The notes beneath the pieces are model-generated. The model was not told the DNA's origin. It ran no database searches and saw only the letters and a program-made list of their open reading frames with translations. A program made the position numbers and the translations under genes. Below, piece by piece: positions 1 to 64,000 of a stretch of 64,000 nucleotides of DNA (its first letter is position 1; every line of letters starts with the position of its first letter). Origin of the DNA: Rhodocyclales bacterium. GTDB lineage: Bacteria > Pseudomonadota > Gammaproteobacteria > Burkholderiales > Rhodocyclaceae. The stretch spans positions 124,001 through 188,000 of the forward strand of contig JACRPA010000006.1 of assembly GCA_016214145.1 (NCBI GenBank), written 5' to 3'.

Positions 1-158
1 TTCCTCCCGTCACATTATGACGCAGCAGGCCATGGTTTTATTCCACGGTTGCGGGCCTCGGGAATAAACCGGACCCGGCCGCCGTCTTACTCATTGCCGC
101 CGCCAGATGCCATGACCAAGAGCCGGCGCCCACTTACGCCCACCAGAGAGGAGGCACC

Positions 159-584
159 ATGATTCGCAGAACCTTCATCCATTTCCTTGCCGCCTGTGCG
201 GTTTTTGCCCTGGGCGCGGCCCCGGCCTTGGCGCAGAAAGCCAAACAGGGCGTCGTCATCCAGGTCAGCGACGGCGATCCAAAGAGCTGGAACCAGGCGC
301 TGAATGTCATCAAGAACGTCCAGACGGAATACGGCAAGGACAATGTGGCCATCGAGCTCGTCGTGTTCGGCTACGGATCGGGGATGCTCAAGTTCGACTC
401 GCCGCTCGCCAACCGCATCGACGACACCCTGGCCGGCGGCGCGCAGGTGCTCATGTGCGAGAACACGATGAAGGGTCAGAAGCTCACCAATGCCGACATG
501 CATCCGAAGATCGGCTACGTCAAGGCCGGCGTCATCGAGATCATCGAAAAGAGCAGACAGGGCTGGACCGTGGTGCGGCCGTAA
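159..584 (+). CDS. Exported DsrE/DsrF-like protein
   Basis: The 141-residue product starts with a clear Sec signal peptide (basic MIRR, hydrophobic stretch, APALAQ cleavage region), so the mature protein of about 115 residues should be periplasmic. The mature part (VVIQVSDGDPKSWNQAL, then VAIELVVFGYG) has the strand-helix pattern of the DsrE/DsrF small sulfur-relay fold, and a single Cys occurs in VLMCENTMKG. The start is supported by AGAGAGGAGG at 145-154. The next gene encodes a second DsrE-like protein 31 nt downstream, so the two are probably co-transcribed. The substrate is unknown; a role in periplasmic sulfur or redox chemistry is inference from the family. The 158 bases upstream hold no gene. 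Confidence 0.75.
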   Translation: MIRRTFIHFLAACAVFALGAAPALAQKAKQGVVIQVSDGDPKSWNQALNVIKNVQTEYGKDNVAIELVVFGYGSGMLKFDSPLANRIDDTLAGGAQVLMCENTMKGQKLTNADMHPKIGYVKAGVIEIIEKSRQGWTVVRP

Positions 585-615
585 TCGACAGGCACCTTGT
601 GTGAAAGGACTCGAA

Positions 616-1077
616 ATGGCGCATTTCAGCGTGGCACAGCGTTCCCTGATGATCGTCCTTGCGATGTTTGCCGCTGCCGCCTGCGCCACCGGCCAGGGAG
701 ACATGGCCGCAAAGGCGAAGGAGCCGAACAAGGTCATCTACCACATCAATGAAGGACTGGAGCAGGCCAGCAACGGCTTGCGCAACATCCGCAACCATCT
801 TGAGGCCGACCCGACCGCCAGGATCGTCGTCGTCACCCACGCCGGTGGCATCAACTTCCTGCTGGAAGGGGCCAAGGACAAGAACGGCAATCCCTACGAT
901 GCGGCGGTAGACGACTTGTCGATGAAGGGCGTCGAATTCCGCGTCTGCAACTTCACGCTGCAGAGCCGCAACATCGACAGGAGCAAGGTGCACTCCGAGG
1001 CGAAGATCGTGCCTTCCGGCGTGGCGGAAGTCGGCCGCCTGCAGTCCAAGGAAGGATTCGCCTATCTCAAGCCCTGA
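616..1077 (+). CDS. DsrE-like lipoprotein
   Basis: A 153-residue product. I chose ATG 616 because it gives a lipoprotein-type signal (hydrophobic stretch ending AAAAC, Cys near residue 19); the same frame is open further upstream but overlaps the previous gene. The mature part (NKVIYHINEG, ARIVVVTHAGGINFLLEGA, GVEFRVCNFTL) has the alternating beta-alpha pattern of DsrE-fold proteins with a conserved-looking Cys late in the domain. It lies 31 nt after another exported DsrE-like gene, so a pair of envelope sulfur-relay-like proteins is likely. No specific function can be assigned. Confidence 0.65.
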   Translation: MAHFSVAQRSLMIVLAMFAAAACATGQGDMAAKAKEPNKVIYHINEGLEQASNGLRNIRNHLEADPTARIVVVTHAGGINFLLEGAKDKNGNPYDAAVDDLSMKGVEFRVCNFTLQSRNIDRSKVHSEAKIVPSGVAEVGRLQSKEGFAYLKP

Positions 1078-1190
1078 GGCGGATTGAGGGCGGCCGGGAC
1101 GATCCCGCCGTCAGCATGGTCATCGCAGCCACACCGACGGCGATTGCGCGACAATACGGACGTTGCACAATCGCCGAATGGAGAACATGA

Positions 1191-1964
1191 ATGAAGTGGC
1201 TGCGTTTCGCGCATGAAGGCAAGACTGGTTTTGGCGTTCTTGACGGTGACACGGTGGTTGTCCACGACGGGGACATGTTCGGTTCAGCCACGCCAACCGG
1301 CGAGCGCATCGCGGACACGGCCATCCAATGGCTGACGCCGTGCGTGCCGGGCAAGATGATCGGCCTGTGGAACAACTTTCGCGCCGCCGCGGAGAAGAAC
1401 GGCTGGGCGATTCCTTCCGAGCCGCTGTACTTCCTCAAGGCCGCCAGTTCCTTCTGCGCTCACCACCAGCCGATCCTCGCCCCGCAATCCTGCGATGGAC
1501 GGGTCATCTACGAGGGCGAACTGGCCATCGTCATCGGCCGGACGGCCAGCCGCATCACCGAAGCGGAGGCGCCTGCCCACATCTTCGGCTACACCTGCGC
1601 CAACGATGTCACTGCCATGGAGCTGATTCAGCGCGACCCGGGCTTTCCGCAGTGGGCGCGCGCCAAGAGCTTCGATACATTCGGGGTGTTCGGGCCGGTG
1701 ATTGAAACCGGCTTCGATCCGGGGCAGGGCGAAGTCGTCGTGCTGCTGAACGGCCGCGAGCGCCAGCGCTATCCGCTGGCCGACATGATCTTCCCGCCCG
1801 CCCGGCTGGTGTCGCTGATTTCGCAGGACATGACGCTCCATCCCGGCGACGTGATCCTGTGCGGGACCTCGCTCGGCGTGCTGCCGATGAAGCCGGGCAC
1901 CGCCGTGGAAGTCGTCATCGAAGGCATCGGCAAATTGTCGAACGAGTACCGCGCCACGGTGTAG
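1191..1964 (+). CDS. Fumarylacetoacetate hydrolase (FAH) family protein
   Basis: A 257-residue cytoplasmic protein with the FAH/HpcE fold. The metal-binding acidic residues are visible as YEGELAIVIG (two Glu, about residues 106-108) and CANDVTAMEL (Asp near 137), followed by family signatures RAKSFDTFG and GDVILCGTSLG. Family members hydrolyse or decarboxylate fumarylpyruvate, 2-oxo acids or oxaloacetate-type compounds, or hydrolyse acylpyruvates; the exact substrate cannot be read from sequence. Length is typical for single-domain FAHD1/HpcE-type enzymes. It is convergent with the panE-like gene. The 113 bases before it show no other gene. Confidence 0.85.
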   Translation: MKWLRFAHEGKTGFGVLDGDTVVVHDGDMFGSATPTGERIADTAIQWLTPCVPGKMIGLWNNFRAAAEKNGWAIPSEPLYFLKAASSFCAHHQPILAPQSCDGRVIYEGELAIVIGRTASRITEAEAPAHIFGYTCANDVTAMELIQRDPGFPQWARAKSFDTFGVFGPVIETGFDPGQGEVVVLLNGRERQRYPLADMIFPPARLVSLISQDMTLHPGDVILCGTSLGVLPMKPGTAVEVVIEGIGKLSNEYRATV

Positions 1965-1979
1965 GCGGCGCGCGTCTTT

Positions 1980-2990
1980 TCAGCCGCGCGGGCTTGGCGC
2001 GAGCCTGCCGTTCCCGTCCTTGAGGGTTTTCGCCAGCAGCGAGGTGCAGGCGTAGATGGCGTCGATATGCGGGGTCGGCGTTCCGGTGATGCGGCCCAGC
2101 TCCACCACCGCGCCGACCAGGGCGTCGAGTTCGAGCGCACGGCCCTGCTCGACATCCTGCAGCATGGAGGTCTTGTGCCTGCCGACGGCTTCGGCGCCGG
2201 CGATGCGCTTTTCCAGCGAGACCTTGAATTCGACGCCGAGTTTTTCGCCGATGGCCTGAGCCTCGCGCATCATGCTGGCGACCAGTTCCCGGGTGGCCGG
2301 GAACTGGCAGATGTCGGCCAGCGTCGCGTGCGTCAGCGCGCTGATCGGATTGAACGAGAGGTTGCCCCACAGCTTCAGCCAGATCTCCGAGCGGATATCC
2401 TTCGATACCGGGGACTTGAAGCCGGCATGGATCATCGCCTGCGACAGCGCCTCGATGCGCGGGCTCTTCGAGCCGTCCAGCTCGCCCAGGGAAAAGCGAT
2501 TGCCCTCGATCACCCTGACCACGCCCGGCGCGGCCAGTTCGGAGGCCGGATAGACCACGCTGCCGATGACGCGGCCGACCTCGATCGTCGCCGCAATCGC
2601 ACCGTCCGGATCCACGCTGGCCACCGCGCGCCCGTCGAACGGCCCGCCGAGCTTGTGGAAGTACCACCAGGGAATGCCGTTCTGCATGGTGACGACCATC
2701 GTTTCCGGTCCGAACAGGGCGCGCAGGTTCGGCAGCACGTCCTTCACCTGATGCGCCTTGAGGGTCAGCAGCACGGCGTCCTGCGGGCCGGCCTCGGCCA
2801 TCTTCTGCACCGCGCGAATGTCGGCGGCGACCTGCTCCGTGCCGTCCTCCAGGATGAGCCTGATGCCGTTTGCCTGCAGCGCCGCGAGATTGGCGCCGCG
2901 GGCGATGAACGTCACCTCCTCGCCGGCCAGCGCCAGCTTCGCACCGAGATAGCCGCCGATCGCGCCGGCGCCGACCACTGCAATTTTCAC
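1980..2990 (-). CDS. 2-dehydropantoate 2-reductase family protein
   Basis: A 336-residue ketopantoate reductase (PanE/ApbA) family enzyme. The N-terminus MKIAVVGAGAIGGYLG is a Rossmann NADP-binding motif, LLTLKAHQ and TMVVTMQNGIPWW follow as in PanE, and the C-terminal helical domain contains the K-x-S-M-x-x-D-type motif as HKTSMLQDVEQG. PanE makes pantoate for coenzyme A, but many paralogues reduce other 2-oxo acids. Its position 16 nt after tctA, in a carboxylate-uptake operon, suggests such a catabolic paralogue. It is the last gene of the minus-strand cluster. Confidence 0.8.
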   Translation of the reverse strand: MKIAVVGAGAIGGYLGAKLALAGEEVTFIARGANLAALQANGIRLILEDGTEQVAADIRAVQKMAEAGPQDAVLLTLKAHQVKDVLPNLRALFGPETMVVTMQNGIPWWYFHKLGGPFDGRAVASVDPDGAIAATIEVGRVIGSVVYPASELAAPGVVRVIEGNRFSLGELDGSKSPRIEALSQAMIHAGFKSPVSKDIRSEIWLKLWGNLSFNPISALTHATLADICQFPATRELVASMMREAQAIGEKLGVEFKVSLEKRIAGAEAVGRHKTSMLQDVEQGRALELDALVGAVVELGRITGTPTPHIDAIYACTSLLAKTLKDGNGRLAPSPRG

Positions 2991-3006
2991 CGCAAGTCCC
3001 CTTGTG

Positions 3007-4515
3007 TCAGGCGCCTCGCGCTTCGCGCGCGCGCAGGAAATTCTTGAACGCCCCCCAGCCCGGCAGAACCAGAAGGAACAGGGCCAGCACCATCAGGCTG
3101 CCGACCAGCCAGTTGGAGAAGAAGATCGACAGGCCGCCCTGCGACAGCAGCATGGACTGGCGGAAGCTGGATTCGGCCATGTCGCCCAGCACCAGCGCCA
3201 GCACCAGCGGCGCCAGCGGATAGCGGAGTTTCTTGAAGAGATAGCCCAGCACGCCGAACACCAGCATCATGATGACGTCGAAGATCGAGTTATGCACCGT
3301 GTAGGCGCCGATGGCGCAGATGACGACGATCACCGGGGCGATGATGGAGAACGGAATGCGCAGGATCGCCGCCCAGAATGGCACGGTGGTCAGCACGACG
3401 ATCAGCCCGACCAGGTTGCCGAGATACATGCTGGCGATCAGGCCCCAGACGAAATCCTTCTGCTCGACGAACAGCAGCGGCCCGGGCTGCAGGCCCCAGA
3501 TCAGCAGGCCGCCGAGCAGCACCGCCGCCGTCGGCGAGCCCGGGATGCCCAGCGTCAGCATCGGCAGCAGGGCGCTGGTGCCGGCGGCGTGGGCGGCGGT
3601 TTCCGGCGCCACCACGCCTTCGATGTTGCCCTTGCCGAATGCGTCCTTGTCCCTGGCGCCGCGCCGCGCCATGCCGTAGCTCATGAACGAGGCCGGCGTC
3701 GCGCCGCCCGGCGTGATGCCCATCCAGCAGCCGATCAGCACGCTGCGCAGGAAGGTGCGCTTGTACCTGAACAGCTCCTTCCAGGTGTGCCACACCACGC
3801 GCGGATTGATCTTCGCCGACTTGCCCTTGAAGGACAGACCCTCTTCCATGGTCAGCAGGATCTCGCCGATGCCGAACAGGCCGATCACCGCGATGAGGAA
3901 ATCGAAGCCCTTGAGCAGCTGCGGAAAGCCGTAGGTCATGCGCAACTGGCCGGTCACGCTGTCCATGCCGACGGCGGCGAGCGCGAAGCCGAGCATCATC
4001 GCCGCCAGGGTCTTAATCGGCGGATCCTTGCTCATGCCGACGAAGCTGCAGAAGGTCAGCATCTGCACGGCGAAGAACTCGGGCGGGCCGAACTGCAGCG
4101 CGAATCTGGCCAGCAGGGGCGCGAGGAAGGTGATGGCGATGACCGCGAACAGCGCGCCGACGAAGGAGGAAGTGAAGGCCGCGGTCAGCGCCTCGCCGGC
4201 ACGCCCCTGCTGCGCCATCGGGTAGCCGTCGAAGGTGGTGGCCACCGACCAAGGCTCGCCCGGAATGTTGAACAGGATCGAGGTGATCGCCCCGCCGAAC
4301 AGCGCCCCCCAGTAGATGCAGGAGAGCATGATGATGGCGGAGGTCGGGTTCATCGAGAAGGTCAGCGGCAGCAGGATCGCCACGCCGTTGGCGCCCCCCA
4401 GCCCCGGCAGCACGCCGATCAGCACGCCCAGCAGCAGGCCCACCAGCATGAAGCCGAGGTTGCCCCACGTCAGGGCGACGCTGAACCCGTGCATCAGATT
4501 CGAAAACTCTTCCAT
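3007..4515 (-). CDS. tctA: TctA-type large permease of a tripartite tricarboxylate transporter
   Basis: A 502-residue polytopic membrane protein of the TctA family: about 12 hydrophobic segments with the glycine-rich LPGLGGANGVAILLPLTF and repeated ITPGGATPAS / LGIPGSPTAAVLLGGL blocks typical of the family. I chose ATG 4515, preceded by GGGAGAG; the overlapping ATG at 4519 is out of frame, and longer versions run into tctB. With TctB and the TctC binding protein it forms a secondary, binding-protein-dependent carboxylate transporter. Gene order tctC-tctB-tctA downstream of an acyl-CoA ligase supports one operon. Confidence 0.93.
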   Translation of the reverse strand: MEEFSNLMHGFSVALTWGNLGFMLVGLLLGVLIGVLPGLGGANGVAILLPLTFSMNPTSAIIMLSCIYWGALFGGAITSILFNIPGEPWSVATTFDGYPMAQQGRAGEALTAAFTSSFVGALFAVIAITFLAPLLARFALQFGPPEFFAVQMLTFCSFVGMSKDPPIKTLAAMMLGFALAAVGMDSVTGQLRMTYGFPQLLKGFDFLIAVIGLFGIGEILLTMEEGLSFKGKSAKINPRVVWHTWKELFRYKRTFLRSVLIGCWMGITPGGATPASFMSYGMARRGARDKDAFGKGNIEGVVAPETAAHAAGTSALLPMLTLGIPGSPTAAVLLGGLLIWGLQPGPLLFVEQKDFVWGLIASMYLGNLVGLIVVLTTVPFWAAILRIPFSIIAPVIVVICAIGAYTVHNSIFDVIMMLVFGVLGYLFKKLRYPLAPLVLALVLGDMAESSFRQSMLLSQGGLSIFFSNWLVGSLMVLALFLLVLPGWGAFKNFLRAREARGA

Positions 4516-4558
4516 CCATTCTCTCCCGGGCGGACGTGCCGTTGTGGACGGAGGGGCG

Positions 4559-5065
4559 TCAGAAGCCGAGCCAGGCTTCGATCGGGCCCTTGGCCAGCGG
4601 CACCAGGAACCAGCGTTCGAAGAGCAGGAAGGCCGTGACCGGCACGCCGGCGGAGATCGCCAGTGTCGCGAGCCAGCCGAAACTGCCATGTCGACGCATG
4701 AAATAGGCCAGCAGCAGCGCCGAGGGAAGGTAAAGGCCGAGGAAGGCGACCGCGACGACGAATATCGTCATCGGCACCAGCATCGACACCACGTCGCGCA
4801 ATTCAGGCCAGGTGGCGAAGAGCACAACATCCTTTTTCCAGTGCCGTGCCGCCTGGAAGAGATTCCAGGCGGAGGCGAGCACGAGGACCAGGCCGATGTA
4901 AAAAGGAAAATAGCCGGCGAGCGGACCATCGTCGGCCCAGCCGATGCCGACGCGCAGGCTGTCCGTGATCACGACGATGCCGCCGGCCATCAGCAACAGG
5001 GCCACCCCTGCTTCCGGCCAGCGCCGGGCGAGGCCCGTGCGGGCCGCTTCGTTTTCCTGTTCCAT
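4559..5065 (-). CDS. tctB: TctB-type small permease of a tripartite tricarboxylate transporter
   Basis: A 168-residue protein with four hydrophobic segments (near residues 17-35, 57-75, 95-120, 130-150), the usual TctB topology. The frame is open to 5092, but the start at 5065 fits because the upstream tctC gene stops at 5070. It is expected to act with the adjacent TctA permease and the TctC binding protein. TctB sequences diverge strongly, so the assignment rests on length, topology and position. Confidence 0.85.
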   Translation of the reverse strand: MEQENEAARTGLARRWPEAGVALLLMAGGIVVITDSLRVGIGWADDGPLAGYFPFYIGLVLVLASAWNLFQAARHWKKDVVLFATWPELRDVVSMLVPMTIFVVAVAFLGLYLPSALLLAYFMRRHGSFGWLATLAISAGVPVTAFLLFERWFLVPLAKGPIEAWLGF

Positions 5066-5069
5066 TGCC

Positions 5070-6080
5070 CTACTTCGCGAGGAAACCGGCATCCTTCATC
5101 AGGCCGACATGCAGCGCCTCGTTTTTGGCGACCCAGTCAGCATATTCCTTGCCGGACATGAAGGTTTGCTTGAAGGCGCCCTTTTCCATGAACTCCTTCC
5201 ACTCGGGCAGTTCGCGCACCTTCCTGAACAGCCCGACGTAGAAGTCGACCTGCTCCTGGCTGACGCCGGACGGCATGAAGATGCCGCGCAGCATGAGGTA
5301 GTCCACGTTCACGCCGGCCGACTTGCAGGTGGGAATGTCGTTCCATGACATGTCGCCGGTCACCTTGGCCTTGTAAGGCATCCGCTCGGCGTCCATCACG
5401 CACAGCGGGCGCAGCTTGCCGGCGCGCCAGTGCGCCTCGGCCTCGATCGGGTTGTTCACCGTGGAAGTGACATGCTTGCCGACCAGTTGCACGGCGACGT
5501 CGCCGCCGCCCTTGTAGGGTATGTAGGTGATCTTCTTGCCGGCGGTCTTCTCCAGCATCACCGTGATGATGTGGTCCTCCTGCTTCGATCCGGTGCCGCC
5601 CATCTTGAAGGCATTGGGCGCGCCGGCCTTGACGGCGTCGAGATAGTCCTTGGCCGTCTTGTAGGGCGACTCGGCGTTGACCCACAGCACGAACTCGTCG
5701 AGCGCCAGCATGCTGACGGGGGTCAGGTCGCGCCAGTTGAAGGGCACCGCGGTGGCGAGCGGCGTCGTGAACAGGTTGGAAAGCGTGATGATGATCTTGT
5801 GCGGATCGCCCTTGGCGCCCTTGATCTCGAGGAAGCCCTCGGCGCCGGCGCCGCCCGACTTATTGACCACCACCATCGACTGGCTCATCAGCTTGTGCTT
5901 GGCGATCACGCCTTGCAGGAAGCGCGCCATCTGGTCGGCCCCGCCGCCGGTGCCGGCCGGCACGACGAATTCGACGGGTTTGCCGGGTTCCCAGGCAGCG
6001 GCCGGCGCAGCGGAGAATGCGGCCAGGGCGAAACCCAGTGCCGCGAACAGCCGGCCGGATGCAGCGATCTTGTCGTTCAT
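5070..6080 (-). CDS. tctC: TctC/Bug family solute-binding protein
   Basis: A 336-residue periplasmic binding protein. It has a signal peptide ending near APAAA, followed by WEPGKPVEFVVPAGTGGGAD, which is the typical opening of Bug/TctC receptors (PxxPGGGxD-like loop), and later the KMGGTGSKQEDHI ligand-loop region. Bug proteins bind carboxylates such as citrate, glutamate, aromatic acids or short dicarboxylates; the ligand is not predictable. The gene lies 76 nt downstream of an acyl-CoA ligase and 4 nt before tctB, so the transported acid is probably activated by that ligase. Confidence 0.92.
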   Translation of the reverse strand: MNDKIAASGRLFAALGFALAAFSAAPAAAWEPGKPVEFVVPAGTGGGADQMARFLQGVIAKHKLMSQSMVVVNKSGGAGAEGFLEIKGAKGDPHKIIITLSNLFTTPLATAVPFNWRDLTPVSMLALDEFVLWVNAESPYKTAKDYLDAVKAGAPNAFKMGGTGSKQEDHIITVMLEKTAGKKITYIPYKGGGDVAVQLVGKHVTSTVNNPIEAEAHWRAGKLRPLCVMDAERMPYKAKVTGDMSWNDIPTCKSAGVNVDYLMLRGIFMPSGVSQEQVDFYVGLFRKVRELPEWKEFMEKGAFKQTFMSGKEYADWVAKNEALHVGLMKDAGFLAK

Positions 6081-6156
6081 TGTCGTCTCCCCCTTCAGAA
6101 AGAATCAAACCATCGGCATGGGCCGTTACGCCCATGCCAGCGCACTTCACTGCTCG

Positions 6157-7686
6157 TCAGGCCAGTCCGAGTTTCTGCGCCAGCCCGATGCGCTGCAGCT
6201 TGCCGGTGGCCCCCTTGGGAATCTCGGGCAGGATGAGGATCTTCTTCGGCACCTTGAAGTCGGCGACGCGAGTGCCGACGAATTGCTGCAATTCCTTTTC
6301 CGACGCCGCCGCCCCCTCCTTCAGCACCACGGCGGCGGCCACTTCCTCGCCGAGCTTGGCATGCGGCATGGCGAAGCAGACCACCTGGGCCACGGCGGGA
6401 TGGTCCATGATGATTTCATCGACTTCGCGCGGCGAAATTTTCTCGCCGCCGCGATTGATGATTTCCTTGAGACGGCCGGTGAGCGAAACGTAGCCATCGG
6501 CATCCTTGACGCCCTGGTCGCCGGTGCGGAACCAGCCGTGGGTGAACGCCTCGCCATTCGCCTTCGGGTTGTTCTCATAGCCGAGGGTGACGTTCGGGCC
6601 GCGGATGACGATCTCGCCGACGGCGCCGGGGGACAGCAAGTTGCCGGCCTCGTCCATGATTTCGACATCCGGCCCGGCCGCCAGGCCGACCGAGCCGGGC
6701 TTGCGGTTCTTCGGCGGCAGGGGATTGCTGGCCATCTGGTGGGCCGCCTCCGTCATGCCGTAGGCTTCGATGAGCGGCGCGTTGAAGATCTCCTCCAGTT
6801 CGAGTATGACCTGGGGCGGCATCGAGGACGAAGAGGAGCGCAGGAAGCGCAGCGGATTGCGGGCGATGATTTCCTTGTTGCGCGCGGCGCGCGACACGAT
6901 GGTCTGGTGCATGGTCGGCACGGCCGTGTACCAGGTGGGATGGCATTCGTCCATCCAGGCGAAGAACTTCAGGGCATCGAAGCCCGGCGAGCAGAACACC
7001 TGCGAGCCGGCCGAGAGCGGCGCGAGTATGCCGGCGATCAGGCCATGGATGTGGAACAGCGGCATGATGTTCAGGCCGCGATCGGCGGGCGTGAAGGCCA
7101 GGGTGCGGCGGATATGCTGGGCCGAGGCGCAGACGTTGCGCTGGGAGAGCGGCACGATCTTCGGCCGCGACGTGGTGCCGGAAGTGTGCAGCACCAGCGC
7201 CACGTCGTCCGGTTGGGCTGCGCCGGGATTGGCCGGCGCAATTGCCGCACCGGCTTCGCGCGCCTCCAGCTTGAAATCGCCTGCCGGCCCCTTGGCGTCG
7301 GCAACCAGATCGACCAGGCGCACCCCGAGCTTTTGCGCCACCGCCACCGCCGGCGACGGGGAGCCGCGCTCGACGATGAGGATCTTCGCATCCAAGTCGT
7401 TCAGGTAGAACTCGAACTCGTCGGCGCGGTAGGCGGGATTGAGCGGCGCCGAAGTGGTGCCGGAGGCCACGGCAATGAAGCAGGTGGCCATTTCGGGGCC
7501 GTTGGGCAGCACGATGGCGACGCGGTCGTTGCGGCCGACGCCCAGTCCGTTCAAGGTCTTGACGGTCTTGCCGACCAGCGCGCGCAATCCGCCATAGGTC
7601 AGCGCAGGGCGGCCCGGCGCGCCGATGGCCGACGCGCCATCCGCGCAGGAAGAGAACAGGTCGATGAGGGTTGCTGCGTCGGACAT
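6157..7686 (-). CDS. AMP-dependent acyl-CoA synthetase (oxalate/small-acid CoA ligase-like)
   Basis: A 509-residue ANL-superfamily ligase. The AMP/ATP P-loop is seen as LHTSGTTSRPKIVPL (about residues 160-175), the A5 motif as EAYGMTEAAHQM, the A7/A8 region as GWFRTGDQG and GRLKEIINRGGEKISP, and the catalytic lysine motif as PKGATGKLQR near the C-terminus. Length and sequence style resemble oxalate/malonate-type CoA ligases, but the substrate is inference. It is the first gene of an apparent operon with tctCBA and a PanE-like gene, so it probably activates the imported carboxylate. CAAGGAG sits upstream of ATG 7686. Confidence 0.88.
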   Translation of the reverse strand: MSDAATLIDLFSSCADGASAIGAPGRPALTYGGLRALVGKTVKTLNGLGVGRNDRVAIVLPNGPEMATCFIAVASGTTSAPLNPAYRADEFEFYLNDLDAKILIVERGSPSPAVAVAQKLGVRLVDLVADAKGPAGDFKLEAREAGAAIAPANPGAAQPDDVALVLHTSGTTSRPKIVPLSQRNVCASAQHIRRTLAFTPADRGLNIMPLFHIHGLIAGILAPLSAGSQVFCSPGFDALKFFAWMDECHPTWYTAVPTMHQTIVSRAARNKEIIARNPLRFLRSSSSSMPPQVILELEEIFNAPLIEAYGMTEAAHQMASNPLPPKNRKPGSVGLAAGPDVEIMDEAGNLLSPGAVGEIVIRGPNVTLGYENNPKANGEAFTHGWFRTGDQGVKDADGYVSLTGRLKEIINRGGEKISPREVDEIIMDHPAVAQVVCFAMPHAKLGEEVAAAVVLKEGAAASEKELQQFVGTRVADFKVPKKILILPEIPKGATGKLQRIGLAQKLGLA

Positions 7687-7906
7687 GAAAACTCCTTGCT
7701 GGTCGTTTCTTCACAGGCAGGCTGCCCGGCCGCGCATTCAAGCGGCAAAGCCTAAAATAATCCAAATTGCTAATATTCGAAGAAAAGCATTCTAACCTTT
7801 AAAAACCGGGGGGAAACACCCCATTGGAATTCCCGCCTGCCAGGGCGTGTTCACAATTGTTTTGTCGGTGCGAACGGGCCTTTCCAGGCGCAGGGCAGGT
7901 TCCGCT
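7687..7906. promoter_or_regulatory. AT-rich intergenic region upstream of the ligase-tct operon
   Basis: This gap between the minus-strand ligase start and the TauE stop holds no convincing gene. Positions about 7752-7806 are strikingly AT-rich compared with their surroundings, as expected for the promoter of the minus-strand ligase/tctCBA/panE cluster. I could not define -35 and -10 boxes with confidence. A short G-run/C-run pair near 7808-7824 could form a weak hairpin. Confidence 0.4.
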
Positions 7907-8713
7907 TCAGCCGCTCAGGCCAAGCAGCATTTTGGTGGCAAGCAGCGCCAGAAACCCGCCGAATGCGCGCTTCAGGCCCTTGACGGGCAGCCGGTGCGCC
8001 GTCCGGGCCCCGAGCGGGGCCACGAGCATGGAGAGGACCACCACCCCGATCATTCCCGGCAGATAGACGTAGCCAATGGCGTGGTCCGGCAGATGGGCGC
8101 TGTTCCAGCCGGCGACGACATAGCCGATGGTGCCCGCCACGGCGATGGGAAAACCGAGCGCCGCCGAAGTCCCCACCGCCTGGTGGATGGCCACGTTGCA
8201 GAAGATCATGAACGGGATGGTCATGAAACCGCCGCCGGCGGAAACGATGCTTGAAAGGACGCCGATCACCCCGCCGACCGCGAGCATTCCGGCCGAGCCC
8301 GGCATCTGCCGGTGCGGTTTGGGCTTGATGTCCAGCATCATTTGCGCCGAGGCGTAATACACGATGCAGACGAAGGCGATCGCCAGAGGCCTTGTCGGAA
8401 TGAGGCTTGCCAATGAGGTTCCGGCCAATGTGCCGAGGATCAGTCCCGGCGCCAGGCCGCGCACGATTTCCCAGCGCACGGCGCCATGGCCATGGTGGGC
8501 GCGCATCGACGAAATCGAGGTGAGCACGATGGTCGCCATCGAGGTGCCGAGCGCCAGATGCATGAGGTGTTCTTCCGGAAAACCCTGAGCCGTGAAAATC
8601 ATCAGCAGGATCGGCACCAGCGTCAGCCCGCCGCCGACGCCGAAGAGGCCGGCGATGAAGCCGGCGAAGGCGCCGAGCAGGGGGTAGGTCAGCCACCAGG
8701 GATCGAAGCTCAC
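7907..8713 (-). CDS. TauE/SafE family sulfite/anion exporter
   Basis: A 268-residue membrane protein with about eight hydrophobic segments and the two TauE/SafE repeats: GLFGVGGGLTLVPILL near the N-terminus and IVSAGGGFMTIPFMIF in the second half. I chose GTG 8713 because it overlaps the stop of the EVE gene (GTGA), a common sign of translational coupling; the frame stays open further upstream inside the EVE gene. Family members export sulfite, sulfoacetate or other small anions. No substrate can be named here. Confidence 0.85.
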   Translation of the reverse strand: MSFDPWWLTYPLLGAFAGFIAGLFGVGGGLTLVPILLMIFTAQGFPEEHLMHLALGTSMATIVLTSISSMRAHHGHGAVRWEIVRGLAPGLILGTLAGTSLASLIPTRPLAIAFVCIVYYASAQMMLDIKPKPHRQMPGSAGMLAVGGVIGVLSSIVSAGGGFMTIPFMIFCNVAIHQAVGTSAALGFPIAVAGTIGYVVAGWNSAHLPDHAIGYVYLPGMIGVVVLSMLVAPLGARTAHRLPVKGLKRAFGGFLALLATKMLLGLSG

Positions 8714-9177
8714 TTTGCCCTGCCTTCCATCAGCCGTTCCGTGATGTACTTCCATTCCGCCGGGTCGACCGGCGTGATCGACAGGCGATTGCCCTTCGCC
8801 TGCACGCGCATGTTGGCGAGCGCCTTGTGGCTGCGCAGTTCGGCCAGGCCGACCAGGCGCGTCTTCTTCACCAGCTTCACGTCCACGTTCAGCCAGCGCG
8901 GATTCTCCGGCGTGGATTTCGGGTCGAAATATTTGTGCTTGCGGTCGAACTGGGTGGCGTCCGGGTAGGCCGGCTTGCATACCTCGACGATGCCGACGAT
9001 GCCCGGCTCGGCGCAATTGGAGTGGTAGAAGAAGCCCCGGTCGCCGGGCTTCATCTGGTCGCGCATGAAGTTGCGCGCCTGGTAATTGCGCACGCCCCAC
9101 CAGGCGGTCACCTTGTCGCGGGCGAGGTCGTCGATGCCGTAGGCCTCGGGTTCGGATTTCATCAGCCAATAACGCAT
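8710..9177 (-). CDS. EVE domain-containing protein
   Basis: A 155-residue protein made entirely of an EVE domain: MRYWLMKSEPEAYGIDDL at the start, WWGVRNYQARNFMRD and KPGDRGFFYHSN in the middle. EVE domains are PUA-like folds that bind modified bases in nucleic acids. Single-domain versions are common next to zapA and 6S RNA in beta- and gammaproteobacteria; the precise function is not established. It follows the terminator behind 6S RNA and overlaps the TauE-like gene by 4 nt. Confidence 0.9.
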   Translation of the reverse strand: MRYWLMKSEPEAYGIDDLARDKVTAWWGVRNYQARNFMRDQMKPGDRGFFYHSNCAEPGIVGIVEVCKPAYPDATQFDRKHKYFDPKSTPENPRWLNVDVKLVKKTRLVGLAELRSHKALANMRVQAKGNRLSITPVDPAEWKYITERLMEGRAK

Positions 9178-9188
9178 GGATCATCCCG

Positions 9189-9220
9189 AAAAACAAAGCG
9201 CGGCGATTATTCGCCGCGCT
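9189..9220 (-). terminator. Rho-independent terminator after 6S RNA
   Basis: Read on the minus strand there is a perfect 10-bp stem (AGCGCGGCGA / TCGCCGCGCT) with a 4-nt loop, followed by TTGTTTTT. It lies about 13 nt beyond the predicted 3' end of 6S RNA and 12 nt before the EVE start codon, so it should end the zapA/6S transcript. Confidence 0.85.
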
Positions 9221-9232
9221 TCTTGATGGGAT

Positions 9233-9416
9233 CCCCCGCCTGTGCCGCTAGGCCGGCATCCTGAACCTGAGGTCCAGAGTGGCCGCTTTCCGGTCACCGC
9301 AGGTGCGTCCGGGCTCACGAATGAGGGACGCTCACAAAAGTGACGCTGTGGTCCGCAGCCAATGCCAAGTCATTGGTTCAAGGAATGGTTAGGCCTTGGC
9401 GAGCACCGCAGGGGAA
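9233..9416 (-). ncRNA. ssrS: 6S RNA
   Basis: Directly downstream of zapA on the same strand, the usual place of ssrS. On the minus strand the 5' part reads CTCGCCAAGGCC then CCTTGAACC, and the 3' part reads GGTTCAGGATGCCGGCC, resembling the conserved 5' and 3' central-bubble flanks of E. coli 6S RNA. The ends pair in a closing stem (5' CCCCTGCGGTGC with 3' GCACAGGCGGGGG), giving about 184 nt, and a terminator follows. 6S RNA mimics an open promoter and sequesters sigma70 RNA polymerase. Because the RNA is largely self-complementary, strand was decided by synteny and the terminator. Confidence 0.75.
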
Positions 9417-9450
9417 TTCTTGACGCCGGATCGGGTGGTGCGAGGGCTGA

Positions 9451-9762
9451 CTAGAACAGCTGTTCCTGGCTGGCCATCGCTTCGTCGAGCCGCGCCTGCA
9501 TGGATCCGATTCTACGCCGGAACTCCTGCATGTCAAAACCGCCCGGCAGCTGGATGGAGAGCAGTTCGTGGGCGAGGTTGAGGGCCGTCATGACGGCGAG
9601 GCGCTCGCCGGTGGATTTGGTCTTCTCGCCGATTTCGCGCATCTTTTCATCGACGAAGGCGACCGCGGTTTGCAGGGCTTCGCGCTCTTCCGGCGCGCAG
9701 GCGACGCGGTATTCGCGTCCCATGAGGACGATGTCGAGCGTATTGGCTTCCTTCTTGCTCAT
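9451..9762 (-). CDS. zapA: Cell division protein ZapA
   Basis: A 103-residue protein with the ZapA layout: N-terminal globular part (LDIVLMGREYRVACAPEE), the helix AVAFVDEKMREIGEKTK and the MTALNLAHELL segment, then a C-terminal coiled coil. ZapA binds and bundles FtsZ at the division ring. It overlaps the upstream ZapB-like gene by 4 nt (ATGA), indicating coupled translation, and is followed by 6S RNA. Confidence 0.93.
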   Translation of the reverse strand: MSKKEANTLDIVLMGREYRVACAPEEREALQTAVAFVDEKMREIGEKTKSTGERLAVMTALNLAHELLSIQLPGGFDMQEFRRRIGSMQARLDEAMASQEQLF

Positions 9763-9953
9763 TGCTCGGGCAGACGCTCAACGAGGGATTCCAGGCGGGT
9801 GCAGGCGGTCTCGATTTTTTCGTTGAGGCGGTTGCGCTCGACCTCGAGGCCGGCCACGCGCGTGCGCAGTTCCTGATTCTCGGTGCGCAGGTTCTGGCAC
9901 AGCGAAATGAACTGCTCGATGCGTTCTTCGAGGGCGAATAAATCCCGATCCAT
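9759..9953 (-). CDS. ZapB-like small coiled-coil protein
   Basis: A 64-residue, almost entirely coiled-coil protein (ALEERIEQFISLCQNLRTEN and onward with heptads). Small proteins of this kind (TIGR02449-like) precede zapA in many proteobacteria and resemble ZapB, which links ZapA-FtsZ to the terminus region. It overlaps zapA by 4 nt. On the minus strand a TTGACG is followed 17 nt later by ATAGTT just ahead of the ATG, a weak promoter candidate implying a very short leader. Confidence 0.75.
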   Translation of the reverse strand: MDRDLFALEERIEQFISLCQNLRTENQELRTRVAGLEVERNRLNEKIETACTRLESLVERLPEQ

Positions 9954-10029
9954 CGCGACAAACTATCAAAAAAAGCGGTTTCACGTCAAGCAATAACAGG
10001 GAATTCTGAATGTTATTTGTGACGCCGTC

Positions 10030-10052
10030 GCCGTCCTGCGGGGGCTGACTTT
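10030..10052 (+). repeat. Dispersed 23-bp GCCGT-N10-CTGACTTT motif, copy 1
   Basis: GCCGT, ten bases (CCTGCGGGGG), CTGACTTT. This copy is intergenic, between the zapB-like gene and the cobalamin riboswitch, and its CTGACT lies 15 nt upstream of a TATAAT box. Confidence 0.85.
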
Positions 10053-10071
10053 GCGGTTTTGCCGCTATAAT
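10045..10071 (+). promoter_or_regulatory. Putative sigma70 promoter of the cobalamin riboswitch/btuBCD transcript
   Basis: A perfect -10 box TATAAT lies at 10066-10071, upstream of the riboswitch. The best -35 is CTGACT at 10045-10050 (shares the TGAC core with TTGACA), 15 nt away; it is part of the dispersed 23-bp motif. The transcript would start near 10078. This is read from sequence only. Confidence 0.6.
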
Positions 10072-10111
10072 CCGCTCCGCCGCAGGGCTTAGAGTCCGCG
10101 GCATCCTGTTC

Positions 10112-10552
10112 AAGGTGCTCTGCCGGCCCTCCGCCGGCAGGTTAAACGGGAATGAGGTGCGCAGGCCCGGCCTGCAATGCCTCAGCTGCCCCCGCAACGG
10201 TAAGCAAGTGCGGGTCCGCCACACAGCCACTGGGTGAAGAGCGCCTAACAGGAGGAAACACGTATGCGGCTAGGGCATTCGGCTGCGGAACAAGGCGCGC
10301 CGACGCCGCTTGGGTGATTCCCAAGCAAGGAGGCGCAACGCCGTGCCGCGGCCGAATGCCGACGCCCCTTTGGGTTGGGCTTTGGCGGCGCGTCTGCGTC
10401 GTTGCAGCGCTTGCCCGCAGATGACTGCGGGCGGCGCGCGGCGCCTAGCATCCATCGCCGCCAAAGCCCAACGCATACGTGTTTCCTCCTGTTAGGCGCT
10501 CTAGCCCGGGAAGGCGGCGGATCAAGACTTGCGAGCCCGGATACCGGCCTCG
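10112..10552 (+). promoter_or_regulatory. Cobalamin riboswitch, split by an inverted-repeat element
   Basis: Hallmarks of the AdoCbl aptamer are present in order: AGGTGCTCTGCCGG, GTTAAACGGGAATGAGGTGCG, GCCTCAGCTGCCCCCGCAACGG, GTGCGGGTCCGCCACACAGCCACTGGG, then after the insertion CCCGGGAAGGCGGCGGAT and the 3' box GAGCCCGGATACCGGCCT. The aptamer is interrupted at its variable hairpin (between GCCACTGGG and CCCGGGAAGG) by about 265 bp with 31-bp perfect inverted ends. Because the insertion sits on a naturally variable stem, the core could still fold. It lies upstream of btuB, so AdoCbl should repress the transporter operon. Confidence 0.93.
10238..10502. repeat. 265-bp inverted-repeat (MITE-like) element inside the riboswitch
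   Basis: Perfect 31-bp terminal inverted repeats (10238-10268 and 10472-10502; ends AGAGCGCCTAAC / GTTAGGCGCTCT). Inside are two further hairpins: 10274-10288 pairs with 10346-10360 (one mismatch), and 10374-10390 pairs perfectly with 10456-10472. Smaller stems occur at 10308-10326 and 10413-10432. The whole could fold as a three-way cruciform. Both outer arms carry AGGAGG-AAACACGT-ATG. No transposase gene and no clear target duplication are visible. Confidence 0.85.
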
Positions 10553-10694
10553 GACAGACCAGTTCGGAATCGCCGCGGGGGTGCGGCCACCGGCACCGGG
10601 CCTGCCCGATCCGTTCGAAGCCCCCTCCAGCGTTTCCGCCATTCGACATTGTCCGGCAGCGGGGACGCAGGCCGGCGAACGGGGAGTCTTTTCG

Positions 10695-12671
10695 ATGCAT
10701 GCTTCTTTCCTGCGCAAGGCATTCGCGCCTTTTCTATTCTCCGCAGTATTTTCAGTCCAGGCCGCCACGAGTGAAGACGAAGCGACGGTCGTCGTGACCG
10801 CCAGCCGTTTCAGCGCGCCGGCGCTTGAGCAGCCCATCGCCATCCAGGTCATCACCGCCGAGCAGATCCGCGAGAGCACTGCGGTCAATGTCTCCGAGGT
10901 CCTGTCCAAGCTGGGCGGCGTCCATGCGCGCATCAATTTCCTCGGCATTCCGGACTCGCCGATCGACCTGCGCGGCTTCGGCATGAGTGGCGACCAGAAC
11001 ACCCTGCTGCTGGTGAACGGCCAGCGCTATTCCGAAAACGAGCTGATCTCGGCGCGCATCTCGGCGATTCCGCTCGACAGCATCGAGCGCATCGAGATCC
11101 TGCGCGGCGCCGGCGCCGTGCTCTACGGCGGCGGCGCGACGGGCGGCACCATCAACATCATCACCCGCTCGCCGCTGTCCGTGCCGTCGGGGGGGAATGT
11201 GTCACTGGCGCTGGGCAGCCATGAGATGCGCGATGCGCGCGGCAGCTTCAGCGCCGGCAGCGGCCCGTGGGGCCTCAGCCTGCACGCCCAAAGCCAGCAG
11301 AGCGACAACTACCGGCAGAACAACCATTCCTCCCAGGACGCCGTCTCCGGCGAGTGGCGCTATGTCGGGGACGAGGGCGCCCTGTCGCTGCGCTTCGGTG
11401 CCGACGACCAGCGCGCCCGCCTGCCCGGCCCGCGCACCGAGCTGCAGCTGAAGACCGATCCGCGCGGCACCTCGACGCCGAACGACTACGCCAACTCGCG
11501 CTCCGAACAGGCCGGACTGCACGGGGAGCAGCGCTTCGGCGACGTCACAGTGGCGGCCGATGCCGGCCAGCGGCGCAAGACCTCGCGCTATTTCTTCGAT
11601 TTCGGCTTCGGCTTCAGCTCGCGCCAGGATACGGAGGTGACGGTCAATTCGGTGTCGCCCCGCCTGCACTGGAACACCACGCTCGCCGGCATGGCCAACC
11701 GCCTGACGGCGGGCGTCGACTGGAGCGAATGGTCCTACGGCAACGACACCCTGAGCGGCTTCGGCAACCGCGACGAGTCCGGTCGCCAGCATAACCGCGC
11801 CGTCTATGTCCGCGACGAGCTCGGTCTCACCGCCACCACCCGCCTCACCGCCGGCCTGCGCCGGGAGCGCGTCGAGCAGGAACAGCGCGAGCGGCTGACG
11901 CCGCTGCCCAAGGCGGACAGCAGCCGCAACCTGACCGCCAGCGAGCTGGCCCTGCAGCAGCAGTTCGGCGGCGGCTGGTCGGCCTACGGCCGCCTCGGCC
12001 GCAGCTTCCGCGTCGCCAACATCGACGAGAACCGCTGCTTCTTTCCCCCCTGCGCGCCGTTGCTCAAGCCGCAAACTTCGCAGGACCGGGAAATCGGCCT
12101 GCAGTGGCGGGCCGGCAAGGCCGCCTTCCGCGCCAGCCTGTTCGACATCGACCTGAAGAACGAGCTGCACTACAACGCCATCACCTTCACCAACATGAAC
12201 CTGCAGCCGACGCGGCGCCGCGGACTCGAGCTGGAGGGCAAGGCGCCGCTCGGCGCCGACCTGGAGCTGGGCGCGCGCTACGCGTACACCGACGCCCGCT
12301 TCCGCGACGGCAGCTACGGCGGCTTCGATGTCGGCGGCAACCAGGTGCCGCTGGTGCCGCGCCAGCGCGCCGGTCTCTCCCTCGGCTGGAAGGTCGCCGT
12401 GCCGACGCGGCTGACTTTCTCGCTCAGCCACATCGGCGAGCAGCGCTACGACAACGACCAGCGCAATCTCTTCCGCCGCATGCCGTCCTACACCGTCGCC
12501 GACATCAAGCTGTCGCACCAGGCCGGCAGCTGGCGCCTGGCGGCCGGGGTGAACAACCTCTTCGACAAGGCCTATTACAGCTACGCCATCGTCAACGGCG
12601 CCTTCACCACCTTCAACGCCTATCCGGAGGACCGGCGCAACGCCTACGTCAGCGCCGAGTTGAAGTTCTAG
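10695..12671 (+). CDS. btuB: TonB-dependent vitamin B12 receptor BtuB
   Basis: A 658-residue outer-membrane receptor. ATG 10695 gives a signal peptide (LRKAFAPFLFSAVFSVQA) and then a TonB-box-like EATVVVTASRF. The plug follows (IDLRGFGMSGDQNTLLLVNG, IEILRGAGAVLYGGGATGG), then a beta barrel ending in VSAELKF with the typical C-terminal Phe. It imports cobalamins across the outer membrane using TonB energy. The upstream cobalamin riboswitch and the downstream btuCD make B12 the likely ligand. The frame is open further 5', but that part is riboswitch sequence. One dispersed 23-bp motif copy lies inside at 12396-12418. Confidence 0.95.
   Translation: MHASFLRKAFAPFLFSAVFSVQAATSEDEATVVVTASRFSAPALEQPIAIQVITAEQIRESTAVNVSEVLSKLGGVHARINFLGIPDSPIDLRGFGMSGDQNTLLLVNGQRYSENELISARISAIPLDSIERIEILRGAGAVLYGGGATGGTINIITRSPLSVPSGGNVSLALGSHEMRDARGSFSAGSGPWGLSLHAQSQQSDNYRQNNHSSQDAVSGEWRYVGDEGALSLRFGADDQRARLPGPRTELQLKTDPRGTSTPNDYANSRSEQAGLHGEQRFGDVTVAADAGQRRKTSRYFFDFGFGFSSRQDTEVTVNSVSPRLHWNTTLAGMANRLTAGVDWSEWSYGNDTLSGFGNRDESGRQHNRAVYVRDELGLTATTRLTAGLRRERVEQEQRERLTPLPKADSSRNLTASELALQQQFGGGWSAYGRLGRSFRVANIDENRCFFPPCAPLLKPQTSQDREIGLQWRAGKAAFRASLFDIDLKNELHYNAITFTNMNLQPTRRRGLELEGKAPLGADLELGARYAYTDARFRDGSYGGFDVGGNQVPLVPRQRAGLSLGWKVAVPTRLTFSLSHIGEQRYDNDQRNLFRRMPSYTVADIKLSHQAGSWRLAAGVNNLFDKAYYSYAIVNGAFTTFNAYPEDRRNAYVSAELKF
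12396..12418 (+). repeat. Dispersed 23-bp motif, copy 2 (within btuB)
   Basis: GCCGT, GCCGACGCGG, CTGACTTT; read in the gene frame as A-V-P-T-R-L-T-F. Same 10-nt spacing as the other copies. Confidence 0.8.
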
Positions 12672-12680
12672 CCGACCGCC

Positions 12681-13667
12681 ATGCCCACCCGCCGCCGCGC
12701 CTTCCTGGTGATCCTGCTCCTCGCCCTGCTCGGGCTGGCGAGCCTCGCGCTGGCGCTGGCGGCGGGCAGCCTGCCGGTGTCCGCCGCGGATATCGGCCGC
12801 GCCCTGCTCGGCGAGACGCAGGGCGTGGCGGCGGAAGTGGTGCGCGAGCTGCGCCTGCCGCGCGCGCTGGTGGCTTTCGCCTGCGGCGGACTGCTGGCGC
12901 TGGCCGGCGCGCTGATGCAGGTGCTGCTGAGGAATCCGCTGGCCGACCCCTACGTGCTCGGCATTTCCGGCGGCGCCTCGGTCGGCGCGCTGGGCGCCAT
13001 GCTGATCGGGCTGCCCGCGCTGCTGGTTCATGGCGGCGCCTTCGCCGGCGCGCTGGCCGCCACGCTGCTGGTGTTCGGCCTGGCGCGCGGCGACGGCTCG
13101 TGGACGCAGACCCGGCTGCTGCTGACCGGCGTCATCGTCGCCGCCGGCTGCGGCGCCGCGGTGGCGCTGATCCTGTCCATCGCGCCCGAGAACAAGCTGC
13201 GCGGCATGCTGTTCTGGCTGATGGGCGACCTGTCGCATGCCGCCTCGCCCTGGCCGGCGCTGTCCATGCTCCTGCTGGGCCTCCTCGCCGCGCTGCCCTT
13301 CTCGCGCGACCTGAATCTGCTGGCGCGCGGCGACGTGACGGCGCGCGCGCTCGGCGTGCCGGTGGCGCGGCTGCGCGGCGGCGTCTATGTCCTCGCCGCG
13401 CTGGCCACCGCGGCGGCGGTGACGACGACCGGCGCGGTCGGCTTCGTCGGCCTCATCGTGCCGCACCTGGTGCGGCTGGCCATCGGCAACGACCAGCGCG
13501 TGCTGCTGCCGGCGGCCGCGCTGGCCGGCGGCGCCCTGCTCACCGTGGCCGACACCCTGGCGCGCACCATCGTCGCGCCGCAGCAGCTGCCGGTGGGCGT
13601 GCTGACGGCGCTGATCGGCGTTCCTGTCTTTCTCTATTTGTTGACGCGCAGTCCGAGGACGGCATGA
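12681..13667 (+). CDS. btuC: Vitamin B12 ABC transporter permease BtuC
   Basis: A 328-residue FecCD/BtuC-family permease with about ten hydrophobic segments and the family signatures LRLPRALVAFACGGLLALAG, NPLADPYVLGISGGASVGAL and TGAVGFVGLIVPHLVRL. Two copies with BtuD form the inner-membrane cobalamin importer fed by BtuF. It starts 9 nt after btuB and precedes btuD, so it should be under riboswitch control. Confidence 0.93.
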   Translation: MPTRRRAFLVILLLALLGLASLALALAAGSLPVSAADIGRALLGETQGVAAEVVRELRLPRALVAFACGGLLALAGALMQVLLRNPLADPYVLGISGGASVGALGAMLIGLPALLVHGGAFAGALAATLLVFGLARGDGSWTQTRLLLTGVIVAAGCGAAVALILSIAPENKLRGMLFWLMGDLSHAASPWPALSMLLLGLLAALPFSRDLNLLARGDVTARALGVPVARLRGGVYVLAALATAAAVTTTGAVGFVGLIVPHLVRLAIGNDQRVLLPAAALAGGALLTVADTLARTIVAPQQLPVGVLTALIGVPVFLYLLTRSPRTA

Positions 13668-13737
13668 GCGCCATCCGCAGGGCCGCCCCAAGGATGGCGC
13701 AGCCAACAACATGGAGCCGCGTAGCGGCGAACATCCG

Positions 13738-13775
13738 TCACCCTCTTCCTCGGGAAGGGGGATGGGGGGAAGGCC
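13738..13775. repeat. Low-complexity CCCTCTTCCTCGGGAAGGGGG repeat
   Basis: A C/T-rich then G-rich imperfect inverted repeat in the btuC-btuD gap. It is of the same type as the CCCTCTCCCC...GGGGAGAGGG repeats found at 17213, 46462 and 59094. It lies just 5' of the btuD start and may influence its translation. Confidence 0.5.
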
Positions 13776-13776
13776 C

Positions 13777-14547
13777 ATGAGTGCGCTGCTTTCCATCCGC
13801 GATCTCGAAGTGAATATCGGCGCCGTGCGCGTCGCCGCCGGGCTCGGCTTCGACCTGGCGGCGGGCGAGCGCCTGGCCATCCTCGGCCGCAACGGCACCG
13901 GCAAGACCACGCTGCTGTCGACCCTGGCCGGCCTGCGCGAAGCCGAGGCCGGCACGATCGCGCTGTGCGGCGAGGCGTATGCCGCGCTCGGCGCGCGCCG
14001 CGCCGCCCAACTGCGCGGCCTGCTGCCGCAGGGGCACCTCGATGCCTTCCAGTCCACGGTGCTGGAGACGGCGCTGATCGGGCGCCATCCGCATCTCGGC
14101 CGCTGGGCCTGGGAGGGGAAGGAAGACGAGCGCCTGGCGCGCGAGGCGCTGGCCGCGGTGGACCTGGCCGGCTTCGGTGTGCGCGAAGTGCATACCCTCT
14201 CCGGCGGCGAGCGCCAGCGGCTCGCCATCGCCGCGCTGCTGGCGCAGCAGCCGCGCGTGTACCTGCTCGACGAGCCGCTCGCCCATCTCGACCTCAATCA
14301 CCAGATCGCCGTGCTCGATCTGCTCTCGCGGCGCGCGCGCGAGGACGGCGTCGGCATCGTCATGGTGCTGCACGACATCAACCTGGCCCTGCGCCACGCC
14401 GACCGCGCGCTGCTGCTGTTCGGCGAGGGGAAAACACTGGAAGGGCCGGCAGGGCAGGTGCTCACGGCCGAAACCCTGTCGCGCCTGTACGGCCATCCGC
14501 TGCGCGAGATGCGCGACGGCGATGCGCGCTATTTCGTGCCGGTGTAG
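13777..14547 (+). CDS. btuD: Vitamin B12 ABC transporter ATPase BtuD
   Basis: A 256-residue ABC ATPase. Walker A is GRNGTGKTT (about residues 35-43), the signature LSGGERQRLAIAALL, Walker B RVYLLDEPLAHLD and the switch His in VMVLHDINLALRHAD. I chose ATG 13777, preceded by GGGGGAAGG; the frame extends 5' through a low-complexity repeat without a better start. It powers the BtuC permease. Its TAG stop codon lies at the beginning of a GTAGGTCGG repeat. Confidence 0.93.
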   Translation: MSALLSIRDLEVNIGAVRVAAGLGFDLAAGERLAILGRNGTGKTTLLSTLAGLREAEAGTIALCGEAYAALGARRAAQLRGLLPQGHLDAFQSTVLETALIGRHPHLGRWAWEGKEDERLAREALAAVDLAGFGVREVHTLSGGERQRLAIAALLAQQPRVYLLDEPLAHLDLNHQIAVLDLLSRRAREDGVGIVMVLHDINLALRHADRALLLFGEGKTLEGPAGQVLTAETLSRLYGHPLREMRDGDARYFVPV

Positions 14548-14662
14548 GTCGGTCCGTAGGTCGGGCTTCAGGCCGATGACCGAAGGAAATCCCCGTGGGA
14601 CAACAGCGGCCGAAGTCGGCCCCCGATCAGGTCGAGGGCAGGCTCTGAAGGCCGACCTACGG
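14543..14662. repeat. GTAGGTCGG REP-type repeat pair
   Basis: Starts with GTAGGTCGG (twice) followed by GGCTTCAGGCC, and ends with the complement GAAGGCCGACCTACGG about 110 bp later. The middle reads GACCGAAGGAAATCC then GGGACAACAGCGGCC. It lies between convergent btuD and btuF and supplies the btuD stop codon. The same long unit recurs at 17302-17396 and, decayed, at 15549-15581. Confidence 0.85.
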
Positions 14663-15538
14663 TACGGATCGCGGCCGGCGCGAACGCGCCGTCTCCAGGT
14701 GCTGGCACAGCCGCTCGATGCCGTCGAGGATGCGCGGGGTGTGGCGCTGGAGGTGATCGGGCGGAACGAAAAACAGGTTGTTGCGGGCGGCCGCCGTCAG
14801 CGCCGGCCAGCGGCGCCACGCGTCCAGCCATTCGGGGCGCTCCTCGCCCATGCCGCTGGCGACGATGGCCTCGGGGTTGGCGGCCAGCACGGACTCGACC
14901 GTCACCGGCGCCGCCATCTGTTTCAGCGCGCCGAAGACATTCTCGCCGCCGCACAGGCGGATTGCGTCGGAAATGATCTGGCCGCCGCCGACGGTCATCA
15001 GCGGTTCGTTCCATACCTGGTAGAACACGGCGACTCTCGGCCGCGCGGAATGGCGCGCGCGCAGCGCAGCGAGCCGTTCGCGGAAGCGCGCCGCGACGGC
15101 GCGTGCCTCGTCGCTGCCGGTCAGTGTTCCCAGGCGCTCCAGGTCGGCCGGCACGTCCTCGATGCGTCGCGCTTCGGTGAGCACCACCGGCAGGCCGATG
15201 CCCTTCAGCTTGGCGACGTGAGAGGCGATGTTGCCGCTCTCCCAGGCGAGGACGAGGTCGGGCCTGAGCGCGGCCACCGCCTCCAGGTCGATCTTCTCGT
15301 AGCCGCCGACGAGGGGAATCCGCTTTGCCGCCTCGGGGTGGTTGCTGAATTCCACCGTGCCGACGACGCGCTCGCCGGCGCCGATGGCGAAGAGGTTCTC
15401 GGTGATGTGCGGCGACAGGCTGACGATGCGCCGCGCCGGCCGGGCCAGGCGCACGACCTGCCCGGCGTCGTCCCTGACGACGATCTCGGCCAAGGCCGGC
15501 GCGGCGACCAGCAGGGCAATCAGGCAGAATGCACGCAT
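14657..15538 (-). CDS. btuF: Cobalamin-binding periplasmic protein BtuF
   Basis: A 293-residue class III periplasmic binding protein. ATG 15538 gives a signal peptide (LIALLVAAPALA) and then the typical helical-backbone layout: ARRIVSLSPHITENLFAIGAG, VGTVEFSNHPEAAKRIPLVGG, LEAVAALRPDLVLAW and NEPLMTVGGGQIISDAI. The context (btuBCD convergent, cobU divergent) and LSPHITE mark it as BtuF rather than a siderophore receptor. It delivers B12 to BtuCD. Its start is only 40 nt from the cobU start, so the two share a very short divergent regulatory region that contains a repeat relic. Confidence 0.9.
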   Translation of the reverse strand: MRAFCLIALLVAAPALAEIVVRDDAGQVVRLARPARRIVSLSPHITENLFAIGAGERVVGTVEFSNHPEAAKRIPLVGGYEKIDLEAVAALRPDLVLAWESGNIASHVAKLKGIGLPVVLTEARRIEDVPADLERLGTLTGSDEARAVAARFRERLAALRARHSARPRVAVFYQVWNEPLMTVGGGQIISDAIRLCGGENVFGALKQMAAPVTVESVLAANPEAIVASGMGEERPEWLDAWRRWPALTAAARNNLFFVPPDHLQRHTPRILDGIERLCQHLETARSRRPRSVP

Positions 15539-15548
15539 AGGGACGGAA

Positions 15549-15581
15549 TTGTACGATGACCAAAGGAAATCCCGCGGGATG
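15549..15581. repeat. Decayed copy of the GACCGAAGGAAATCC repeat at the btuF/cobU divergence
   Basis: The stretch GATGACCAAAGGAAATCC followed by CGCGGGATGAAGG closely matches the core of the GTAGG repeats at 14543 and 17302 (GATGACCGAAGGAAATCC, CGTGGGACAAC). The flanking GTAGG arms are absent. The cobU start codon and its AAAGGAA upstream element lie within this relic. Confidence 0.6.
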
Positions 15582-16079
15582 AAGGAACTGATTCTCGGCG
15601 GCGCGCGTTCCGGCAAGAGCGCCCATGCGCAGCGGCGCGCGGCGGCATCCGGCCTGCCGGTGACGGTCATCGTCACCGGCACCGCAGGCGATGCCGAGAT
15701 GGCTGAGCGCATCGCGCATCACCGCGCGGCGCGGCCGGTCCACTGGCGCGTGGTCGAGGCGCCGCTTGAATTGGCGGCGGCGCTGCGAGCGCATGCCGCG
15801 CCGGGGCGCTGCCTGATCGTCGACTGCCTGACGCTGTGGCTGATGAACGTCATCGACGGGGACTTCGAAGCCGAGCGGCGGGCGCTGCTCGAGGCGCTGC
15901 CGGGCCTGCCCGGCGAAGTGCTGTTCGTCGCCAACGAGATCGGCCTCGGCATCGTGCCGCTGGGCGCGGAAACGCGCCGCTTCCGCGACGAGGCGGGGCG
16001 GCTCAACCAGGACCTCGCCGCCGCCTGCGAGCGCGTGACCTTCGTTGCCGCCGGGCTGCCGCTGGTGTTGAAAGGCTAA
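15579..16079 (+). CDS. cobU: Adenosylcobinamide kinase/guanylyltransferase CobU
   Basis: A 166-residue bifunctional enzyme (CobU/CobP family) that phosphorylates adenosylcobinamide and transfers GMP to it. It has the P-loop GGARSGKSAHAQ at residues 7-14, then IVTGTAGDAEMAERIAHHR with the catalytic-type His, the LIVDCLTLWLMN segment and VANEIGLGIVP. ATG 15579 agrees with the family start M-x-E-L-I-L-G-G. It begins the cobU-cobT-cobS-cobC group that attaches the lower ligand. Confidence 0.92.
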   Translation: MKELILGGARSGKSAHAQRRAAASGLPVTVIVTGTAGDAEMAERIAHHRAARPVHWRVVEAPLELAAALRAHAAPGRCLIVDCLTLWLMNVIDGDFEAERRALLEALPGLPGEVLFVANEIGLGIVPLGAETRRFRDEAGRLNQDLAAACERVTFVAAGLPLVLKG

Positions 16080-16081
16080 GC

Positions 16082-16138
16082 CTGTAGGAGCCGCCTTGGC
16101 GGCGATGCTGCCGAATCGCCAGCAAGCTGGCTCCTACA
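16082..16138. repeat. TGTAGGAGC-type REP inverted repeat
   Basis: Begins CTGTAGGAGCCGCCTTGGCGG and ends GCAAGCTGGCTCCTACA, forming a hairpin pair in the cobU-cobT gap. Same family as 24934-24995 and 36511-36570. The 5' GTAG tetranucleotide is typical of REPs mobilised by REP-associated tyrosine transposases. Confidence 0.85.
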
Positions 16139-16172
16139 AGAACCGACCGTTAATTTCATGCAGGAGAAAATC

Positions 16173-17297
16173 ATGCAATTCGTCATTTCGGCGCCGGACG
16201 ACAGCCTGCGCGCCGCCTTGCAGGCAAAGATCGACGGCAAGACCAAGCCGCTCGGCGCGCTCGGCCGGCTGGAGGGCCTGGCCCTGCAGCTCGGCCTGAT
16301 CCAGCAGACCCTCTCGCCCGAATTGCGCAAGCCGCACATCCTCGTCTGCGCCGGCGACCACGGCGCGGCGAAAGCCGGCATCTCGGCCTACCCGCAGGAC
16401 GTCACCTGGCAGATGGTGGAGAATTTCCTCGCCGGCGGCGCCGCCATCAACGTGCTGGCGCGCCAGGGCGGCATCGAGCTGGTGGTGGCCGACGCGGGTG
16501 TGGCGCATGACTTCGGACCACGCGACAAACTCGTCGACGCAAAAGTCAGTCTCCGTGGCACGGCGAGTTACCTCGAAGGCCCGGCCATGAGCGCCGAGCA
16601 GTGCGGGACGGCGATGGCGCGCGGCGCGCAAATTGTCGCCGAGCTTCACGCCCGAGGCTGCAACGTCGTGGGCTTCGGCGAGATGGGCATCGGCAACACC
16701 GCCTCGGCCTCGCTCATCACGCATTTCCTGGCCGGGATTCCGCTGGAAGACTGCGTCGGCCGCGGCACCGGCCTCGACGACGCCGGCGTGTCGCGCAAGC
16801 TGACTTTGCTGCAACAAGCGGCGGCGCTCTACGGCGGCGATCCTGCGCCGCTATCGGTTTTGTCGCGTTTCGGCGGCTTCGAGATCGCCATGCTGGCCGG
16901 CGGCATGCTCGCCGCCGCCGAGCGGAAGATGCTGCTGCTCATCGACGGCTTCATCGTTACCTCGGCCCTGCTGGTCGCCGCCACGCTGCATCCGACGACG
17001 CTGCAGTACTGCGTCTTCTCGCACCGATCGCAGGAGCGCGGCCACCGCCTGCAGCTGGAGCATCTCGGCGCGCGGCCGCTGCTCGACATGGACCTGCGCC
17101 TGGGCGAAGGCACCGGCGCGGCGCTGGCCTGGCCGCTGGTGCGCGCGGCGGCGGCCTTCCTCAACGAGATGGCGAGCTTTGAATCGGCGGGCGTGAGCGA
17201 ACAATCGCCCGCCCCTCTCCCCCAACCCCTCCCCCGCGAGGGGGGAGGGGAGCTTCTTGCGCCGCTGTGCGGCGGGAATATCGATGCAGCGAGGTGA
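16173..17297 (+). CDS. cobT: Nicotinate-nucleotide--dimethylbenzimidazole phosphoribosyltransferase CobT
   Basis: A 374-residue enzyme that makes alpha-ribazole phosphate from NaMN and dimethylbenzimidazole. Signatures are [40 protein letters not shown] and [21 protein letters not shown] 16173 is chosen over 16158 because CAGGAGA lies 8 nt before it. The normal domain ends at [16 protein letters not shown]; the last 28 or so residues ([15 protein letters not shown] and on) are encoded by a dispersed C/G-rich repeat. Two copies of the 23-bp motif lie inside. Confidence 0.93.
16542..16564 (-). repeat. Dispersed 23-bp motif, copy 3 (within cobT, reverse)
   Basis: On the minus strand GCCGT, GCCACGGAGA, CTGACTTT. 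In the gene it reads AAA GTC AGT, with the A/T-ending AGT serine codon unusual in this G+C-rich gene. Confidence 0.8.
16785..16807 (+). repeat. Dispersed 23-bp motif, copy 4 (within cobT)
   Basis: GGCGT, GTCGCGCAAG, CTGACTTT; one mismatch in the GCCGT box. Read in frame as G-V-S-R-K-L-T-L. Confidence 0.65.
17213..17252. repeat. CCCCTCTCCCCC / GGGGGGAGGGG inverted repeat
   Basis: A C-rich block (CCCCTCTCCCCCAACCCC) and a complementary G-rich block (GAGGGGGGAGGGGAG) separated by CCCGC. It lies inside the end of the cobT frame and encodes its unusual Pro/Gly-rich tail. Confidence 0.75.
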
Positions 17298-17301
17298 GGG
17301 T

Positions 17302-17396
17302 GTAGGTCGGCCTTCAGGCCGACGGACGGAGGAAGTCCTTGCGGGACAACAGCGGCCCAAGTCGGCCTGAAGGCCGACCTACAGCCCGACCTACGG
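17302..17396. repeat. GTAGGTCGG REP-type repeat pair
   Basis: Starts GTAGGTCGGCCTTCAGGCCG, contains GGACGGAGGAAGTCC and GCGGGACAACAGCGGCCC, and ends GCCTGAAGGCCGACCTACAG followed by a second CCCGACCTACGGG. It lies in the cobT-cobS gap and shares its whole length with the repeat at 14543-14662. Confidence 0.88.
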
Positions 17397-17406
17397 GATT
17401 CGGAGC

Positions 17407-18180
17407 ATGGGAATGATCCAACGCGAGATCGGTTATTTCTTCGGCGCGCTGCGCTTCTTCACGCGGCTGCCGGTGCCGGCATGGGTCGGGCATTCGCAGG
17501 ACGCGCTCGACCGGGCGGCGCGCTACTTCCCGCTGGTCGGCATCCTCGTCGGCGTATCGGGGGGGCTGACTTTTCTCCTGGCGGCCTTCGTCCTGCCGGT
17601 GTCCCTCGCCATCCTGCTCAGCATGGCGACGACGCTGCTCGTCACCGGCGCCTTCCACGAGGACGGGCTGTCGGATGCGGTCGACGGTTTCGGCGGCGGC
17701 TGGAGCAAGGAACAAGTGCTGGCGATCATGAAGGACTCGCGCATCGGCAGCTATGGCGCCATCGCCATCGCGCTGATGCTGCTGGCGAAATTCAACGCCC
17801 TGCTCGAGCTGCCCGACGAATGGATCGCGCCGGCCATCGTAGCCGCGCATGCCGCCTCGCGCTTCTGCTCGACGGCGCTGATCTACGCCCTCGATTACGT
17901 GCGCGACGACGACTCGTCGCGCGCCAGGCCGCTCGCCGTGCGCATGGGCGCGGGCAGCCTCGCCGTGGCCGGCCTCTTCGGCCTGGCGCCGCTGGCGCTG
18001 CTGCCGTGGCAGGCGGCCGGCGCCGGCCTGCTGCTGGCTCTGCTCACGACCTTTCTCGCCGCGCGCTACTTCGCGAAACGCATCGGCGGCTACACCGGCG
18101 ACTGCCTCGGCGCGACGCAGCAGGGCGCCGAGCTGGCGATCTACCTCGGCGTTCTCGCGGCGGCATGGAACTTTTCCTGA
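17407..18180 (+). CDS. cobS: Adenosylcobinamide-GDP ribazoletransferase CobS
   Basis: A 257-residue integral membrane enzyme joining adenosylcobinamide-GDP to alpha-ribazole to complete B12. Family signatures are LRFFTRLPVP near the N-terminus, YFPLVGILVG, and FHEDGLSDAVDGFGGGW with the acidic metal-binding residues, followed by IGSYGAIA; GGYTGDCLGATQQ is near the C-terminus. An internal ATG at 17413 is an alternative start. It overlaps cobC by 16 nt and contains a 23-bp motif copy at 17551-17573. Confidence 0.93.
   Translation: MGMIQREIGYFFGALRFFTRLPVPAWVGHSQDALDRAARYFPLVGILVGVSGGLTFLLAAFVLPVSLAILLSMATTLLVTGAFHEDGLSDAVDGFGGGWSKEQVLAIMKDSRIGSYGAIAIALMLLAKFNALLELPDEWIAPAIVAAHAASRFCSTALIYALDYVRDDDSSRARPLAVRMGAGSLAVAGLFGLAPLALLPWQAAGAGLLLALLTTFLAARYFAKRIGGYTGDCLGATQQGAELAIYLGVLAAAWNFS
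17551..17573 (+). repeat. Dispersed 23-bp motif, copy 5 (within cobS)
   Basis: GGCGT, ATCGGGGGGG, CTGACTTT followed by TC. Read in frame as G-V-S-G-G-L-T-F. Confidence 0.75.
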
Positions 18181-18722
18181 TCCGCCATCCCGAGCCGGCC
18201 GTGCCCGAGGGCACCTGCTACGGCCGCAGCGACATCGGCCTCGCCGAGGACGCTGGCGTGGCGGCGGCGCGCCTGCGTACGCTGCTGCCCGAAGGCATCC
18301 CGGTCTACTCCAGCCCGCTGTTCCGCTGCCGCAGCGTGGCCGAGCACCTTGTGCCTGAGCCGGCCATCGATGAGCGTCTGGTCGAGATGCATTTCGGCGA
18401 GTGGGAGATGCGGCGCTGGGACGAAATCGAAAAATCCGCCTTCGACGCCTGGGTCGCCGACATCCTCAATTTCGCCCCGCCCGGCGGCGAATCGGCCGCT
18501 GCGATGCTGGCGCGCACCCTGGCCTTCCTCGACGAATTGCGGACAAGCGAGGCGCCCGCAGCCGCGGTCGTCACCCACGGCGGCGTGCTGCGCGTGTTGT
18601 TTGCCCATTGGCTGGAAGTGCCACCGCGGCGCTGGCCGCGCCTGACCTTCGAGTTCGGCGGGGTCAGCAAGGTCATCCTCGGGCATAAGGATTTGCGCGT
18701 GGAATATCTGAATCGCAAGTAA
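18165..18722 (+). CDS. cobC: Alpha-ribazole phosphatase (histidine phosphatase family)
   Basis: A 185-residue phosphoglycerate-mutase-like phosphatase starting MELFLIRHPEPAV (R-H motif, residues 7-8) with the second catalytic His in VVTHGGVLR, and the acidic HFGEWE segment. By context it removes the phosphate of alpha-ribazole 5'-phosphate or of adenosylcobalamin phosphate. ATG 18165 overlaps the end of cobS, suggesting coupled translation. It ends the cobalamin cluster; rfbC begins 11 nt later. Confidence 0.88.
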   Translation: MELFLIRHPEPAVPEGTCYGRSDIGLAEDAGVAAARLRTLLPEGIPVYSSPLFRCRSVAEHLVPEPAIDERLVEMHFGEWEMRRWDEIEKSAFDAWVADILNFAPPGGESAAAMLARTLAFLDELRTSEAPAAAVVTHGGVLRVLFAHWLEVPPRRWPRLTFEFGGVSKVILGHKDLRVEYLNRK

Positions 18723-18733
18723 AATTGCGATCC

Positions 18734-19279
18734 ATGAAGGTCATTTCCACCGAAATCCACGACGCCCTGATCCTCGAGCCGAAGGTCTTCGGCGACGCGC
18801 GCGGCTTCTTCCTCGAGAGCTACAACAAGCGCGTGCTGGCCGAGGCGGCCGGCATCCGCGCCGAATTCGTGCAGGACAACCACTCCCGTTCCGCGCGCGG
18901 CGTGCTGCGCGGCCTGCACTATCAACTGGCGCAGCCGCAGGGCAAGCTGGTGCGGGTGTCGAACGGCGCGGTGTTCGACGTCGCCGTGGACATCCGCCGC
19001 AGCTCGCCCACCTTCGGCAAGGTGGCCTGCGTCGAGCTGTCGGACGAAAACCAGCGCATGTTCTGGCTGCCGCCGGGTCTGGCGCATGGCTTCCTCGTCG
19101 TCTCCGCGACGGCGGACTTTCTCTACAAGGCCACCGACTACTACGCGCCCCAGCACGAGCGCTGCATCCTCTGGAACGATGCCGAACTGGCGATTCCCTG
19201 GCCGCTCGCCGTCGCGCCGTCGCTCTCCGCCAAGGACGCCCAGGGTGTGCCGTTCGCCGTGGCGGAGTTATACCCGTGA
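18734..19279 (+). CDS. rfbC: dTDP-4-dehydrorhamnose 3,5-epimerase
   Basis: A 181-residue cupin-type epimerase (RmlC). The N-terminal LEPKVFGDARGFFLESYN, the active-site region QDNHSRSARGVLRGLHYQ (His/Arg/Lys region) and FWLPPGLAHGFLV are characteristic. ATG 18734 is preferred to the upstream TTG at 18725. It converts dTDP-4-keto-6-deoxyglucose to the L-rhamno form for surface polysaccharide synthesis. It overlaps rfbD by 4 nt. Confidence 0.93.
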   Translation: MKVISTEIHDALILEPKVFGDARGFFLESYNKRVLAEAAGIRAEFVQDNHSRSARGVLRGLHYQLAQPQGKLVRVSNGAVFDVAVDIRRSSPTFGKVACVELSDENQRMFWLPPGLAHGFLVVSATADFLYKATDYYAPQHERCILWNDAELAIPWPLAVAPSLSAKDAQGVPFAVAELYP

Positions 19280-20151
19280 ACATTCTTCTCAGTGGCAGGA
19301 ACGGCCAGGTCGGCTGGGAGCTGCAGCGGACGCTGCTGCCGCTCGGCCGCGTTGCGGCCTTCGGCCACCGGGAACTGGACCTCGCCGATGCCGCCGCCGT
19401 GCGGCGCAAGCTGGATGAGGTGCGCCCTGACGCCATCGTCAACGCCGCCGCCTACACCGCCGTCGACAAGGCGGAGAGCGAACCCGATCTCGCCCATGCC
19501 ATCAACGCCGCAGCACCTGCGCTGCTGGCGCAGGAGGCGGCGCAGCGCGGCGCCCTGCTCATCCACTACTCGACCGACTACGTCTACGACGGCGCCAAGG
19601 CCGCGCCCTATGTCGAGACGGATCCGACGAATCCCCTCGGCGCCTACGGCCGCAGCAAGCTGGCGGGCGAGGAGGGCGTCCGCGCCGCCGGCGCCGACCA
19701 CCTGATCTTCCGCACGAGCTGGGTGTACTCGTCGCGCGGCAGCAACTTCCTGCGCACCATCTTGCGCCTTGCCGCCGAGCGCGAGGAACTGCGCGTCGTC
19801 GTCGACCAGATCGGCGCGCCCACCTGGGCGCGACTCATTGCCGAGGCGACGGCGCAGGCGCTGAAACAGGCGATGCAGGAAAGGAAAAACGGCGCCTTCA
19901 AGGGCGGCGTGTTCCACCTCGCCGCCACCGGCGAGACGAGCTGGCACGGCTTCGCCAGCGCCATCGTTGCGCAGCGGGCCGGCCTGCGCGTAAAGGCGGT
20001 GACGCCGATCACCACCGCCGACTATCCGCTGCCCGCGCCCCGCCCCGCCAACTCGCGCCTGAACACCGACAAGTTCCGCGCCCGCTTCGGCCTGGCGCTG
20101 CCCGCCTGGCGCGACTGCCTGCAACTCTGCCTCGAGGAAATCCCGGAATGA
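19276..20151 (+). CDS. rfbD: dTDP-4-dehydrorhamnose reductase
   Basis: A 291-residue extended SDR (RmlD) that makes dTDP-L-rhamnose with NAD(P)H. It starts at GTG 19276, overlapping the rfbC stop, with the Rossmann motif [15 protein letters not shown]. The catalytic STDYVYDG and YGRSKLAGE (Y-x-x-x-K) follow, then [15 protein letters not shown] 75-bp hairpin repeat separates it from rfbB. Confidence 0.93.
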
Positions 20152-20168
20152 TTCGGAAAAAGCGTTCT

Positions 20169-20243
20169 ACCACGGCGGGCACGGCGACACGGCGCAAGGC
20201 AAATACTTGGGTTTCACGCCGTGTCGCCGTGTTCGCCGTGGTG
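20169..20243. repeat. Iterated-word hairpin (CCACGGCG/ACACGGCG) between rfbD and rfbB
   Basis: The left arm is built from repeated CACGGCG words and the right arm is its reverse complement (CGCCGTGTCGCCGTGTTCGCCGTGG), enclosing a loop of about 25 nt. The architecture matches the CACAGAG hairpins at 40-47 kb, with a different word. It should form a very stable RNA hairpin inside the rfb transcript. Confidence 0.8.
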
Positions 20244-20260
20244 AAAAAAGGATTTTCAAA

Positions 20261-21319
20261 ATGATCCTGGTCACCGGCGGGGCCGGTTTTATCGGCTCCA
20301 ACTTCGTGCTGGACTGGCTGCGCGAGTCGGACGAAGCCGTCGTCAATCTCGACAAGCTCACCTACGCCGGCAACCCTGAGAATCTCGCCAGCCTGAGTGG
20401 CGATGCGCGGCATGTCTTCGTGCAGGGCGACATCAACGATGCCGAACTGCTCGGCGAATTGCTGGCCAGCCGCCAGCCACGTGCCATCGTGCACTTCGCC
20501 GCCGAGAGCCACGTCGACCGCTCCATCCACGGCCCGGCCGAGTTCATCCAGACCAACATCAACGGCACCTTCACCCTGCTGGAGGCGGCGCGCGCCCACT
20601 GGTCCTCGCTCGACGCCGAGGCGAAGGCGGCCTTCCGCTTCCTGCACGTGTCGACCGACGAGGTGTACGGCTCGCTGGGCCAGGACGACCCGGCCTTCGC
20701 CGAGACGCACCCCTACCAGCCGAACAGCCCCTACTCGGCGTCGAAGGCGGCCTCCGACCACCTGGTGCGTGCCTACCACCACACCTACGGCCTGCCGACG
20801 CTGACGACCAACTGCTCGAACAACTACGGCCCCTACCAGTTTCCCGAGAAGCTGATCCCGCTCATCCTGCTGAATGCCATCGCCGGCAAGCCGCTGCCCA
20901 TCTACGGCGACGGCCTCAATGTGCGCGACTGGCTCTATGTCGGCGACCATTGTTCCGCCATCCGCGCCGTGCTGGCGCGTGGCCGCCTTGGCGAGACCTA
21001 CAACATCGGCGGCCGCGCCGAGATGGCCAACCTCGCCGTGGTGAAGACCCTGTGCGGCCTGCTCGACCGGCTGCATCCCGGCTCGCAGGTGCTGCCGCAC
21101 GAGAAACTCATCGCCTTCGTCAAGGACCGCCCCGGCCACGACCGCCGCTACGCCATGAACGCCGACAAGCTGGAGCGTGAACTCGGCTGGCGTCCGGCGG
21201 AGAGCTTCGAGAGCGGCATCGAGAAGACGGTGCGCTGGTATCTCGACCATCAGGAATGGACCGGCCGCGTCACCAGCGGCGCCTATCGCGACTGGGTCGC
21301 GCAACACTACTCGGATTGA
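20261..21319 (+). CDS. rfbB: dTDP-glucose 4,6-dehydratase
   Basis: A 352-residue RmlB enzyme. ATG 20261 gives [20 protein letters not shown], the expected start (the frame is open 54 nt further 5' inside the hairpin). It also has [21 protein letters not shown], and [12 protein letters not shown] (Y-x-x-x-K). It performs the first committed step from dTDP-glucose towards dTDP-L-rhamnose. Confidence 0.95.
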
Positions 21320-21323
21320 CGCC

Positions 21324-22202
21324 ATGACTTCGAAGCGGAAAGGAATCATCCTCGCCGGCGGCTCGGGCACCCGGCTGTATCCGGTGACGCTGGCGGTGTC
21401 GAAGCAGATGCTGCCCATCTACGACAAGCCGATGATCTACTATCCGCTGTCGACCCTGATGCTCGCCGGCATCCGCGACATCCTGATCATCTCGACGCCG
21501 CAGGACCTGCCGCGCTTCGAGCAACTGCTCGGCGATGGAAAAAGCTGGGGCCTCTCGCTCTCCTACGCCGTGCAGCCGAAGCCGGAAGGACTGGCGCAGG
21601 CCTTCCTCATCGGCCGCGACTTCATCGGCGGCGCGCCCAGCGCGCTGGTGCTCGGCGACAACATCTTCCATGGCCACGACCTGCAGGGCGACCTGCAGGA
21701 CGCCGCGTCGCGCACGCACGGTGCCTCGGTCTTCGCCTATCCGGTGCACGACCCGCAGCGCTACGGCGTGGTGGAGTTCGGCGCCGACGGACGCGCGGTG
21801 AGCATCGAGGAAAAGCCGGCCAGGCCGCGCTCGCGCTACGCCGTCACCGGCCTCTACTTCTACGACGGGAAGGTGGCGGACATCGCCGCCAGCCTGAAGC
21901 CCTCGCCGCGCGGCGAGCTGGAAATCACCGACGTCAACCGCCGCTACCTGGAACTGGGCGAACTGAACGTCGTGATGATGGGCCGCGGCCACGCCTGGCT
22001 CGACACCGGCACCCACGAATCCCTCATCGAGGCCTCGCACTTCGTGCAGACCATCGAGAAGCGCCAGGGACTGAAGATCGCCGCGCCGGAGGAGATCGCA
22101 TGGCGCATGGGCTACATCGACGCCGCCCAGCTGCGCCGGCTGGCCGAGCCGCTGCACAACAGCGGCTACGGACGTTACCTGTTGAGCGTACTGGAGGACT
22201 AG
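21324..22202 (+). CDS. rfbA: Glucose-1-phosphate thymidylyltransferase
   Basis: A 292-residue RmlA enzyme that makes dTDP-glucose. ATG 21324 gives the nucleotide-binding [17 protein letters not shown] near residues 5-20, then [19 protein letters not shown] and VLGDNIFHG with the metal-binding Asp. It starts 4 nt after rfbB and completes the rfbC-D-B-A set. No glycosyltransferase or polymer genes lie next to it here. Confidence 0.95.
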
Positions 22203-22223
22203 GAAAACCCCGGACAAACCCGG

Positions 22224-22427
22224 TCACGCATCAGGCTCGGTCCCTTTAACCGGAGCCACTGCACCTGCCCCGACGGCGCCGGACGCGGAAGGATCCTTCG
22301 CAGCGGCACTATCGCCATCCTCCCCCGCGGTCTTTTCGGCCAGCTTGCGCTGGCGCTTTTCATCCTGCTTTTTCTTCTTCGCCAGGTCTCTCTGGCGTTT
22401 TTCGAACTGGTAGTTTGGTTTGGCCAA
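22224..22427 (-). CDS. Small highly charged hypothetical protein
   Basis: A Lys/Arg/Glu-rich protein with the block AKPNYQFEKRQRDLAKKKKQ followed by a low-complexity Ala/Gly/Pro tail. Short proteins beginning M-A-K-x-x-Y-x-F-E-K-x-Q-R-D-L-A-K-K-K-K are widespread and uncharacterised in proteobacteria. That suggests a TTG start at 22427 (67 residues, AAAGGTG upstream); a longer 96-residue version starting at 22514 is possible. It is convergent with rfbA, 21 nt apart. Confidence 0.6.
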   Translation of the reverse strand: MAKPNYQFEKRQRDLAKKKKQDEKRQRKLAEKTAGEDGDSAAAKDPSASGAVGAGAVAPVKGTEPDA

Positions 22428-22574
22428 GACATCACCTTTGATCACGGCAGGGCCGGCCGGAGCGGGCGGAGATCGAGCGGGCGCGCTCACACCCCCTGGC
22501 GGCACACTGCCCAACTGGCGATCCGCCGGCGACCGCTCGCAGGCGGCCCGGACGGATCGGAAACGGAATACAAC

Positions 22575-22949
22575 TCAGTAGCGGTTGCCGCCGCGGCCGC
22601 CGCCACCGCCACCCCGGCCACCTCCCCCCGGGCCGCCGCCGCCGCGGCCGCCGCGGCTGAAACCGCCGCCGCCGCCACCGCCACCGCCACCGCCGCGATT
22701 TTCCTGCGGACGGGCTTCATTCACAGTCAGGCTGCGACCGTCAATGCTCTTGCCGTTGAGGGCCTCGATGGCGGCCTGCGCCTCTTGCTCGGAGCCCATC
22801 TCGACGAAGCCGAACCCCTTCGAGCGGCCTGAATCGCGGTCCGTGATCACCTGCACCGATGTCACCGTGCCATGCGCGGCAAACATCTGCTCAAGGTCGT
22901 TCTTTTCAATGTTGTAGCCCAGATTGCCTACATATAGCTTTTTGCCCAA
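22575..22949 (-). CDS. RRM-domain RNA-binding protein with Gly-rich tail
   Basis: A 124-residue protein: an RNA recognition motif (residues 1-80) with RNP2 KKLYVGNL and RNP1 KGFGFVEM, then a tail of Gly runs broken by Arg, Phe and Ser ending GGNRY. Such proteins in bacteria are usually cold- or stress-induced RNA chaperones. CTGGAG lies upstream of ATG 22949. The poly-Gly stretch is very G+C-rich and may be prone to slippage. Confidence 0.9.
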   Translation of the reverse strand: MGKKLYVGNLGYNIEKNDLEQMFAAHGTVTSVQVITDRDSGRSKGFGFVEMGSEQEAQAAIEALNGKSIDGRSLTVNEARPQENRGGGGGGGGGGGFSRGGRGGGGPGGGGRGGGGGGRGGNRY

Positions 22950-23114
22950 TGAAATTACTCCAGGAAATTGACGGGAAAACAGGCGCTACGTATTACACAA
23001 TAGCAGGGACATCGGCCGGCATCGACATTTTTTCGCGCCAATGCGTAAAGTCGCCCCCAGCAGGGGGCCCGGGAAGTAAAGACCAGGGCCGATCCGATCG
23101 GAACCCGCGCCGGT
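22950..23114. other. Intergenic region between polA and the RRM gene
   Basis: Holds the leader of the RRM gene on the minus strand and the polA 3' end. A hairpin GCCCCCTGCTGGGGGC (23053-23068) followed on the minus strand by GACTTTAC may be a weak polA terminator. An AT-rich patch at about 22980-23032 probably contains the RRM-gene promoter. No gene is seen. Confidence 0.45.
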
Positions 23115-25838
23115 TTAGTGCGCCTCGTCCCAGTTGTCGCCGGCGCCGACTTCCGCCAGCAGCGGCACGGAGAGCTGCGCCACGCCGGCCATGAGCCTGG
23201 GCAGTTCGCGGCGCACTGAATCGAGCTCCGCTTCCGGCACCTCCAGCACCAGTTCGTCGTGCACCTGCAGGATGAGCAGCGAGGCCTTGCGTTGTTCATC
23301 CAGCCAGCGCTGCACGGCGATCATCGCCAGCTTGATGATGTCGGCGGCGGTGCCCTGCATCGGCGCGTTGATGGCGGCGCGCTCGGCGGCCTGTCGCCGT
23401 GCCGGGGCGGCTGACTTTATCTCCGGCAGCCAGAGGCGGCGGCCGAACACCGTCTCGACGTAGCCCTTGTCGCGGGCCAGCAGCCGCGTCGATTCCATGT
23501 AGCGCGCGACGCCGGGATAGCGGGCGAAGTAGCGGTCGATGTAGGCCTGCGCTGCGCCGCGATCGAGGCCGAGCTCGCGCGCCAGGCCGAAGGCCGACAT
23601 GCCGTAGATGAGGCCGAAGTTGATCACCTTGGCGTAGCGGCGCTGCTCGCTCGACACCTCCGCCGGCGCCGCGCCGAACACCTCGGCGGCGGTGGCGCGG
23701 TGGATGTCCTCGCCCGAGGCGAAGGCGTCGAGCAGCCCCTGGTCCTCCGACAGGTGGGCCATGATGCGCAGCTCGATCTGCGAGTAGTCGGCGGAGACGA
23801 TCTTCGATCCCGCCGGCGCGACGAAGGCCTGGCGGATGCGCCGGCCCTCTTCCGTGCGGATGGGGATGTTCTGCAGGTTCGGGTCGGAGCTGGCCAGCCG
23901 CCCGGTGACCGCCACGGCCTGGGCGTAGTTGGTGTGCACGCGGCCGGTGGCCGGGTCGACCGAGCGCGGCAGCTTGTCGGCGTAGGTGCTCTTCAGTTTC
24001 GCCATGCCGCGGTAGTCGAGGATCAGTCTCGGCAGCGGATAGTCGAGCGCCAGCTGTTCCAGCACCTCCTCGTCGGTGGACGGCGCGCCCGAGGGCGTTT
24101 TTTTGAGCACCGGCAGCTTCTCGCGCTCGAAGAGGATTTCCTGGATCTGCTTGGGCGAGTTGAGGTTGAAGGGCTGCTTCGCCACCTCGTGCGCCTGCCT
24201 TTCGATCTCCATCATGCGCAGGCCGAGCTCCTGCCCCTGCCGCACAAGAAGCGCGGCGTCGACCAGCACGCCGTTGCGCTCCATGCGGAAGAGGATCTGC
24301 ATCACCGGCACTTCGATGTCGCGGTAGAGCGCTTCCAGGCGCGGCTCCGCGGCAAGCTGCGGGGAGAGCGCCTCGTGCAGGCGCAGCGTGATGTCGGCGT
24401 CCTCGGCGGCATACTCGGCGGCGTGCGCGATGTCGACCTGGTCGAAGCCGATGCGCCCGGCGCCCTTGCCGGTGACCTCGTCGTACTTGATGGTGGCGAT
24501 GCCGAGGTGGCGCGCGGCGAGCGAATCCATGTCGTGGGCCTTGTCGGACTCGACGACGTAGGACTCCAGCAGGGTGTCGTGCGCGCCGCCGGCGAGGCGG
24601 ATGCCGTGGTTGGCGAGCACGTGCATGTCGTACTTGAGGTTCTGCCCGACCTTGGCATGGCGCGGCGATTCCAGCCAGGGCTTCAGCTTCGCCAATGCTT
24701 CATCGAAAGTCAGTTGCTGCGGCACGCCGGCATAGCGGTGGGCGAGCGGCAGGTAGGCGGCCTCGCCGTCGGTGACGGCGAAGGACAGGCCGACCAGCCG
24801 CGCCAGCATCGGGTCGAGGCTGGTGGTCTCGGTGTCGAAGGCCGTCAGCGGTGCGGCGTCGAGCTTCTTCAGCCAGGCCTCGAAATGTGGCCAGTCGAGG
24901 ATCGTCTCGTAGCCTTTCCGGTGATCGGTGGTGCCTGTAGGAGCCGGCTTGCCGGCGATCGGCGGCTGCGTCGCCGGCAAGCCGGCTCCTACAGGGGCTT
25001 CCAGTTCGCGCAGCCATGTCTTGAACTCCAGGCGCGAAAACAGTTCGGCGAGCTTCGCCTTGTCGGGCGGCGCAGGCTGAAGGTCGGCCACCTTCACCGG
25101 CAGCGCGAGGTCGCTGACGACGGTGACGAGCTTCCTGCCGAGCGGCAGGAAATCCAGCGCCTTGCGCAGGTTCTCGCCGACCACGCCGCCGATCTCTCCG
25201 GCATGGGCGACGATGGCGTCGAGGCTGCCGTACTGCTGCAGCCATTTCACGGCAGTCTTGGGGCCGACCTTGTCGACGCCCGGCACATTGTCCACGCTGT
25301 CGCCGACCAGCGCGAAGTAGTCGACGATCAGCGAAGGTCCGACGCCGAACTTGGCCAGCACGCCGGCTTCGTCGAGCACCTCGTTGCTCATGGTGTTCAC
25401 CAGCCGCACGTGCGGATTGACCAGCTGCGCCAGGTCCTTGTCGCCGGTGGATACCACGCACGCGATGCCCTGGCGGCTGGCTTCCTGCGTCAGCGTGCCG
25501 ATGACGTCGTCGGCCTCGACGCCTTCGATGGAGAGCAGCGGCCAGCCGAGGGCGCGGATGCACTCGTGCAAAGGCTCGATCTGGCGCGCGAGATCGTCCG
25601 GCATGGGCGGGCGATGCGCCTTGTAGTCCGGGTACCATTCGTCGCGGAAGGTCTTGCCCTTGGCATCGAAGACGCAGGCAAGGTAGTCCGCCTTGAAGTC
25701 GCTACCCAGGCGGCGTAGCATGTTGATGACCCCGTACACCGCGCCGGTCGGCTCGCCCGCCTTGTTGCGCAGGTCGGGCATGGCGTGGAAGGCGCGGTAG
25801 AGGTAAGAGGAGCCGTCGACCAGCAGCAGCATGGACAT
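23115..25838 (-). CDS. polA: DNA polymerase I
   Basis: A 907-residue Pol I with three domains: 5'-3' exonuclease (1 to about 275), 3'-5' proofreading exonuclease with intact FDTETTSLD (D and E near 331-333), and polymerase with motif A SADYSQIELR, motif B RRYAKVINFGLIYG and motif C LQVHDELVLE. It fills gaps in repair and Okazaki-fragment processing. The linker after the 5' nuclease (residues about 282-302) is encoded by a complete REP inverted repeat read in frame. Two copies of the 23-bp motif also lie inside. Confidence 0.97.
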   Translation of the reverse strand: MSMLLLVDGSSYLYRAFHAMPDLRNKAGEPTGAVYGVINMLRRLGSDFKADYLACVFDAKGKTFRDEWYPDYKAHRPPMPDDLARQIEPLHECIRALGWPLLSIEGVEADDVIGTLTQEASRQGIACVVSTGDKDLAQLVNPHVRLVNTMSNEVLDEAGVLAKFGVGPSLIVDYFALVGDSVDNVPGVDKVGPKTAVKWLQQYGSLDAIVAHAGEIGGVVGENLRKALDFLPLGRKLVTVVSDLALPVKVADLQPAPPDKAKLAELFSRLEFKTWLRELEAPVGAGLPATQPPIAGKPAPTGTTDHRKGYETILDWPHFEAWLKKLDAAPLTAFDTETTSLDPMLARLVGLSFAVTDGEAAYLPLAHRYAGVPQQLTFDEALAKLKPWLESPRHAKVGQNLKYDMHVLANHGIRLAGGAHDTLLESYVVESDKAHDMDSLAARHLGIATIKYDEVTGKGAGRIGFDQVDIAHAAEYAAEDADITLRLHEALSPQLAAEPRLEALYRDIEVPVMQILFRMERNGVLVDAALLVRQGQELGLRMMEIERQAHEVAKQPFNLNSPKQIQEILFEREKLPVLKKTPSGAPSTDEEVLEQLALDYPLPRLILDYRGMAKLKSTYADKLPRSVDPATGRVHTNYAQAVAVTGRLASSDPNLQNIPIRTEEGRRIRQAFVAPAGSKIVSADYSQIELRIMAHLSEDQGLLDAFASGEDIHRATAAEVFGAAPAEVSSEQRRYAKVINFGLIYGMSAFGLARELGLDRGAAQAYIDRYFARYPGVARYMESTRLLARDKGYVETVFGRRLWLPEIKSAAPARRQAAERAAINAPMQGTAADIIKLAMIAVQRWLDEQRKASLLILQVHDELVLEVPEAELDSVRRELPRLMAGVAQLSVPLLAEVGAGDNWDEAH
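23396..23418 (+). repeat. Dispersed 23-bp motif, copy 6 (within polA, antisense to the gene)
   Basis: GCCGT, GCCGGGGCGG, CTGACTTT. It falls in the segment encoding PEIKSAAPARRQ just before the NAPMQGTAAD motif. Confidence 0.8.
24706..24728 (-). repeat. Dispersed 23-bp motif, copy 7 (within polA, sense)
   Basis: On the gene strand GGCGT, GCCGCAGCAA, CTGACTTT; reads G-V-P-Q-Q-L-T-F in the polA frame. Confidence 0.7.
24934..24995. repeat. REP inverted repeat inserted in frame in polA
   Basis: Near-perfect 25-bp arms (24934-24958 and 24971-24995), beginning CCTGTAGGAGCCGGCTTGCC, of the TGTAGGAGC family. It is translated as part of the Pol I interdomain linker without breaking the frame. Confidence 0.9.
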
Positions 25839-25839
25839 A

Positions 25840-25906
25840 GTGAGCAGTTAGCAGTGAGCGGTAAAAACGCAATCATACCGCTCACTGCTCACCGCTCACC
25901 GCTCAC
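25840..25906. repeat. Iterated-word hairpin (GTGAGCGG) between polA and the LOG gene
   Basis: GTGAGCAGTTAGCAGTGAGCGG on the left pairs with CCGCTCACTGCTCACCGCTCACC on the right around a short AT-rich loop. It occupies the whole divergent promoter region of polA and the LOG gene. The same GTGAGCGG words recur at 28609-28630. Confidence 0.75.
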
Positions 25907-25912
25907 CCAAAC

Positions 25913-26635
25913 ATGAACGACAAACTTCGCAACATTGCCAACCCGCAGGTCGAGGCCGCGTCGCCGACGGCGCGCGAGTCGTGGCGCATGTTCGGCATTA
26001 TGGCAGAGTTCGTCGAGGCGACCGAGCGCCTCGCGCTGGTGCGGCCTGCCGTTTCCATCTTCGGCAGCGCGCGGATCGCGCCCGATCATCCCTACTACCT
26101 CCAGGCGGAGAAGGTGGCGCGCCTGCTCTCCGACGCCGGCTTCTCGGTGATCTGCGGCGGCGGCCCGGGCGTCATGGAGGCGGCGAGCAAGGGCGCCTTC
26201 CACGGCAAGAGCCCCAGCGTCGGCCTCAACATCCAGTTGCCGCAGGAGCAGCAGAGCAATCCCTACCAGAACATTTCGCTCACCTTCCGCCACTTCTTCG
26301 CGCGCAAGGTGATGTTCGTCAAGTTCGCCGCCGCCTACGTGGTGCTGCCGGGCGGCTTCGGCACGCTGGACGAGTTGATGGAGGCGCTCACCCTGATCCA
26401 GACCGGCAAGAGCCGCCGCTTCCCGCTCATCCTGATGAATGCCGCCTACTGGCAGGGGCTGCTCGACTGGTTCCGCGAAAGGCTGGTGTCCGAGGGCATG
26501 ATCGCCGCCGAGGACCTCGACCTGCTGCAGGTGATCGACGAGCCCGAGCAGGTGGTCGACGCCATCTTCAAGCATTACGAGGGGCGCGGCTTCGAGCCCC
26601 TGCCGCACGAGCACGAGCTGCTCCTGAACCTCTGA
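25913..26635 (+). CDS. LOG family protein (TIGR00730 type Rossmann fold)
   Basis: A 240-residue protein with the LOG signature: SIFGSARIAPD, ICGGGPGVMEAASKGA and the PGGFGTLDELMEAL motif. Relatives are nucleotide 5'-monophosphate phosphoribohydrolases that release cytokinin bases or generate free bases; bacterial housekeeping members are poorly characterised. The gene is divergent from polA. Confidence 0.88.
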   Translation: MNDKLRNIANPQVEAASPTARESWRMFGIMAEFVEATERLALVRPAVSIFGSARIAPDHPYYLQAEKVARLLSDAGFSVICGGGPGVMEAASKGAFHGKSPSVGLNIQLPQEQQSNPYQNISLTFRHFFARKVMFVKFAAAYVVLPGGFGTLDELMEALTLIQTGKSRRFPLILMNAAYWQGLLDWFRERLVSEGMIAAEDLDLLQVIDEPEQVVDAIFKHYEGRGFEPLPHEHELLLNL

Positions 26636-26668
26636 TACAATCCCCGCGATCCCCCTTAGGACAAAGCC

Positions 26669-27007
26669 ATGCGCCGCCTGATCCCCGCCCTTCTTCTCGC
26701 TCTTGCGCTGCCCGTCGCGGCGCAAGGGACACGACCCGGCAACCTGCAGCCGGTTCCCGAACCGCCGCCGCCCCCGCCGGGCTACCAGCCCGATCCGGCC
26801 CTCGAGCCGCAGGTGACCATCATCAAGCGCGGCGAGGACAAGGTCGAGGAATACCGCATCAACGGCCGGCTCTACATGGTCAAGGTGACGCCGCCGCACG
26901 GCGTGCCGTATTACCTCGTCGACGACAGGGGCGATGGCCGCATGACGCGCCAGGAGCCGATGGATTCCGGTTTGCGCGTGCCGATGTGGGTGATCGGCAC
27001 GTTCTGA
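26669..27007 (+). CDS. DUF2782 exported protein
   Basis: A 112-residue protein with a signal peptide (LIPALLLALALPVAAQ), a Pro-rich linker and a conserved domain (VTIIKRGEDKVEEYRINGRL, YYLVDDRGDGRM) ending in WVIGTF. DUF2782 proteins are small periplasmic proteins of unknown function often found near polA or thrB in betaproteobacteria. Confidence 0.8.
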   Translation: MRRLIPALLLALALPVAAQGTRPGNLQPVPEPPPPPPGYQPDPALEPQVTIIKRGEDKVEEYRINGRLYMVKVTPPHGVPYYLVDDRGDGRMTRQEPMDSGLRVPMWVIGTF

Positions 27008-27041
27008 TTCGAAGCGCCTGACAACAACAGGGGGGGCAGCC

Positions 27042-27803
27042 ATGAGCGAACAGAATCCGTTTCTTGTACCCGGCGGCGGTTCAGAGCAGGGCGGCAGTGC
27101 GTTCGATCCCGCCGGTCGCAACGTCGAGGTCGGCCGCGGCCTCGAATGGTTCAAGCAGGGCTGGCAGCTGTTCGTCAAGAATCCCGGCATGTGGATCGCC
27201 ATCGCCGTCATCCTGATGGTGATCGTCATCGTGCTCAGCTTCATCCCCGTCGTCGGCAGCCTGGCGGCAAACTTCCTCATGCCGGTCTTCGCCGGCGGCA
27301 TCCTGCTCGGCTGCAAGTCGCTGACGGAAGGCGGCGACTTCGGCATCGACAGCCTGTTTGCCGGCTTCAAGCAGAACACCGGAAATCTCATCATGGTCGG
27401 CGTGTTCTACCTGGTGGGCGTAATCGCCATCACCGTGCTGGTATTCTTCATCGGCGGCGGGGCCGCCCTTACCGGCGGCTTGATCGGACGCGGCCCCGGC
27501 GTCGGCGTGGCGATGGGCGGCTTCTTCCTGGCCATGCTGGTCATGCTGGCGCTGCTGGTGCCGCTGGCGATGGCCGTCTGGTTCGCCCCGGCGCTCGTCG
27601 TGTTCCACAACGTCGCGCCGCTCGAGGCCATGAAAGCCAGCTTCTTCGCCTGCCTGAAGAACATCGTGCCCTTTATCGTCTATGGCGTGATCCTGTTCGT
27701 GCTCTGCATCATTGCGATGATTCCCTTCGGCCTCGGCATGCTGGTGATGGTGCCGGTGACGATGGGATCGGTCTATGCGTCGTATGCGGAGATCTTTGAG
27801 TAA
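27042..27803 (+). CDS. BPSS1780-type membrane protein
   Basis: A 253-residue membrane protein with about five or six hydrophobic segments and the VGRGLEWFKQGWQLFVKNPG opening typical of the BPSS1780 family (betaproteobacterial, function unknown). GGGGGG precedes ATG 27042. It lies 46 nt before a paralogous gene, so the two may be a tandem duplication. Confidence 0.8.
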   Translation: MSEQNPFLVPGGGSEQGGSAFDPAGRNVEVGRGLEWFKQGWQLFVKNPGMWIAIAVILMVIVIVLSFIPVVGSLAANFLMPVFAGGILLGCKSLTEGGDFGIDSLFAGFKQNTGNLIMVGVFYLVGVIAITVLVFFIGGGAALTGGLIGRGPGVGVAMGGFFLAMLVMLALLVPLAMAVWFAPALVVFHNVAPLEAMKASFFACLKNIVPFIVYGVILFVLCIIAMIPFGLGMLVMVPVTMGSVYASYAEIFE

Positions 27804-27849
27804 TCGTCCCGTTGCAGCCGCGGCGCCGAAACGCCGCGGCATCCGCTGA

Positions 27850-28620
27850 ATGCAGGCCCGCCGACTCCCCGCCATCCGCGGCTGGCACTGGATCGTCGAA
27901 GGCTTTCGCCTGTTTCGAACCAATCCCGCGCTGCTGACCTTCCTGGTCTTCGGCTACTGGCTGATGCTGGTGTTCCTCAATCTCGTGCCGATCCTCGGCG
28001 TGGTGCTCGCGCCCCTGTGCGTGCCGGCGCTGTCGGTCGGCGTCATGAACGGCTGCCGGACGCTCGAACGCCAGGCGCAGAACGGATTCGGGCTGCTGTT
28101 TTCCGGCTTCCGCAAGAACCGCAACGTCCTCCTCGTTCTGGGTGCGATCTATCTGGCCGGTTCCCTTGCGGTGTTTGCGGGGAGCGCCCTGGTCGATGGC
28201 GGCGCGCTGCTGGGCATCATGATGGCCGGGAAACAGCCGCCCGACGATCTGCTGCAAAGCGACCAGTTGATGCTGGCCTTGCAGGTGACCCTGATCCTGA
28301 TGGTGCCCCTCCTGATGGCCTTCTGGTTCGCCCCGCTTCTGGCGGCATGGGAGGACTTGTCGGCAATGAAGGCGCTTTTTTTCAGCTTCATCGCCTGCGC
28401 CCGCAACTGGCGCCCCTTCGTGGTCTACGGCCTGGGCGTGGCTTTCATCAGCGCCATCCTGCCCGGCATCGTGCTCGGCATCGTCGGCGCCGCTTCCGCG
28501 CCCTTGCAGAAGATGGTGGCGGTGGCGATGTCCCTGCCGCTCCTGTTCGTCTTCGTGCCGACGCTGTTCGCCAGCTTCTACGTGAGCTATCGGGATGTGT
28601 TCGTGAGCGGGGAGCGGTAA
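27850..28620 (+). CDS. BPSS1780-type membrane protein, second copy
   Basis: A 256-residue paralogue of the preceding gene with the same layout: IRGWHWIVEGFRLFRTNPA at the N-terminus and several hydrophobic segments. The function is unknown. Its last codons (VSGER) lie in a run of GTGAGCGG-type words that continues into the nadD start. Confidence 0.8.
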   Translation: MQARRLPAIRGWHWIVEGFRLFRTNPALLTFLVFGYWLMLVFLNLVPILGVVLAPLCVPALSVGVMNGCRTLERQAQNGFGLLFSGFRKNRNVLLVLGAIYLAGSLAVFAGSALVDGGALLGIMMAGKQPPDDLLQSDQLMLALQVTLILMVPLLMAFWFAPLLAAWEDLSAMKALFFSFIACARNWRPFVVYGLGVAFISAILPGIVLGIVGAASAPLQKMVAVAMSLPLLFVFVPTLFASFYVSYRDVFVSGER

Positions 28621-28623
28621 GCG

Positions 28624-29292
28624 GTGAGCGGGCCCGACAGACCGCTCGGCCTGCTCGGCGGGACCTTCGATCCGGTCCATTACGGCCACCTGCGCCTGGC
28701 CGAAGAGGCGCGCGAGGCGCTCGACCTCGCCGGAGTGCGCTGGATTCCCGCCGGCCTGCCGCCGCATCGCCCGGCGCCGCGCGTCGCCGCCGCGCATCGA
28801 CTGGAGATGGTGCGGCAGGCGGTGGCCGCCAATCCCGCCTTCACGGTGGACGATGCCGAAACGGCATCAGGCGAGACCAGCTACACCGTGACCACCCTCG
28901 ATCGATTGCGCGCCGAACAGGGCTCCCGTCCGCTGGTGCTGCTGATGGGCGCCGATGCCTTTCTCGGCCTCGCCACCTGGCGCCGCTGGCGCGATCTCTT
29001 TGCGCTGGCCCACATCGGCGTGGCGACGCGCCCGGGCGTCGAGTTGTCCCTGGAGGAATTGCCGGCGGAGCTGGCCGCGGCCTGCGCGGGCCGGCTGGAC
29101 GGCAATCCGGACGCCTTGAAAACAGCGCCTGCCGGCCGCGTCGTCCAGTTCGCCATGACGCCCCTGGCCATTTCCGCCTCGCTGGTGCGTGCGCGCCTGG
29201 CGGCGGGGCTCTCCGTGCGCTATTTGCTTCCCGATCCGGTGCGGGAGTATATTGACCTGCATCACCTTTACAGAGCAACAGATGGACGTTAG
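28624..29292 (+). CDS. nadD: Nicotinate-nucleotide adenylyltransferase
   Basis: A 222-residue NadD with the nucleotidyltransferase motif GGTFDPVHYGHL (residues 13-24), LMGADAFLGLATW, and ISASLVRARLA corresponding to the ISSxxVR motif. It adenylylates NaMN in NAD synthesis. The start is taken as GTG 28624, three nt after the previous stop. It overlaps rsfS by 11 nt in the conserved nadD-rsfS-rlmH order. Confidence 0.93.
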   Translation: MSGPDRPLGLLGGTFDPVHYGHLRLAEEAREALDLAGVRWIPAGLPPHRPAPRVAAAHRLEMVRQAVAANPAFTVDDAETASGETSYTVTTLDRLRAEQGSRPLVLLMGADAFLGLATWRRWRDLFALAHIGVATRPGVELSLEELPAELAAACAGRLDGNPDALKTAPAGRVVQFAMTPLAISASLVRARLAAGLSVRYLLPDPVREYIDLHHLYRATDGR

Positions 29293-29638
29293 AAAACTGC
29301 AGAAGCTCGCCGTCACCGCGCTGGAGGACATCAAGGCGCGCGACATCGAAGTCATCAACACCGTCAAGCTTTCCTCCCTGTTCGACCGCATCATCATCGC
29401 CAGCGCCGATTCGGCGCGGCAAACCAAGTCGCTCGCCCGCAGCGTGCAGGACAAGGTGCTGGCGGCCGGTGGACGCATCATCGGCATGGAAGGCGAGGAG
29501 ACCGGCGACTGGATCGTCGTCGATCTCGGCGACATCGTCGTGCACATCATGCAGCCGGCGGTGCGCAGCTACTACAACCTGGAAGAACTCTGGTCCGTCA
29601 CGCCCGCCGCGCGCAAGAAAAGCGCGGCGGCCGGCTGA
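29282..29638 (+). CDS. rsfS: Ribosome silencing factor RsfS
   Basis: A 118-residue DUF143/RsfS protein with [35 protein letters not shown] and YYNLEELW. It binds L14 and blocks subunit joining in stationary phase or starvation. It overlaps nadD by 11 nt and rlmH by 1 nt. Confidence 0.95.
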
Positions 29639-30108
29639 TGAAGCTGATTGTCGCTGCCGTCGGCACGCGCATGCCCGGCTGGGCCGACGAGGCCTTCGCA
29701 GAATTCGCCAAACGCATGCCGCGCGAGCAGCCCCTCGAATTGAAGGAGATCAAGGCCGAGCCGCGCAGCGGCGGCAAGCCCGTCGAGGCCCTGCTCGCCG
29801 CCGAAGCCGGCCGCATCCGGGCGGCGCTGCCGGCGCGTTGCCGGCTGGTGGCCCTGGACGAGCGCGGCGCGGATATTTCCACGCTGCAGCTGGCCGGGCG
29901 GCTGCGCCAGTGGATGGAGACGGGCGACGATGTCGCCTTCGTCATCGGCGGACCGGACGGCCTGGCGCCGGACCTCAAGGCCGTCGCGGCCGAGACCCTG
30001 CGCCTGTCCAGCCTGACCCTGCCGCACGCCCTGGCGCGCGTCGTGCTCGCCGAGGCGCTGTACCGCGCGGCCAGTCTGCTGAAGAACCACCCTTACCATC
30101 GGGAATAG
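29638..30108 (+). CDS. rlmH: 23S rRNA pseudouridine1915 N3-methyltransferase RlmH
   Basis: A 156-residue SPOUT methyltransferase with the SAM-binding knot [13 protein letters not shown] and the C-terminal [20 protein letters not shown] and NHPYHRE. It methylates Psi1915 of 23S rRNA. The start codon overlaps the rsfS stop (TGATG). Confidence 0.95.
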
Positions 30109-30115
30109 GGAAGGC

Positions 30116-30733
30116 ATGATCAGCCTTGAACCCCGCATCTATCTCGCCTCGCGCAGCCCGCGCCGGCGCGAGCTGCTGACCCAGATCGGCGTGCGTTTCG
30201 AGCTGCTGATGTTCCGCGGCGTGCCGCGCGAGGACCCCGATATCGACGAGGCGGTGTTGCCGCAGGAGAGTCCCGAGGAATACGTCGTGCGCGTGACGCT
30301 GGCCAAGGCCCAGGCCGGCGTGCGGCGCATTCGCGAGCGCCACCTGATCCCGCACCCGGTCCTGGCTGCCGACACGACCGTGGAAATCGACGGCAAGGTG
30401 ATCGGCAAGCCGGAGCACGAAGCCGACGCCGTGGCGATCCTGCAGCAGCTGTCCGGCCGCACCCATCGCGTGCTGACGGCGGTGGCGCTCATCGACGGCG
30501 GGCGCGCCGAGCACCTGCTCAACATCAGCGAGGTGCGCTTTCGTCAGATCGACCACGAGGAGATCCGCCGCTATGTCGCCAGCGGCGAGCCGCTCGACAA
30601 GGCCGGCGCCTACGGCATCCAGGGCCGCGCCGCGATTTTCGTGGAGGAAATAAAGGGCTCCTATACGGGCATCATGGGTTTACCCCTTTACGAGACGGCC
30701 ATTCTTCTGAGACGCTACGGCTATCCCATATAA
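30116..30733 (+). CDS. maf: Maf-family nucleoside triphosphate pyrophosphatase
   Basis: A 205-residue Maf/Ham1-like pyrophosphatase with the ASRSPRRRELL motif at residues 9-19, VLAADTTVEIDGKVIGKP, and GAYGIQGRAAIFVE. Family members hydrolyse dTTP, UTP or modified pyrimidine nucleotides. It lies in the conserved nadD-rsfS-rlmH-maf-rng order. Confidence 0.93.
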   Translation: MISLEPRIYLASRSPRRRELLTQIGVRFELLMFRGVPREDPDIDEAVLPQESPEEYVVRVTLAKAQAGVRRIRERHLIPHPVLAADTTVEIDGKVIGKPEHEADAVAILQQLSGRTHRVLTAVALIDGGRAEHLLNISEVRFRQIDHEEIRRYVASGEPLDKAGAYGIQGRAAIFVEEIKGSYTGIMGLPLYETAILLRRYGYPI

Positions 30734-30747
30734 CAAAGGATATAGCC

Positions 30748-31206
30748 ATGAGCGCACTCGACTGGTTCAAGCGTGTGCTGGGGCAAAAGGCGGAGGAGGC
30801 TGCTCTCCCCCTGCCCGCCGATGCCTCCGCCGAACTCGCCGGCCTCAACTTCATGACGGCCATCGAGGCGCACATCAAATGGAAATCGCGGCTGGAAAAC
30901 TACATACAGGGCACCAGCACGGAGGACCTCAAGGTGGAAGTGGTCTGCCGCGACGACCAGTGCCCGCTGGGCAAGTGGATCTACGGCACGGGCGGCGAGC
31001 GTTTCGGAACGATCGACACCTTCGGCGACATGAAGGGCCACCATGCCCTTTTCCACCAGTGCGCGGGCAGGATTCTGGAAACCGCCCAGGCCGGAAAGAA
31101 GGACGAGGCGTTGCGCCTGCTGCAGTACGGCGACTATGTGCGCGCCTCGGAGCAGGTCAAGCGCCAGCTCGCCAAGCTCTACGTGCGCCTGAACGCCAGT
31201 TCCTGA
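30748..31206 (+). CDS. CZB (chemoreceptor zinc-binding) domain protein
   Basis: A 152-residue cytoplasmic protein containing a free-standing CZB domain. The zinc ligands are recognisable as the His in AIEAHIKWKSRL, Cys in CPLGKWIYG and the His residues in GHHALFHQCAG. CZB domains sense zinc or hypochlorite-type oxidation in receptors and diguanylate cyclases; stand-alone ones are poorly known. It sits 14 nt after maf. Confidence 0.8.
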   Translation: MSALDWFKRVLGQKAEEAALPLPADASAELAGLNFMTAIEAHIKWKSRLENYIQGTSTEDLKVEVVCRDDQCPLGKWIYGTGGERFGTIDTFGDMKGHHALFHQCAGRILETAQAGKKDEALRLLQYGDYVRASEQVKRQLAKLYVRLNASS

Positions 31207-31252
31207 GCCGCCCCCGAGGCGTTCAACATCAACCTGTTAAACTTCGCTCACC

Positions 31253-32725
31253 ATGAGTGAAGATTTTCTCGTCAACTTCACGCCGCAGGAAACCCGCGTC
31301 GCCCTCATGCAGGGCGGCGTCGTGCAGGAACTGCACATCGAGCGCACCGCCTCGCGCGGCCTCGTCGGCAACGTCTATCTCGGCCGCGTCGTGCGCGTGC
31401 TGCCCGGCATGCAGTCGGCCTTCATCGACATCGGCCTCGAGCGCACCGCCTTCCTGCACGTGGCCGACATCTGGGAGCAGCGCCAGAACGGCCATGGCGG
31501 CCAGAATGGCGACGGGCCCAAGCCCATCGAGAAGATCCTCTCCGAAGGACAGAACCTCATCGTGCAGGTGCTGAAGGACCCGATCGGCACCAAGGGCGCC
31601 CGCCTGTCCACCCAGATCAGCATCGCCGGCCGGCTGCTCGTCTACCTGCCGCAGGAAAAGCACATCGGCATCTCGCAGCGCATCGAGGGGGAGAGCGAAC
31701 GGGAGCAGTTGCGGGGGAAACTCCAGCAGCTGGTGCCCGCCGACGAGACGGGCGGCTTCATCGTGCGCACCATGGCCGAGAAGGCGAGCGACGAGGAGCT
31801 CGCCAACGACATCGCCTACCTGCGCAAGATGTGGACGGAGGCGAAGAACGCCGCCGTCAGCGCCCGGCCGCCGGCCCTGCTCTACCAGGACCTCACCCTC
31901 GGCCAGCGCCTGCTGCGCGACCTGGTGACGCCGGAAACGTCGCGCATCGTCATCGACTCGCGCGAGAACTTCCAGAAGCTGTCCGCCTTCGCGCAGGAGT
32001 ACATGCCGCAGCTGACGCATCTCCTGGAGCATTACACCGGCGAGCGGCCGCTGTTCGACCTGAACGGCGTCGAGGACGAAATCCAGAAGGCGCTGGCGCG
32101 CCGCGTCGACCTGAAGTCCGGCGGCTACCTGATCATCGACCAGACCGAGGCGATGACCACCATCGACGTGAACACCGGCGGCTTCGTCGGCCTGCGCAAT
32201 TTCGACGACACCATCTTCAAGACCAACCTGGAGGCGGCGCAGACCATCGCGCGGCAGCTCCGGCTGCGCAACCTGGGCGGCATCATCATCCTCGACTTCA
32301 TCGACATGGAGAGCGAGGAGCACAAGGCCGCCGTGCTCGCCGAGCTGAACAAGGCGCTCGCGCGCGACCACACGCGCATGTCGGTGAACGGCTTCACCGC
32401 GCTCGGCCTGGTCGAGATGACGAGGAAGCGCACGCGCGAGTCGCTCGCCCATGTGCTGTGCGAACCCTGCCCGACCTGCGGCGGCCGCGGCGAGGTGAAG
32501 ACGGCGCGCACCATGTCGTACGAGGTCCTGCGCGAGCTGCTGCGCGAGGCGCGCCAGTTCAACGCCCGCGAATACCGCGTGCTGGCGGCGCCGGCCGTCA
32601 TCGACCTCTTCCTCGACGATGAATCGCAGTCGCTCGCCATGCTGTCGGATTTCATCGGCAAGCCGATTTCCCTGCAGGCCGAATCCGGCTACACTCAGGA
32701 GCAGTTCGACATCGTTCTGATGTGA
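31253..32725 (+). CDS. rng: Ribonuclease G
   Basis: A 490-residue RNase E/G family endonuclease. The N-terminal S1 domain (LVGNVYLGRVVRVLPGMQSAF) contains an inserted GHGGQNGDG loop; the catalytic region has IIDQTEAMTTIDVNTGGFVG and IIILDFIDM with the metal-binding acidic residues; the Zn-link Cys pair is CPTC. There is no C-terminal scaffold, so it is RNase G rather than E. It matures 16S rRNA and degrades mRNA. Confidence 0.95.
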   Translation: MSEDFLVNFTPQETRVALMQGGVVQELHIERTASRGLVGNVYLGRVVRVLPGMQSAFIDIGLERTAFLHVADIWEQRQNGHGGQNGDGPKPIEKILSEGQNLIVQVLKDPIGTKGARLSTQISIAGRLLVYLPQEKHIGISQRIEGESEREQLRGKLQQLVPADETGGFIVRTMAEKASDEELANDIAYLRKMWTEAKNAAVSARPPALLYQDLTLGQRLLRDLVTPETSRIVIDSRENFQKLSAFAQEYMPQLTHLLEHYTGERPLFDLNGVEDEIQKALARRVDLKSGGYLIIDQTEAMTTIDVNTGGFVGLRNFDDTIFKTNLEAAQTIARQLRLRNLGGIIILDFIDMESEEHKAAVLAELNKALARDHTRMSVNGFTALGLVEMTRKRTRESLAHVLCEPCPTCGGRGEVKTARTMSYEVLRELLREARQFNAREYRVLAAPAVIDLFLDDESQSLAMLSDFIGKPISLQAESGYTQEQFDIVLM

Positions 32726-32735
32726 CGCTCACCCC

Positions 32736-32795
32736 CGTAGGTCGGGCTTTAGCCCGACAGCCAGGCCGGCGTCGGCCTGAAGGCCGACCTACGGG
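32736..32795. repeat. GTAGGTCGG REP-type repeat
   Basis: CGTAGGTCGGGCTTTAGCCCG, a short spacer and GGCCTGAAGGCCGACCTACGG, in the rng-acyltransferase gap. It lacks the GACCGAAGG middle found in the 14543 and 17302 copies. Confidence 0.85.
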
Positions 32796-32817
32796 AGCGG
32801 GGCGCACTGGAGGAGTC

Positions 32818-34281
32818 ATGAGCGCCAGCGTCAGTGTCCCTTTGTGGCTGTTCCTGATCCTGGCCCTGCTCGCCGCCTGGGCCGCCGGCGTCCTGCTGCT
32901 GGCGCCGGGCATGCGCTGGTTCCTGCGCCGCCGCATCAACACCGTCATCGAGGAACTCAACACCCGCCTGAAGATCGAGCTGCCGTCGTTCAAGCTGACG
33001 CGGCGCGAGGTGCTCATCGACCGGCTCTTCCACGACCCGCGCATCCAGGCCGCCGCCGAGGCGCATGCGAAGGACACCGGCGAGCCGCTGCTCGAAGTGC
33101 GCCGGCGCATCGACCGCTACGCGCGCGAGATCGTGCCCTCCTTCAACGCCTACCTCTACTTCCGCCTCGGCTACTGGCTGGCGAAGAGCGTGGCGCGCCT
33201 GCTCTATCGTGTGCGGCTGGGCTACGCCGACGAGGCCGGGCTGGCGAACGTCGACCCGAAGTCCACCGTGGTGTTCGTCATGAACCACCGCAGCAACATG
33301 GACTACGTGCTGGTGGCCTTCCTCGCCGCCGAGCGCGTGGCCCTCTCCTACGCCGTCGGCGAGTGGGCGCGTGTGTGGGGTCTGCAGGCGCTGATCCGCT
33401 CGATGGGCGCCTTCTTCGTGCGGCGCAATTCCGGCGATCCGCTTTACCGCACGGTGCTGGCGCGCTATGTCAGCATGGCCACCGAGGCCGGCGTGCCGCA
33501 GGCGCTGTTTCCGGAGGGAGGGCTCACCGTGGACGGCGCCTTGCGCAAGCCGCGCTTCGGCCTGCTCGACTACATGGTGAAATCCTTCCGCGCGGACGGA
33601 GCGCGCGACCTGGTCTTCATCCCGGTCGGCCTCAACTACGACCGCGTGCTGGAGGACCGCAGCCAGTTGCTCAAGCTGGAGGAACAGCGGCGGCGGCGCG
33701 GCATGCTCTCCGCCGTATCGGTGACACTGACTTTCATTGGGCGCAACCTGTGGCAGATGCTCACCGGCAACTGGCACCGCTTCGGCTACGCCTGCGTGAA
33801 TTTCGGCAGCCCGTTTTCCATGCGGCAGTACGTTCGCGCGCAGAGGCTGGATTTCCCCGCGCTCGATGAGGACGCCCGCAAGCGCGAGGTCGAGGCGCTG
33901 GGCCGCCGCCTGATGCAGGCCATCGGCGGCGTCATCCCGGTGGTGCCGGTGGCGCTGGTGGCGCAGGTGTTCGGGCAGGACGCGGAGCGGGCGTTGTCGG
34001 AACTGGAAATCAAGTCATCGGCCTGCGATCTTCTGCGCGACTGGGAAAGCCGCGGCGCGCACATCTACATCCCGCGCCACGACCGCGACTACGCCATCGG
34101 CGTCGGCCTGCGCATGCTGACGCTGCGCCATGTTGTCGAGGAGCGCGACGGCCTCTTCCGTCCGGTGCCGGAGAACCTGCCGGTGCTGGCCTACTACGCC
34201 AATTCCGTCGCGCACTTCGGCGGCGAGGCCGTGCAGGCGATTCCGCTGGAGCGGACTGTCGCCGCCCCTGCCGTTCCCTGA
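32818..34281 (+). CDS. Glycerol-3-phosphate/lysophosphatidate acyltransferase (PlsC domain)
   Basis: A 487-residue protein with one N-terminal membrane segment (LFLILALLAAWAAGVLLL) and a PlsC domain with H-x4-D motif NHRSNMDYVLVA and FPEGGLTVDGALRKP. The long C-terminal part has no domain I recognise. ATG 32818 is preceded by GGAGGAG; the frame runs 5' through the REP repeat. It probably acylates a glycerophosphate at the inner membrane. A 23-bp motif copy lies at 33712-33734. Confidence 0.88.
   Translation: MSASVSVPLWLFLILALLAAWAAGVLLLAPGMRWFLRRRINTVIEELNTRLKIELPSFKLTRREVLIDRLFHDPRIQAAAEAHAKDTGEPLLEVRRRIDRYAREIVPSFNAYLYFRLGYWLAKSVARLLYRVRLGYADEAGLANVDPKSTVVFVMNHRSNMDYVLVAFLAAERVALSYAVGEWARVWGLQALIRSMGAFFVRRNSGDPLYRTVLARYVSMATEAGVPQALFPEGGLTVDGALRKPRFGLLDYMVKSFRADGARDLVFIPVGLNYDRVLEDRSQLLKLEEQRRRRGMLSAVSVTLTFIGRNLWQMLTGNWHRFGYACVNFGSPFSMRQYVRAQRLDFPALDEDARKREVEALGRRLMQAIGGVIPVVPVALVAQVFGQDAERALSELEIKSSACDLLRDWESRGAHIYIPRHDRDYAIGVGLRMLTLRHVVEERDGLFRPVPENLPVLAYYANSVAHFGGEAVQAIPLERTVAAPAVP
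33712..33734 (+). repeat. Dispersed 23-bp motif, copy 8 (within the acyltransferase)
   Basis: GCCGT, ATCGGTGACA, CTGACTTT; read in frame as A-V-S-V-T-L-T-F. Confidence 0.8.
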
Positions 34282-34283
34282 AT

Positions 34284-35444
34284 TTATAAATCGCGCGCGC
34301 TGCGAAAGCCGACGAAGATGTCGTCGCGATGCGGCTCGTAGAAATTGCGGAAGACCGCATCGAGCAGGCGGGCGGGCGTGGCGAAGGAGCCGCCGCGCAC
34401 GGCGCGGTGCGTGTGGAACCAGGGCCGCGAATAGTCCTCGTAGGGGTCCGGCGTGAAACCTTCATAGGGCGCGAAGGGGCTGGCCGTCCACTGCCAGACA
34501 TGGCCCCAGGGATTGAACGCTGCGCCGAACGCCCTGGCCGCGCCTTCCCACTCGGCTTCCGCCGGCAGGCGCCGCCCGGCACGGCGGCACCAGGCTTCGG
34601 CCTCGAAGGCGCTGACGTGGAACACCGGCTCGTCGGGCGCGAGCGGAATCCAGGCGTCGAAGGCGCGACGCTCCCAGCCCCGCGCGCCGCGGCGCCAATA
34701 GCGCGGCGCGCGGCGGCCGGTCACCGCCAGCCACTGCCGGCCCGCCTCGCTCCACCATTCCGTCCGTTCATAGCCGCCGTCCTCGACGAAGGCGAGGAAC
34801 TCCGCGTTGCACACCGGCCGCCGGTCGATGGCGAAGGGCGCCAGTGTCACCTCGTGCGCCCATTTCTCGTTGTCGAAAACGAAGCCGGCGTCCTTCCGCG
34901 CGCCGACCTCGACCTCGCCGCCGGGAAAGCGCAGCTCGCCGCCCTCGCCCAGGGCGGGCGGGCCGCGTCGGACGCGCATGTCCGCCGGCGGCGGCACGCC
35001 GAGGGTTTGCAGCGTGTAGTGCAGCGCCTCGCAATGCATGTCCTCGTGGCAGAGCGCGAGCCGGAAGAAATACGGGTCGGCCTTCTCGGCGTCGAGCGCG
35101 GCGTGGCAGGCGTCCAGGACTGCGGCAAGGTAGGCGCGGGTCGCCGCCAGGTCGGGCAGGTCGAGCGTCCAGCGCGTCGCGTGGGCGACGTTGCTTGAGT
35201 CGTACCAGCGATCGGGATCGTCCAGGAAACGCGAGGGCGCGAAGCCGCCGTCCCGCCGGCGCAAGCACCAGCGCTCGGCGAACCAGGCGACATGGCCGAC
35301 TTCCCAGCGCGGCGGGTTGATGATCTTCTCGTAGGGCACCGCCTGCCAGAGCGTGGCGGGCAGTTCTGCGTAGATCGCCAGAAGCTGCGCGCGGCTGTCG
35401 TCCAGCGCGGCATGCAACCCGGCGATGGAGAGATCGCGGCTCAT
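34284..35444 (-). CDS. egtB: EgtB-like ergothioneine biosynthesis sulfoxide synthase
   Basis: A 386-residue protein: an N-terminal DinB-like domain with the iron-binding ALCHEDMHCEAL (H-x3-H-x-E) and HVAWFAERW, and a C-terminal formylglycine-generating-enzyme-like domain (FNPWGHVWQWTASPF, WFHTHRAVRGGSF, FVGFRSARD). Such enzymes join hercynine to cysteine or gamma-glutamylcysteine with O2 and Fe(II). ATG 35444 overlaps the egtD stop (ATGA), so the pair is translationally coupled. Confidence 0.9.
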   Translation of the reverse strand: MSRDLSIAGLHAALDDSRAQLLAIYAELPATLWQAVPYEKIINPPRWEVGHVAWFAERWCLRRRDGGFAPSRFLDDPDRWYDSSNVAHATRWTLDLPDLAATRAYLAAVLDACHAALDAEKADPYFFRLALCHEDMHCEALHYTLQTLGVPPPADMRVRRGPPALGEGGELRFPGGEVEVGARKDAGFVFDNEKWAHEVTLAPFAIDRRPVCNAEFLAFVEDGGYERTEWWSEAGRQWLAVTGRRAPRYWRRGARGWERRAFDAWIPLAPDEPVFHVSAFEAEAWCRRAGRRLPAEAEWEGAARAFGAAFNPWGHVWQWTASPFAPYEGFTPDPYEDYSRPWFHTHRAVRGGSFATPARLLDAVFRNFYEPHRDDIFVGFRSARDL

Positions 35445-36436
35445 GCCGGCTCGGCGAGAAACAGCGCGAAGCCGCCCTCGGCGTCCTGCCACATCTTGTG
35501 GCGTGCGAAGCCGGCTTCTTCGAGCAACGCAGCGAATCCTGCGGGCGTCCACTTCCAGGAATCCTCGGTGTGGATGCGCTCGCCGGCGGCGAAGCGGCGC
35601 GTCTGCTGCCCCAGTTGCACGGCCACCTCGCGCCGCGCCTCCAGGTGCATTTCGATGCGGCTCGCCGCTTCATCATAGAAGGCGACATGGCGCCAGTCGG
35701 CGACGTCGAAGTCCGCATCAAGCAGCCGGTTCGCATTGTTCAGCACATTGAGATTGAAGGCGGCGGTGACGCCCAGTGCGTCGTCGTAGGCCGCATCCAG
35801 CGCGGCCTTGTCCTTGACGAGGTCGACGCCGATCAGCAGGGCGCCGCCGGAAGAAGTCGCGCTGCAGGCGCGGGCGATGCGCGCGAGGAAGGCCCGCGCC
35901 TCCCCCGGCGCGAAATTGCCGATCGAGGAGCCGGGATAGAACCACAGCCGCGGCGCGGATGCGGGCGCCAGCAGTTCCGCCGGCAGGTCGAGGCTGCGCG
36001 TGAAGTCGATGGCGACGCCCGTCAGCGGCAGATCGGGAACGCGCCGGCGCAGGCGGCCGAGCGCATCGCGCAGGAAATCCGCCGAAATGTCGAGCGCCAC
36101 ATAGCCGGCCGGCGCGAAGCGCGGAAACAGACCGGCCGCCTTGCCGCAGTCGCCGGCGCCGAGGTCGATGAGCAGCCGGCCGCGGCCGGCCGCGCGGGCG
36201 ATGTCTTCACCCCGCTCGGCGAACAGGCGCGCCTCGCTGCGCGTCAGGCCGTATTCGGGCAGACAGCAGATGGCGGCGAAGAGGCGCGAGCCGAGTTCAT
36301 CGTAAAAATATTTCGGCGGGATCGAGGCGTGCGCAGCCAGCAGGCCGGCGAGCAGTTCGGCCCGGCCGTCGCCGCCGCCCTGGCGCAGGTCGGCGAAGCG
36401 GAAGGGGGCGGTTGTCGCGTGGTGGGGCGCATCCAT
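35441..36436 (-). CDS. egtD: L-histidine N-alpha-methyltransferase (EgtD)
   Basis: A 331-residue SAM-dependent methyltransferase of the DUF2260/EgtD family: YFYDELGSRLFAAICCLPEY, SAM motif LIDLGAGDCGKAAGLF, FYPGSSIGNFAPGEA, and LEAFNLNVL-type region AAFNLNVLNNANR. It trimethylates histidine to hercynine, the first step to ergothioneine. It precedes egtB with a 4-nt overlap. Confidence 0.92.
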   Translation of the reverse strand: MDAPHHATTAPFRFADLRQGGGDGRAELLAGLLAAHASIPPKYFYDELGSRLFAAICCLPEYGLTRSEARLFAERGEDIARAAGRGRLLIDLGAGDCGKAAGLFPRFAPAGYVALDISADFLRDALGRLRRRVPDLPLTGVAIDFTRSLDLPAELLAPASAPRLWFYPGSSIGNFAPGEARAFLARIARACSATSSGGALLIGVDLVKDKAALDAAYDDALGVTAAFNLNVLNNANRLLDADFDVADWRHVAFYDEAASRIEMHLEARREVAVQLGQQTRRFAAGERIHTEDSWKWTPAGFAALLEEAGFARHKMWQDAEGGFALFLAEPA

Positions 36437-36510
36437 CTGTTCAGGATATTACGCCGGTACGCTGAAAAGGAACCCCCTTGACTTCCGGTCACCCGGAAAC
36501 GCTCCGGATC

Positions 36511-36570
36511 TTGTAGGAGCGGGCTTGCCCGCGATATCGGCGGCGCAATCGCGGGCAAGCCCGCTCCTAC
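36511..36570. repeat. TGTAGGAGC-type REP inverted repeat
   Basis: TTGTAGGAGCGGGCTTGCCCGCGA and its complement TCGCGGGCAAGCCCGCTCCTAC form a hairpin pair between the AhpD-like gene and egtD. It reaches into the last codons of the AhpD-like gene (stop at 36567). Confidence 0.88.
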
Positions 36571-37148
36571 TTCTTCGGCAGCCGGCCGAGCAGGTAGAAC
36601 TCGTCGTTCGGCCGCATGTTCGTCATGTTGGCCATGCGGTTGGAGAGGCCGAAGAAGGCCGAGATGCCGCCGATGTCCCAGATGTCCTCGTCCGTGAAGC
36701 CGTGGCCGCGCAGCGTCTCGAAGTCGGCGTCGTTGATCTTGCCCGATTCGAGGCAGACCTTCATGGCGAAATCCAGCATGGCGCGCTGCTTCGGCGTGAT
36801 GTCGGCCTTGCGGTAGTTCACCGCCACCTGGTCGGCGATGAGCGGGTTCCTGGCGCGGATGCGCAGGATGGCGCCGTGCGCCACCACGCAGTACTGGCAC
36901 TGGTTGGCATTCGAGGTGGCCACCACGATCATCTCGCGCTCGGCCTTGGTCAGGCCGCTTTCCTTTTCCATCAGCGCGTCGTGGTAGGCGAAGAAGGCGC
37001 GGAATTCGTCCGGGCGGTGGGCGAGGGCGAGGAAGACGTTCGGCACGAAGCCGGATTTTTCCTGCACCGCCAGGATGCGGGCGCGGATGTCCTCGGGGAT
37101 GTCCTTGAGTTCGGGGACGGGGAAGCGGCTGATGGGTGCGGTGCTCAT
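36567..37148 (-). CDS. AhpD/carboxymuconolactone decarboxylase-like peroxidase-related protein
   Basis: A 193-residue all-helical protein of the AhpD/CMD superfamily with the redox motif NANQCQYCVVAHGAIL (C-x-x-C-x-x-x-H), typical of 'peroxidase-related enzyme' entries. It probably reduces peroxides or acts as a thiol-disulfide enzyme. ATG 37148 is the natural start; the open frame continues 5' over the next gene. Its stop codon region borders a REP element. Confidence 0.85.
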   Translation of the reverse strand: MSTAPISRFPVPELKDIPEDIRARILAVQEKSGFVPNVFLALAHRPDEFRAFFAYHDALMEKESGLTKAEREMIVVATSNANQCQYCVVAHGAILRIRARNPLIADQVAVNYRKADITPKQRAMLDFAMKVCLESGKINDADFETLRGHGFTDEDIWDIGGISAFFGLSNRMANMTNMRPNDEFYLLGRLPKK

Positions 37149-37177
37149 GATGGTTCCTCTGAATGAAATGCGATCCG

Positions 37178-37735
37178 TTATTGCGACGGGGGGATGCGGC
37201 CGACGACTTCCAGCTTGCCGCCTGCGCCGCGCACGATGATGATTTCCGCCGTGGCGGGCGAGATGCCCGTCAGGGCCTGGATGTTGAAGTTGTGCGTCAC
37301 CAGCACGGCGTTGTAGGGCGGCTTCACCTTCGCCGCAAGGGCCTCGACTTCCGTGATCAGGTCGATCTCCCTGTCCGGGTTGGCATTCAGCGAATTCAGC
37401 AGCGGCCACGGCTCCGGCTCCTCGCCGAAAGCCAGCCTTGCCGTCTCCTGGCAGCGGCACCACTGGCTGGAGCGCGCGGTCGATAAATTGACGGCGCGGA
37501 ACTTGAACTGGCGGCCGAGCCGGCGCGCCTCCTCGCGCCCCGCCTCGGACAGGTTGCGCTGCGTGGCGCAGTTGCCCAGCTTGAAGCCGGGCGGATCGCC
37601 CAGCCCGCCCTCCGTCGAGGCATGGCGCATCAGCACCACGTTGCCGCCGGCCTTGAGCTTCGCCCACAGCGCCTCGTCGGCATTCGCGACTTGCGGCAGG
37701 CAGGCCGCCAGCAGCAGCATCCAGAAACGTTTCAT
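37178..37735 (-). CDS. Exported histidine phosphatase family protein
   Basis: A 185-residue protein with a signal peptide (MLLLAACLPQVANA) and a histidine phosphatase domain: VVLMRHASTEGG with the catalytic R-H, and VLVTHNFNIQALTG with the second His. Periplasmic members are usually acid or sugar phosphatases of unknown substrate. It overlaps the upstream lyase-like gene by 4 nt. Confidence 0.85.
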   Translation of the reverse strand: MKRFWMLLLAACLPQVANADEALWAKLKAGGNVVLMRHASTEGGLGDPPGFKLGNCATQRNLSEAGREEARRLGRQFKFRAVNLSTARSSQWCRCQETARLAFGEEPEPWPLLNSLNANPDREIDLITEVEALAAKVKPPYNAVLVTHNFNIQALTGISPATAEIIIVRGAGGKLEVVGRIPPSQ

Positions 37736-38712
37736 TCGATCACTCCCAGTCTTCCGTTGTGCGAACCCATATACCAGTATCGGCCCTGCGCGTCGATGAT
37801 GGCCTTGCGGATGCCGGTGTTCTTCGAAGGCAGGGCGATGACGCGGAACGACTCCGTCTTCGGCTCGAACAGCGCCACCGTGTCGGTGTCGATCTCGTTG
37901 GCCCAGACGCGGCCGGCGGCGTCCACCGTCACGGCGTAAGGGCCGCCGCCGCGGCCGGCCGGCAGGGCGTACTCCTTGACGATTCGGCGCGCCTGCGGGT
38001 CGACCTTGATCAGCTTGCCGTTGCCGTAGAGCGTCACCCAGAGCATGCCGTCCGGCGCCGTGGCGACGCGGCGCGGGCGCGAGCCGCTGCCGGTGTCCAG
38101 ATGCGTGATCTGGCCGGTGGCCGGATCGAGGCGGCCGAGGCTTTCCTCGCCGATGCGGCAGAACCACACCGCGCCCGATTTATCGATGGCCAGTCCGTAA
38201 GGGTTGCCCGAGGTCTTGTACTCGGTGATTTTCCCGCTGGCGCGGTCGAGGCGGCCGATGCGCTGGCCGTTCTGCACGGTGAACCAGATGATGCCTTTCT
38301 CATCGATCACCAGCGTGTGCGGATCGCCGCCCGAGGGCGCGCGATGACTGGTGACGGCGCCGGTCTTCGGATCGAGCCGGCCGATCGTGCCGTTGCCGTT
38401 GCCGGTGTACCAGACGATGCCCTCCGCATCGACCAGCAGGCCGTGCGGCCGCGCGCCGCCGGGAAGATCCCATTCCCTGAAGGTCTTCGTCTTCGTGTCG
38501 AAGCGGGCGATGCGGTTGCCGCTCATCACCGCGATGTAGATGTTGCCGTCCGGCCCGGGCGCCGGGTCGCGCGCGAACTGCGGCGTCGGCACCGGCCATT
38601 CGGTGACCTTGCCCTGCACCTGCGGCAGGGCGCCGGGGACGATGCCGTAATTCGAGCCGCCGGCCAGCGCCGGACCGGCGATGAGAAGATAAATGGCAAG
38701 TGTTCGTCTCAT
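37732..38712 (-). CDS. Vgb-like beta-propeller (streptogramin lyase family)
   Basis: A 326-residue exported protein with a short signal peptide (LAIYLLIAGPALA) and repeated blades such as WYTGNGNGTIGRLDPKTG, WFTVQNGQRIGRLDRASG and WFCRIGEESLGRLDPATG, the pattern of virginiamycin B lyase. Most chromosomal members are uncharacterised and probably not antibiotic-inactivating. It overlaps the phosphatase gene by 4 nt. Confidence 0.85.
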   Translation of the reverse strand: MRRTLAIYLLIAGPALAGGSNYGIVPGALPQVQGKVTEWPVPTPQFARDPAPGPDGNIYIAVMSGNRIARFDTKTKTFREWDLPGGARPHGLLVDAEGIVWYTGNGNGTIGRLDPKTGAVTSHRAPSGGDPHTLVIDEKGIIWFTVQNGQRIGRLDRASGKITEYKTSGNPYGLAIDKSGAVWFCRIGEESLGRLDPATGQITHLDTGSGSRPRRVATAPDGMLWVTLYGNGKLIKVDPQARRIVKEYALPAGRGGGPYAVTVDAAGRVWANEIDTDTVALFEPKTESFRVIALPSKNTGIRKAIIDAQGRYWYMGSHNGRLGVIE

Positions 38713-38736
38713 GGTGATGCCCCCTCTTGTTGGGCG

Positions 38737-39135
38737 CTATTGCCGCGCATCCTGCGTGGCCAGCCCATCGATGCCGGCCAGCAGTTGCTCGTCCGCGGTT
38801 ATCAGCGTCGCCCGGTGGCGGACAGCGGTGGCGGCAATAAAACGGTCGGCCGGATCCTTGTGCGGGTTGTCCAGCCGCGCGGCGAGGATCGCGGTAGGGC
38901 CGTCCAGGGGAAGCTCGACAATGCCTGACTCGATGGCGATGCGGCGCATCTCGCCGATATCGTCGGCTTCGATGCGCTTTTTCTTCGCCAGCATTTCCAA
39001 CTCCCAGAAACTGATGGCGCTGACAGAGAGGCCATCGTCTTCCAGAGCCTGCTCGATTCGCGCACGACAGGCGCGGCCAAGTTTCTTGTCGGCGGTTGCC
39101 AGCCAGTAGAGCGCGTGCGTGTCGAGCAGGATCAC
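38737..39135 (-). CDS. PIN-domain toxin ribonuclease
   Basis: A 132-residue VapC-like PIN protein with the acidic active-site residues in LLDTHALYW (Asp), ISFWELEML (Glu) and DPADRFIAATA (Asp). It is expected to cleave RNA when free of antitoxin. GTG 39135 overlaps the antitoxin stop (GTGA), the usual layout of a coupled pair. The frame remains open into the antitoxin gene, but that is not a sensible start. Confidence 0.9.
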   Translation of the reverse strand: MILLDTHALYWLATADKKLGRACRARIEQALEDDGLSVSAISFWELEMLAKKKRIEADDIGEMRRIAIESGIVELPLDGPTAILAARLDNPHKDPADRFIAATAVRHRATLITADEQLLAGIDGLATQDARQ

Positions 39136-39368
39136 TTGATCGCTTCCCAGTCGTCCGGGTCTACGGCCGGCGATATGATGTCGCCCAGCGCGCGCGTACG
39201 GCCTTTCCACATACCGAAAGGCGATGCCGGCTTGGTGGCCTTCACGGGACGCAGCTCCGCCACCGGCTTGCCGTTCTTGGTGACGCGAATGGTCTCGCCG
39301 GTACGCGCAACCTCGTCCATGAGGGCGAGGCATTTGGCCTTGAATTCAGAAGCTTTTATGGTTTGCAT
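39132..39368 (-). CDS. Phd/YefM-type antitoxin
   Basis: A 78-residue protein of the prevent-host-death family (MQTIKASEFKAKCLALMDEV, IRVTKNGKPVAELRPV): an N-terminal DNA-binding part and a C-terminal part likely to wrap the PIN toxin. It should autorepress through the palindromes just upstream at 39388-39426. It overlaps the toxin gene by 4 nt. Confidence 0.9.
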   Translation of the reverse strand: MQTIKASEFKAKCLALMDEVARTGETIRVTKNGKPVAELRPVKATKPASPFGMWKGRTRALGDIISPAVDPDDWEAIK

Positions 39369-39387
39369 GAGGGCTCCGCAGGGATAA

Positions 39388-39426
39388 CGTGACCATTAGT
39401 ATGACCATGGTCACGTCAATGGTCAA
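39388..39426. promoter_or_regulatory. Palindromic operator of the Phd/PIN module
   Basis: Contains the perfect 12-bp palindrome TGACCATGGTCA at 39402-39413, nested in a wider inverted repeat GTGACCAT (39389-39396) / ATGGTCAC (39407-39414), with a further CAATGGTCAA half site. Located 20-60 nt upstream of the antitoxin ATG, as expected for autoregulation. Confidence 0.7.
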
Positions 39427-39534
39427 TAAAGACAAAATCAAGCCGACTTGCAGATCACGGGCCGGCCCGCCATAATCCACCAAGCAACTGCTTGGTTGGC
39501 GCGCTTTGAGCGTGTGCCGGCCTGAGGGGATTCG

Positions 39535-40401
39535 ATGAATTACCGCTCCGTATTCCGCGCCGGCCTCTTCGCCGGCCAGTCCGTCGTCGTCACCGGCGGC
39601 GGCAGCGGCATCGGCCGCTGCACCGCCCATGAACTGGCTGCCCTCGGCGCGAAGGTCGCGCTGGTCGGCCGCAAGCCGGAAAAGCTCGACACCGTGCAGC
39701 GCGAGATCGCCGCAGCCGGCGGAGCCGCCACCGCCCACGCCTGCGACATCCGCGAGGAGGAGCAAGTCTGCGCCACGGTCGACGCCGTCCTCGCCGCGCA
39801 CGGCCGCATCGACGGCCTGGTGAACAATGCCGGCGGCCAGTTTCCCGCGCCGCTGCGCGACATTTCGCTGAAGGGCTGGGAGGCGGTGGTGCGCACCAAC
39901 CTCACTGGCGGCTTCCTCATGGCGCGCGAGTGCTACCGGCGCTGGATGGAGGCGCACGGCGGCGCCATCGTGAACATGAGCGCCGACATGTGGGGCGGCA
40001 TGCCCGGCATGGCGCATTCGGGCGCGGCGCGCGCCGGCATGGTGAACTTCACCGAGTCGGCCGCCTGCGAATGGGCGGCCTCCGGCGTGCGCGTGAACGC
40101 CGTGGCGCCGGGCTGGATCGCCTCCTCCGGTTTCGAGACCTATCCGCCGGAAGTGCAGCAATGGGCGAAGACGCTCAAGCAGAAGATTCCCCTGCAGCGC
40201 TTCGGCACCGAGTCGGAAGCATCGGCGGCCATCGTCTTCCTGCTCTCCGAAGCGGCCTCCTTCATCACCGGCACGACGCTCCGTATCGACGGCGGCGTGC
40301 TCAACGCACGGCCGACCTGGACGCTCGTGCCGCACCAGCGCTCGAAGGCCTACAACGGCTTCCCGCTGTATGCGCCACCGAAGTTCATGAGCGAGGACTA
40401 A
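39535..40401 (+). CDS. SDR-family enoyl-CoA reductase-like protein
   Basis: A 288-residue short-chain dehydrogenase: coenzyme motif VVTGGGSGIGRC, NNAGGQFPAPL, and C-terminal AASFITGTTLRIDGG. The usual Y-x-x-x-K is replaced by H-S-G-A-A-R within AHSGAARAGMVNFTE, as in peroxisomal trans-2-enoyl-CoA reductase (PECR) and related SDRs acting on acyl-CoA. It is the first gene of the acyl-CoA cluster and is followed by a CACAGAG hairpin. Confidence 0.85.
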   Translation: MNYRSVFRAGLFAGQSVVVTGGGSGIGRCTAHELAALGAKVALVGRKPEKLDTVQREIAAAGGAATAHACDIREEEQVCATVDAVLAAHGRIDGLVNNAGGQFPAPLRDISLKGWEAVVRTNLTGGFLMARECYRRWMEAHGGAIVNMSADMWGGMPGMAHSGAARAGMVNFTESAACEWAASGVRVNAVAPGWIASSGFETYPPEVQQWAKTLKQKIPLQRFGTESEASAAIVFLLSEAASFITGTTLRIDGGVLNARPTWTLVPHQRSKAYNGFPLYAPPKFMSED

Positions 40402-40408
40402 CAGCATG

Positions 40409-40486
40409 AACCACAGAGAACACAGAGTTCACAGAGAAAACGAAAAAGTTTTGCATTCTCTGTGTTCTCTGTGCACTCTGTGGTTA
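40409..40486. repeat. CACAGAG iterated-word hairpin 1
   Basis: AACCACAGAGAACACAGAG and on pairs with CTCTGTGTTCTCTGTG...CTCTGTGGTT around a loop of about 20 nt. It fills the gap between the SDR gene and the carboxylase beta gene. Confidence 0.9.
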
Positions 40487-40499
40487 AAGGTTTTTTTCT

Positions 40500-42119
40500 A
40501 TGCCGATAATCGATAGCAGGGTGGATACCGGCTCCGCCGCCTTCGCCGCCAACCGCGACGCCTGGCTGCGCCTGATCGGCGACTTCCGCGCGCTTGAGCA
40601 GCGCGTGCGCGACGCCTCGGCGAAGGCCAAGCCGGTCTTCGACAGGCGCGGCCAGTTGCTGCCGCGCGAGCGCGTCGAACGGGCGCTCGACGCCGGCTCG
40701 CCCTTTCTCGAACTCGCCACCGTCGCCGGCTGGTGCCTCGACAATCCCGATCCGGCGAAGACCGTCCCCGGCGGCGGCCTCGTCGCCGGCATCGGCACCG
40801 TCTCCGGCGTGCGCTGCATGGTCGCCGCCTCGGATTCCGGCATCGACGCCGGCGCCATCCAGCCGATGGGCCTGGAGAAGATCCTGCGCGTGGTGGCCAT
40901 CGCGCAGGAGAACAAACTGCCCTTCCTGCACCTGGTCGAATCGGCCGGCGCCAACCTGCTCAAGTACCGCGTCGAGGATTTCATCCACGGCGGCGGCCTC
41001 TTCTGCGGCCTGACGCGACTCTCCGCCGCGGGCATCCCGGTGGTGACGGTGGTGCATGGTTCCTCCACCGCCGGCGGCGCCTACATGCCGGGCATGTCCG
41101 ATTACGTGGTGATGGTGCGCGGCCGCGCGAAAGCCTTCCTCGCCGGCCAGGCGCTGCTCAAGGCCGCCACCGGCGAGGACGCCAGCGAGGAGGAACTCGG
41201 CGGCGCCGAGATGCACGCCACGGTCAGCGGCCTCGCCGAATACCTCGCCGAGGACGACGCCGACGGCATCCGCCTCGCCCGCGAGGTGCTGGCCAAGCTC
41301 GACTGGAACCGTGATCAGCGCCGCGAGGAAAAGTCAGTCCCCGCACCACGGCGCGACATCGAGGAATTGCTCGGCCTCGTGCCGCTCGACACGAAAAAGC
41401 CCTACGACGTCCGCGAAGTCATCGCCCGCATCGTCGACGGCTCCGACTTTCTCGACTTCAAGCCGGGCTACGGCGTGTCGACGGTGTGCGGCCACGCCAG
41501 CCTCGACGGTCACGCGGTCGGCCTCTTCGGCAACAACGGCCCGATCGATCCGGCCGGCGCCACCAAGGCCTCGCACTTCATCCAGGCCTGCTGCCAGTCG
41601 GGCACGCCCATCATTTATCTGCAGAACACCACCGGCTACATCGTCGGCAAGGCGAGCGAGCAGGCCGGCATGATCAAGCACGGCGCCAAGATGATCCAGG
41701 CGGTGGCCAACGCCACCGTGCCGCAGATCACCCTGCACATCGGCGCCAGCTTCGGCGCCGGCAACTACGGCATGTGCGGCCGCGCCTACGGTCCGCGCTT
41801 CGCCTTCTCCTGGCCCAACGCGAAGACGGCGGTGATGGGCGGCGAGCAGGCGGCCATGACCATGCGGCTGGTCATGGAGGCGAAATTGAAGCGTGGCGGC
41901 GGTGAAGTCGACACCGCCCAGCTCGACGCGCTCGAAAAGCAGATCATCGACACCTTCGACCGGCAGTCGTCCGCCTTCTACACCAGCGGCCGCCTGCTCG
42001 ACGACGGCATCATCGACCCGCGCGACACGCGCAAGGTGCTGGCCTACGTGCTCTCCATCTGCCGCGAGGCCGAGGCACGCACCCTGCGCCCGGTGCAGTT
42101 CGCGGTCGCGAGGCATTGA
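40500..42119 (+). CDS. Acyl-CoA carboxylase carboxyltransferase (beta) subunit
   Basis: A 539-residue carboxyltransferase of the methylcrotonyl/geranyl-CoA carboxylase type. Both crotonase-like halves are present: HGSSTAGGAYMPGMSDY in the N-terminal half and HIGASFGAGNYGMCGRAY in the C-terminal half. It should carboxylate a branched unsaturated acyl-CoA using the biotin subunit encoded at 43492. The start MPIIDSRVDTGSAAF resembles AtuC/LiuB proteins; choosing between them needs phylogeny. A 23-bp motif copy lies inside. Confidence 0.92.
   Translation: MPIIDSRVDTGSAAFAANRDAWLRLIGDFRALEQRVRDASAKAKPVFDRRGQLLPRERVERALDAGSPFLELATVAGWCLDNPDPAKTVPGGGLVAGIGTVSGVRCMVAASDSGIDAGAIQPMGLEKILRVVAIAQENKLPFLHLVESAGANLLKYRVEDFIHGGGLFCGLTRLSAAGIPVVTVVHGSSTAGGAYMPGMSDYVVMVRGRAKAFLAGQALLKAATGEDASEEELGGAEMHATVSGLAEYLAEDDADGIRLAREVLAKLDWNRDQRREEKSVPAPRRDIEELLGLVPLDTKKPYDVREVIARIVDGSDFLDFKPGYGVSTVCGHASLDGHAVGLFGNNGPIDPAGATKASHFIQACCQSGTPIIYLQNTTGYIVGKASEQAGMIKHGAKMIQAVANATVPQITLHIGASFGAGNYGMCGRAYGPRFAFSWPNAKTAVMGGEQAAMTMRLVMEAKLKRGGGEVDTAQLDALEKQIIDTFDRQSSAFYTSGRLLDDGIIDPRDTRKVLAYVLSICREAEARTLRPVQFAVARH
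41330..41352 (-). repeat. Dispersed 23-bp motif, copy 9 (within the carboxylase beta gene, reverse)
   Basis: On the minus strand GCCGT, GGTGCGGGGA, CTGACTTT followed by TCC, one of the closest copies to consensus despite lying in a gene. Confidence 0.85.
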
Positions 42120-42132
42120 AGCGAACACCTTG

Positions 42133-42219
42133 AACCACAGAGGACACAGAGAGCACAGAGAATTCATTCCAAAAAACGCATTCTGTTTTCTCTGTGCTCT
42201 CTGTGTTCTCTGTGGTTAA
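42133..42219. repeat. CACAGAG iterated-word hairpin 2
   Basis: AACCACAGAGGACACAGAGAG and on pairs with TCTCTGTGCTCTCTGTGTTC...CTGTGGTTAAAG. It fills the gap before the first acyl-CoA dehydrogenase; GTGAGG follows as the likely ribosome-binding region. Confidence 0.9.
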
Positions 42220-42238
42220 AGATTTTGATTGTGAGGTT

Positions 42239-43393
42239 ATGATGTTCTACACCCAGGAACACCTCGAACTGCAGCGCTCGGTGAAGAAGTTCATCGACAC
42301 CGAGATCAACCCCCATGTCGACGCCTGGGAGGCGGCGGAGATCTTCCCCGCCCATGAACTCTTCAAGAAGCTGGGCGATGCCGGCTTCCTCGGCATCAAC
42401 AAGCCGCAGGAATACGGCGGCATGGGCCTCGACTACTCCTTCCAGCTCGCCTTCGTCGAGGCGCTCGGCGACGTCAACTGCGGCGGCGTGCCGATGGCCA
42501 TCGGCGTGCAGACCGACATGGCGACGCCGGCGCTTGCCCGCTTCGGTTCCGACGAACTGCGCCGCGAGTTCCTCGCGCCGAGCATCGCCGGCGACCTCGT
42601 CTGCAGCATCGGCGTCTCCGAGCCGGGCGCCGGCTCCGACGTCGCCTCGATCAAGACCTTCGCGAAGAAAGACGGCGACGACTACGTCATCACCGGCACC
42701 AAGATGTGGATCACCAGCGGCACCCAGTCCGACTGGATCTGCCTGCTCGCCAATACCTCCGAGGGCGCGCCGCACAAGAACAAGACGCTCATCTGCGTGC
42801 CGATGAAGACGAAAGGCGTCTCGGTGGCGAAGAAGCTGAAGAAGCTCGGCATGTGGTCCTCCGACACGGCACAGCTCTGGTTCGACGAGGTGCGCGTGCC
42901 GCAGCGCTACCGCATCGGCGAGGAGGGCATGGGCTTCACCTACCAGATGCAGCAGTTCCAGGAGGAGCGCCTCTTCGCCGCAGCGCAATGGACCGTGCTC
43001 GACCGCATCCTGCGCGAGACCATCGCCTACACGCGCGAGCGCCAGGCCTTCGGCCAGTCCATCCTCGACAACCAGTACGTGCATTTCCGCCTGGCCGAAC
43101 TGAAGACCGAGGTCGAGGCGCTGCGCGCCTTGGTGCACGACGCCGCGGCGAAGCTGGTGGCCGGCGAGGACGTCACCCTGCTCGCCTCGATGGCCAAGCT
43201 CAAGGCCGGCCGCCTCGGCCGCGAAGTCGCCGACGGCTGCCTGCAGTTCTGGGGCGGCATGGGCTACATGTGGGAGTCGAACGTCTCGCGCACGCTGCGC
43301 GACGTGCGCCTCTCCTCCATCGGCGGCGGCGCCGACGAGGTGATGCTCGGCATCATCTCGAAGTACATGGGCACGTTGCCGAGAAAAGCATGA
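42239..43393 (+). CDS. Acyl-CoA dehydrogenase (citronellyl-CoA dehydrogenase-like)
   Basis: A 384-residue flavoprotein with the usual acyl-CoA dehydrogenase motifs: SIGVSEPGAGSDVASIKT, MWITSGTQSDW, TRERQAFGQSI and LQFWGGMGYMWESNVSR. Adjacent ATGs at 42239 and 42242 are both possible starts. Next to a biotin-dependent acyl-CoA carboxylase, it probably oxidises a branched or isoprenoid acyl-CoA before carboxylation; AtuD-like function is inference from context. Confidence 0.9.
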   Translation: MMFYTQEHLELQRSVKKFIDTEINPHVDAWEAAEIFPAHELFKKLGDAGFLGINKPQEYGGMGLDYSFQLAFVEALGDVNCGGVPMAIGVQTDMATPALARFGSDELRREFLAPSIAGDLVCSIGVSEPGAGSDVASIKTFAKKDGDDYVITGTKMWITSGTQSDWICLLANTSEGAPHKNKTLICVPMKTKGVSVAKKLKKLGMWSSDTAQLWFDEVRVPQRYRIGEEGMGFTYQMQQFQEERLFAAAQWTVLDRILRETIAYTRERQAFGQSILDNQYVHFRLAELKTEVEALRALVHDAAAKLVAGEDVTLLASMAKLKAGRLGREVADGCLQFWGGMGYMWESNVSRTLRDVRLSSIGGGADEVMLGIISKYMGTLPRKA

Positions 43394-43401
43394 AAACCTT
43401 T

Positions 43402-43480
43402 CACCACAGAGAGCACAGAGCACACAGAGAAATGCAGTTTTCTTTCGTTTTCTCTGTGCTCTCTGTGTACTCTGTGGTTC
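43402..43480. repeat. CACAGAG iterated-word hairpin 3
   Basis: CACCACAGAGAGCACAGAG and on pairs with CTCTGTGCTCTCTGTGTACTCTGTGG, between the acyl-CoA dehydrogenase and biotin carboxylase genes. Confidence 0.9.
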
Positions 43481-43491
43481 AGGGCTTTTAA

Positions 43492-45525
<2,034 letters not shown>

Positions 45526-45531
45526 CGAATC

Positions 45532-46716
45532 GTGCTGACGCAACCCAACCCCCGCCACTACACCCCCGACCACGAGGCCTTCCGCACCACGGTGCGCCGC
45601 TTCGTCGAGCGCGAGATCATTCCGCACGCCGCCGCATGGGACGAGGCCGGCGGCTTCCCGCGCGAGCTGTACGGCAAGGCCGCGGCGGCGGGCCTGCTTG
45701 GCGTCGGTTTCCCCGAGGAGGTCGGCGGCACGCCAGCCGACCACTTCTATCGCCTCATCCTCGCCGAGGAGATCGGCCGCTCCGGCAGCGGCGGCACTGC
45801 GGCGAGCCTGATGAGCCACACCATCGGCCTGCCGCCGCTGGTGGCGGGCGGCTCCGCCGAGCTCAAGGCGCGCGTGATTCCCGGCGTGCTGGCTGGCGAG
45901 AAAATCAGCGCGCTGGCCGTCACCGAACCGGGCGCCGGCTCCGACGTGGCGCAGCTTTCCACGACCGCAAAACGCGATGGCGACCACTACATCGTCAACG
46001 GCAGCAAGATGTTCATCACCTCCGGCCTGCGCGCGGACTGGTTCACCGTCGCCGTGCGCACCGGCGGGCCGGGCGCCTCGGGTGTTTCGCTGCTCGAAAT
46101 AGAACGAGACACGCCGGGCTTCACCCGCAGCGAACTGAAGAAGATGGGCTGGTGGGCCTCCGACACCGCCGAGCTGCATTTCGACGACTGCCGCGTTCCG
46201 GCCAGCAATCTCATCGGCGCCGAAGGCCAGGCGTTTCCGCTTATCATGCGCAACTTCAACGGCGAGCGCCTGACGCTGGCGGCCTCGGCCTGCGGTGCAG
46301 CACAAGCCTGCCTTGAGGATGCCGTGGCCTGGGCGCGCGAACGCAAGACCTTCGGCCAGCCATTGATCGGCCACCAGGTGATCCGCCACAAGCTGGTCGA
46401 CATGGTCGAGCGCATCGAAGCGACGCGCGCGCTGCTCGACGACCTGGCGGCGCGGCTGGATTCCTCCCCCTCTCCCCGCGTGGGAGAGGGCCGGGGAGAG
46501 GGGGGCAGCCTCATCGCCCAGACCGCGATGGCCAAGAACTACGCCGCGCGCACCATGCAGTTCTGCGCCGACACCGCCGTGCAGATCCTCGGCGGCTCGG
46601 GCTACATGCGTGGCGTGCGCGTCGAGCGCATCTACCGCGAAGTGAAAGTGATGATGATCGGCGGCGGCGCCGAAGAAGTTCTCAAGGACCTCGCCGCCAG
46701 ACAACTGGGCTTCTAA
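45532..46716 (+). CDS. Acyl-CoA dehydrogenase
   Basis: A 394-residue acyl-CoA dehydrogenase starting at GTG 45532, six nt after the previous stop. Motifs are ALAVTEPGAGSDVAQLS, MFITSGLRADWF, ARERKTFGQPLIG and VQILGGSGYMRGVRVERIYRE. A loop in the C-terminal helical domain (residues about 311-326, SSPSPRVGEGRGEGG) is encoded by an inserted CCCTCTCCCC repeat that keeps the frame. The exact substrate is unknown; the neighbours point to branched-chain acyl-CoA breakdown. Confidence 0.88.
   Translation: MLTQPNPRHYTPDHEAFRTTVRRFVEREIIPHAAAWDEAGGFPRELYGKAAAAGLLGVGFPEEVGGTPADHFYRLILAEEIGRSGSGGTAASLMSHTIGLPPLVAGGSAELKARVIPGVLAGEKISALAVTEPGAGSDVAQLSTTAKRDGDHYIVNGSKMFITSGLRADWFTVAVRTGGPGASGVSLLEIERDTPGFTRSELKKMGWWASDTAELHFDDCRVPASNLIGAEGQAFPLIMRNFNGERLTLAASACGAAQACLEDAVAWARERKTFGQPLIGHQVIRHKLVDMVERIEATRALLDDLAARLDSSPSPRVGEGRGEGGSLIAQTAMAKNYAARTMQFCADTAVQILGGSGYMRGVRVERIYREVKVMMIGGGAEEVLKDLAARQLGF
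46462..46508. repeat. CCCTCTCCCCGCGTGGGAGAGGG repeat inside a gene
   Basis: CCTCCCCCTCTCCCCGCG and GTGGGAGAGGGCCGGGGAGAGGGGG form an inverted repeat. It is read in frame within the acyl-CoA dehydrogenase, adding or replacing about 15 residues. Confidence 0.8.
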
Positions 46717-48849
<2,133 letters not shown>

Positions 48850-48861
48850 AACAAACCGTTC

Positions 48862-48931
48862 GCCCTGAGTAGCGCGAAGCGCGTATCGAGGGGCCAAGTA
48901 GAACCGTCATTCCCGCGAACGCGGGAATCCA
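48862..48931. repeat. Two dispersed hairpin repeats bordering a gene relic
   Basis: First TCGCCCTGAGTAGCGCGAAG with the complementary CGCGTATCGAGGGGC; then GTCATTCCCGCGAACGCGGG running into AATCCA at 48906-48931. Both are of types widespread in proteobacteria. The acyl-CoA dehydrogenase relic begins immediately after. Confidence 0.8.
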
Positions 48932-48933
48932 CG

Positions 48934-49178
48934 GAAGCTGATCACAACGCTATGCAGGTGGTGGGCGGCATCGGCTACACCAACGTGCTGCCGCTGGAGC
49001 GCTTCTACCGCGACATCCGCCTCGCTTCAATATGGACCGGCACCGACGAAGTGATGGCCATGATCGTCGCCCACGAGTGGTACGCGAGCACGGCAAGCAG
49101 AAAGCCGCGAAGCTGGCGCGCGACTATGCGCGGGATGCGGCGGAGGCGGATGCGGCGGATGAGATTATTAACGAGTAG
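48934..49178 (+). pseudogene. Acyl-CoA dehydrogenase 3' remnant with frameshift
   Basis: The coding remains read ADHNAMQVVGGIGYTNVLPL then ERFYRDIRLASIWTGTDEV and AHEWY, a typical acyl-CoA dehydrogenase C-terminus. The whole 5' part is missing. Near 49083 the frame shifts by one base: the next frame continues EHGKQKAAKLARDYARDAAE and on to a TAG at 49176-49178. It starts directly after a GTCATTCCCGCG repeat, so a deletion with a repeat at its edge is likely. Confidence 0.85.
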
Positions 49179-49222
49179 TGGTACGTACGTGTCGAGCTGC
49201 TGCGGTGGTTTGAGGAGAAAAG

Positions 49223-51238
49223 TTAGGAATAGGGTCGCAGCGAGAGCGTTTCGGGGTCGACTCTCTCTGGGTCGAACGAAACGACATTTCCATCCACGTC
49301 ATAAAGAACGCCATCCTTTTGGCGATAAAAGACCCCGTCTTCAATGAGGTGTTCAACGGCGGCGAAATAGGCAGAGCTATCGCACCCCAACTTTCCCGAT
49401 ATGATTCGATGAAGCCCCGGTTTCCAGGGTTGCGGCGGGATTAGTGTTCTAACCTTATTTATGAACTCATCCGTTATGGAAGAGGAATCTGGGCGATGGG
49501 GCGACAAACTGAACAGAGCACCAGGCCTGTTTGTAAGTATCTCGATCCCACTAATGTTTCTCTTAGCCGCGAATTGCGTGCAGATAGCCATTACGTTTTT
49601 TGGATTTGACCACGGACTACTTTGTCGCTCCCAAGGCATAGTTGAGTTGAGTTCGTCCCAGACTTCCTTAACTGTTGCTGTAGTGATCTGAGATGTTTCA
49701 TATGAAATGATCTCCGCTGCAGAAAAGGAAAATTTACCGAATGACTTAGAGACTAGTAAGAGTGCGATCATGTACCGCCAACTCTTCAAGAACCTTTCTG
49801 TACCCTTTCCGCGTGGTCGAAGCGTCTCAAGTTGAACATCTATTAGCTTCAAAATATGCGAAATCTTAGGCCACACTTCTAGTGGTGCTCGGCTTGAGAA
49901 GACGGTATCGTAGGATTCTGGCGACCGCATAAACTTTGATCGCAATGAGGCTGCTTTCTCGGGGTGCTTCAGTACTAATGCGACATAACCAGCAGCAAGA
50001 TATAGTGGGGTAACAATTTCAGCGGGTGTATGCCCCAGATTGACGTAGAAGTTTTTTCGCCGTTCATAAAAAAGACCGCTTCTTGCAAGGGCGTCCTCTA
50101 TGTCGCGTTGAATTTTATCTGTGGCATGGAGAGAGGCCAGCTCAACATCGGTTTGGTTATTGGTCGCTCTAATGATCGCGTCCCTTACCGCCTCGTCTTT
50201 TGAAACTATGACTTTTACAAGAAGGCAGCGATCGTCAGACTCTTTCCCTACTCGTGAGAAATGGCGGAAAATCGACTCTGTAGTTTGAAGGCCATTGACG
50301 ATTTGAATTTCTGAAGCCTGAATGGACTTACCAGTAATACTGGCGGACGTGGCCAGTATCGTGACGCCGTTGTTAAGCCACCAGAAGTCTGGGGAATCCT
50401 TGCTTTCAAGCGTCGACTTGATGTCCTCATTGACGCGATTCAGCCCCATAAAGTCCCTGACGTTCGATTCGAAGAGATATCTTCGTAGCTTGCCCTCTTC
50501 ATCAGAGATAAACCTGAAGTAGTCAGAAAGTCGCACAAGCACAACGTAACGCTCTCCTTTTGCTAGAGCTTCAACAAAAGGTAGCTCAAGGGTGTAATTT
50601 GGAATCTTTCGGTGAAGTTCAACAAGCTCAGTGCACCCCACGAAGGCAAACTGAGATCGACATGATCCGAAGTAGTCCTTAACGATCTCCTTAAGCTGGA
50701 CAGCGCGAGAGCGCACTTCTTCACCAATTACCGTTGTATCGCCACGAGAAACGTAAATGATATCAATGGAGAAGCTAGCCAAACGCGGGGAGAGCTTGCG
50801 GTAGGCGTAACGCAGATTGCCACGCATTCGTAGCAGGGATTCCGAGTACGCACCTTTCAGCCCGCTTTCTTCAATACCAAAGTCTAGGAGCTCTGTAAGT
50901 GTCGCGACAATGGCGTCTAGCGTTGCCTGTTTGAAAGTATCATGATGCTTACAGGTAACAAGAAATACTTTTAAATCAGAGCCGCTCCGTGGCCATACGA
51001 ATGACTCGGGATCTTGAAGAACATGACCATTGACTAAAACATAGAAACCGTCGATTCCTCCATCCTGACGTCCATCGATAGATCCAGACAGCAACTCTTC
51101 GTTCGACAGGTCAAAGTCCTTTAGAACCTGCTCGAAAGCCAGGTACTCGAAAGCTTCATCTCGTTTGTCCGAAGGCAGTCGAATTGCAATTCGATCATCA
51201 ACAATGCCATCAAGGAGGAATCGATCGTTTTTCGCCAT
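49223..51238 (-). CDS. AIPR family (abortive phage infection-type) protein
   Basis: A 671-residue protein. The central part has AIPR hallmarks: WWLNNGVTILA, IQIVNGLQTTESIF and IRATNNQTDVE. The N-terminal 150 residues look like a PD-(D/E)xK nuclease: Glu-rich helix FEYLAFEQVLKD, then DGGIDGFYVLVN and the beta-strand FLVTCKHHD with the lysine. AIPR proteins belong to lactococcal AbiR/phage-exclusion-like and related defence systems; activity here is inference. The gene is clearly lower in G+C than its neighbours, has mixed codon use, and stands alone on the minus strand after an acyl-CoA dehydrogenase relic, all suggesting horizontal transfer. Confidence 0.85.
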   Translation of the reverse strand: MAKNDRFLLDGIVDDRIAIRLPSDKRDEAFEYLAFEQVLKDFDLSNEELLSGSIDGRQDGGIDGFYVLVNGHVLQDPESFVWPRSGSDLKVFLVTCKHHDTFKQATLDAIVATLTELLDFGIEESGLKGAYSESLLRMRGNLRYAYRKLSPRLASFSIDIIYVSRGDTTVIGEEVRSRAVQLKEIVKDYFGSCRSQFAFVGCTELVELHRKIPNYTLELPFVEALAKGERYVVLVRLSDYFRFISDEEGKLRRYLFESNVRDFMGLNRVNEDIKSTLESKDSPDFWWLNNGVTILATSASITGKSIQASEIQIVNGLQTTESIFRHFSRVGKESDDRCLLVKVIVSKDEAVRDAIIRATNNQTDVELASLHATDKIQRDIEDALARSGLFYERRKNFYVNLGHTPAEIVTPLYLAAGYVALVLKHPEKAASLRSKFMRSPESYDTVFSSRAPLEVWPKISHILKLIDVQLETLRPRGKGTERFLKSWRYMIALLLVSKSFGKFSFSAAEIISYETSQITTATVKEVWDELNSTMPWERQSSPWSNPKNVMAICTQFAAKRNISGIEILTNRPGALFSLSPHRPDSSSITDEFINKVRTLIPPQPWKPGLHRIISGKLGCDSSAYFAAVEHLIEDGVFYRQKDGVLYDVDGNVVSFDPERVDPETLSLRPYS

Positions 51239-51341
51239 ATTATGCTGTTTTGATTGGCTGGATGATTAACGTCGCGGTTCGAGGACTCTATGCGGCTATT
51301 CTCGCAGCGTCCCTTGGATAGTGGGTTGGATGCTTCGCATA

Positions 51342-51974
51342 CTAGTCGGCATATCCCATCTTTAAGACATACATGTCGCCATCATCAAAAAATGACACTA
51401 CGCCGACAAGTTCGACAGCGAGGATTTTCGCTTCTAGCATCTTTAGCGTTGCTCGCAATCGCAGATCGGACATTCCCGTTCCTTCAGCCACTCTATTGAA
51501 CGGCACTTGTCGCCCGGTACCAGCATTGCCTTTTGTTTTAGCAAGAAACTTCATTACTTTCTCTTCATCAGGGCTCAAGATATAAATTGGTTTGCTTGGG
51601 TGAGGGTTTTTTTCGTCGAGCTGCCGTTGCATTGCCTGCAACAATATCTTTTTGACCGGATCTAAACATACCCGAACTTTATCTGCCTGCTCAGCAGCAA
51701 CTGCGGACATCTTGTTGGAAATGCCGTCACTAAGAAGCTTGTAATTAGACTTAGTAATAACTAACTGACCCGCTAACGAACCGCTGGCAGTTAGTTTTTT
51801 CAGGGCGATTTGCCCATTTGCATCGACCGTCCCACTTGTAATGCTGCTTGAGCCGGCACCAACGCATGAATCTACGAACAGGTCTAGCCACTGGTTTAAG
51901 CTAAGTTTCTCTTGAGCGTAGGAAATTGGCGAAATGAGAATCGCGACGAGAATGCAAAATGAACTTGGTCTCAT
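51342..51974 (-). CDS. Exported hypothetical protein
   Basis: A 210-residue protein with a signal peptide (FCILVAILISPISYAQ). I do not recognise the family. The mature N-terminal part contains a Cys pair (VDSCVGAG, VRVCLDPVKK) and resembles small periplasmic proteins; the C-terminal 70 residues (LSPDEEKVMKFLAKTKG, FNRVAEGTGMSDLRLRATLK) look like a winged-helix fold, odd for an exported protein. Low G+C, in the accessory region next to the AIPR gene. It could be a cargo gene of the same acquisition. Confidence 0.65.
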   Translation of the reverse strand: MRPSSFCILVAILISPISYAQEKLSLNQWLDLFVDSCVGAGSSSITSGTVDANGQIALKKLTASGSLAGQLVITKSNYKLLSDGISNKMSAVAAEQADKVRVCLDPVKKILLQAMQRQLDEKNPHPSKPIYILSPDEEKVMKFLAKTKGNAGTGRQVPFNRVAEGTGMSDLRLRATLKMLEAKILAVELVGVVSFFDDGDMYVLKMGYAD

Positions 51975-52269
51975 GCTAACTCCTGAAAGTTGCTGGTTAG
52001 AGCCCAGATCCTAACCGGAAGACACAGATGGGACATTCTTCTTTTGTTGTCGCCTATGATGCCACCGTAATCAAATAACGCGCAATAACTTTCATAACCC
52101 CGGTTAGTGCGCGCCTACCGAACGCCAGATCATGGCTGAGATCCATTGGTGATCAGGTTCATTATTCTCTGCCCACATAACAACTGCAATATCGAGTGCT
52201 TTGCTATTTTCTTGCTCTAATCGAGAATAGAACTTTTCCTAGGTCTTTACCCCATCGCCGAGACTGTTC
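51975..52269. other. Intergenic region before EamA copy 1
   Basis: About 295 bases of relatively AT-rich sequence with stops in all frames. It holds the promoter side of the minus-strand exported protein. An in-frame TAG at 52240 shows that the EamA frame cannot extend upstream. No repeat or RNA gene was recognised. Confidence 0.4.
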
Positions 52270-53079
52270 ATGCTCGCCTTCGCCGGCAACTCGGTGCTGT
52301 GCCGCATCGCGCTGCGGGAGACGAACATCGACGCGGCGAGCTTCACCACCATCCGACTGGCGTCGGGGGCGGTGGTGCTGTGGCTGATCGTGCGGTTCTT
52401 TCGCCGGTCGCAGGCCGGCGGGGGCAACTGGATTTCGGCGCTGATGCTGTTCGCCTACGCCGCCGGTTTTTCCTTCGCCTACCTGAGCCTGACCACGGCA
52501 ACGGGCGCGCTGCTGCTCTTCGGCGCGGTGCAGGCGACGATGATTCTCTGGGGCCTGTGGCGCGGCGAGCGCTTCGGCGCGCGGCAGCTCGCCGGCCTCG
52601 CGCTCGCGGTCGGCGGACTCGTCGGGCTGTTGCTGCCGGGGCTCTCGGCGCCGCCGCTGTTCGGCGCGGCCCTGATGCTGATGGCGGGCGCGGCGTGGGG
52701 CGTGTATTCGATCCGCGGCAAGGGGGCGGGCGACGCCACGCGCGTGACGGCGGGCAACTTCCTGCGCGCGGTGCCCTTCGCCGTCGTGCTGAGCCTGCTG
52801 CCGCTGGCCGACGCGCGTCTGGATGCGGCGGGCGTCGGCTACGCGCTGGCCTCCGGCGCGATCACCTCCGGCCTCGGCTACGCCATCTGGTACACCGTGC
52901 TGCCCATGTTGAAGTCGACGAGCGCGGCGACCGTGCAACTCAGCGTGCCGGTGATCGCCGCGCTGGGCGGCATCGTCTTCCTCGGCGAGGCGGTGTCGCT
53001 GCGCTTCGTGCTGGCTTCCTCAGCGGTTCTCGGCGGCATCGCGCTGGTGATCCTCAGCGCGCCGTCCCGCGGGGGCTGA
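52270..53079 (+). CDS. EamA/DMT family transporter, copy 1 (N-terminus probably truncated)
   Basis: A 269-residue drug/metabolite transporter with about ten hydrophobic segments in two EamA repeats (FAGNSVLCRIALRETNIDAA; GYAIWYTVLPMLKSTSAATV with PVIAALGGIVFLGE). The first codons before ATG are not homologous to copy 2, and a TAG lies at 52240, so roughly ten N-terminal residues of helix 1 may be lost. About 820 bp are nearly identical to 58278-59097. Its stop codon is the TGA of a dispersed 23-bp motif. Confidence 0.8.
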   Translation: MLAFAGNSVLCRIALRETNIDAASFTTIRLASGAVVLWLIVRFFRRSQAGGGNWISALMLFAYAAGFSFAYLSLTTATGALLLFGAVQATMILWGLWRGERFGARQLAGLALAVGGLVGLLLPGLSAPPLFGAALMLMAGAAWGVYSIRGKGAGDATRVTAGNFLRAVPFAVVLSLLPLADARLDAAGVGYALASGAITSGLGYAIWYTVLPMLKSTSAATVQLSVPVIAALGGIVFLGEAVSLRFVLASSAVLGGIALVILSAPSRGG

Positions 53080-53083
53080 CTTT
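53061..53083 (+). repeat. Dispersed 23-bp motif, copy 13 (end of EamA copy 1)
   Basis: GCCGT, CCCGCGGGGG, CTGACTTT followed by TCCC. The TGA inside CTGACTTT is the stop codon of the gene, and near-identity with copy 2 ends just after it. Confidence 0.9.
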
Positions 53084-53406
53084 TCCCTTCAATTTTGAGC
53101 GCGGCGGTCGGCCGGTGGTGCGTCTTGTCGGCCGCCCGGCTATGGCCATCTACTGGTAGCGATACTTTTGACGGCTAACGAACGGTGGCGTTTGCTGCGT
53201 CGCACTAGGAAAGACATTCCTGGAGGCATCTATCACTAAAGATATGCGAAGTCGGCACAACGTTGTGCTTTGCAATAAGTCTTTGCATTTTCCGTACCTT
53301 GATAGAGGGATGACAGCTGACTATATTGAGGAAAGCTGCTTTGACCAAAGACGGCATCATCGGTTGGCTCTACGCTTCAACGCAGTGCCGCGAAAGGAGT
53401 TCTCTC
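53084..53406. other. Intergenic region with possible gene fragments
   Basis: No intact gene. At about 53183-53239 one frame reads RWRLLRRTRKDIPGGIYH then stop, which resembles the N-terminal P-G-G-I-Y-H of REP-associated/IS200-like transposases, but it is too short to be sure. AAAGGAG at 53393-53399 is the likely ribosome-binding site of the next gene. Confidence 0.35.
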
Positions 53407-54906
53407 GTGAAACACAAATGGCTTGCTCGTATCCACCTATGCATCGTGGCGATTTCCGTCTTGGCCGGCTGCGCCTCAATAGAAACATGTACGTACGATT
53501 CGCCGGCTGAAGAAGCAAAGAAGCATACCCCCACGCTGCAACTGACCGGCGCTCAAAAAGAGAAGTATCTGGCAGTACGCGAGGTTGTAAAAACACATGA
53601 GGACTTTCTCTACCATAGCGCTGTCGTTGAACCGGATGCATATGTGACGAGGCATCCGCTTTTCATCGTGGGCTTTGAGAAGCCGCGTGACAATTATTCG
53701 GGGGAGGTTGGTAGGCCCTACTGCAAGAAGGATGAATTGGCGTGCAATGCACCGAGGTTCTACAGCAAAGAATTCATTGTGGGAAACGCTAGCTCTGAGA
53801 ACAAAGATGCGGTTGAGCGAACTCGGGACGACATTGACAAAAATCTGTTTAGAGACCCCCGCCCGCTCGTGCTTACGCACATCCTTAACTTGAGCAGGGC
53901 CGAGACTCCCGAATCGTCGAAGATATCAAGGAAAGGATGCTTCGTTTTCAATTTGTATGGCCACGCGGAAGAAACGACGTGGTGCGTGAGCCATCACAAG
54001 GCGAACGTCGACAAGGCTGACTGGAAGAAAGAGGGATGGAAGGGGTTGGATCGGCTAGGCGATGAAATCGACGCTTTGGTCCGGGAAGAAAATGCAACGC
54101 ACATCATCCTCATGGCGACGGGATGGAATACGCGCCAATACGAGTCTTATCGTGACTTTCTTGCATGGATGAAAGTAATCTCGGAAGACTTCAAGAGTAG
54201 CCCGCCGTTTAGACCAGTCTTTATCGGGATTTCATGGGAATCGGAATGGCCATGGTGGCAGCGCCTGCCTTTTGTCAGCGAGTTTACAAAAGGCAACGAT
54301 GCTGACGAGATCGGCTATTCGTGGGGGAATTACCTGCTGAATGATGTCATCAAGCCGATTGCATTTAAGAAGAACACTCAGCTCGTTGCCATTGGCCACA
54401 GCTTCGGCACGCGAATTGTGTTTAGCGCACATTACGTCAGGGAAATACTTCTAAGAAACAAGCCCGTTTCCGAGCACCCGATGACCCTGATCGGACTGCA
54501 ACCAGCGTTTCCAATAGCGCGTTTCGTTTCTTTCGAGGGCAAGGAACATCAATACATGAGCGCGAACAAAGGCAACGCCAGGGTGGTGGCCACCTCGTCG
54601 AAGTACGACACGGCGAACGGCATTATGTGTATTGGCACTAGATACGTCGGTGCCGGCTGCGGCCTGAAGGCGCTAAGGGAACGGGAAAAGTATCAGCAAT
54701 TCGTTGAGGTTCTAAAACCAAATTGCGCCGACAAAAAGGAATGCCTGCCCGATTTAAAAAAAGTATCAGTTTATGACGCTTCAGATTTTGTGAACTGCCA
54801 GCTGAAATGCACAAGTAGTGGTGCGCACAGTGACGTGTACGATGATTCAATGGGACATTTCCTCGGCGAAATCATTCGCAGTTCGTTTGACGCACAAAAG
54901 ATGTAG
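53407..54906 (+). CDS. Lipoprotein with alpha/beta-hydrolase-like GHSFG motif
   Basis: A 499-residue protein starting at GTG 53407 (AAAGGAG 8-10 nt upstream), with a lipobox AISVLAGC (Cys near residue 20). The core looks like an alpha/beta hydrolase: HIILMATGWNTRQYESYRDF, FIGISWES, then the nucleophile elbow LVAIGHSFGTRIVFSAHYV and a possible catalytic His in DDSMGHFLGEII. I do not recognise a named family. G+C and codon use differ from the chromosome around. It is followed by another lipoprotein gene and a DUF2235 hydrolase in the same direction. Confidence 0.7.
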   Translation: MKHKWLARIHLCIVAISVLAGCASIETCTYDSPAEEAKKHTPTLQLTGAQKEKYLAVREVVKTHEDFLYHSAVVEPDAYVTRHPLFIVGFEKPRDNYSGEVGRPYCKKDELACNAPRFYSKEFIVGNASSENKDAVERTRDDIDKNLFRDPRPLVLTHILNLSRAETPESSKISRKGCFVFNLYGHAEETTWCVSHHKANVDKADWKKEGWKGLDRLGDEIDALVREENATHIILMATGWNTRQYESYRDFLAWMKVISEDFKSSPPFRPVFIGISWESEWPWWQRLPFVSEFTKGNDADEIGYSWGNYLLNDVIKPIAFKKNTQLVAIGHSFGTRIVFSAHYVREILLRNKPVSEHPMTLIGLQPAFPIARFVSFEGKEHQYMSANKGNARVVATSSKYDTANGIMCIGTRYVGAGCGLKALREREKYQQFVEVLKPNCADKKECLPDLKKVSVYDASDFVNCQLKCTSSGAHSDVYDDSMGHFLGEIIRSSFDAQKM

Positions 54907-55085
54907 TGCCGCGTATGCACGAGCTTTCAAATTCCTGCCCAACGTGCGCGCCTCTGTTGCGCCGGGCGCGCAATCGGCAAGCAGTACGCATGGAGAGTTC
55001 GATGACAACGCGACGACGGTGGCAAGCGTGATTGCTCTAGTCCAAGGCAAGCAAATCTGTAGGTACGGACGACAAAGGAGGTGTC
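54907..55085. other. Gap between cassette genes
   Basis: About 180 bases with no gene. It ends in AAAGGAGG at 55074-55081, a strong ribosome-binding site for the lipoprotein gene at 55086. Confidence 0.4.
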
Positions 55086-56039
55086 ATGCTACGAAACGCG
55101 TGTCTAATTGCCGCTCTATATGCGGCGTCGTTAGCCGGCTGCGCCCCAATAGAGGTGTCTCAAAGAACCAGCGAGCAGGCGCCGACTCCGGCAGAAGCGC
55201 AAGCAGAAATACACGTGGAACTGCAGCCCGCTCTGCGCGCCGAAACACCGCTACTGGCCGTGCCAGCATACGCGAACGACGGTAAGAAGGAGGTCGTAAA
55301 GAAAAAATCAGCGCGCCTGTTCGCAGGGGTAGAACACGAAGCCTCGGCGCTTAAGAAGGCTGTACGCATGCCGGTGGCCGTTGGAAAGGTCGGGCAGTTG
55401 GTTGCTGCAGCAAACGATGGTACTGCGGCGGTAACATCGCCCGCGCTCGCAGCGGACCAAGAGCACATGCGCAAGCGCGATGAATACTTGGCGGGACTGA
55501 AAAAAGGAAGCTACGCATTCAATCCGCCGTCTCCAATCAAAGTCGCGCGGCCCGTGACCATCGCGTTGTGGGTGGACCCAGTGAAGGAAACGGAACAGCT
55601 CGCCGCGGAAATGAAGCAGGCCTTTCCGGAATCGGCGCGCATCGAACGCGGCCAGACCGTGTGGAGCCCGCGCATGCGCGCGACGCTGACGGGCGCCGAC
55701 TTCGAGATCACGCCGCTCGACAGGGGAAAGGACGGCAAGCCGTTTGACGGGGCGAAAAATCTCACCCTCGCCGGCCGCACGGAGTGGACGTGGTCAATCA
55801 CGCCGACCTTTCCTGGCAGGAAGAAGCTGCACCTGCAATTGTCGGTAGTGTTGCCTCCAGAACTGGGCGAGCGCGACCTGCCGGCAATGGATCGCGACAT
55901 CGAAGTGGAAGTGACGCTGTGGTGGCTGATGGACCACTACTGGGAGAAATACTGGAAGGAAATGCTGTTCGGCATTGCCGGAGCGATTGCCGCTGCGATC
56001 GGCTGGTGGTTTAGGCGGAAATACGGCGGTGGAAAATGA
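55086..56039 (+). CDS. Lipoprotein with C-terminal membrane anchor
   Basis: A 317-residue protein with a lipobox (AASLAGC, Cys near 19), a long low-complexity region, then a likely beta-sandwich from about residue 150 (ARPVTIALWVDPVKET, MRATLTGADFEITPLD, TEWTWSITPTFPGRKKLHL) and a C-terminal membrane segment (LFGIAGAIAAAIGWWF) ending in basic residues. The W-x-W-x-I-x-P strand pattern recalls beta-sandwich domains accompanying conflict-system proteins, a weak inference. It lies between two hydrolase-like genes, 33 nt before the DUF2235 gene. Confidence 0.7.
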   Translation: MLRNACLIAALYAASLAGCAPIEVSQRTSEQAPTPAEAQAEIHVELQPALRAETPLLAVPAYANDGKKEVVKKKSARLFAGVEHEASALKKAVRMPVAVGKVGQLVAAANDGTAAVTSPALAADQEHMRKRDEYLAGLKKGSYAFNPPSPIKVARPVTIALWVDPVKETEQLAAEMKQAFPESARIERGQTVWSPRMRATLTGADFEITPLDRGKDGKPFDGAKNLTLAGRTEWTWSITPTFPGRKKLHLQLSVVLPPELGERDLPAMDRDIEVEVTLWWLMDHYWEKYWKEMLFGIAGAIAAAIGWWFRRKYGGGK

Positions 56040-56072
56040 GCTGAACGGTACGACACGACGCTGGAGAACAAC

Positions 56073-57971
56073 ATGACCTCGAAAAACATAATTGTTTGCT
56101 GCGACGGCACGTGGAATTCGCCCACTCAGACCGACGGCGGCGAGCCGGCGCCGACCAATGTACGGAAGCTCTACGCCGCGGTCGATGACGAAGCCGATCC
56201 AGCCAGGCCGCGCGTACCCGGTGACACCCTGCAGATCCGCTGGTACGACGAAGGCGTCGGCGCAGCACTCGGATTCTGGGGCAAGTTGCTCAACTTCCTC
56301 GGCACACTACTCGCCGGCGCTTGGGGCGGCAAGCTCAACGCGCAGGCGAAGCTCGGCGTAATCATCGAGGGTGCCACTGGCCTCGGCATCGCGCAGAACA
56401 TCCGCGAGGCGTACCTGTGGTTAAGCCAGGTTTATCAGCCCGGCGACCGTATCTTTCTATTTGGCTTTAGCCGCGGCGCGTTCCAGGTGCGCAGCCTATC
56501 CGGACTGCTGTTTCATTGCGGTCTGCTCAAGCCGGAATTCAGTGGCTTTGCGCCGGAATTGTTCAAGCTCTACGAAAAGGAGCGAAAGCGGCGCCAGCAA
56601 GACGACACCCGCCCGCGCTGGCAAATAGATCAGAATATTGCGAAGCTGAAAACGGACGGCTTGATCCATGATCCCGAACAATTCCGCATCCATTTTCTCG
56701 GGGTCTGGGACACCGTCGCCGCGCTCGGTTTGCCGATGTGGGGATGGAGCTTCGAGCTATTCGGCATCCGCACGAAATATCACGACACAACGTTGGTGCC
56801 GATCATCGAACACGCGTACCACGCCGTGGCGATGGACGAGGAGCGATCGAGCTTCATGCCAGTCCTGCTCAGACGGCCGGCATACTGGGATGGAAAAGCC
56901 TTCGAGCAGAAATGGTTTCGCGGCGCACACGCCGACATCGGTGGCGGCTACGCTGGATTCGGGCCACAGAAGATTGCATTGTCCGATATCGCGTTGCGCT
57001 GGATGATGAAAAAAGCGCAGGCCGCGGGCTTGCGCTATCGCAGCCCCGTCGTTGAGCCGACCTATTCGGAGGTTGATGCGCCACTGCACAGCGAGGTGGC
57101 GAGCAAACCTGCCTACGTACTTTCCGGCACTTGGCCGCGCATGTTCCCGGTTGCGGCTCAACCCTACGATCCTCCCGCACCCGAGCTTGGCGACTGGCAC
57201 GACAGCGTCGGCGAACGCGAGCGCGCCATCACCGGCTGGGGCGAGCGAGAGCGGCTGGCGCGGCTGGGTGCGTCGCAGGGTTGGTGTCGGCCGCAACCGG
57301 ATCCACGCGAACGCGGCTGGCGTGACCTCGAGCCTAACGAAAAGAGCGCGCCGGTCGAGATCTTCTCTGATCGCGCCTGGAACCCCACCGGTATCATCCT
57401 GCGTGCGGGATTGCCCTACCGTTTCCATGCTGAAGGCGGCTGGATCGACCGCGACCCTCCTACCTGCAGCCCCGAGGGAATATCGACCTGGCGCATTCTG
57501 CAGAAAAATCTGCTATCACTGCGATTTTGGGCTTGCTGGGCAAAGCGTTATTTCAGCGCGCCGTGGATGCAGCTGATTGGCATGGTGAACCATCCGACCG
57601 ATTGGCAACGGCGCACGCTGCCTGCGTGGATGCTGCCATGGTTCGTCCTGGTGAAGGAGCCGCGGGAACTCGCGAAGCGGCAGTTTCCGATCGGCGTTGA
57701 CAGTGTATTCATCCCCGCGAAAACGGGGCCGCTTTACTGTTTCGCCAACGACATGTGGATCTTCTACGGCAACAACGCCGGCAGCGTGCGCCTCACCGTC
57801 GAGCGCCTTTCCAATACTGGTGTAAAAGCGGAGCCACCCCAGACCACTGATCGGCTTCTACCAGTGCTGCTCGCGCCGCTGGGAGCGGCGCTTGGCATCG
57901 GCATGACTTTGCTTATACTCGCCGTAGCGGCCACCGCGATCTGGTACACGGCAAAAAAGGCGCTTGCGTGA
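56073..57971 (+). CDS. DUF2235 (Tle1-like) alpha/beta hydrolase with C-terminal sandwich domain and membrane anchor
   Basis: A 632-residue protein. It starts with the DUF2235 signature NIIVCCDGTWNSP, the nucleophile elbow FLFGFSRGAFQ (Ser near 132), WDTVAALGLPMW, and RGAHADIGGGY with a probable catalytic His near 286. Residues from about 428 (FSDRAWNPTGIILRAGLPY) to about 580 (MWIFYGNNAGSVRLTVERL) resemble PA-IL/LecA-like galactose-binding sandwiches. A C-terminal helix (LGIGMTLLILAVAATAIWY) should anchor it in a membrane. Some DUF2235 proteins are type VI phospholipase effectors, but no T6SS genes are present here. Confidence 0.85.
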   Translation: MTSKNIIVCCDGTWNSPTQTDGGEPAPTNVRKLYAAVDDEADPARPRVPGDTLQIRWYDEGVGAALGFWGKLLNFLGTLLAGAWGGKLNAQAKLGVIIEGATGLGIAQNIREAYLWLSQVYQPGDRIFLFGFSRGAFQVRSLSGLLFHCGLLKPEFSGFAPELFKLYEKERKRRQQDDTRPRWQIDQNIAKLKTDGLIHDPEQFRIHFLGVWDTVAALGLPMWGWSFELFGIRTKYHDTTLVPIIEHAYHAVAMDEERSSFMPVLLRRPAYWDGKAFEQKWFRGAHADIGGGYAGFGPQKIALSDIALRWMMKKAQAAGLRYRSPVVEPTYSEVDAPLHSEVASKPAYVLSGTWPRMFPVAAQPYDPPAPELGDWHDSVGERERAITGWGERERLARLGASQGWCRPQPDPRERGWRDLEPNEKSAPVEIFSDRAWNPTGIILRAGLPYRFHAEGGWIDRDPPTCSPEGISTWRILQKNLLSLRFWACWAKRYFSAPWMQLIGMVNHPTDWQRRTLPAWMLPWFVLVKEPRELAKRQFPIGVDSVFIPAKTGPLYCFANDMWIFYGNNAGSVRLTVERLSNTGVKAEPPQTTDRLLPVLLAPLGAALGIGMTLLILAVAATAIWYTAKKALA

Positions 57972-58175
57972 TTGCGGTACAGCGGAGCGCTGCAGCGTCC
58001 ATTTCACCTTTTTCGAATACACCAACACCGCAAAGACGTAATCGTGCTTGTCAATGTCGGCGCCGACGACGATCAGCTTACCGTCTTTCTGTTAGCATGC
58101 CGGGAATCTGGTAGTACATGATTCCGTGTAACCTTCCCTTGAAATGCTATTGCTGAAATCCGGACGCTCGCCTGA
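57972..58175. other. Intergenic region with a coding-like minus-strand fragment
   Basis: Between the DUF2235 gene and the second EamA copy. On the minus strand (about 57962-58083) an open frame without a start reads KDGKLIVVGADIDKHDYVFA then VLVYSKKVKW, which looks like a remnant of a coding sequence I cannot name. Nothing else is recognised. Confidence 0.3.
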
Positions 58176-59086
58176 TTGCGGAATTGCCTACTCCCGAGTC
58201 ATGCAATTGGCAATCTCAATCTGAATGTATTTTTCATAGCGTCTTCCGCCCCAACCCTCCTCCTAACCACCCTCACCATGCTCGCCTTCGCCGGCAACTC
58301 GGTGCTGTGCCGCATTGCGCTGCGGGAGACGGGCATCGACGCGGCGAGTTTCACCACCATTCGCCTCGCGTCTGGGGCGGTGGTGCTGTGGCTGATTGTG
58401 CGGTTCTTTCTCCGCGCGCAGGCGGGCGGGGGCAACTGGATTTCGGCGCTGATGCTGTTCGCCTACGCCGCCGGCTTTTCCTTCGCGTATCTGAGCCTGA
58501 CCACGGCGACGGCGCGCTGCTGCTCTTCGGGGCGGTGCAGGCGACGATGATCTGCTACGGCTTGTGGCGCGGCGAGCGCTTCGGCGCGCGGCAGCTCGCG
58601 GGCCTGGCGCTCGCCGTCGGCGGACTCGTCGGGCTGCTGCTGCCGGGGCTGTCGGCGCCGCCGCTGTTCGGCGCGGCCCTGATGCTGATGGCGGGCGCGG
58701 CGTGGGGCGTGTATTCGATCCGCGGCAAGGGGGCGGGCGACGCCACGCGCGTGACGCCGGGGAATTTCCTGCGCGCGGTGCCCTTCGCCGTCGTGCTGAG
58801 CCTGCTGCCGCTCGCCGACGCCAGCCTGGATGCGGCGGGCGTCGGCTACGCGCTGGCTTCCGGCGCGATCACCTCCGGGCTCGGCTACGCCATCTGGTAC
58901 ACCGTGCTGCCCATGTTGAAGTCGACAAGCGCGGCGACCGTGCAGCTCAGCGTGCCGGTGATCGCGGCGCTGGGCGGCATCGTCTTCCTCGGCGAGGCCG
59001 TGTCCCTGCGCTTCGTGCTGGCCTCCGCCGCCGTGCTCGGCGGCATCGCGCTGGTGATCCTGAATTCGCCGTCCCGCCGGGACTGA
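58176..59086 (+). pseudogene. EamA/DMT family transporter, copy 2 (frameshifted)
   Basis: Almost the same gene as 52270-53079. At about 58510 one G is missing from the GGG present in copy 1, so the first 110 or so residues (TLLLTTLTMLAFAGNSVLCR and on) and the remaining domain (LLLFGAVQATMICYGLW and on) are in different frames. It retains upstream sequence absent from copy 1. Its 3' end coincides with a dispersed 23-bp motif whose TGA is the stop codon. A sequencing error would be the alternative explanation. Confidence 0.85.
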
Positions 59087-59097
59087 CTTTTCCCCTC
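58278..59097 (+). repeat. Direct repeat, right copy (EamA unit)
   Basis: Right partner of the repeat at 52269-53088, one base shorter because of the frameshift near 58510. Confidence 0.9.
59068..59090 (+). repeat. Dispersed 23-bp motif, copy 14 (end of EamA copy 2)
   Basis: GCCGT, CCCGCCGGGA, CTGACTTT followed by TCCCC. The TGA is the stop codon. Confidence 0.9.
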
Positions 59098-59133
59098 ACC
59101 CCAACCCTATCCCCGCAGACGGGGAGAGGGGCA
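59094..59133. repeat. CCTCACCCCAACCCTATCCCCG / CGGGGAGAGGGG repeat
   Basis: C-rich block followed by a complementary G-rich block (GGGGAGAGGGGCAGG). Same style as the repeats at 17213 and 46462. Located just upstream of the higA promoter. Confidence 0.65.
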
Positions 59134-59153
59134 GGATGGTCAGGCTGTATGAT

Positions 59154-59180
59154 TTGACAGCTGTATAGCGTCGCTATACA
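59154..59180 (+). promoter_or_regulatory. Promoter and palindromic operator of the HigA-like gene
   Basis: TTGACA at 59154-59159 and TATACA at 59175-59180 (15-nt spacer) form a promoter. The perfect palindrome TGTATAGC-GTC-GCTATACA (59162-59180) covers the spacer and -10, fitting autorepression by HigA. Confidence 0.75.
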
Positions 59181-59190
59181 TTGGGTTACC

Positions 59191-59490
59191 ATGACTCGAA
59201 TGTACAACCCTCCCCATCCGGGCGAAGTACTCAAGGACGGCGTGTTCTCGGAGGGCACGGTTTCCGTCACCGAAGCCGCCGCCGCACTCGGCGTCACGCG
59301 CGTGGCCCTGTCTCGCGTGCTGAACGCCAGAGCGGCCATCAGTGCGGAGATGGCGGTCCGCCTCGGCAAGTGGCTGGGCACCAGCGCCGAGGTGTGGATC
59401 AACATGCAGGCGCAGTACGACCTGTGGAAGGCCGAGTTGGCGCTCAAGCGCCAAGTGGCGAAGATCCCGCCCCTGAAGCGCGCCGCCTGA
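59191..59490 (+). CDS. HigA-family antitoxin (orphan)
   Basis: A 99-residue Xre-type protein with the HigA opening MYNPPHPGEVLKDGVF and helix-turn-helix VTEAAAALGVTRVALSRVLN, then the conserved RLGKWLGTSAEVWINMQAQYDLW. HigA neutralises a HigB RNase and represses its own operon. No higB fits in the 100 bases upstream, and the following gene is a phosphatase, so it is an orphan or a degraded pair. Confidence 0.9.
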   Translation: MTRMYNPPHPGEVLKDGVFSEGTVSVTEAAAALGVTRVALSRVLNARAAISAEMAVRLGKWLGTSAEVWINMQAQYDLWKAELALKRQVAKIPPLKRAA

Positions 59491-59503
59491 CTCGACTGAT
59501 CCT

Positions 59504-59526
59504 GCCGTACTGCGGGGACTGACTTT
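59504..59526 (+). repeat. Dispersed 23-bp motif, copy 15 (between higA and a phosphatase gene)
   Basis: GCCGT, ACTGCGGGGA, CTGACTTT followed by TCCCCGC. GCGGGGA and TCCCCGC can pair with CTGACTTT as the loop, so this copy is a potential hairpin. Confidence 0.9.
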
Positions 59527-59561
59527 TCCCCGCAGGGCGCTCTGTGGCACGATGTCCGGAC

Positions 59562-60173
59562 ATGCCAAGCCCCGCCCACGTCTGCGTCACCCGCCACGGC
59601 GAAACCGACTGGAACATCGCCGGGATATTGCAGGGCTGGCACGACGTGCCGATCAACGAGGCGGGCCGGCGCCAATCGCGCGAGTTGGCGGCGGCGTTTG
59701 CCGGGGCGGGCTTCGCGTCGGTGTGGACGAGCCCGCTGGCCCGCGCGCGGGAGACGGCGGACATCGTGGCCGTTGCGCTCGGGCTGCCGCCGCCGTTCTG
59801 CCACGACGGATTGAAGGAGCGGCATTTCGGCGCCATCCAGGGCGTGCCGAAAGCCGAGCTGGCCGAGCAGGATCCGCTGCTGTTGCAACAGATTCTCCGG
59901 CGCAATCCGGCGGCGCACTTCGAGGAGGGCGAGACGATGGACGAATTCGCCGAGCGGGTGCTGGGCGCGGTGCTGGACATCGGCGCGCGGCATGCCGGCG
60001 AGCGCGCCCTCGTCATCACCCACGGCTGGGTCATGGACGTGGTCACGCGCCACGTCGGCGGACTGCCGCGCAGCGCGATCCTGAATTTGAAGCGGAAGAA
60101 CGGCGAGAGCCTTTGGCTGGAGACGGACGGCCGCGCCATCCTGCCTGGGCACGCGCCGTCCTGCGGGGGCTGA
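59562..60173 (+). CDS. Histidine phosphatase family protein (GpmB-like)
   Basis: A 203-residue phosphoglycerate-mutase-like phosphatase with VCVTRHGETDWNIAGILQG (R-H-G near residue 9), TSPLARARETADIV, the acidic KERHFGAIQG and ALVITHGWVMDVV. The substrate is unknown. ATG 59562 is the start that begins right before the domain. The C-terminus HAPSCGG ends in the TGA of a 23-bp motif copy. Confidence 0.88.
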   Translation: MPSPAHVCVTRHGETDWNIAGILQGWHDVPINEAGRRQSRELAAAFAGAGFASVWTSPLARARETADIVAVALGLPPPFCHDGLKERHFGAIQGVPKAELAEQDPLLLQQILRRNPAAHFEEGETMDEFAERVLGAVLDIGARHAGERALVITHGWVMDVVTRHVGGLPRSAILNLKRKNGESLWLETDGRAILPGHAPSCGG

Positions 60174-60177
60174 CTTT
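60155..60177 (+). repeat. Dispersed 23-bp motif, copy 16 (end of the phosphatase gene)
   Basis: GCCGT, CCTGCGGGGG, CTGACTTT followed by TTCC. The TGA is the stop codon. Confidence 0.9.
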
Positions 60178-60219
60178 TTCCGCTGCGCCGCCGGGGCGCC
60201 CTGAATCCAGTTGTTGTTG

Positions 60220-60247
60220 TGGATTCCCGCTTGCGCGGGAATGACGG
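60220..60247. repeat. GTCATTCCCGCG-type hairpin repeat
   Basis: GGATTCCCGCTTGCGCGGGAATGACGGG, a single complete unit in the gap between convergent genes (phosphatase and Spy-like). It could act as a bidirectional transcript end. Confidence 0.8.
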
Positions 60248-60255
60248 GCGCTCTT

Positions 60256-60771
60256 TCAGCGCATGCCGCCCATCCCACCCATGCCGCCCATCTGGCCGCG
60301 CGGGGCGTTCTCGCCGCGTCCGCCAGGTCCGCCGTGGCGCCCGCCCATCGGATGGCGCGTCATGTCGGCGAGGGTCTTGGCCTGCTCCGGCGTCAGCGCG
60401 CCTTGCAGCTTGGCGGTGGCGTCGGCGAGGACGGCGAGCTTCTGCGCCATCTGCGCGGCCATGTCGGCGCGGTGGCGCGCCAGCGTGGCGGCGTCGGCGT
60501 CCTTCGGCGGCGCCTTCATCGTGCCGTCGATCATGTCCTTGTGCACCTTGGCGTAGGCCTGCCAGGCGTCCTGCTGCGAGGCCTTGATCTCCAGGCGCTG
60601 TGCCATCTTGTCGAGGCGGGCCTGCAAGCGGGATTGCATGCGTTGCTGCATTTCCGGGGTCATTTCGCGCATGCCGGGGCCGGGCATGGCCGAGGCGGGC
60701 GCGGCGGCGGCGAGGGCCAGGCCGGCGGCGAAGAGGGCGGCGGTGAGTTTGCTGCGGGAAGCGGTGTTCAT
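60256..60771 (-). CDS. Spy/CpxP-like periplasmic protein (LTxxQ motif)
   Basis: A 171-residue exported protein with a signal peptide (LFAAGLALAAAAPASA), an all-helical mature part with two LTxxQ-type motifs (EMTPEMQQRMQ and ALTPEQAKTLAD) and a Gly/Met-rich tail (HPMGGRHGGPGGRGE). Such proteins are periplasmic chaperones or metal/envelope stress sensors. It is divergent from a PAS histidine kinase, with three direct repeats between them that may be a response-regulator site. Confidence 0.82.
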   Translation of the reverse strand: MNTASRSKLTAALFAAGLALAAAAPASAMPGPGMREMTPEMQQRMQSRLQARLDKMAQRLEIKASQQDAWQAYAKVHKDMIDGTMKAPPKDADAATLARHRADMAAQMAQKLAVLADATAKLQGALTPEQAKTLADMTRHPMGGRHGGPGGRGENAPRGQMGGMGGMGGMR

Positions 60772-60850
60772 GTGAATCTCCTGAGTGGTTGAGGCAACGG
60801 CGCCCATTTGACACGCAGGATGTAAGCGAAATTTATCAACCGCAGTCGGA

Positions 60851-60880
60851 TTTGTTACAGCTTGTTACAGCTTGTTACGG
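60851..60880. promoter_or_regulatory. Three 10-bp direct repeats (TTGTTACAGC) between divergent genes
   Basis: TTGTTACAG-C-TTGTTACAG-C-TTGTTACGG, repeating every 10 bp, i.e. once per helical turn. OmpR/PhoB-family regulators (e.g. CpxR, RstA) bind direct repeats with this period; GTTAC-type words fit. It could control the Spy-like gene, the kinase gene or both. Confidence 0.6.
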
Positions 60881-60979
60881 CGCCGCGGCTCGCGCAAGAA
60901 GCTTTTAAGCTGACAGGGTTTTTTTGGAGAGCAATGAATACTATAATTTAGACGTAAAGTATCGTGGTCTTGCATTCAA

Positions 60980-62515
60980 TTGAGCAACGAAACCTCCAGC
61001 CGGAACGGCATTTCGCCCCAGCAGCAAATAGCCCTTCTGGTCTTCGAAAACCTGGCCGAGGGGGTCATCTTCACCGACGCCGGCGGCACCATTCTCACGG
61101 TCAATGCCGGCTTCACGCGCATCACGGGATATACCGCGGACGAAGTGATCGGCCGCAATCCCCGCCTCCTCCAGTCCGGCGTCCAGGAGCGCGATTTCTA
61201 CGAGGAGATGTGGCGCACCCTCAAGACCGCCGGCCGCTGGCGGGGCGAGATCATCAACCGGCGCAAGTCGGGCGAACTGTATCCGGAACTGCTGTCGATC
61301 AGCGCCGTGCGCGACGCCGAGGGCGGCATCACCAACTACATCGGCGTCTTTTCCGATCTGAGCGAACGGCTGGCGCAGGAGCGCGCGGTGCGCGAAATGC
61401 GCGAAAGGCTCGATCTCGCGCTCGACGCCGGCGGCGTCGGCACGTGGATCTGGGAGCCGGGCAGCGGCCGCCTGGAATGCGATGAGCGCGCCTGCGAACT
61501 GATCGCGGGATCGCAGAACGATCCGCCGCGCACGTTCGAGGCGCTGCTGGAGCGGATCCCGGCTTACGAACGGCCCCGCGTCATGGATGCCTTCATGCGC
61601 CCGACGCGCCAGCAACTGACGTTTCGAGTCGAATTCCGGGTGGTATTGCCGGATGGCGCGGACCGTCACCTGGTGGCGCGCGCCAGACCGCATTGCGGCG
61701 AAGCGGACGGCGTCTGCCGCGTCTTCGGCGTCATCTGGGATGTCACCGAGCGCTACCTGCGCGAACGCGAGATCCGGGAACTCAACGCCACGCTCGAACT
61801 GCGCGTAGAGGAGCGCACCGCCGACCTGCAGGCCGCCGTGGCCGAGCTGGAGTCGTTTTCGTACTCGGTCGCGCACGACCTGCGCGCGCCGCTGCGCGGC
61901 CTGGACGGCTTCAGCAAGATCCTCATCGACGACTACGGCGACCGGCTCGACGAGGACGGCCGCCAGCATCTCCGGCGCATTCGCGCGGCCAGCCAGCGGC
62001 TCGACCGCCTGATCGAAAACCTGCTGAAGCTCTCGCGGATATCGCAGTCGCGCATGGAGCGCGTCCCGGTGAACCTGAGCGGGATGGCCCGGGAAGTCGC
62101 CATCGTCCTGCAGGAAGAGCAGCCCCAGCGCGGTGCCGAGTTCGTCATCGAGCGCCGGCTGCGCGCCGTCGGCGACCCGGTCCTGCTTCGCGCGCTGCTG
62201 GAGAACCTGCTCGGCAATGCCTGGAAATACTCATCCCGCAAGGAACGGGCGCGGATCGAGTTCGGCGCGAAGCGGATCGGGGAGGAGGAAACGGCCTTCT
62301 TCGTCCGCGACAACGGGGACGGCTTCGACATGGCCCTTGCCGGCAAACTGTTCGCGCCCTTCCAGCGCCTGCACGGCACGGACGAGTTCGCCGGAACGGG
62401 CGTGGGACTGGCCTCCGTCGCCAGGACCGTCTCGCGCCATGGCGGCCGGGTGTGGGCGGAGGCCGCCAAGGGCGAGGGCGCGACTTTTTTCTTTACGCTG
62501 CCCGATCACGGCTGA
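60980..62515 (+). CDS. PAS-domain sensor histidine kinase
   Basis: A 511-residue kinase without obvious membrane segments. PAS1 is at about 20-130 (ENLAEGVIFTDAGGTILTVN, ITGYTADEVIGRNPRLLQSG), a second PAS/PAC-like region at about 145-270, a coiled coil (LNATLELRVEERTADLQAAV), HisKA with SYSVAHDLRAPLRGLDGF (His near 299) and HATPase with ENLLGNAWKYSS, DNGDGFDM and GTGVGLASV. TTG 60980 is the only sensible start; no ATG is available upstream in frame. No response regulator gene lies next to it in this window. Confidence 0.9.
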   Translation: MSNETSSRNGISPQQQIALLVFENLAEGVIFTDAGGTILTVNAGFTRITGYTADEVIGRNPRLLQSGVQERDFYEEMWRTLKTAGRWRGEIINRRKSGELYPELLSISAVRDAEGGITNYIGVFSDLSERLAQERAVREMRERLDLALDAGGVGTWIWEPGSGRLECDERACELIAGSQNDPPRTFEALLERIPAYERPRVMDAFMRPTRQQLTFRVEFRVVLPDGADRHLVARARPHCGEADGVCRVFGVIWDVTERYLREREIRELNATLELRVEERTADLQAAVAELESFSYSVAHDLRAPLRGLDGFSKILIDDYGDRLDEDGRQHLRRIRAASQRLDRLIENLLKLSRISQSRMERVPVNLSGMAREVAIVLQEEQPQRGAEFVIERRLRAVGDPVLLRALLENLLGNAWKYSSRKERARIEFGAKRIGEEETAFFVRDNGDGFDMALAGKLFAPFQRLHGTDEFAGTGVGLASVARTVSRHGGRVWAEAAKGEGATFFFTLPDHG

Positions 62516-62522
62516 GCCAGTC

Positions 62523-62545
62523 GCCGTATCGCGGCGACTGACTTT
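62523..62545 (+). repeat. Dispersed 23-bp motif, copy 17 (after the kinase gene)
   Basis: GCCGT, ATCGCGGCGA, CTGACTTT followed by TCCC, seven nt after the kinase stop and six nt before the convergent hydrolase stop. Confidence 0.9.
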
Positions 62546-62550
62546 TCCCG

Positions 62551-63441
62551 TCACGGCGCGCTGCCGATGAAGCCGGCCACCTCATGGATCACCGCCGCGT
62601 CGTGGAGCGCGCCGCGGTGCCCAAGTCCCTGCGTGGCGACGAGGCGCGCGCCCGGCCAGTGGCGGGCGTAGCGTTCGCCGTCACGGAAAGGATTGTCGCG
62701 GTCGTCGACGTCATGCACGATCAGCGCCGGCTGCGTCAGCTTCGGCGCGGTCGCTTCCACTTCGAAATCGCTCCAGCGGATGCCGAAGCGCCGCTCGATC
62801 TGCGCCTGCATCAGGGCGCGCACGCCCTCGGGCAGGCGCAGCAGGCGCGCGAAGCGGTGCGAGTAGTCGGTGAGGCTGGCCGGCGGCGCCAGCAGCACGG
62901 CCTTCTTCACCGGCGCGCCGCGCGACAGCACGTAGCCCGTCACCGCGCCGCCGAGCGAATGGCCGATGACGGCTTCGACCGGGCCGACATCGCGCAGCAC
63001 GGCGTCGAGTGCGGCCGCCATGTGCACGACCGAGGATTCCCGTCCACCCGTCATGCCGTGTCCGGGCGCATCGAAGGCCACCACCGAATAGCCGCGCGCG
63101 ACGAGCGGCGCGACGTAGCCGCGCAATTGCGCGGCGCGCCCGCCCCAGCCGTGCACCAGGACCACCGGCGGATCCTTCCGCCGGCCCCAGCGCCAGCCGA
63201 TCAGGCGCCCGGTCGGCATCGAGACGGTGAAGGGCGTGGCTTCCTCCAGCGCGGCGAGCTCGGCGTCGCGGAAGCGGTGGCGCGGCGGCGTGAGGAACAG
63301 GCGTCGCGCGCGATCGCCCGCCTTTCTCGGCGAGAGGGGCGCGAGGACGCGGAAGGCCAGGCGCTGGCCTGCCAGTCCGATAATGAAACGAACGGTCGTG
63401 CTAATTCTGGGGCTAAAAAAAAGCGGCAATCGCATTTCCAT
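62551..63441 (-). CDS. Alpha/beta hydrolase
   Basis: A 296-residue alpha/beta hydrolase: oxyanion region VVLVHGWGGRAAQLR, VVAFDAPGHGMTGG, nucleophile elbow AVIGHSLGGAVTG (Ser near 150), an acidic residue in VHDVDDRDNPF and a C-terminal His in GLGHRGALHD. An N-terminal hydrophobic stretch (TTVRFIIGLAGQRLAF) may be membrane-associated. ATG 63441 is preceded by AAAGGAG, which overlaps the end of the upstream regulator gene; that gene probably controls it. Confidence 0.88.
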   Translation of the reverse strand: MEMRLPLFFSPRISTTVRFIIGLAGQRLAFRVLAPLSPRKAGDRARRLFLTPPRHRFRDAELAALEEATPFTVSMPTGRLIGWRWGRRKDPPVVLVHGWGGRAAQLRGYVAPLVARGYSVVAFDAPGHGMTGGRESSVVHMAAALDAVLRDVGPVEAVIGHSLGGAVTGYVLSRGAPVKKAVLLAPPASLTDYSHRFARLLRLPEGVRALMQAQIERRFGIRWSDFEVEATAPKLTQPALIVHDVDDRDNPFRDGERYARHWPGARLVATQGLGHRGALHDAAVIHEVAGFIGSAP

Positions 63442-63446
63442 GATGG

Positions 63447-64000
63447 CTACTCCTTTTGCTGAACGGCGTAATCGCGCACCAGGCGCTCGAAGGCGTCGAG
63501 GGCGCGGCGGTTGGCATCCTTCTCCCTGAACAGGCGCTGGTTCTGCATGGCGACCAGCACGATGCCGGTGAATTCGAAGACGAACTGCTCGACGTCGATG
63601 TCCGGCCGCAACTCGCCGGCCTCGACGGCCAGGCGCACGGCGTTGGCGAGCAGGCGGCGGCCGTCGGCGAGGCCGGCTTCGACGGCATCGCGCACCGGGC
63701 CCGGCTGGTCGTCGAACTCGTTGGCGGCGGCGTTCATCGGGCAGCCGCCGGGCAGTTGCGCCCGTCGTGTCCAGTCGAGCCAGTTGGTGAGGATGGCGCG
63801 CAGGCGGGCGACGCCGCGCGGCTGTTTCAGCGCCGGCCGCACGACGGTGTCGACGAAGCGCTGCTGGCCTTCGCGGAGGACGGCAATCTGCAATTCCTCC
63901 TTGGAGCCGAAGTGCGCGAAGAGGCCGCTCTTCGACATGCCGGCCTTGTCGGCCAGCGCGCCGATGCTCAGGCCGCTGACGCCGATCCGGCTGCACAGCG
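63447..64000 (-). CDS. TetR family transcriptional regulator (5' end beyond window)
   Basis: The visible part (about 184 codons) reads GVSGLSIGALADKAGMSKSG and LFAHFGSKEELQIAVL, the TetR helix-turn-helix, followed by a ligand-binding domain with FEFTGIVLVAMQNQRLF. The N-terminus lies outside the window. It ends 5 nt before the start of the hydrolase gene in the same direction, so the two form an operon and it is likely to regulate itself and the hydrolase. Confidence 0.88.
   Translation of the reverse strand, partial: LCSRIGVSGLSIGALADKAGMSKSGLFAHFGSKEELQIAVLREGQQRFVDTVVRPALKQPRGVARLRAILTNWLDWTRRAQLPGGCPMNAAANEFDDQPGPVRDAVEAGLADGRRLLANAVRLAVEAGELRPDIDVEQFVFEFTGIVLVAMQNQRLFREKDANRRALDAFERLVRDYAVQQKE

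Follow-up and report, generated by a model that had tools for sequence, protein, structure and literature searches.

The stretch of DNA analysed here (the window, 64,000 nt of contig JACRPA010000006.1 from a Rhodocyclales bacterium) carries, among other genes, a cobT-like gene, polA and a 677-aa ORF, and it is interspersed with copies of the interrupted motif GCCGT-N10-CTGACTTT (Table 1). A scan of the window allowing up to two mismatches gives exactly 17 copies, identical in coordinate and strand to those listed in an earlier sequence-only reading of this DNA, whereas 100 dinucleotide shuffles gave a mean of 1.07 and a maximum of 5. Twelve of the copies are exact, three carry GGCGT as the left box, and two are degenerate. 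According to heuristic gene calls, the 15 good copies comprise nine in genes, three at gene edges and three between genes; with the two degenerate copies, both located inside the 677-aa ORF, this accounts for the eleven genic copies of the earlier reading.

Table 1. Copies of the bipartite motif in the window and their state at the orthologous place in congeners.
Position	Strand	Feature	Orthologous place
10030..10052	+	Intergenic (heuristic gene call)	Intact G001, G004; one mismatch G002; lost G011
12396..12418	+	Coding, sense	Intact G004, G011; no alignment G001, G002
16542..16564	-	Antisense in cobT-like gene (PF02277)	Intact G001, G002, G004, G011
16785..16807	+	GGCGT form, sense in cobT-like gene	Kept G001, G004; one further mismatch G002; lost G011
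17551..17573	+	GGCGT form, coding, sense	Kept G001, G004, G011; one further mismatch G002
23396..23418	+	Antisense inside polA (site B)	Intact G004, G011, G008, G015; one mismatch G001, G010; three G002
24706..24728	-	GGCGT form, sense inside polA (site A)	In 10/10 motif-rich genomes with this part of polA read; absent G009, G012, G013
33712..33734	+	Coding, sense	Intact G001, G002, G010
41330..41352	-	Coding, antisense	Intact G001, G002; one mismatch G010
44980..45002	+	Degenerate (1 mismatch), ORF 43492-45525	Exact copy in G002
45367..45389	+	Degenerate (2 mismatches), ORF 43492-45525; could be chance	
48163..48185	-	Coding, antisense	Intact G001, G002
53061..53083	+	Gene edge, between two low-GC blocks	
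59068..59090	+	Gene edge	
59504..59526	+	Intergenic (heuristic gene call)	
60155..60177	+	Gene edge	
62523..62545	+	Intergenic (heuristic gene call)	

The motif is over-represented on both strands of the whole 3.42-Mb genome to which the window belongs, with 223 exact copies in forward and 219 in reverse orientation (442 in all, or one per 7.7 kb), the two strands being used equally; the reversed pattern, taken as a control, matched once on the forward strand and never on the reverse. The invariant ten-base gap described for the window extends beyond it: in 464 kb of this genome, GSCGT-Nk-CYGACTTT was found 63 times at k=10, never at k=9 or k=11, and at most twice at each of the other values of k from 4 to 16. 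The left box GCCGT was also borne out, but its sixth base, a C in 88% of 80 octamer occurrences, makes the full box CGCCGT, and the consensus is bipartite, CGCCGT-N10-CTGACTTT, with a length of 23-24 bp in all. The mismatch spectrum is bimodal, with 56, 18 and 11 sites at 0, 1 and 2 mismatches, against 0, 2 and 4 for the control. In order-3 Markov counts CTGACTTT ranks first in a sample of the reference genome G000; in G002 the first rank is taken by ACTGACTT, which is part of the same motif, and the second by CTGACTTT. In Markov counts of the highest order the motif stayed hidden, since the shorter words within it are enriched too. No conserved flank or longer unit was found beyond 24 bp, and the TTTTCCC continuation ascribed to intergenic copies survives as a tendency only, since 26 of 63 copies continue with T and 8 with TCCC, TTCC or TTTC. 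Inverted pairs within 120 bp were absent among 173 sampled sites (some samples overlap, and a few sites are counted twice), for which reason a role as terminator was rejected; in genome-wide scans one such pair was present in each of two sets, among the matches listed. The motif also occurs in at least 120 viral stretches, and among the matches listed 118 have a single copy, one has two and one has three; a phage-borne element was rejected as an explanation.

With respect to genes, 46 of 63 sites are coding (28 sense and 18 antisense), 12 lie between genes and five at gene edges, in sequence that is 84% and 90% coding. The sense copies have a preferred frame, CTG ACT TT. in 22 of 28. Strand bias along the chromosome was assessed in the complete genome G002, for which 20 evenly spaced samples of 20 kb contained 30 sites on the plus and 22 on the minus strand (16+/10- for samples 1-10 and 14+/12- for samples 11-20, the halves being set by coordinate and not by a mapped origin); both strands were used throughout these directly read samples, and replichore polarity was rejected. 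Each sample held one to six sites, with no regional enrichment, and the distances between neighbours in 400 kb were compatible with an exponential distribution (KS p=0.43). Base composition was analysed in 864 one-kb bins from two genomes, GC content being only a proxy for recently acquired DNA: bins below 62% GC contained 6 sites in 140 kb, and those above it 110 in 724 kb. As had been pointed out, the motif is missing from the window's low-GC genes, but the 2 sites found in 26 kb of bins below 56% GC, against 3.5 expected, are not a significant deficit.

Conservation of the motif was followed by comparing G000 with five motif-rich congeners, so that all sites share one reference. The motif was kept in 35 of 46 site comparisons, and substitutions amounted to 18 of 598 positions in the boxes (3.0%), compared with 98 of 460 in the spacer (21%) and 303 of 1801 in the flanks (17%; Fisher 6e-22). 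Where a copy occurs at the same place in several species, the surrounding DNA aligns and the spacer differs. Conservation of position would fit any bound protein. This profile, with boxes more conserved than flanks and with no polarity, clustering or larger repeat, is that published for neisserial DNA uptake sequences (DUS), for which Treangen 2008 gives a DUS identity of 97% versus about 85% (PMC2397512).

A survey of related genomes identified carriers in 65 of the 395 genomes of the GTDB family, belonging to 8 of its 68 genera, each with 90-674 copies of one spelling. Most related genera of the family hold 0-5 copies, as do 386 genomes outside the family, bar one with 17, and the reversed pattern had no more than seven matches in any genome of either survey. 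Three spellings were distinguished: GCCGT..CTGACTTT in the genus of the window, GCCGT..CCGACTTT in six genera and GGCGT..CTGACTTT in one genus. Within the own genus, G003 and G007, which are sisters in the polA tree (SH-aLRT 99), have CTG and CCG copies in similar numbers (151/134 and 170/198, respectively). Thirteen members of this genus are motif-rich, the motif also being present in the single-contig genomes G001 and G002, and three are motif-poor (G009, with 4 copies in a genome that is 98% complete, G012 and G013). The polA tree, based on one gene and a quick method, has G009 and G013 nested on long branches and G012 at the base of the genus. Alternative spellings were sought in G009, G012 and G013, including samples of 237, 216 and 143 kb (the last with some Ns), and word and dyad counts yielded palindromic repeats, common codon words and a few weak dyads in G012; these congeners may have lost the system or carry an unseen spelling. 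Our literature searches found no description of such a motif in this family.

Competence machinery, sought as ComEC together with type IV minor pilins, is present in the carriers, but also in non-carriers. In G000 a minor-pilin operon consists of adjoining genes for a ComP_DUS pilin, fimT, pilV, pilW, a pilX-like protein and pilY1. Its first gene, which encodes the one PF16732 pilin found in G000, matches ComP_DUS (PF16732) with 37.1 bits against a Pfam cut-off of 27.3, and the protein has four cysteines. Sequence comparison with the PDB matches it to PilE, PilA and other pilins, and to no entry named ComP; by fold, its model is nearer to FimA, a Shewanella pilin and PilV than to ComP, which takes ranks 4 and 5. 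ComEC (PF03772) was found in 15 of 16 genomes of the genus and in 27 of 30 relatives without the motif; the ComP_DUS pilin was detected in 34 of 40 genomes, whether or not these carry the motif. No match to the pilin was obtained in four of the 13 motif-rich members of the genus (G006, G007, G008 and G014, all 53-87% complete), and among the motif-poor congeners G009 and G013 have both genes and G012 the pilin only. Since both genes occur in motif-poor congeners and in most motif-less relatives, they do not predict the motif, and as discriminators between carriers and non-carriers they were rejected.

Based on this comparative evidence, the motif is probably a DNA-uptake sequence, a bipartite tag of self-DNA that is predicted to be read by a type IV minor pilin, and the best reading would add a third family to those with uptake sequences, the two boxes of its motif lying one helical turn from each other. 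At the cell surface, a minor pilin of the type IV pilus would bind tagged free DNA preferentially, making contact with the two boxes from the same side of the helix. The bound DNA would then be pulled into the cell, go through ComEC and recombine with the chromosome. Because tagged fragments are proposed to be taken up and recombined more often than others, molecular drive would keep copies clean, restore those that mutate and add copies at further places. The spellings of the genera may have drifted apart, and this would restrict exchange among the genera. The sequence-only reading had already likened the motif to uptake sequences and to sites of a chromosome-organising protein; the first likeness gains from the genus spellings, the conservation of the boxes, the equal use of strands and the coding frame, while the second loses ground. 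A chromosome-organising or nucleoid protein that binds the motif in the cell, its sites being kept by selection for chromosome maintenance, would agree with hundreds of dispersed, position-conserved sites and, if it is dimeric, with two boxes set at a constant distance. We nevertheless regard it as unlikely: the complete G002 samples show neither orientation by position nor an enriched region, neighbour distances are compatible with random placement, some congeners such as G009 manage without the motif, and a respelling of hundreds of sites between genera would be hard for an essential binding site.

The motif might instead mark DNA for modification or defence, being targeted by a methyltransferase or by a defence system that leaves marked DNA alone. 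The lineage spellings would then be in keeping with changes of the specificity subunit, and the layout of the motif resembles that of type I restriction sites, which are bipartite with a fixed gap. This is very unlikely, as 13-14 specified bases are long for a restriction target and to our knowledge exceed any known one, restriction targets tend to be avoided whereas the motif is conserved, and most short DNA would be unmarked because of the low density of copies. Even less credible is a REP-like element, a mobile repeat of very small size that has spread through the genome: it would explain the high copy number, both orientations and some excess between genes, but most copies occupy genes, where they favour one frame, no conserved flank extends past the 24-bp unit, and the copies sit at the same places across species, with aligned surroundings and a different spacer, observations that also sustain the earlier view that the motif does not behave as a transposon. 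These genomes are GC-rich with skewed words, which might suggest that the motif simply reflects their base composition or codon use, or arose in assembly; this has next to no probability and is already refuted by the counts, given the scarcity of the reversed pattern and of copies in most related genera, the lack of enrichment at any other spacer length and the occurrence in single-contig genomes.

A third family with uptake sequences would be an independent case for testing their origin, spread and respelling, in a setting of environmental bacteria where carrier genera can be compared with non-carrier genera and two sister genomes (G003 and G007) have two spellings at once. One of these bacteria lives in anammox reactors, and the authors who described Candidatus Desulfobacillus denitrificans presume a new family in the Rhodocyclales (PMC8402940); NCBI lists this organism as Betaproteobacteria incertae sedis. 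If the motif is an uptake sequence, natural transformation is predicted in these bacteria, the motif offers a tag for transforming them, and the two-box layout would let the contacts of the receptor be dissected. A further proposal, possible yet doubtful, is that it represents a bipartite kind of uptake sequence and the first of any kind outside the Neisseriaceae and Pasteurellaceae, with a receptor that reads the two boxes one helical turn apart and a common descent with the neisserial DUS, GCCGT and CTGA being the halves of GCCGTCTGA pushed 10 bp apart. In that case ComP-like pilins would have recognised self-DNA before the Neisseriaceae arose, and the geometry of reading would have changed while the helical register stayed.

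KOPS, AIMS, Chi and matS are short, over-represented sites of genome-wide or regional occurrence that are strand-polar or regional; the motif is short and over-represented like them, but neither strand-polar nor regional. In the uptake signal sequences (USS) of the Pasteurellaceae the outer parts are AT-rich tracts, whereas both boxes are specific in the motif. The USS is, like the motif, enriched, with lineage variants and an excess outside genes; the literature describes this excess (PMC2346458), the variants and a predicted receptor ComN/PpdA (PMC2346458, PMC12616744), and the cores AAGTGCGGT or ACAAGCGGT (PMC2346458 for part), neither of which is shared by CGCCGT-N10-CTGACTTT. Inverted USS pairs are described as common in Haemophilus terminators; inverted pairs are rare for the motif, unlike in these terminators and in the neisserial DUS. 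The latter, whose receptor is ComP, offers the closer parallels: PMC3630211 and PMC2397512 describe copies that number from hundreds to thousands, dispersed within genes as well as outside them and spelled in lineage dialects, and as in the motif these copies are far more conserved than their flanks. Its dialects, several of which reach 2000-3600 copies per genome according to PMC3630211, surpass the motif in copy number, and all of them conserve CTG (same source), which is found in the own-genus spelling but is replaced by CCG in that of the six genera. A ComP_DUS-domain pilin and ComEC are present here too, in genomes with and without the motif, and GCCGT and CTGA, which together make up GCCGTCTGAA, both occur in the neisserial consensus, in likeness to the boxes of the motif; the DUS is made of 10-12 contiguous bases, whereas the motif places two boxes exactly 10 bp apart within 23-24 bp.

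Allowing at most two mismatches, a search of the window with GCCGT-N10-CTGACTTT returned exactly the 17 copies claimed in the sequence-only reading, vs an average of 1.07 for dinucleotide-shuffled sequence. The whole genome (3,422,993 bases, 12 contigs) contains 223 exact copies on the forward and 219 on the reverse strand, compared with one and none for a control pattern read backward. The right box, CTGACTTT, is the top over-represented octamer of a 464-kb sample (80 vs 3.8 expected under an order-3 model), and in a logo of these 80 octamers the left box spans six bases, CGCCGT (81-95% per position), followed by a ten-base spacer biased to NYYGCGGRGA, with little conservation past the right box. 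The gap had been described as invariant, and among tested spacers of 4 to 16 bases, a length of 10 gave 63 copies and lengths of 9 and 11 gave zero, with no other length exceeding two. The mismatch spectrum over the 14 box positions is bimodal, with 56, 18 and 11 sites at zero, one and two mismatches and chance beyond that; the reversed pattern gave 0, 2 and 4.

Heuristic gene calls covered the window plus a 400-kb part of contig C3, with coding shares of 84% and 90%. Of the 63 sites, 46 fall within genes (28 in sense and 18 in antisense orientation), another 12 are intergenic and five lie at gene edges. The frame CTG ACT TT. is used by 22 of the 28 sense copies, and AAA GTC AG. by 11 of the 18 antisense copies. 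Neither an orientation by position nor an enriched region was seen in 20 evenly spaced 20-kb samples of the complete congener genome G002, since its exact copies (30 forward, 22 reverse) show mixed strands on both halves and a wider form of the motif occurs at one to six sites per sample. In C3, the 47 neighbour distances are compatible with an exponential distribution (KS p=0.43). Site density rose with local GC, a crude proxy for foreign DNA: the class above 68% has 60 sites in 278 kb, that of 62-68% has 50 in 446 kb, that of 56-62% has 4 in 114 kb, and that below 56% has 2 in 26 kb, the lowest class alone not being significant.

Features of the window and of related genomes, with their locations
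Sequence	Position	Strand	Feature	Observation
Window	24706		polA site A	
Window	44980		Degenerate motif copy	Exact in G002
Window	49223-51238	-	Low-GC gene	AIPR domain (PF10592, 130 bits)
Window	51342-51974, 52204-52938, 53326-54906, 55086-56039		Neighbours of the AIPR gene	No Pfam match at E 0.001
Window	56073-57971	+	Tle1-like T6SS phospholipase domain	PF09994, 256 bits; close to the end of the low-GC block
L077 (Rhodocyclaceae MAG SB9, contig WBUF01000087.1)	1-5620		Direct duplication about 2.1-2.2 kb apart	Six motif copies, including two pairs just 41 bp apart
G120, contig C1	1461266-1502266		Few CCG-form copies	Tag-less genus
G094 (C66 and C104), G093 (C50), G046, G475			Few CCG-form copies	Tag-less genera
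Genome of the window, L352			Minor-pilin genes	Order: ComP_DUS pilin, fimT, pilV, pilW, gene at the pilX place, pilY1

Other words were over-represented as well. In the window plus positions 1-400000 of C3, TAGGTCGG, perhaps a REP element, was found in 54 copies vs 22.7, and the tandem-like word CACAGAGA in 42 vs 1.7. In the motif-poor congener G009 (L276-L285), short palindromes abound, TGGGA-N15-TCCCA and CCCCT-N3-AGGGG among them, perhaps a REP family.

Conservation of position between strains, proposed earlier as a check, was borne out: 35 of 46 comparisons between the window's genome and motif-rich congeners were intact (aligned sites: G001 10, G002 16, G004 8, G011 7, G010 5; G007 had none). 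In these five congeners, substitutions affected 18 of 598 box positions (3.0%), 98 of 460 spacer positions (21%) and 303 of 1801 positions in the 20-bp flanks (17%); the Fisher p of 6e-22 is too small, since one common reference and overlapping sites make the comparisons non-independent. The polA site A was present in all ten motif-rich genomes read there (G000-G004, G007, G008, G010, G011, G014) and absent in the three motif-poor ones, in which the protein reads QLDF or QLPL vs QLTF, while polA site B exists in intact, one-step-degenerate and lost versions. The motif-poor genomes kept none of their aligned sites: G009 0 of 7 (boxes 23/91 changed vs flanks 57/280), G013 0 of 2 (14/26 vs 10/80) and G012 0 of 1 (6/13 vs 7/40).

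Each of three spellings was surveyed across one set of 395 family genomes (68 genera, with the own genome among them), and 65 genomes of eight genera, tallied by hand, carry at least 90 copies of one of them. The CTG form, GCCGT-N10-CTGACTTT, is the spelling of the own genus, with 151-454 exact copies in 13 of its 16 genomes and 4, 21 and 45 in G009, G012 and G013; outside it, G061 has 70, G315 58, G185 55, G151 21, G104 11, G238 and G326 9 each, and others 0-5. The CCG form, GCCGT-N10-CCGACTTT, is found in genera g2 (91-355 copies in 17 of 22 genomes, 15-63 in the remaining five), g19 (141-561 in 16 of 19; others 0, 7 and 25), g9 (674, one genome), g62 (589, one genome), g70 (105-399, 4/4) and g88 (189-313, 9/9). 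In the own genus it numbers 0-9, except in G007 (198) and G003 (134), sisters in the single-gene polA tree, which also have 170 and 151 CTG copies. The GGC form, GGCGT-N10-CTGACTTT, belongs to g90 (290-377 in four of six genomes; others 2 and 4) and is a minor form in the own genus, given its 11-42 copies in the 13 motif-rich members. Remaining genera have at most 12 copies of any pattern, except for G061 (g47; one contig, 2,704,353 bp), whose mix of 70 CTG, 16 CCG and 9 GGC copies is perhaps a fourth spelling; the reversed control gave at most seven matches in any genome. In small samples, spacers are mostly CYYGCCAGCG in G315 (12 places) and RCCRCSAYGR in G185 (5 places). Among 386 genomes from other families of the order, merged GSCGT-N10-CYGACTTT matched 0-5 times, with the exception of G475 (17, mixed spelling). 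Tag-less genera hold a few CCG copies with the CCG spacer, often 5-41 kb apart, possibly footprints of carrier-derived DNA.

According to PMC3630211, PMC2397512 and PMC2346458, uptake sequences have a characteristic signature: they are abundant on either strand, occur within coding sequence, stay strictly conserved while their flanks drift, differ in spelling between lineages and have rare degenerate copies. The motif shows this whole signature and, by this resemblance, is therefore most likely a DNA uptake sequence, although motif-poor members of carrier genera then require loss or another spelling. Nor do competence genes separate carriers from non-carriers: ComEC (PF03772) is encoded in 27 of the 30 genomes searched and in 15 of 16 in the genus (the exception being G012, which is 81% complete), and a pilin above the ComP_DUS cut-off in 34 of 40, motif present or not, and in 12 of 16 in the genus, the misses (G006, G007, G008, G014) being motif-rich but incomplete.

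If so, binding at the cell surface and the later steps up to recombination would resemble those of known systems. With ten base pairs making up roughly one turn of the helix, the two boxes would lie on the same face, an arrangement that would suit a single receptor surface or two neighbouring pilins. The ComP_DUS pilin is a plausible candidate receptor, as is the adjoining FimT, neither being singled out; the gene at the pilX place has no family match. The pilin of the window's genome has four cysteines, the number required for two disulfides as in ComP (PMC12616744 and PMC4906244, available parts). Its AlphaFold2 model, built with nine genus sequences (mean pLDDT 82.8, pTM 0.71), is closest to FimA, a Shewanella pilin and PilV, and the two ComP structures rank 4 and 5 (E 4.2e-3 and 8.7e-3).

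A literature search, with most subscription journals and all of bioRxiv outside its scope, found no uptake sequence for Rhodocyclaceae, no mention of CTGACTTT in connection with uptake sequences and no occurrence of the string CAGCGCCGACTTT. By title, the publications listed on natural transformation and uptake in Rhodocyclales offered nothing on such a motif, nor did those on uptake sequences of both known families offer anything on Rhodocyclaceae. The words Rhodocycl, GCCGT and CTGAC are absent from the accessible part of a spaced-motif survey (PMC5217627), as are competence, transformation and type IV pil from that of the 2021 Ca. Desulfobacillus denitrificans paper. For the neisserial uptake sequence (DUS), the 2008 study (PMC2397512, in the part available) gives 97% identity vs about 85%, and here the boxes have 97% vs 83% in the flanks. 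The two halves of the DUS GCCGTCTGAA read GCCGT and CTGA, a striking likeness spotted after the fact and weakened by the CCG spelling: CTG is conserved in all neisserial dialects, whereas CCG is found here in six of eight carrier genera. By analogy, the motif would work like the DUS or the Pasteurellaceae uptake signal sequence (USS) while standing outside both described families, because it is bipartite and longer, and replaces the neisserial CTG by CCG in most carrier genera.
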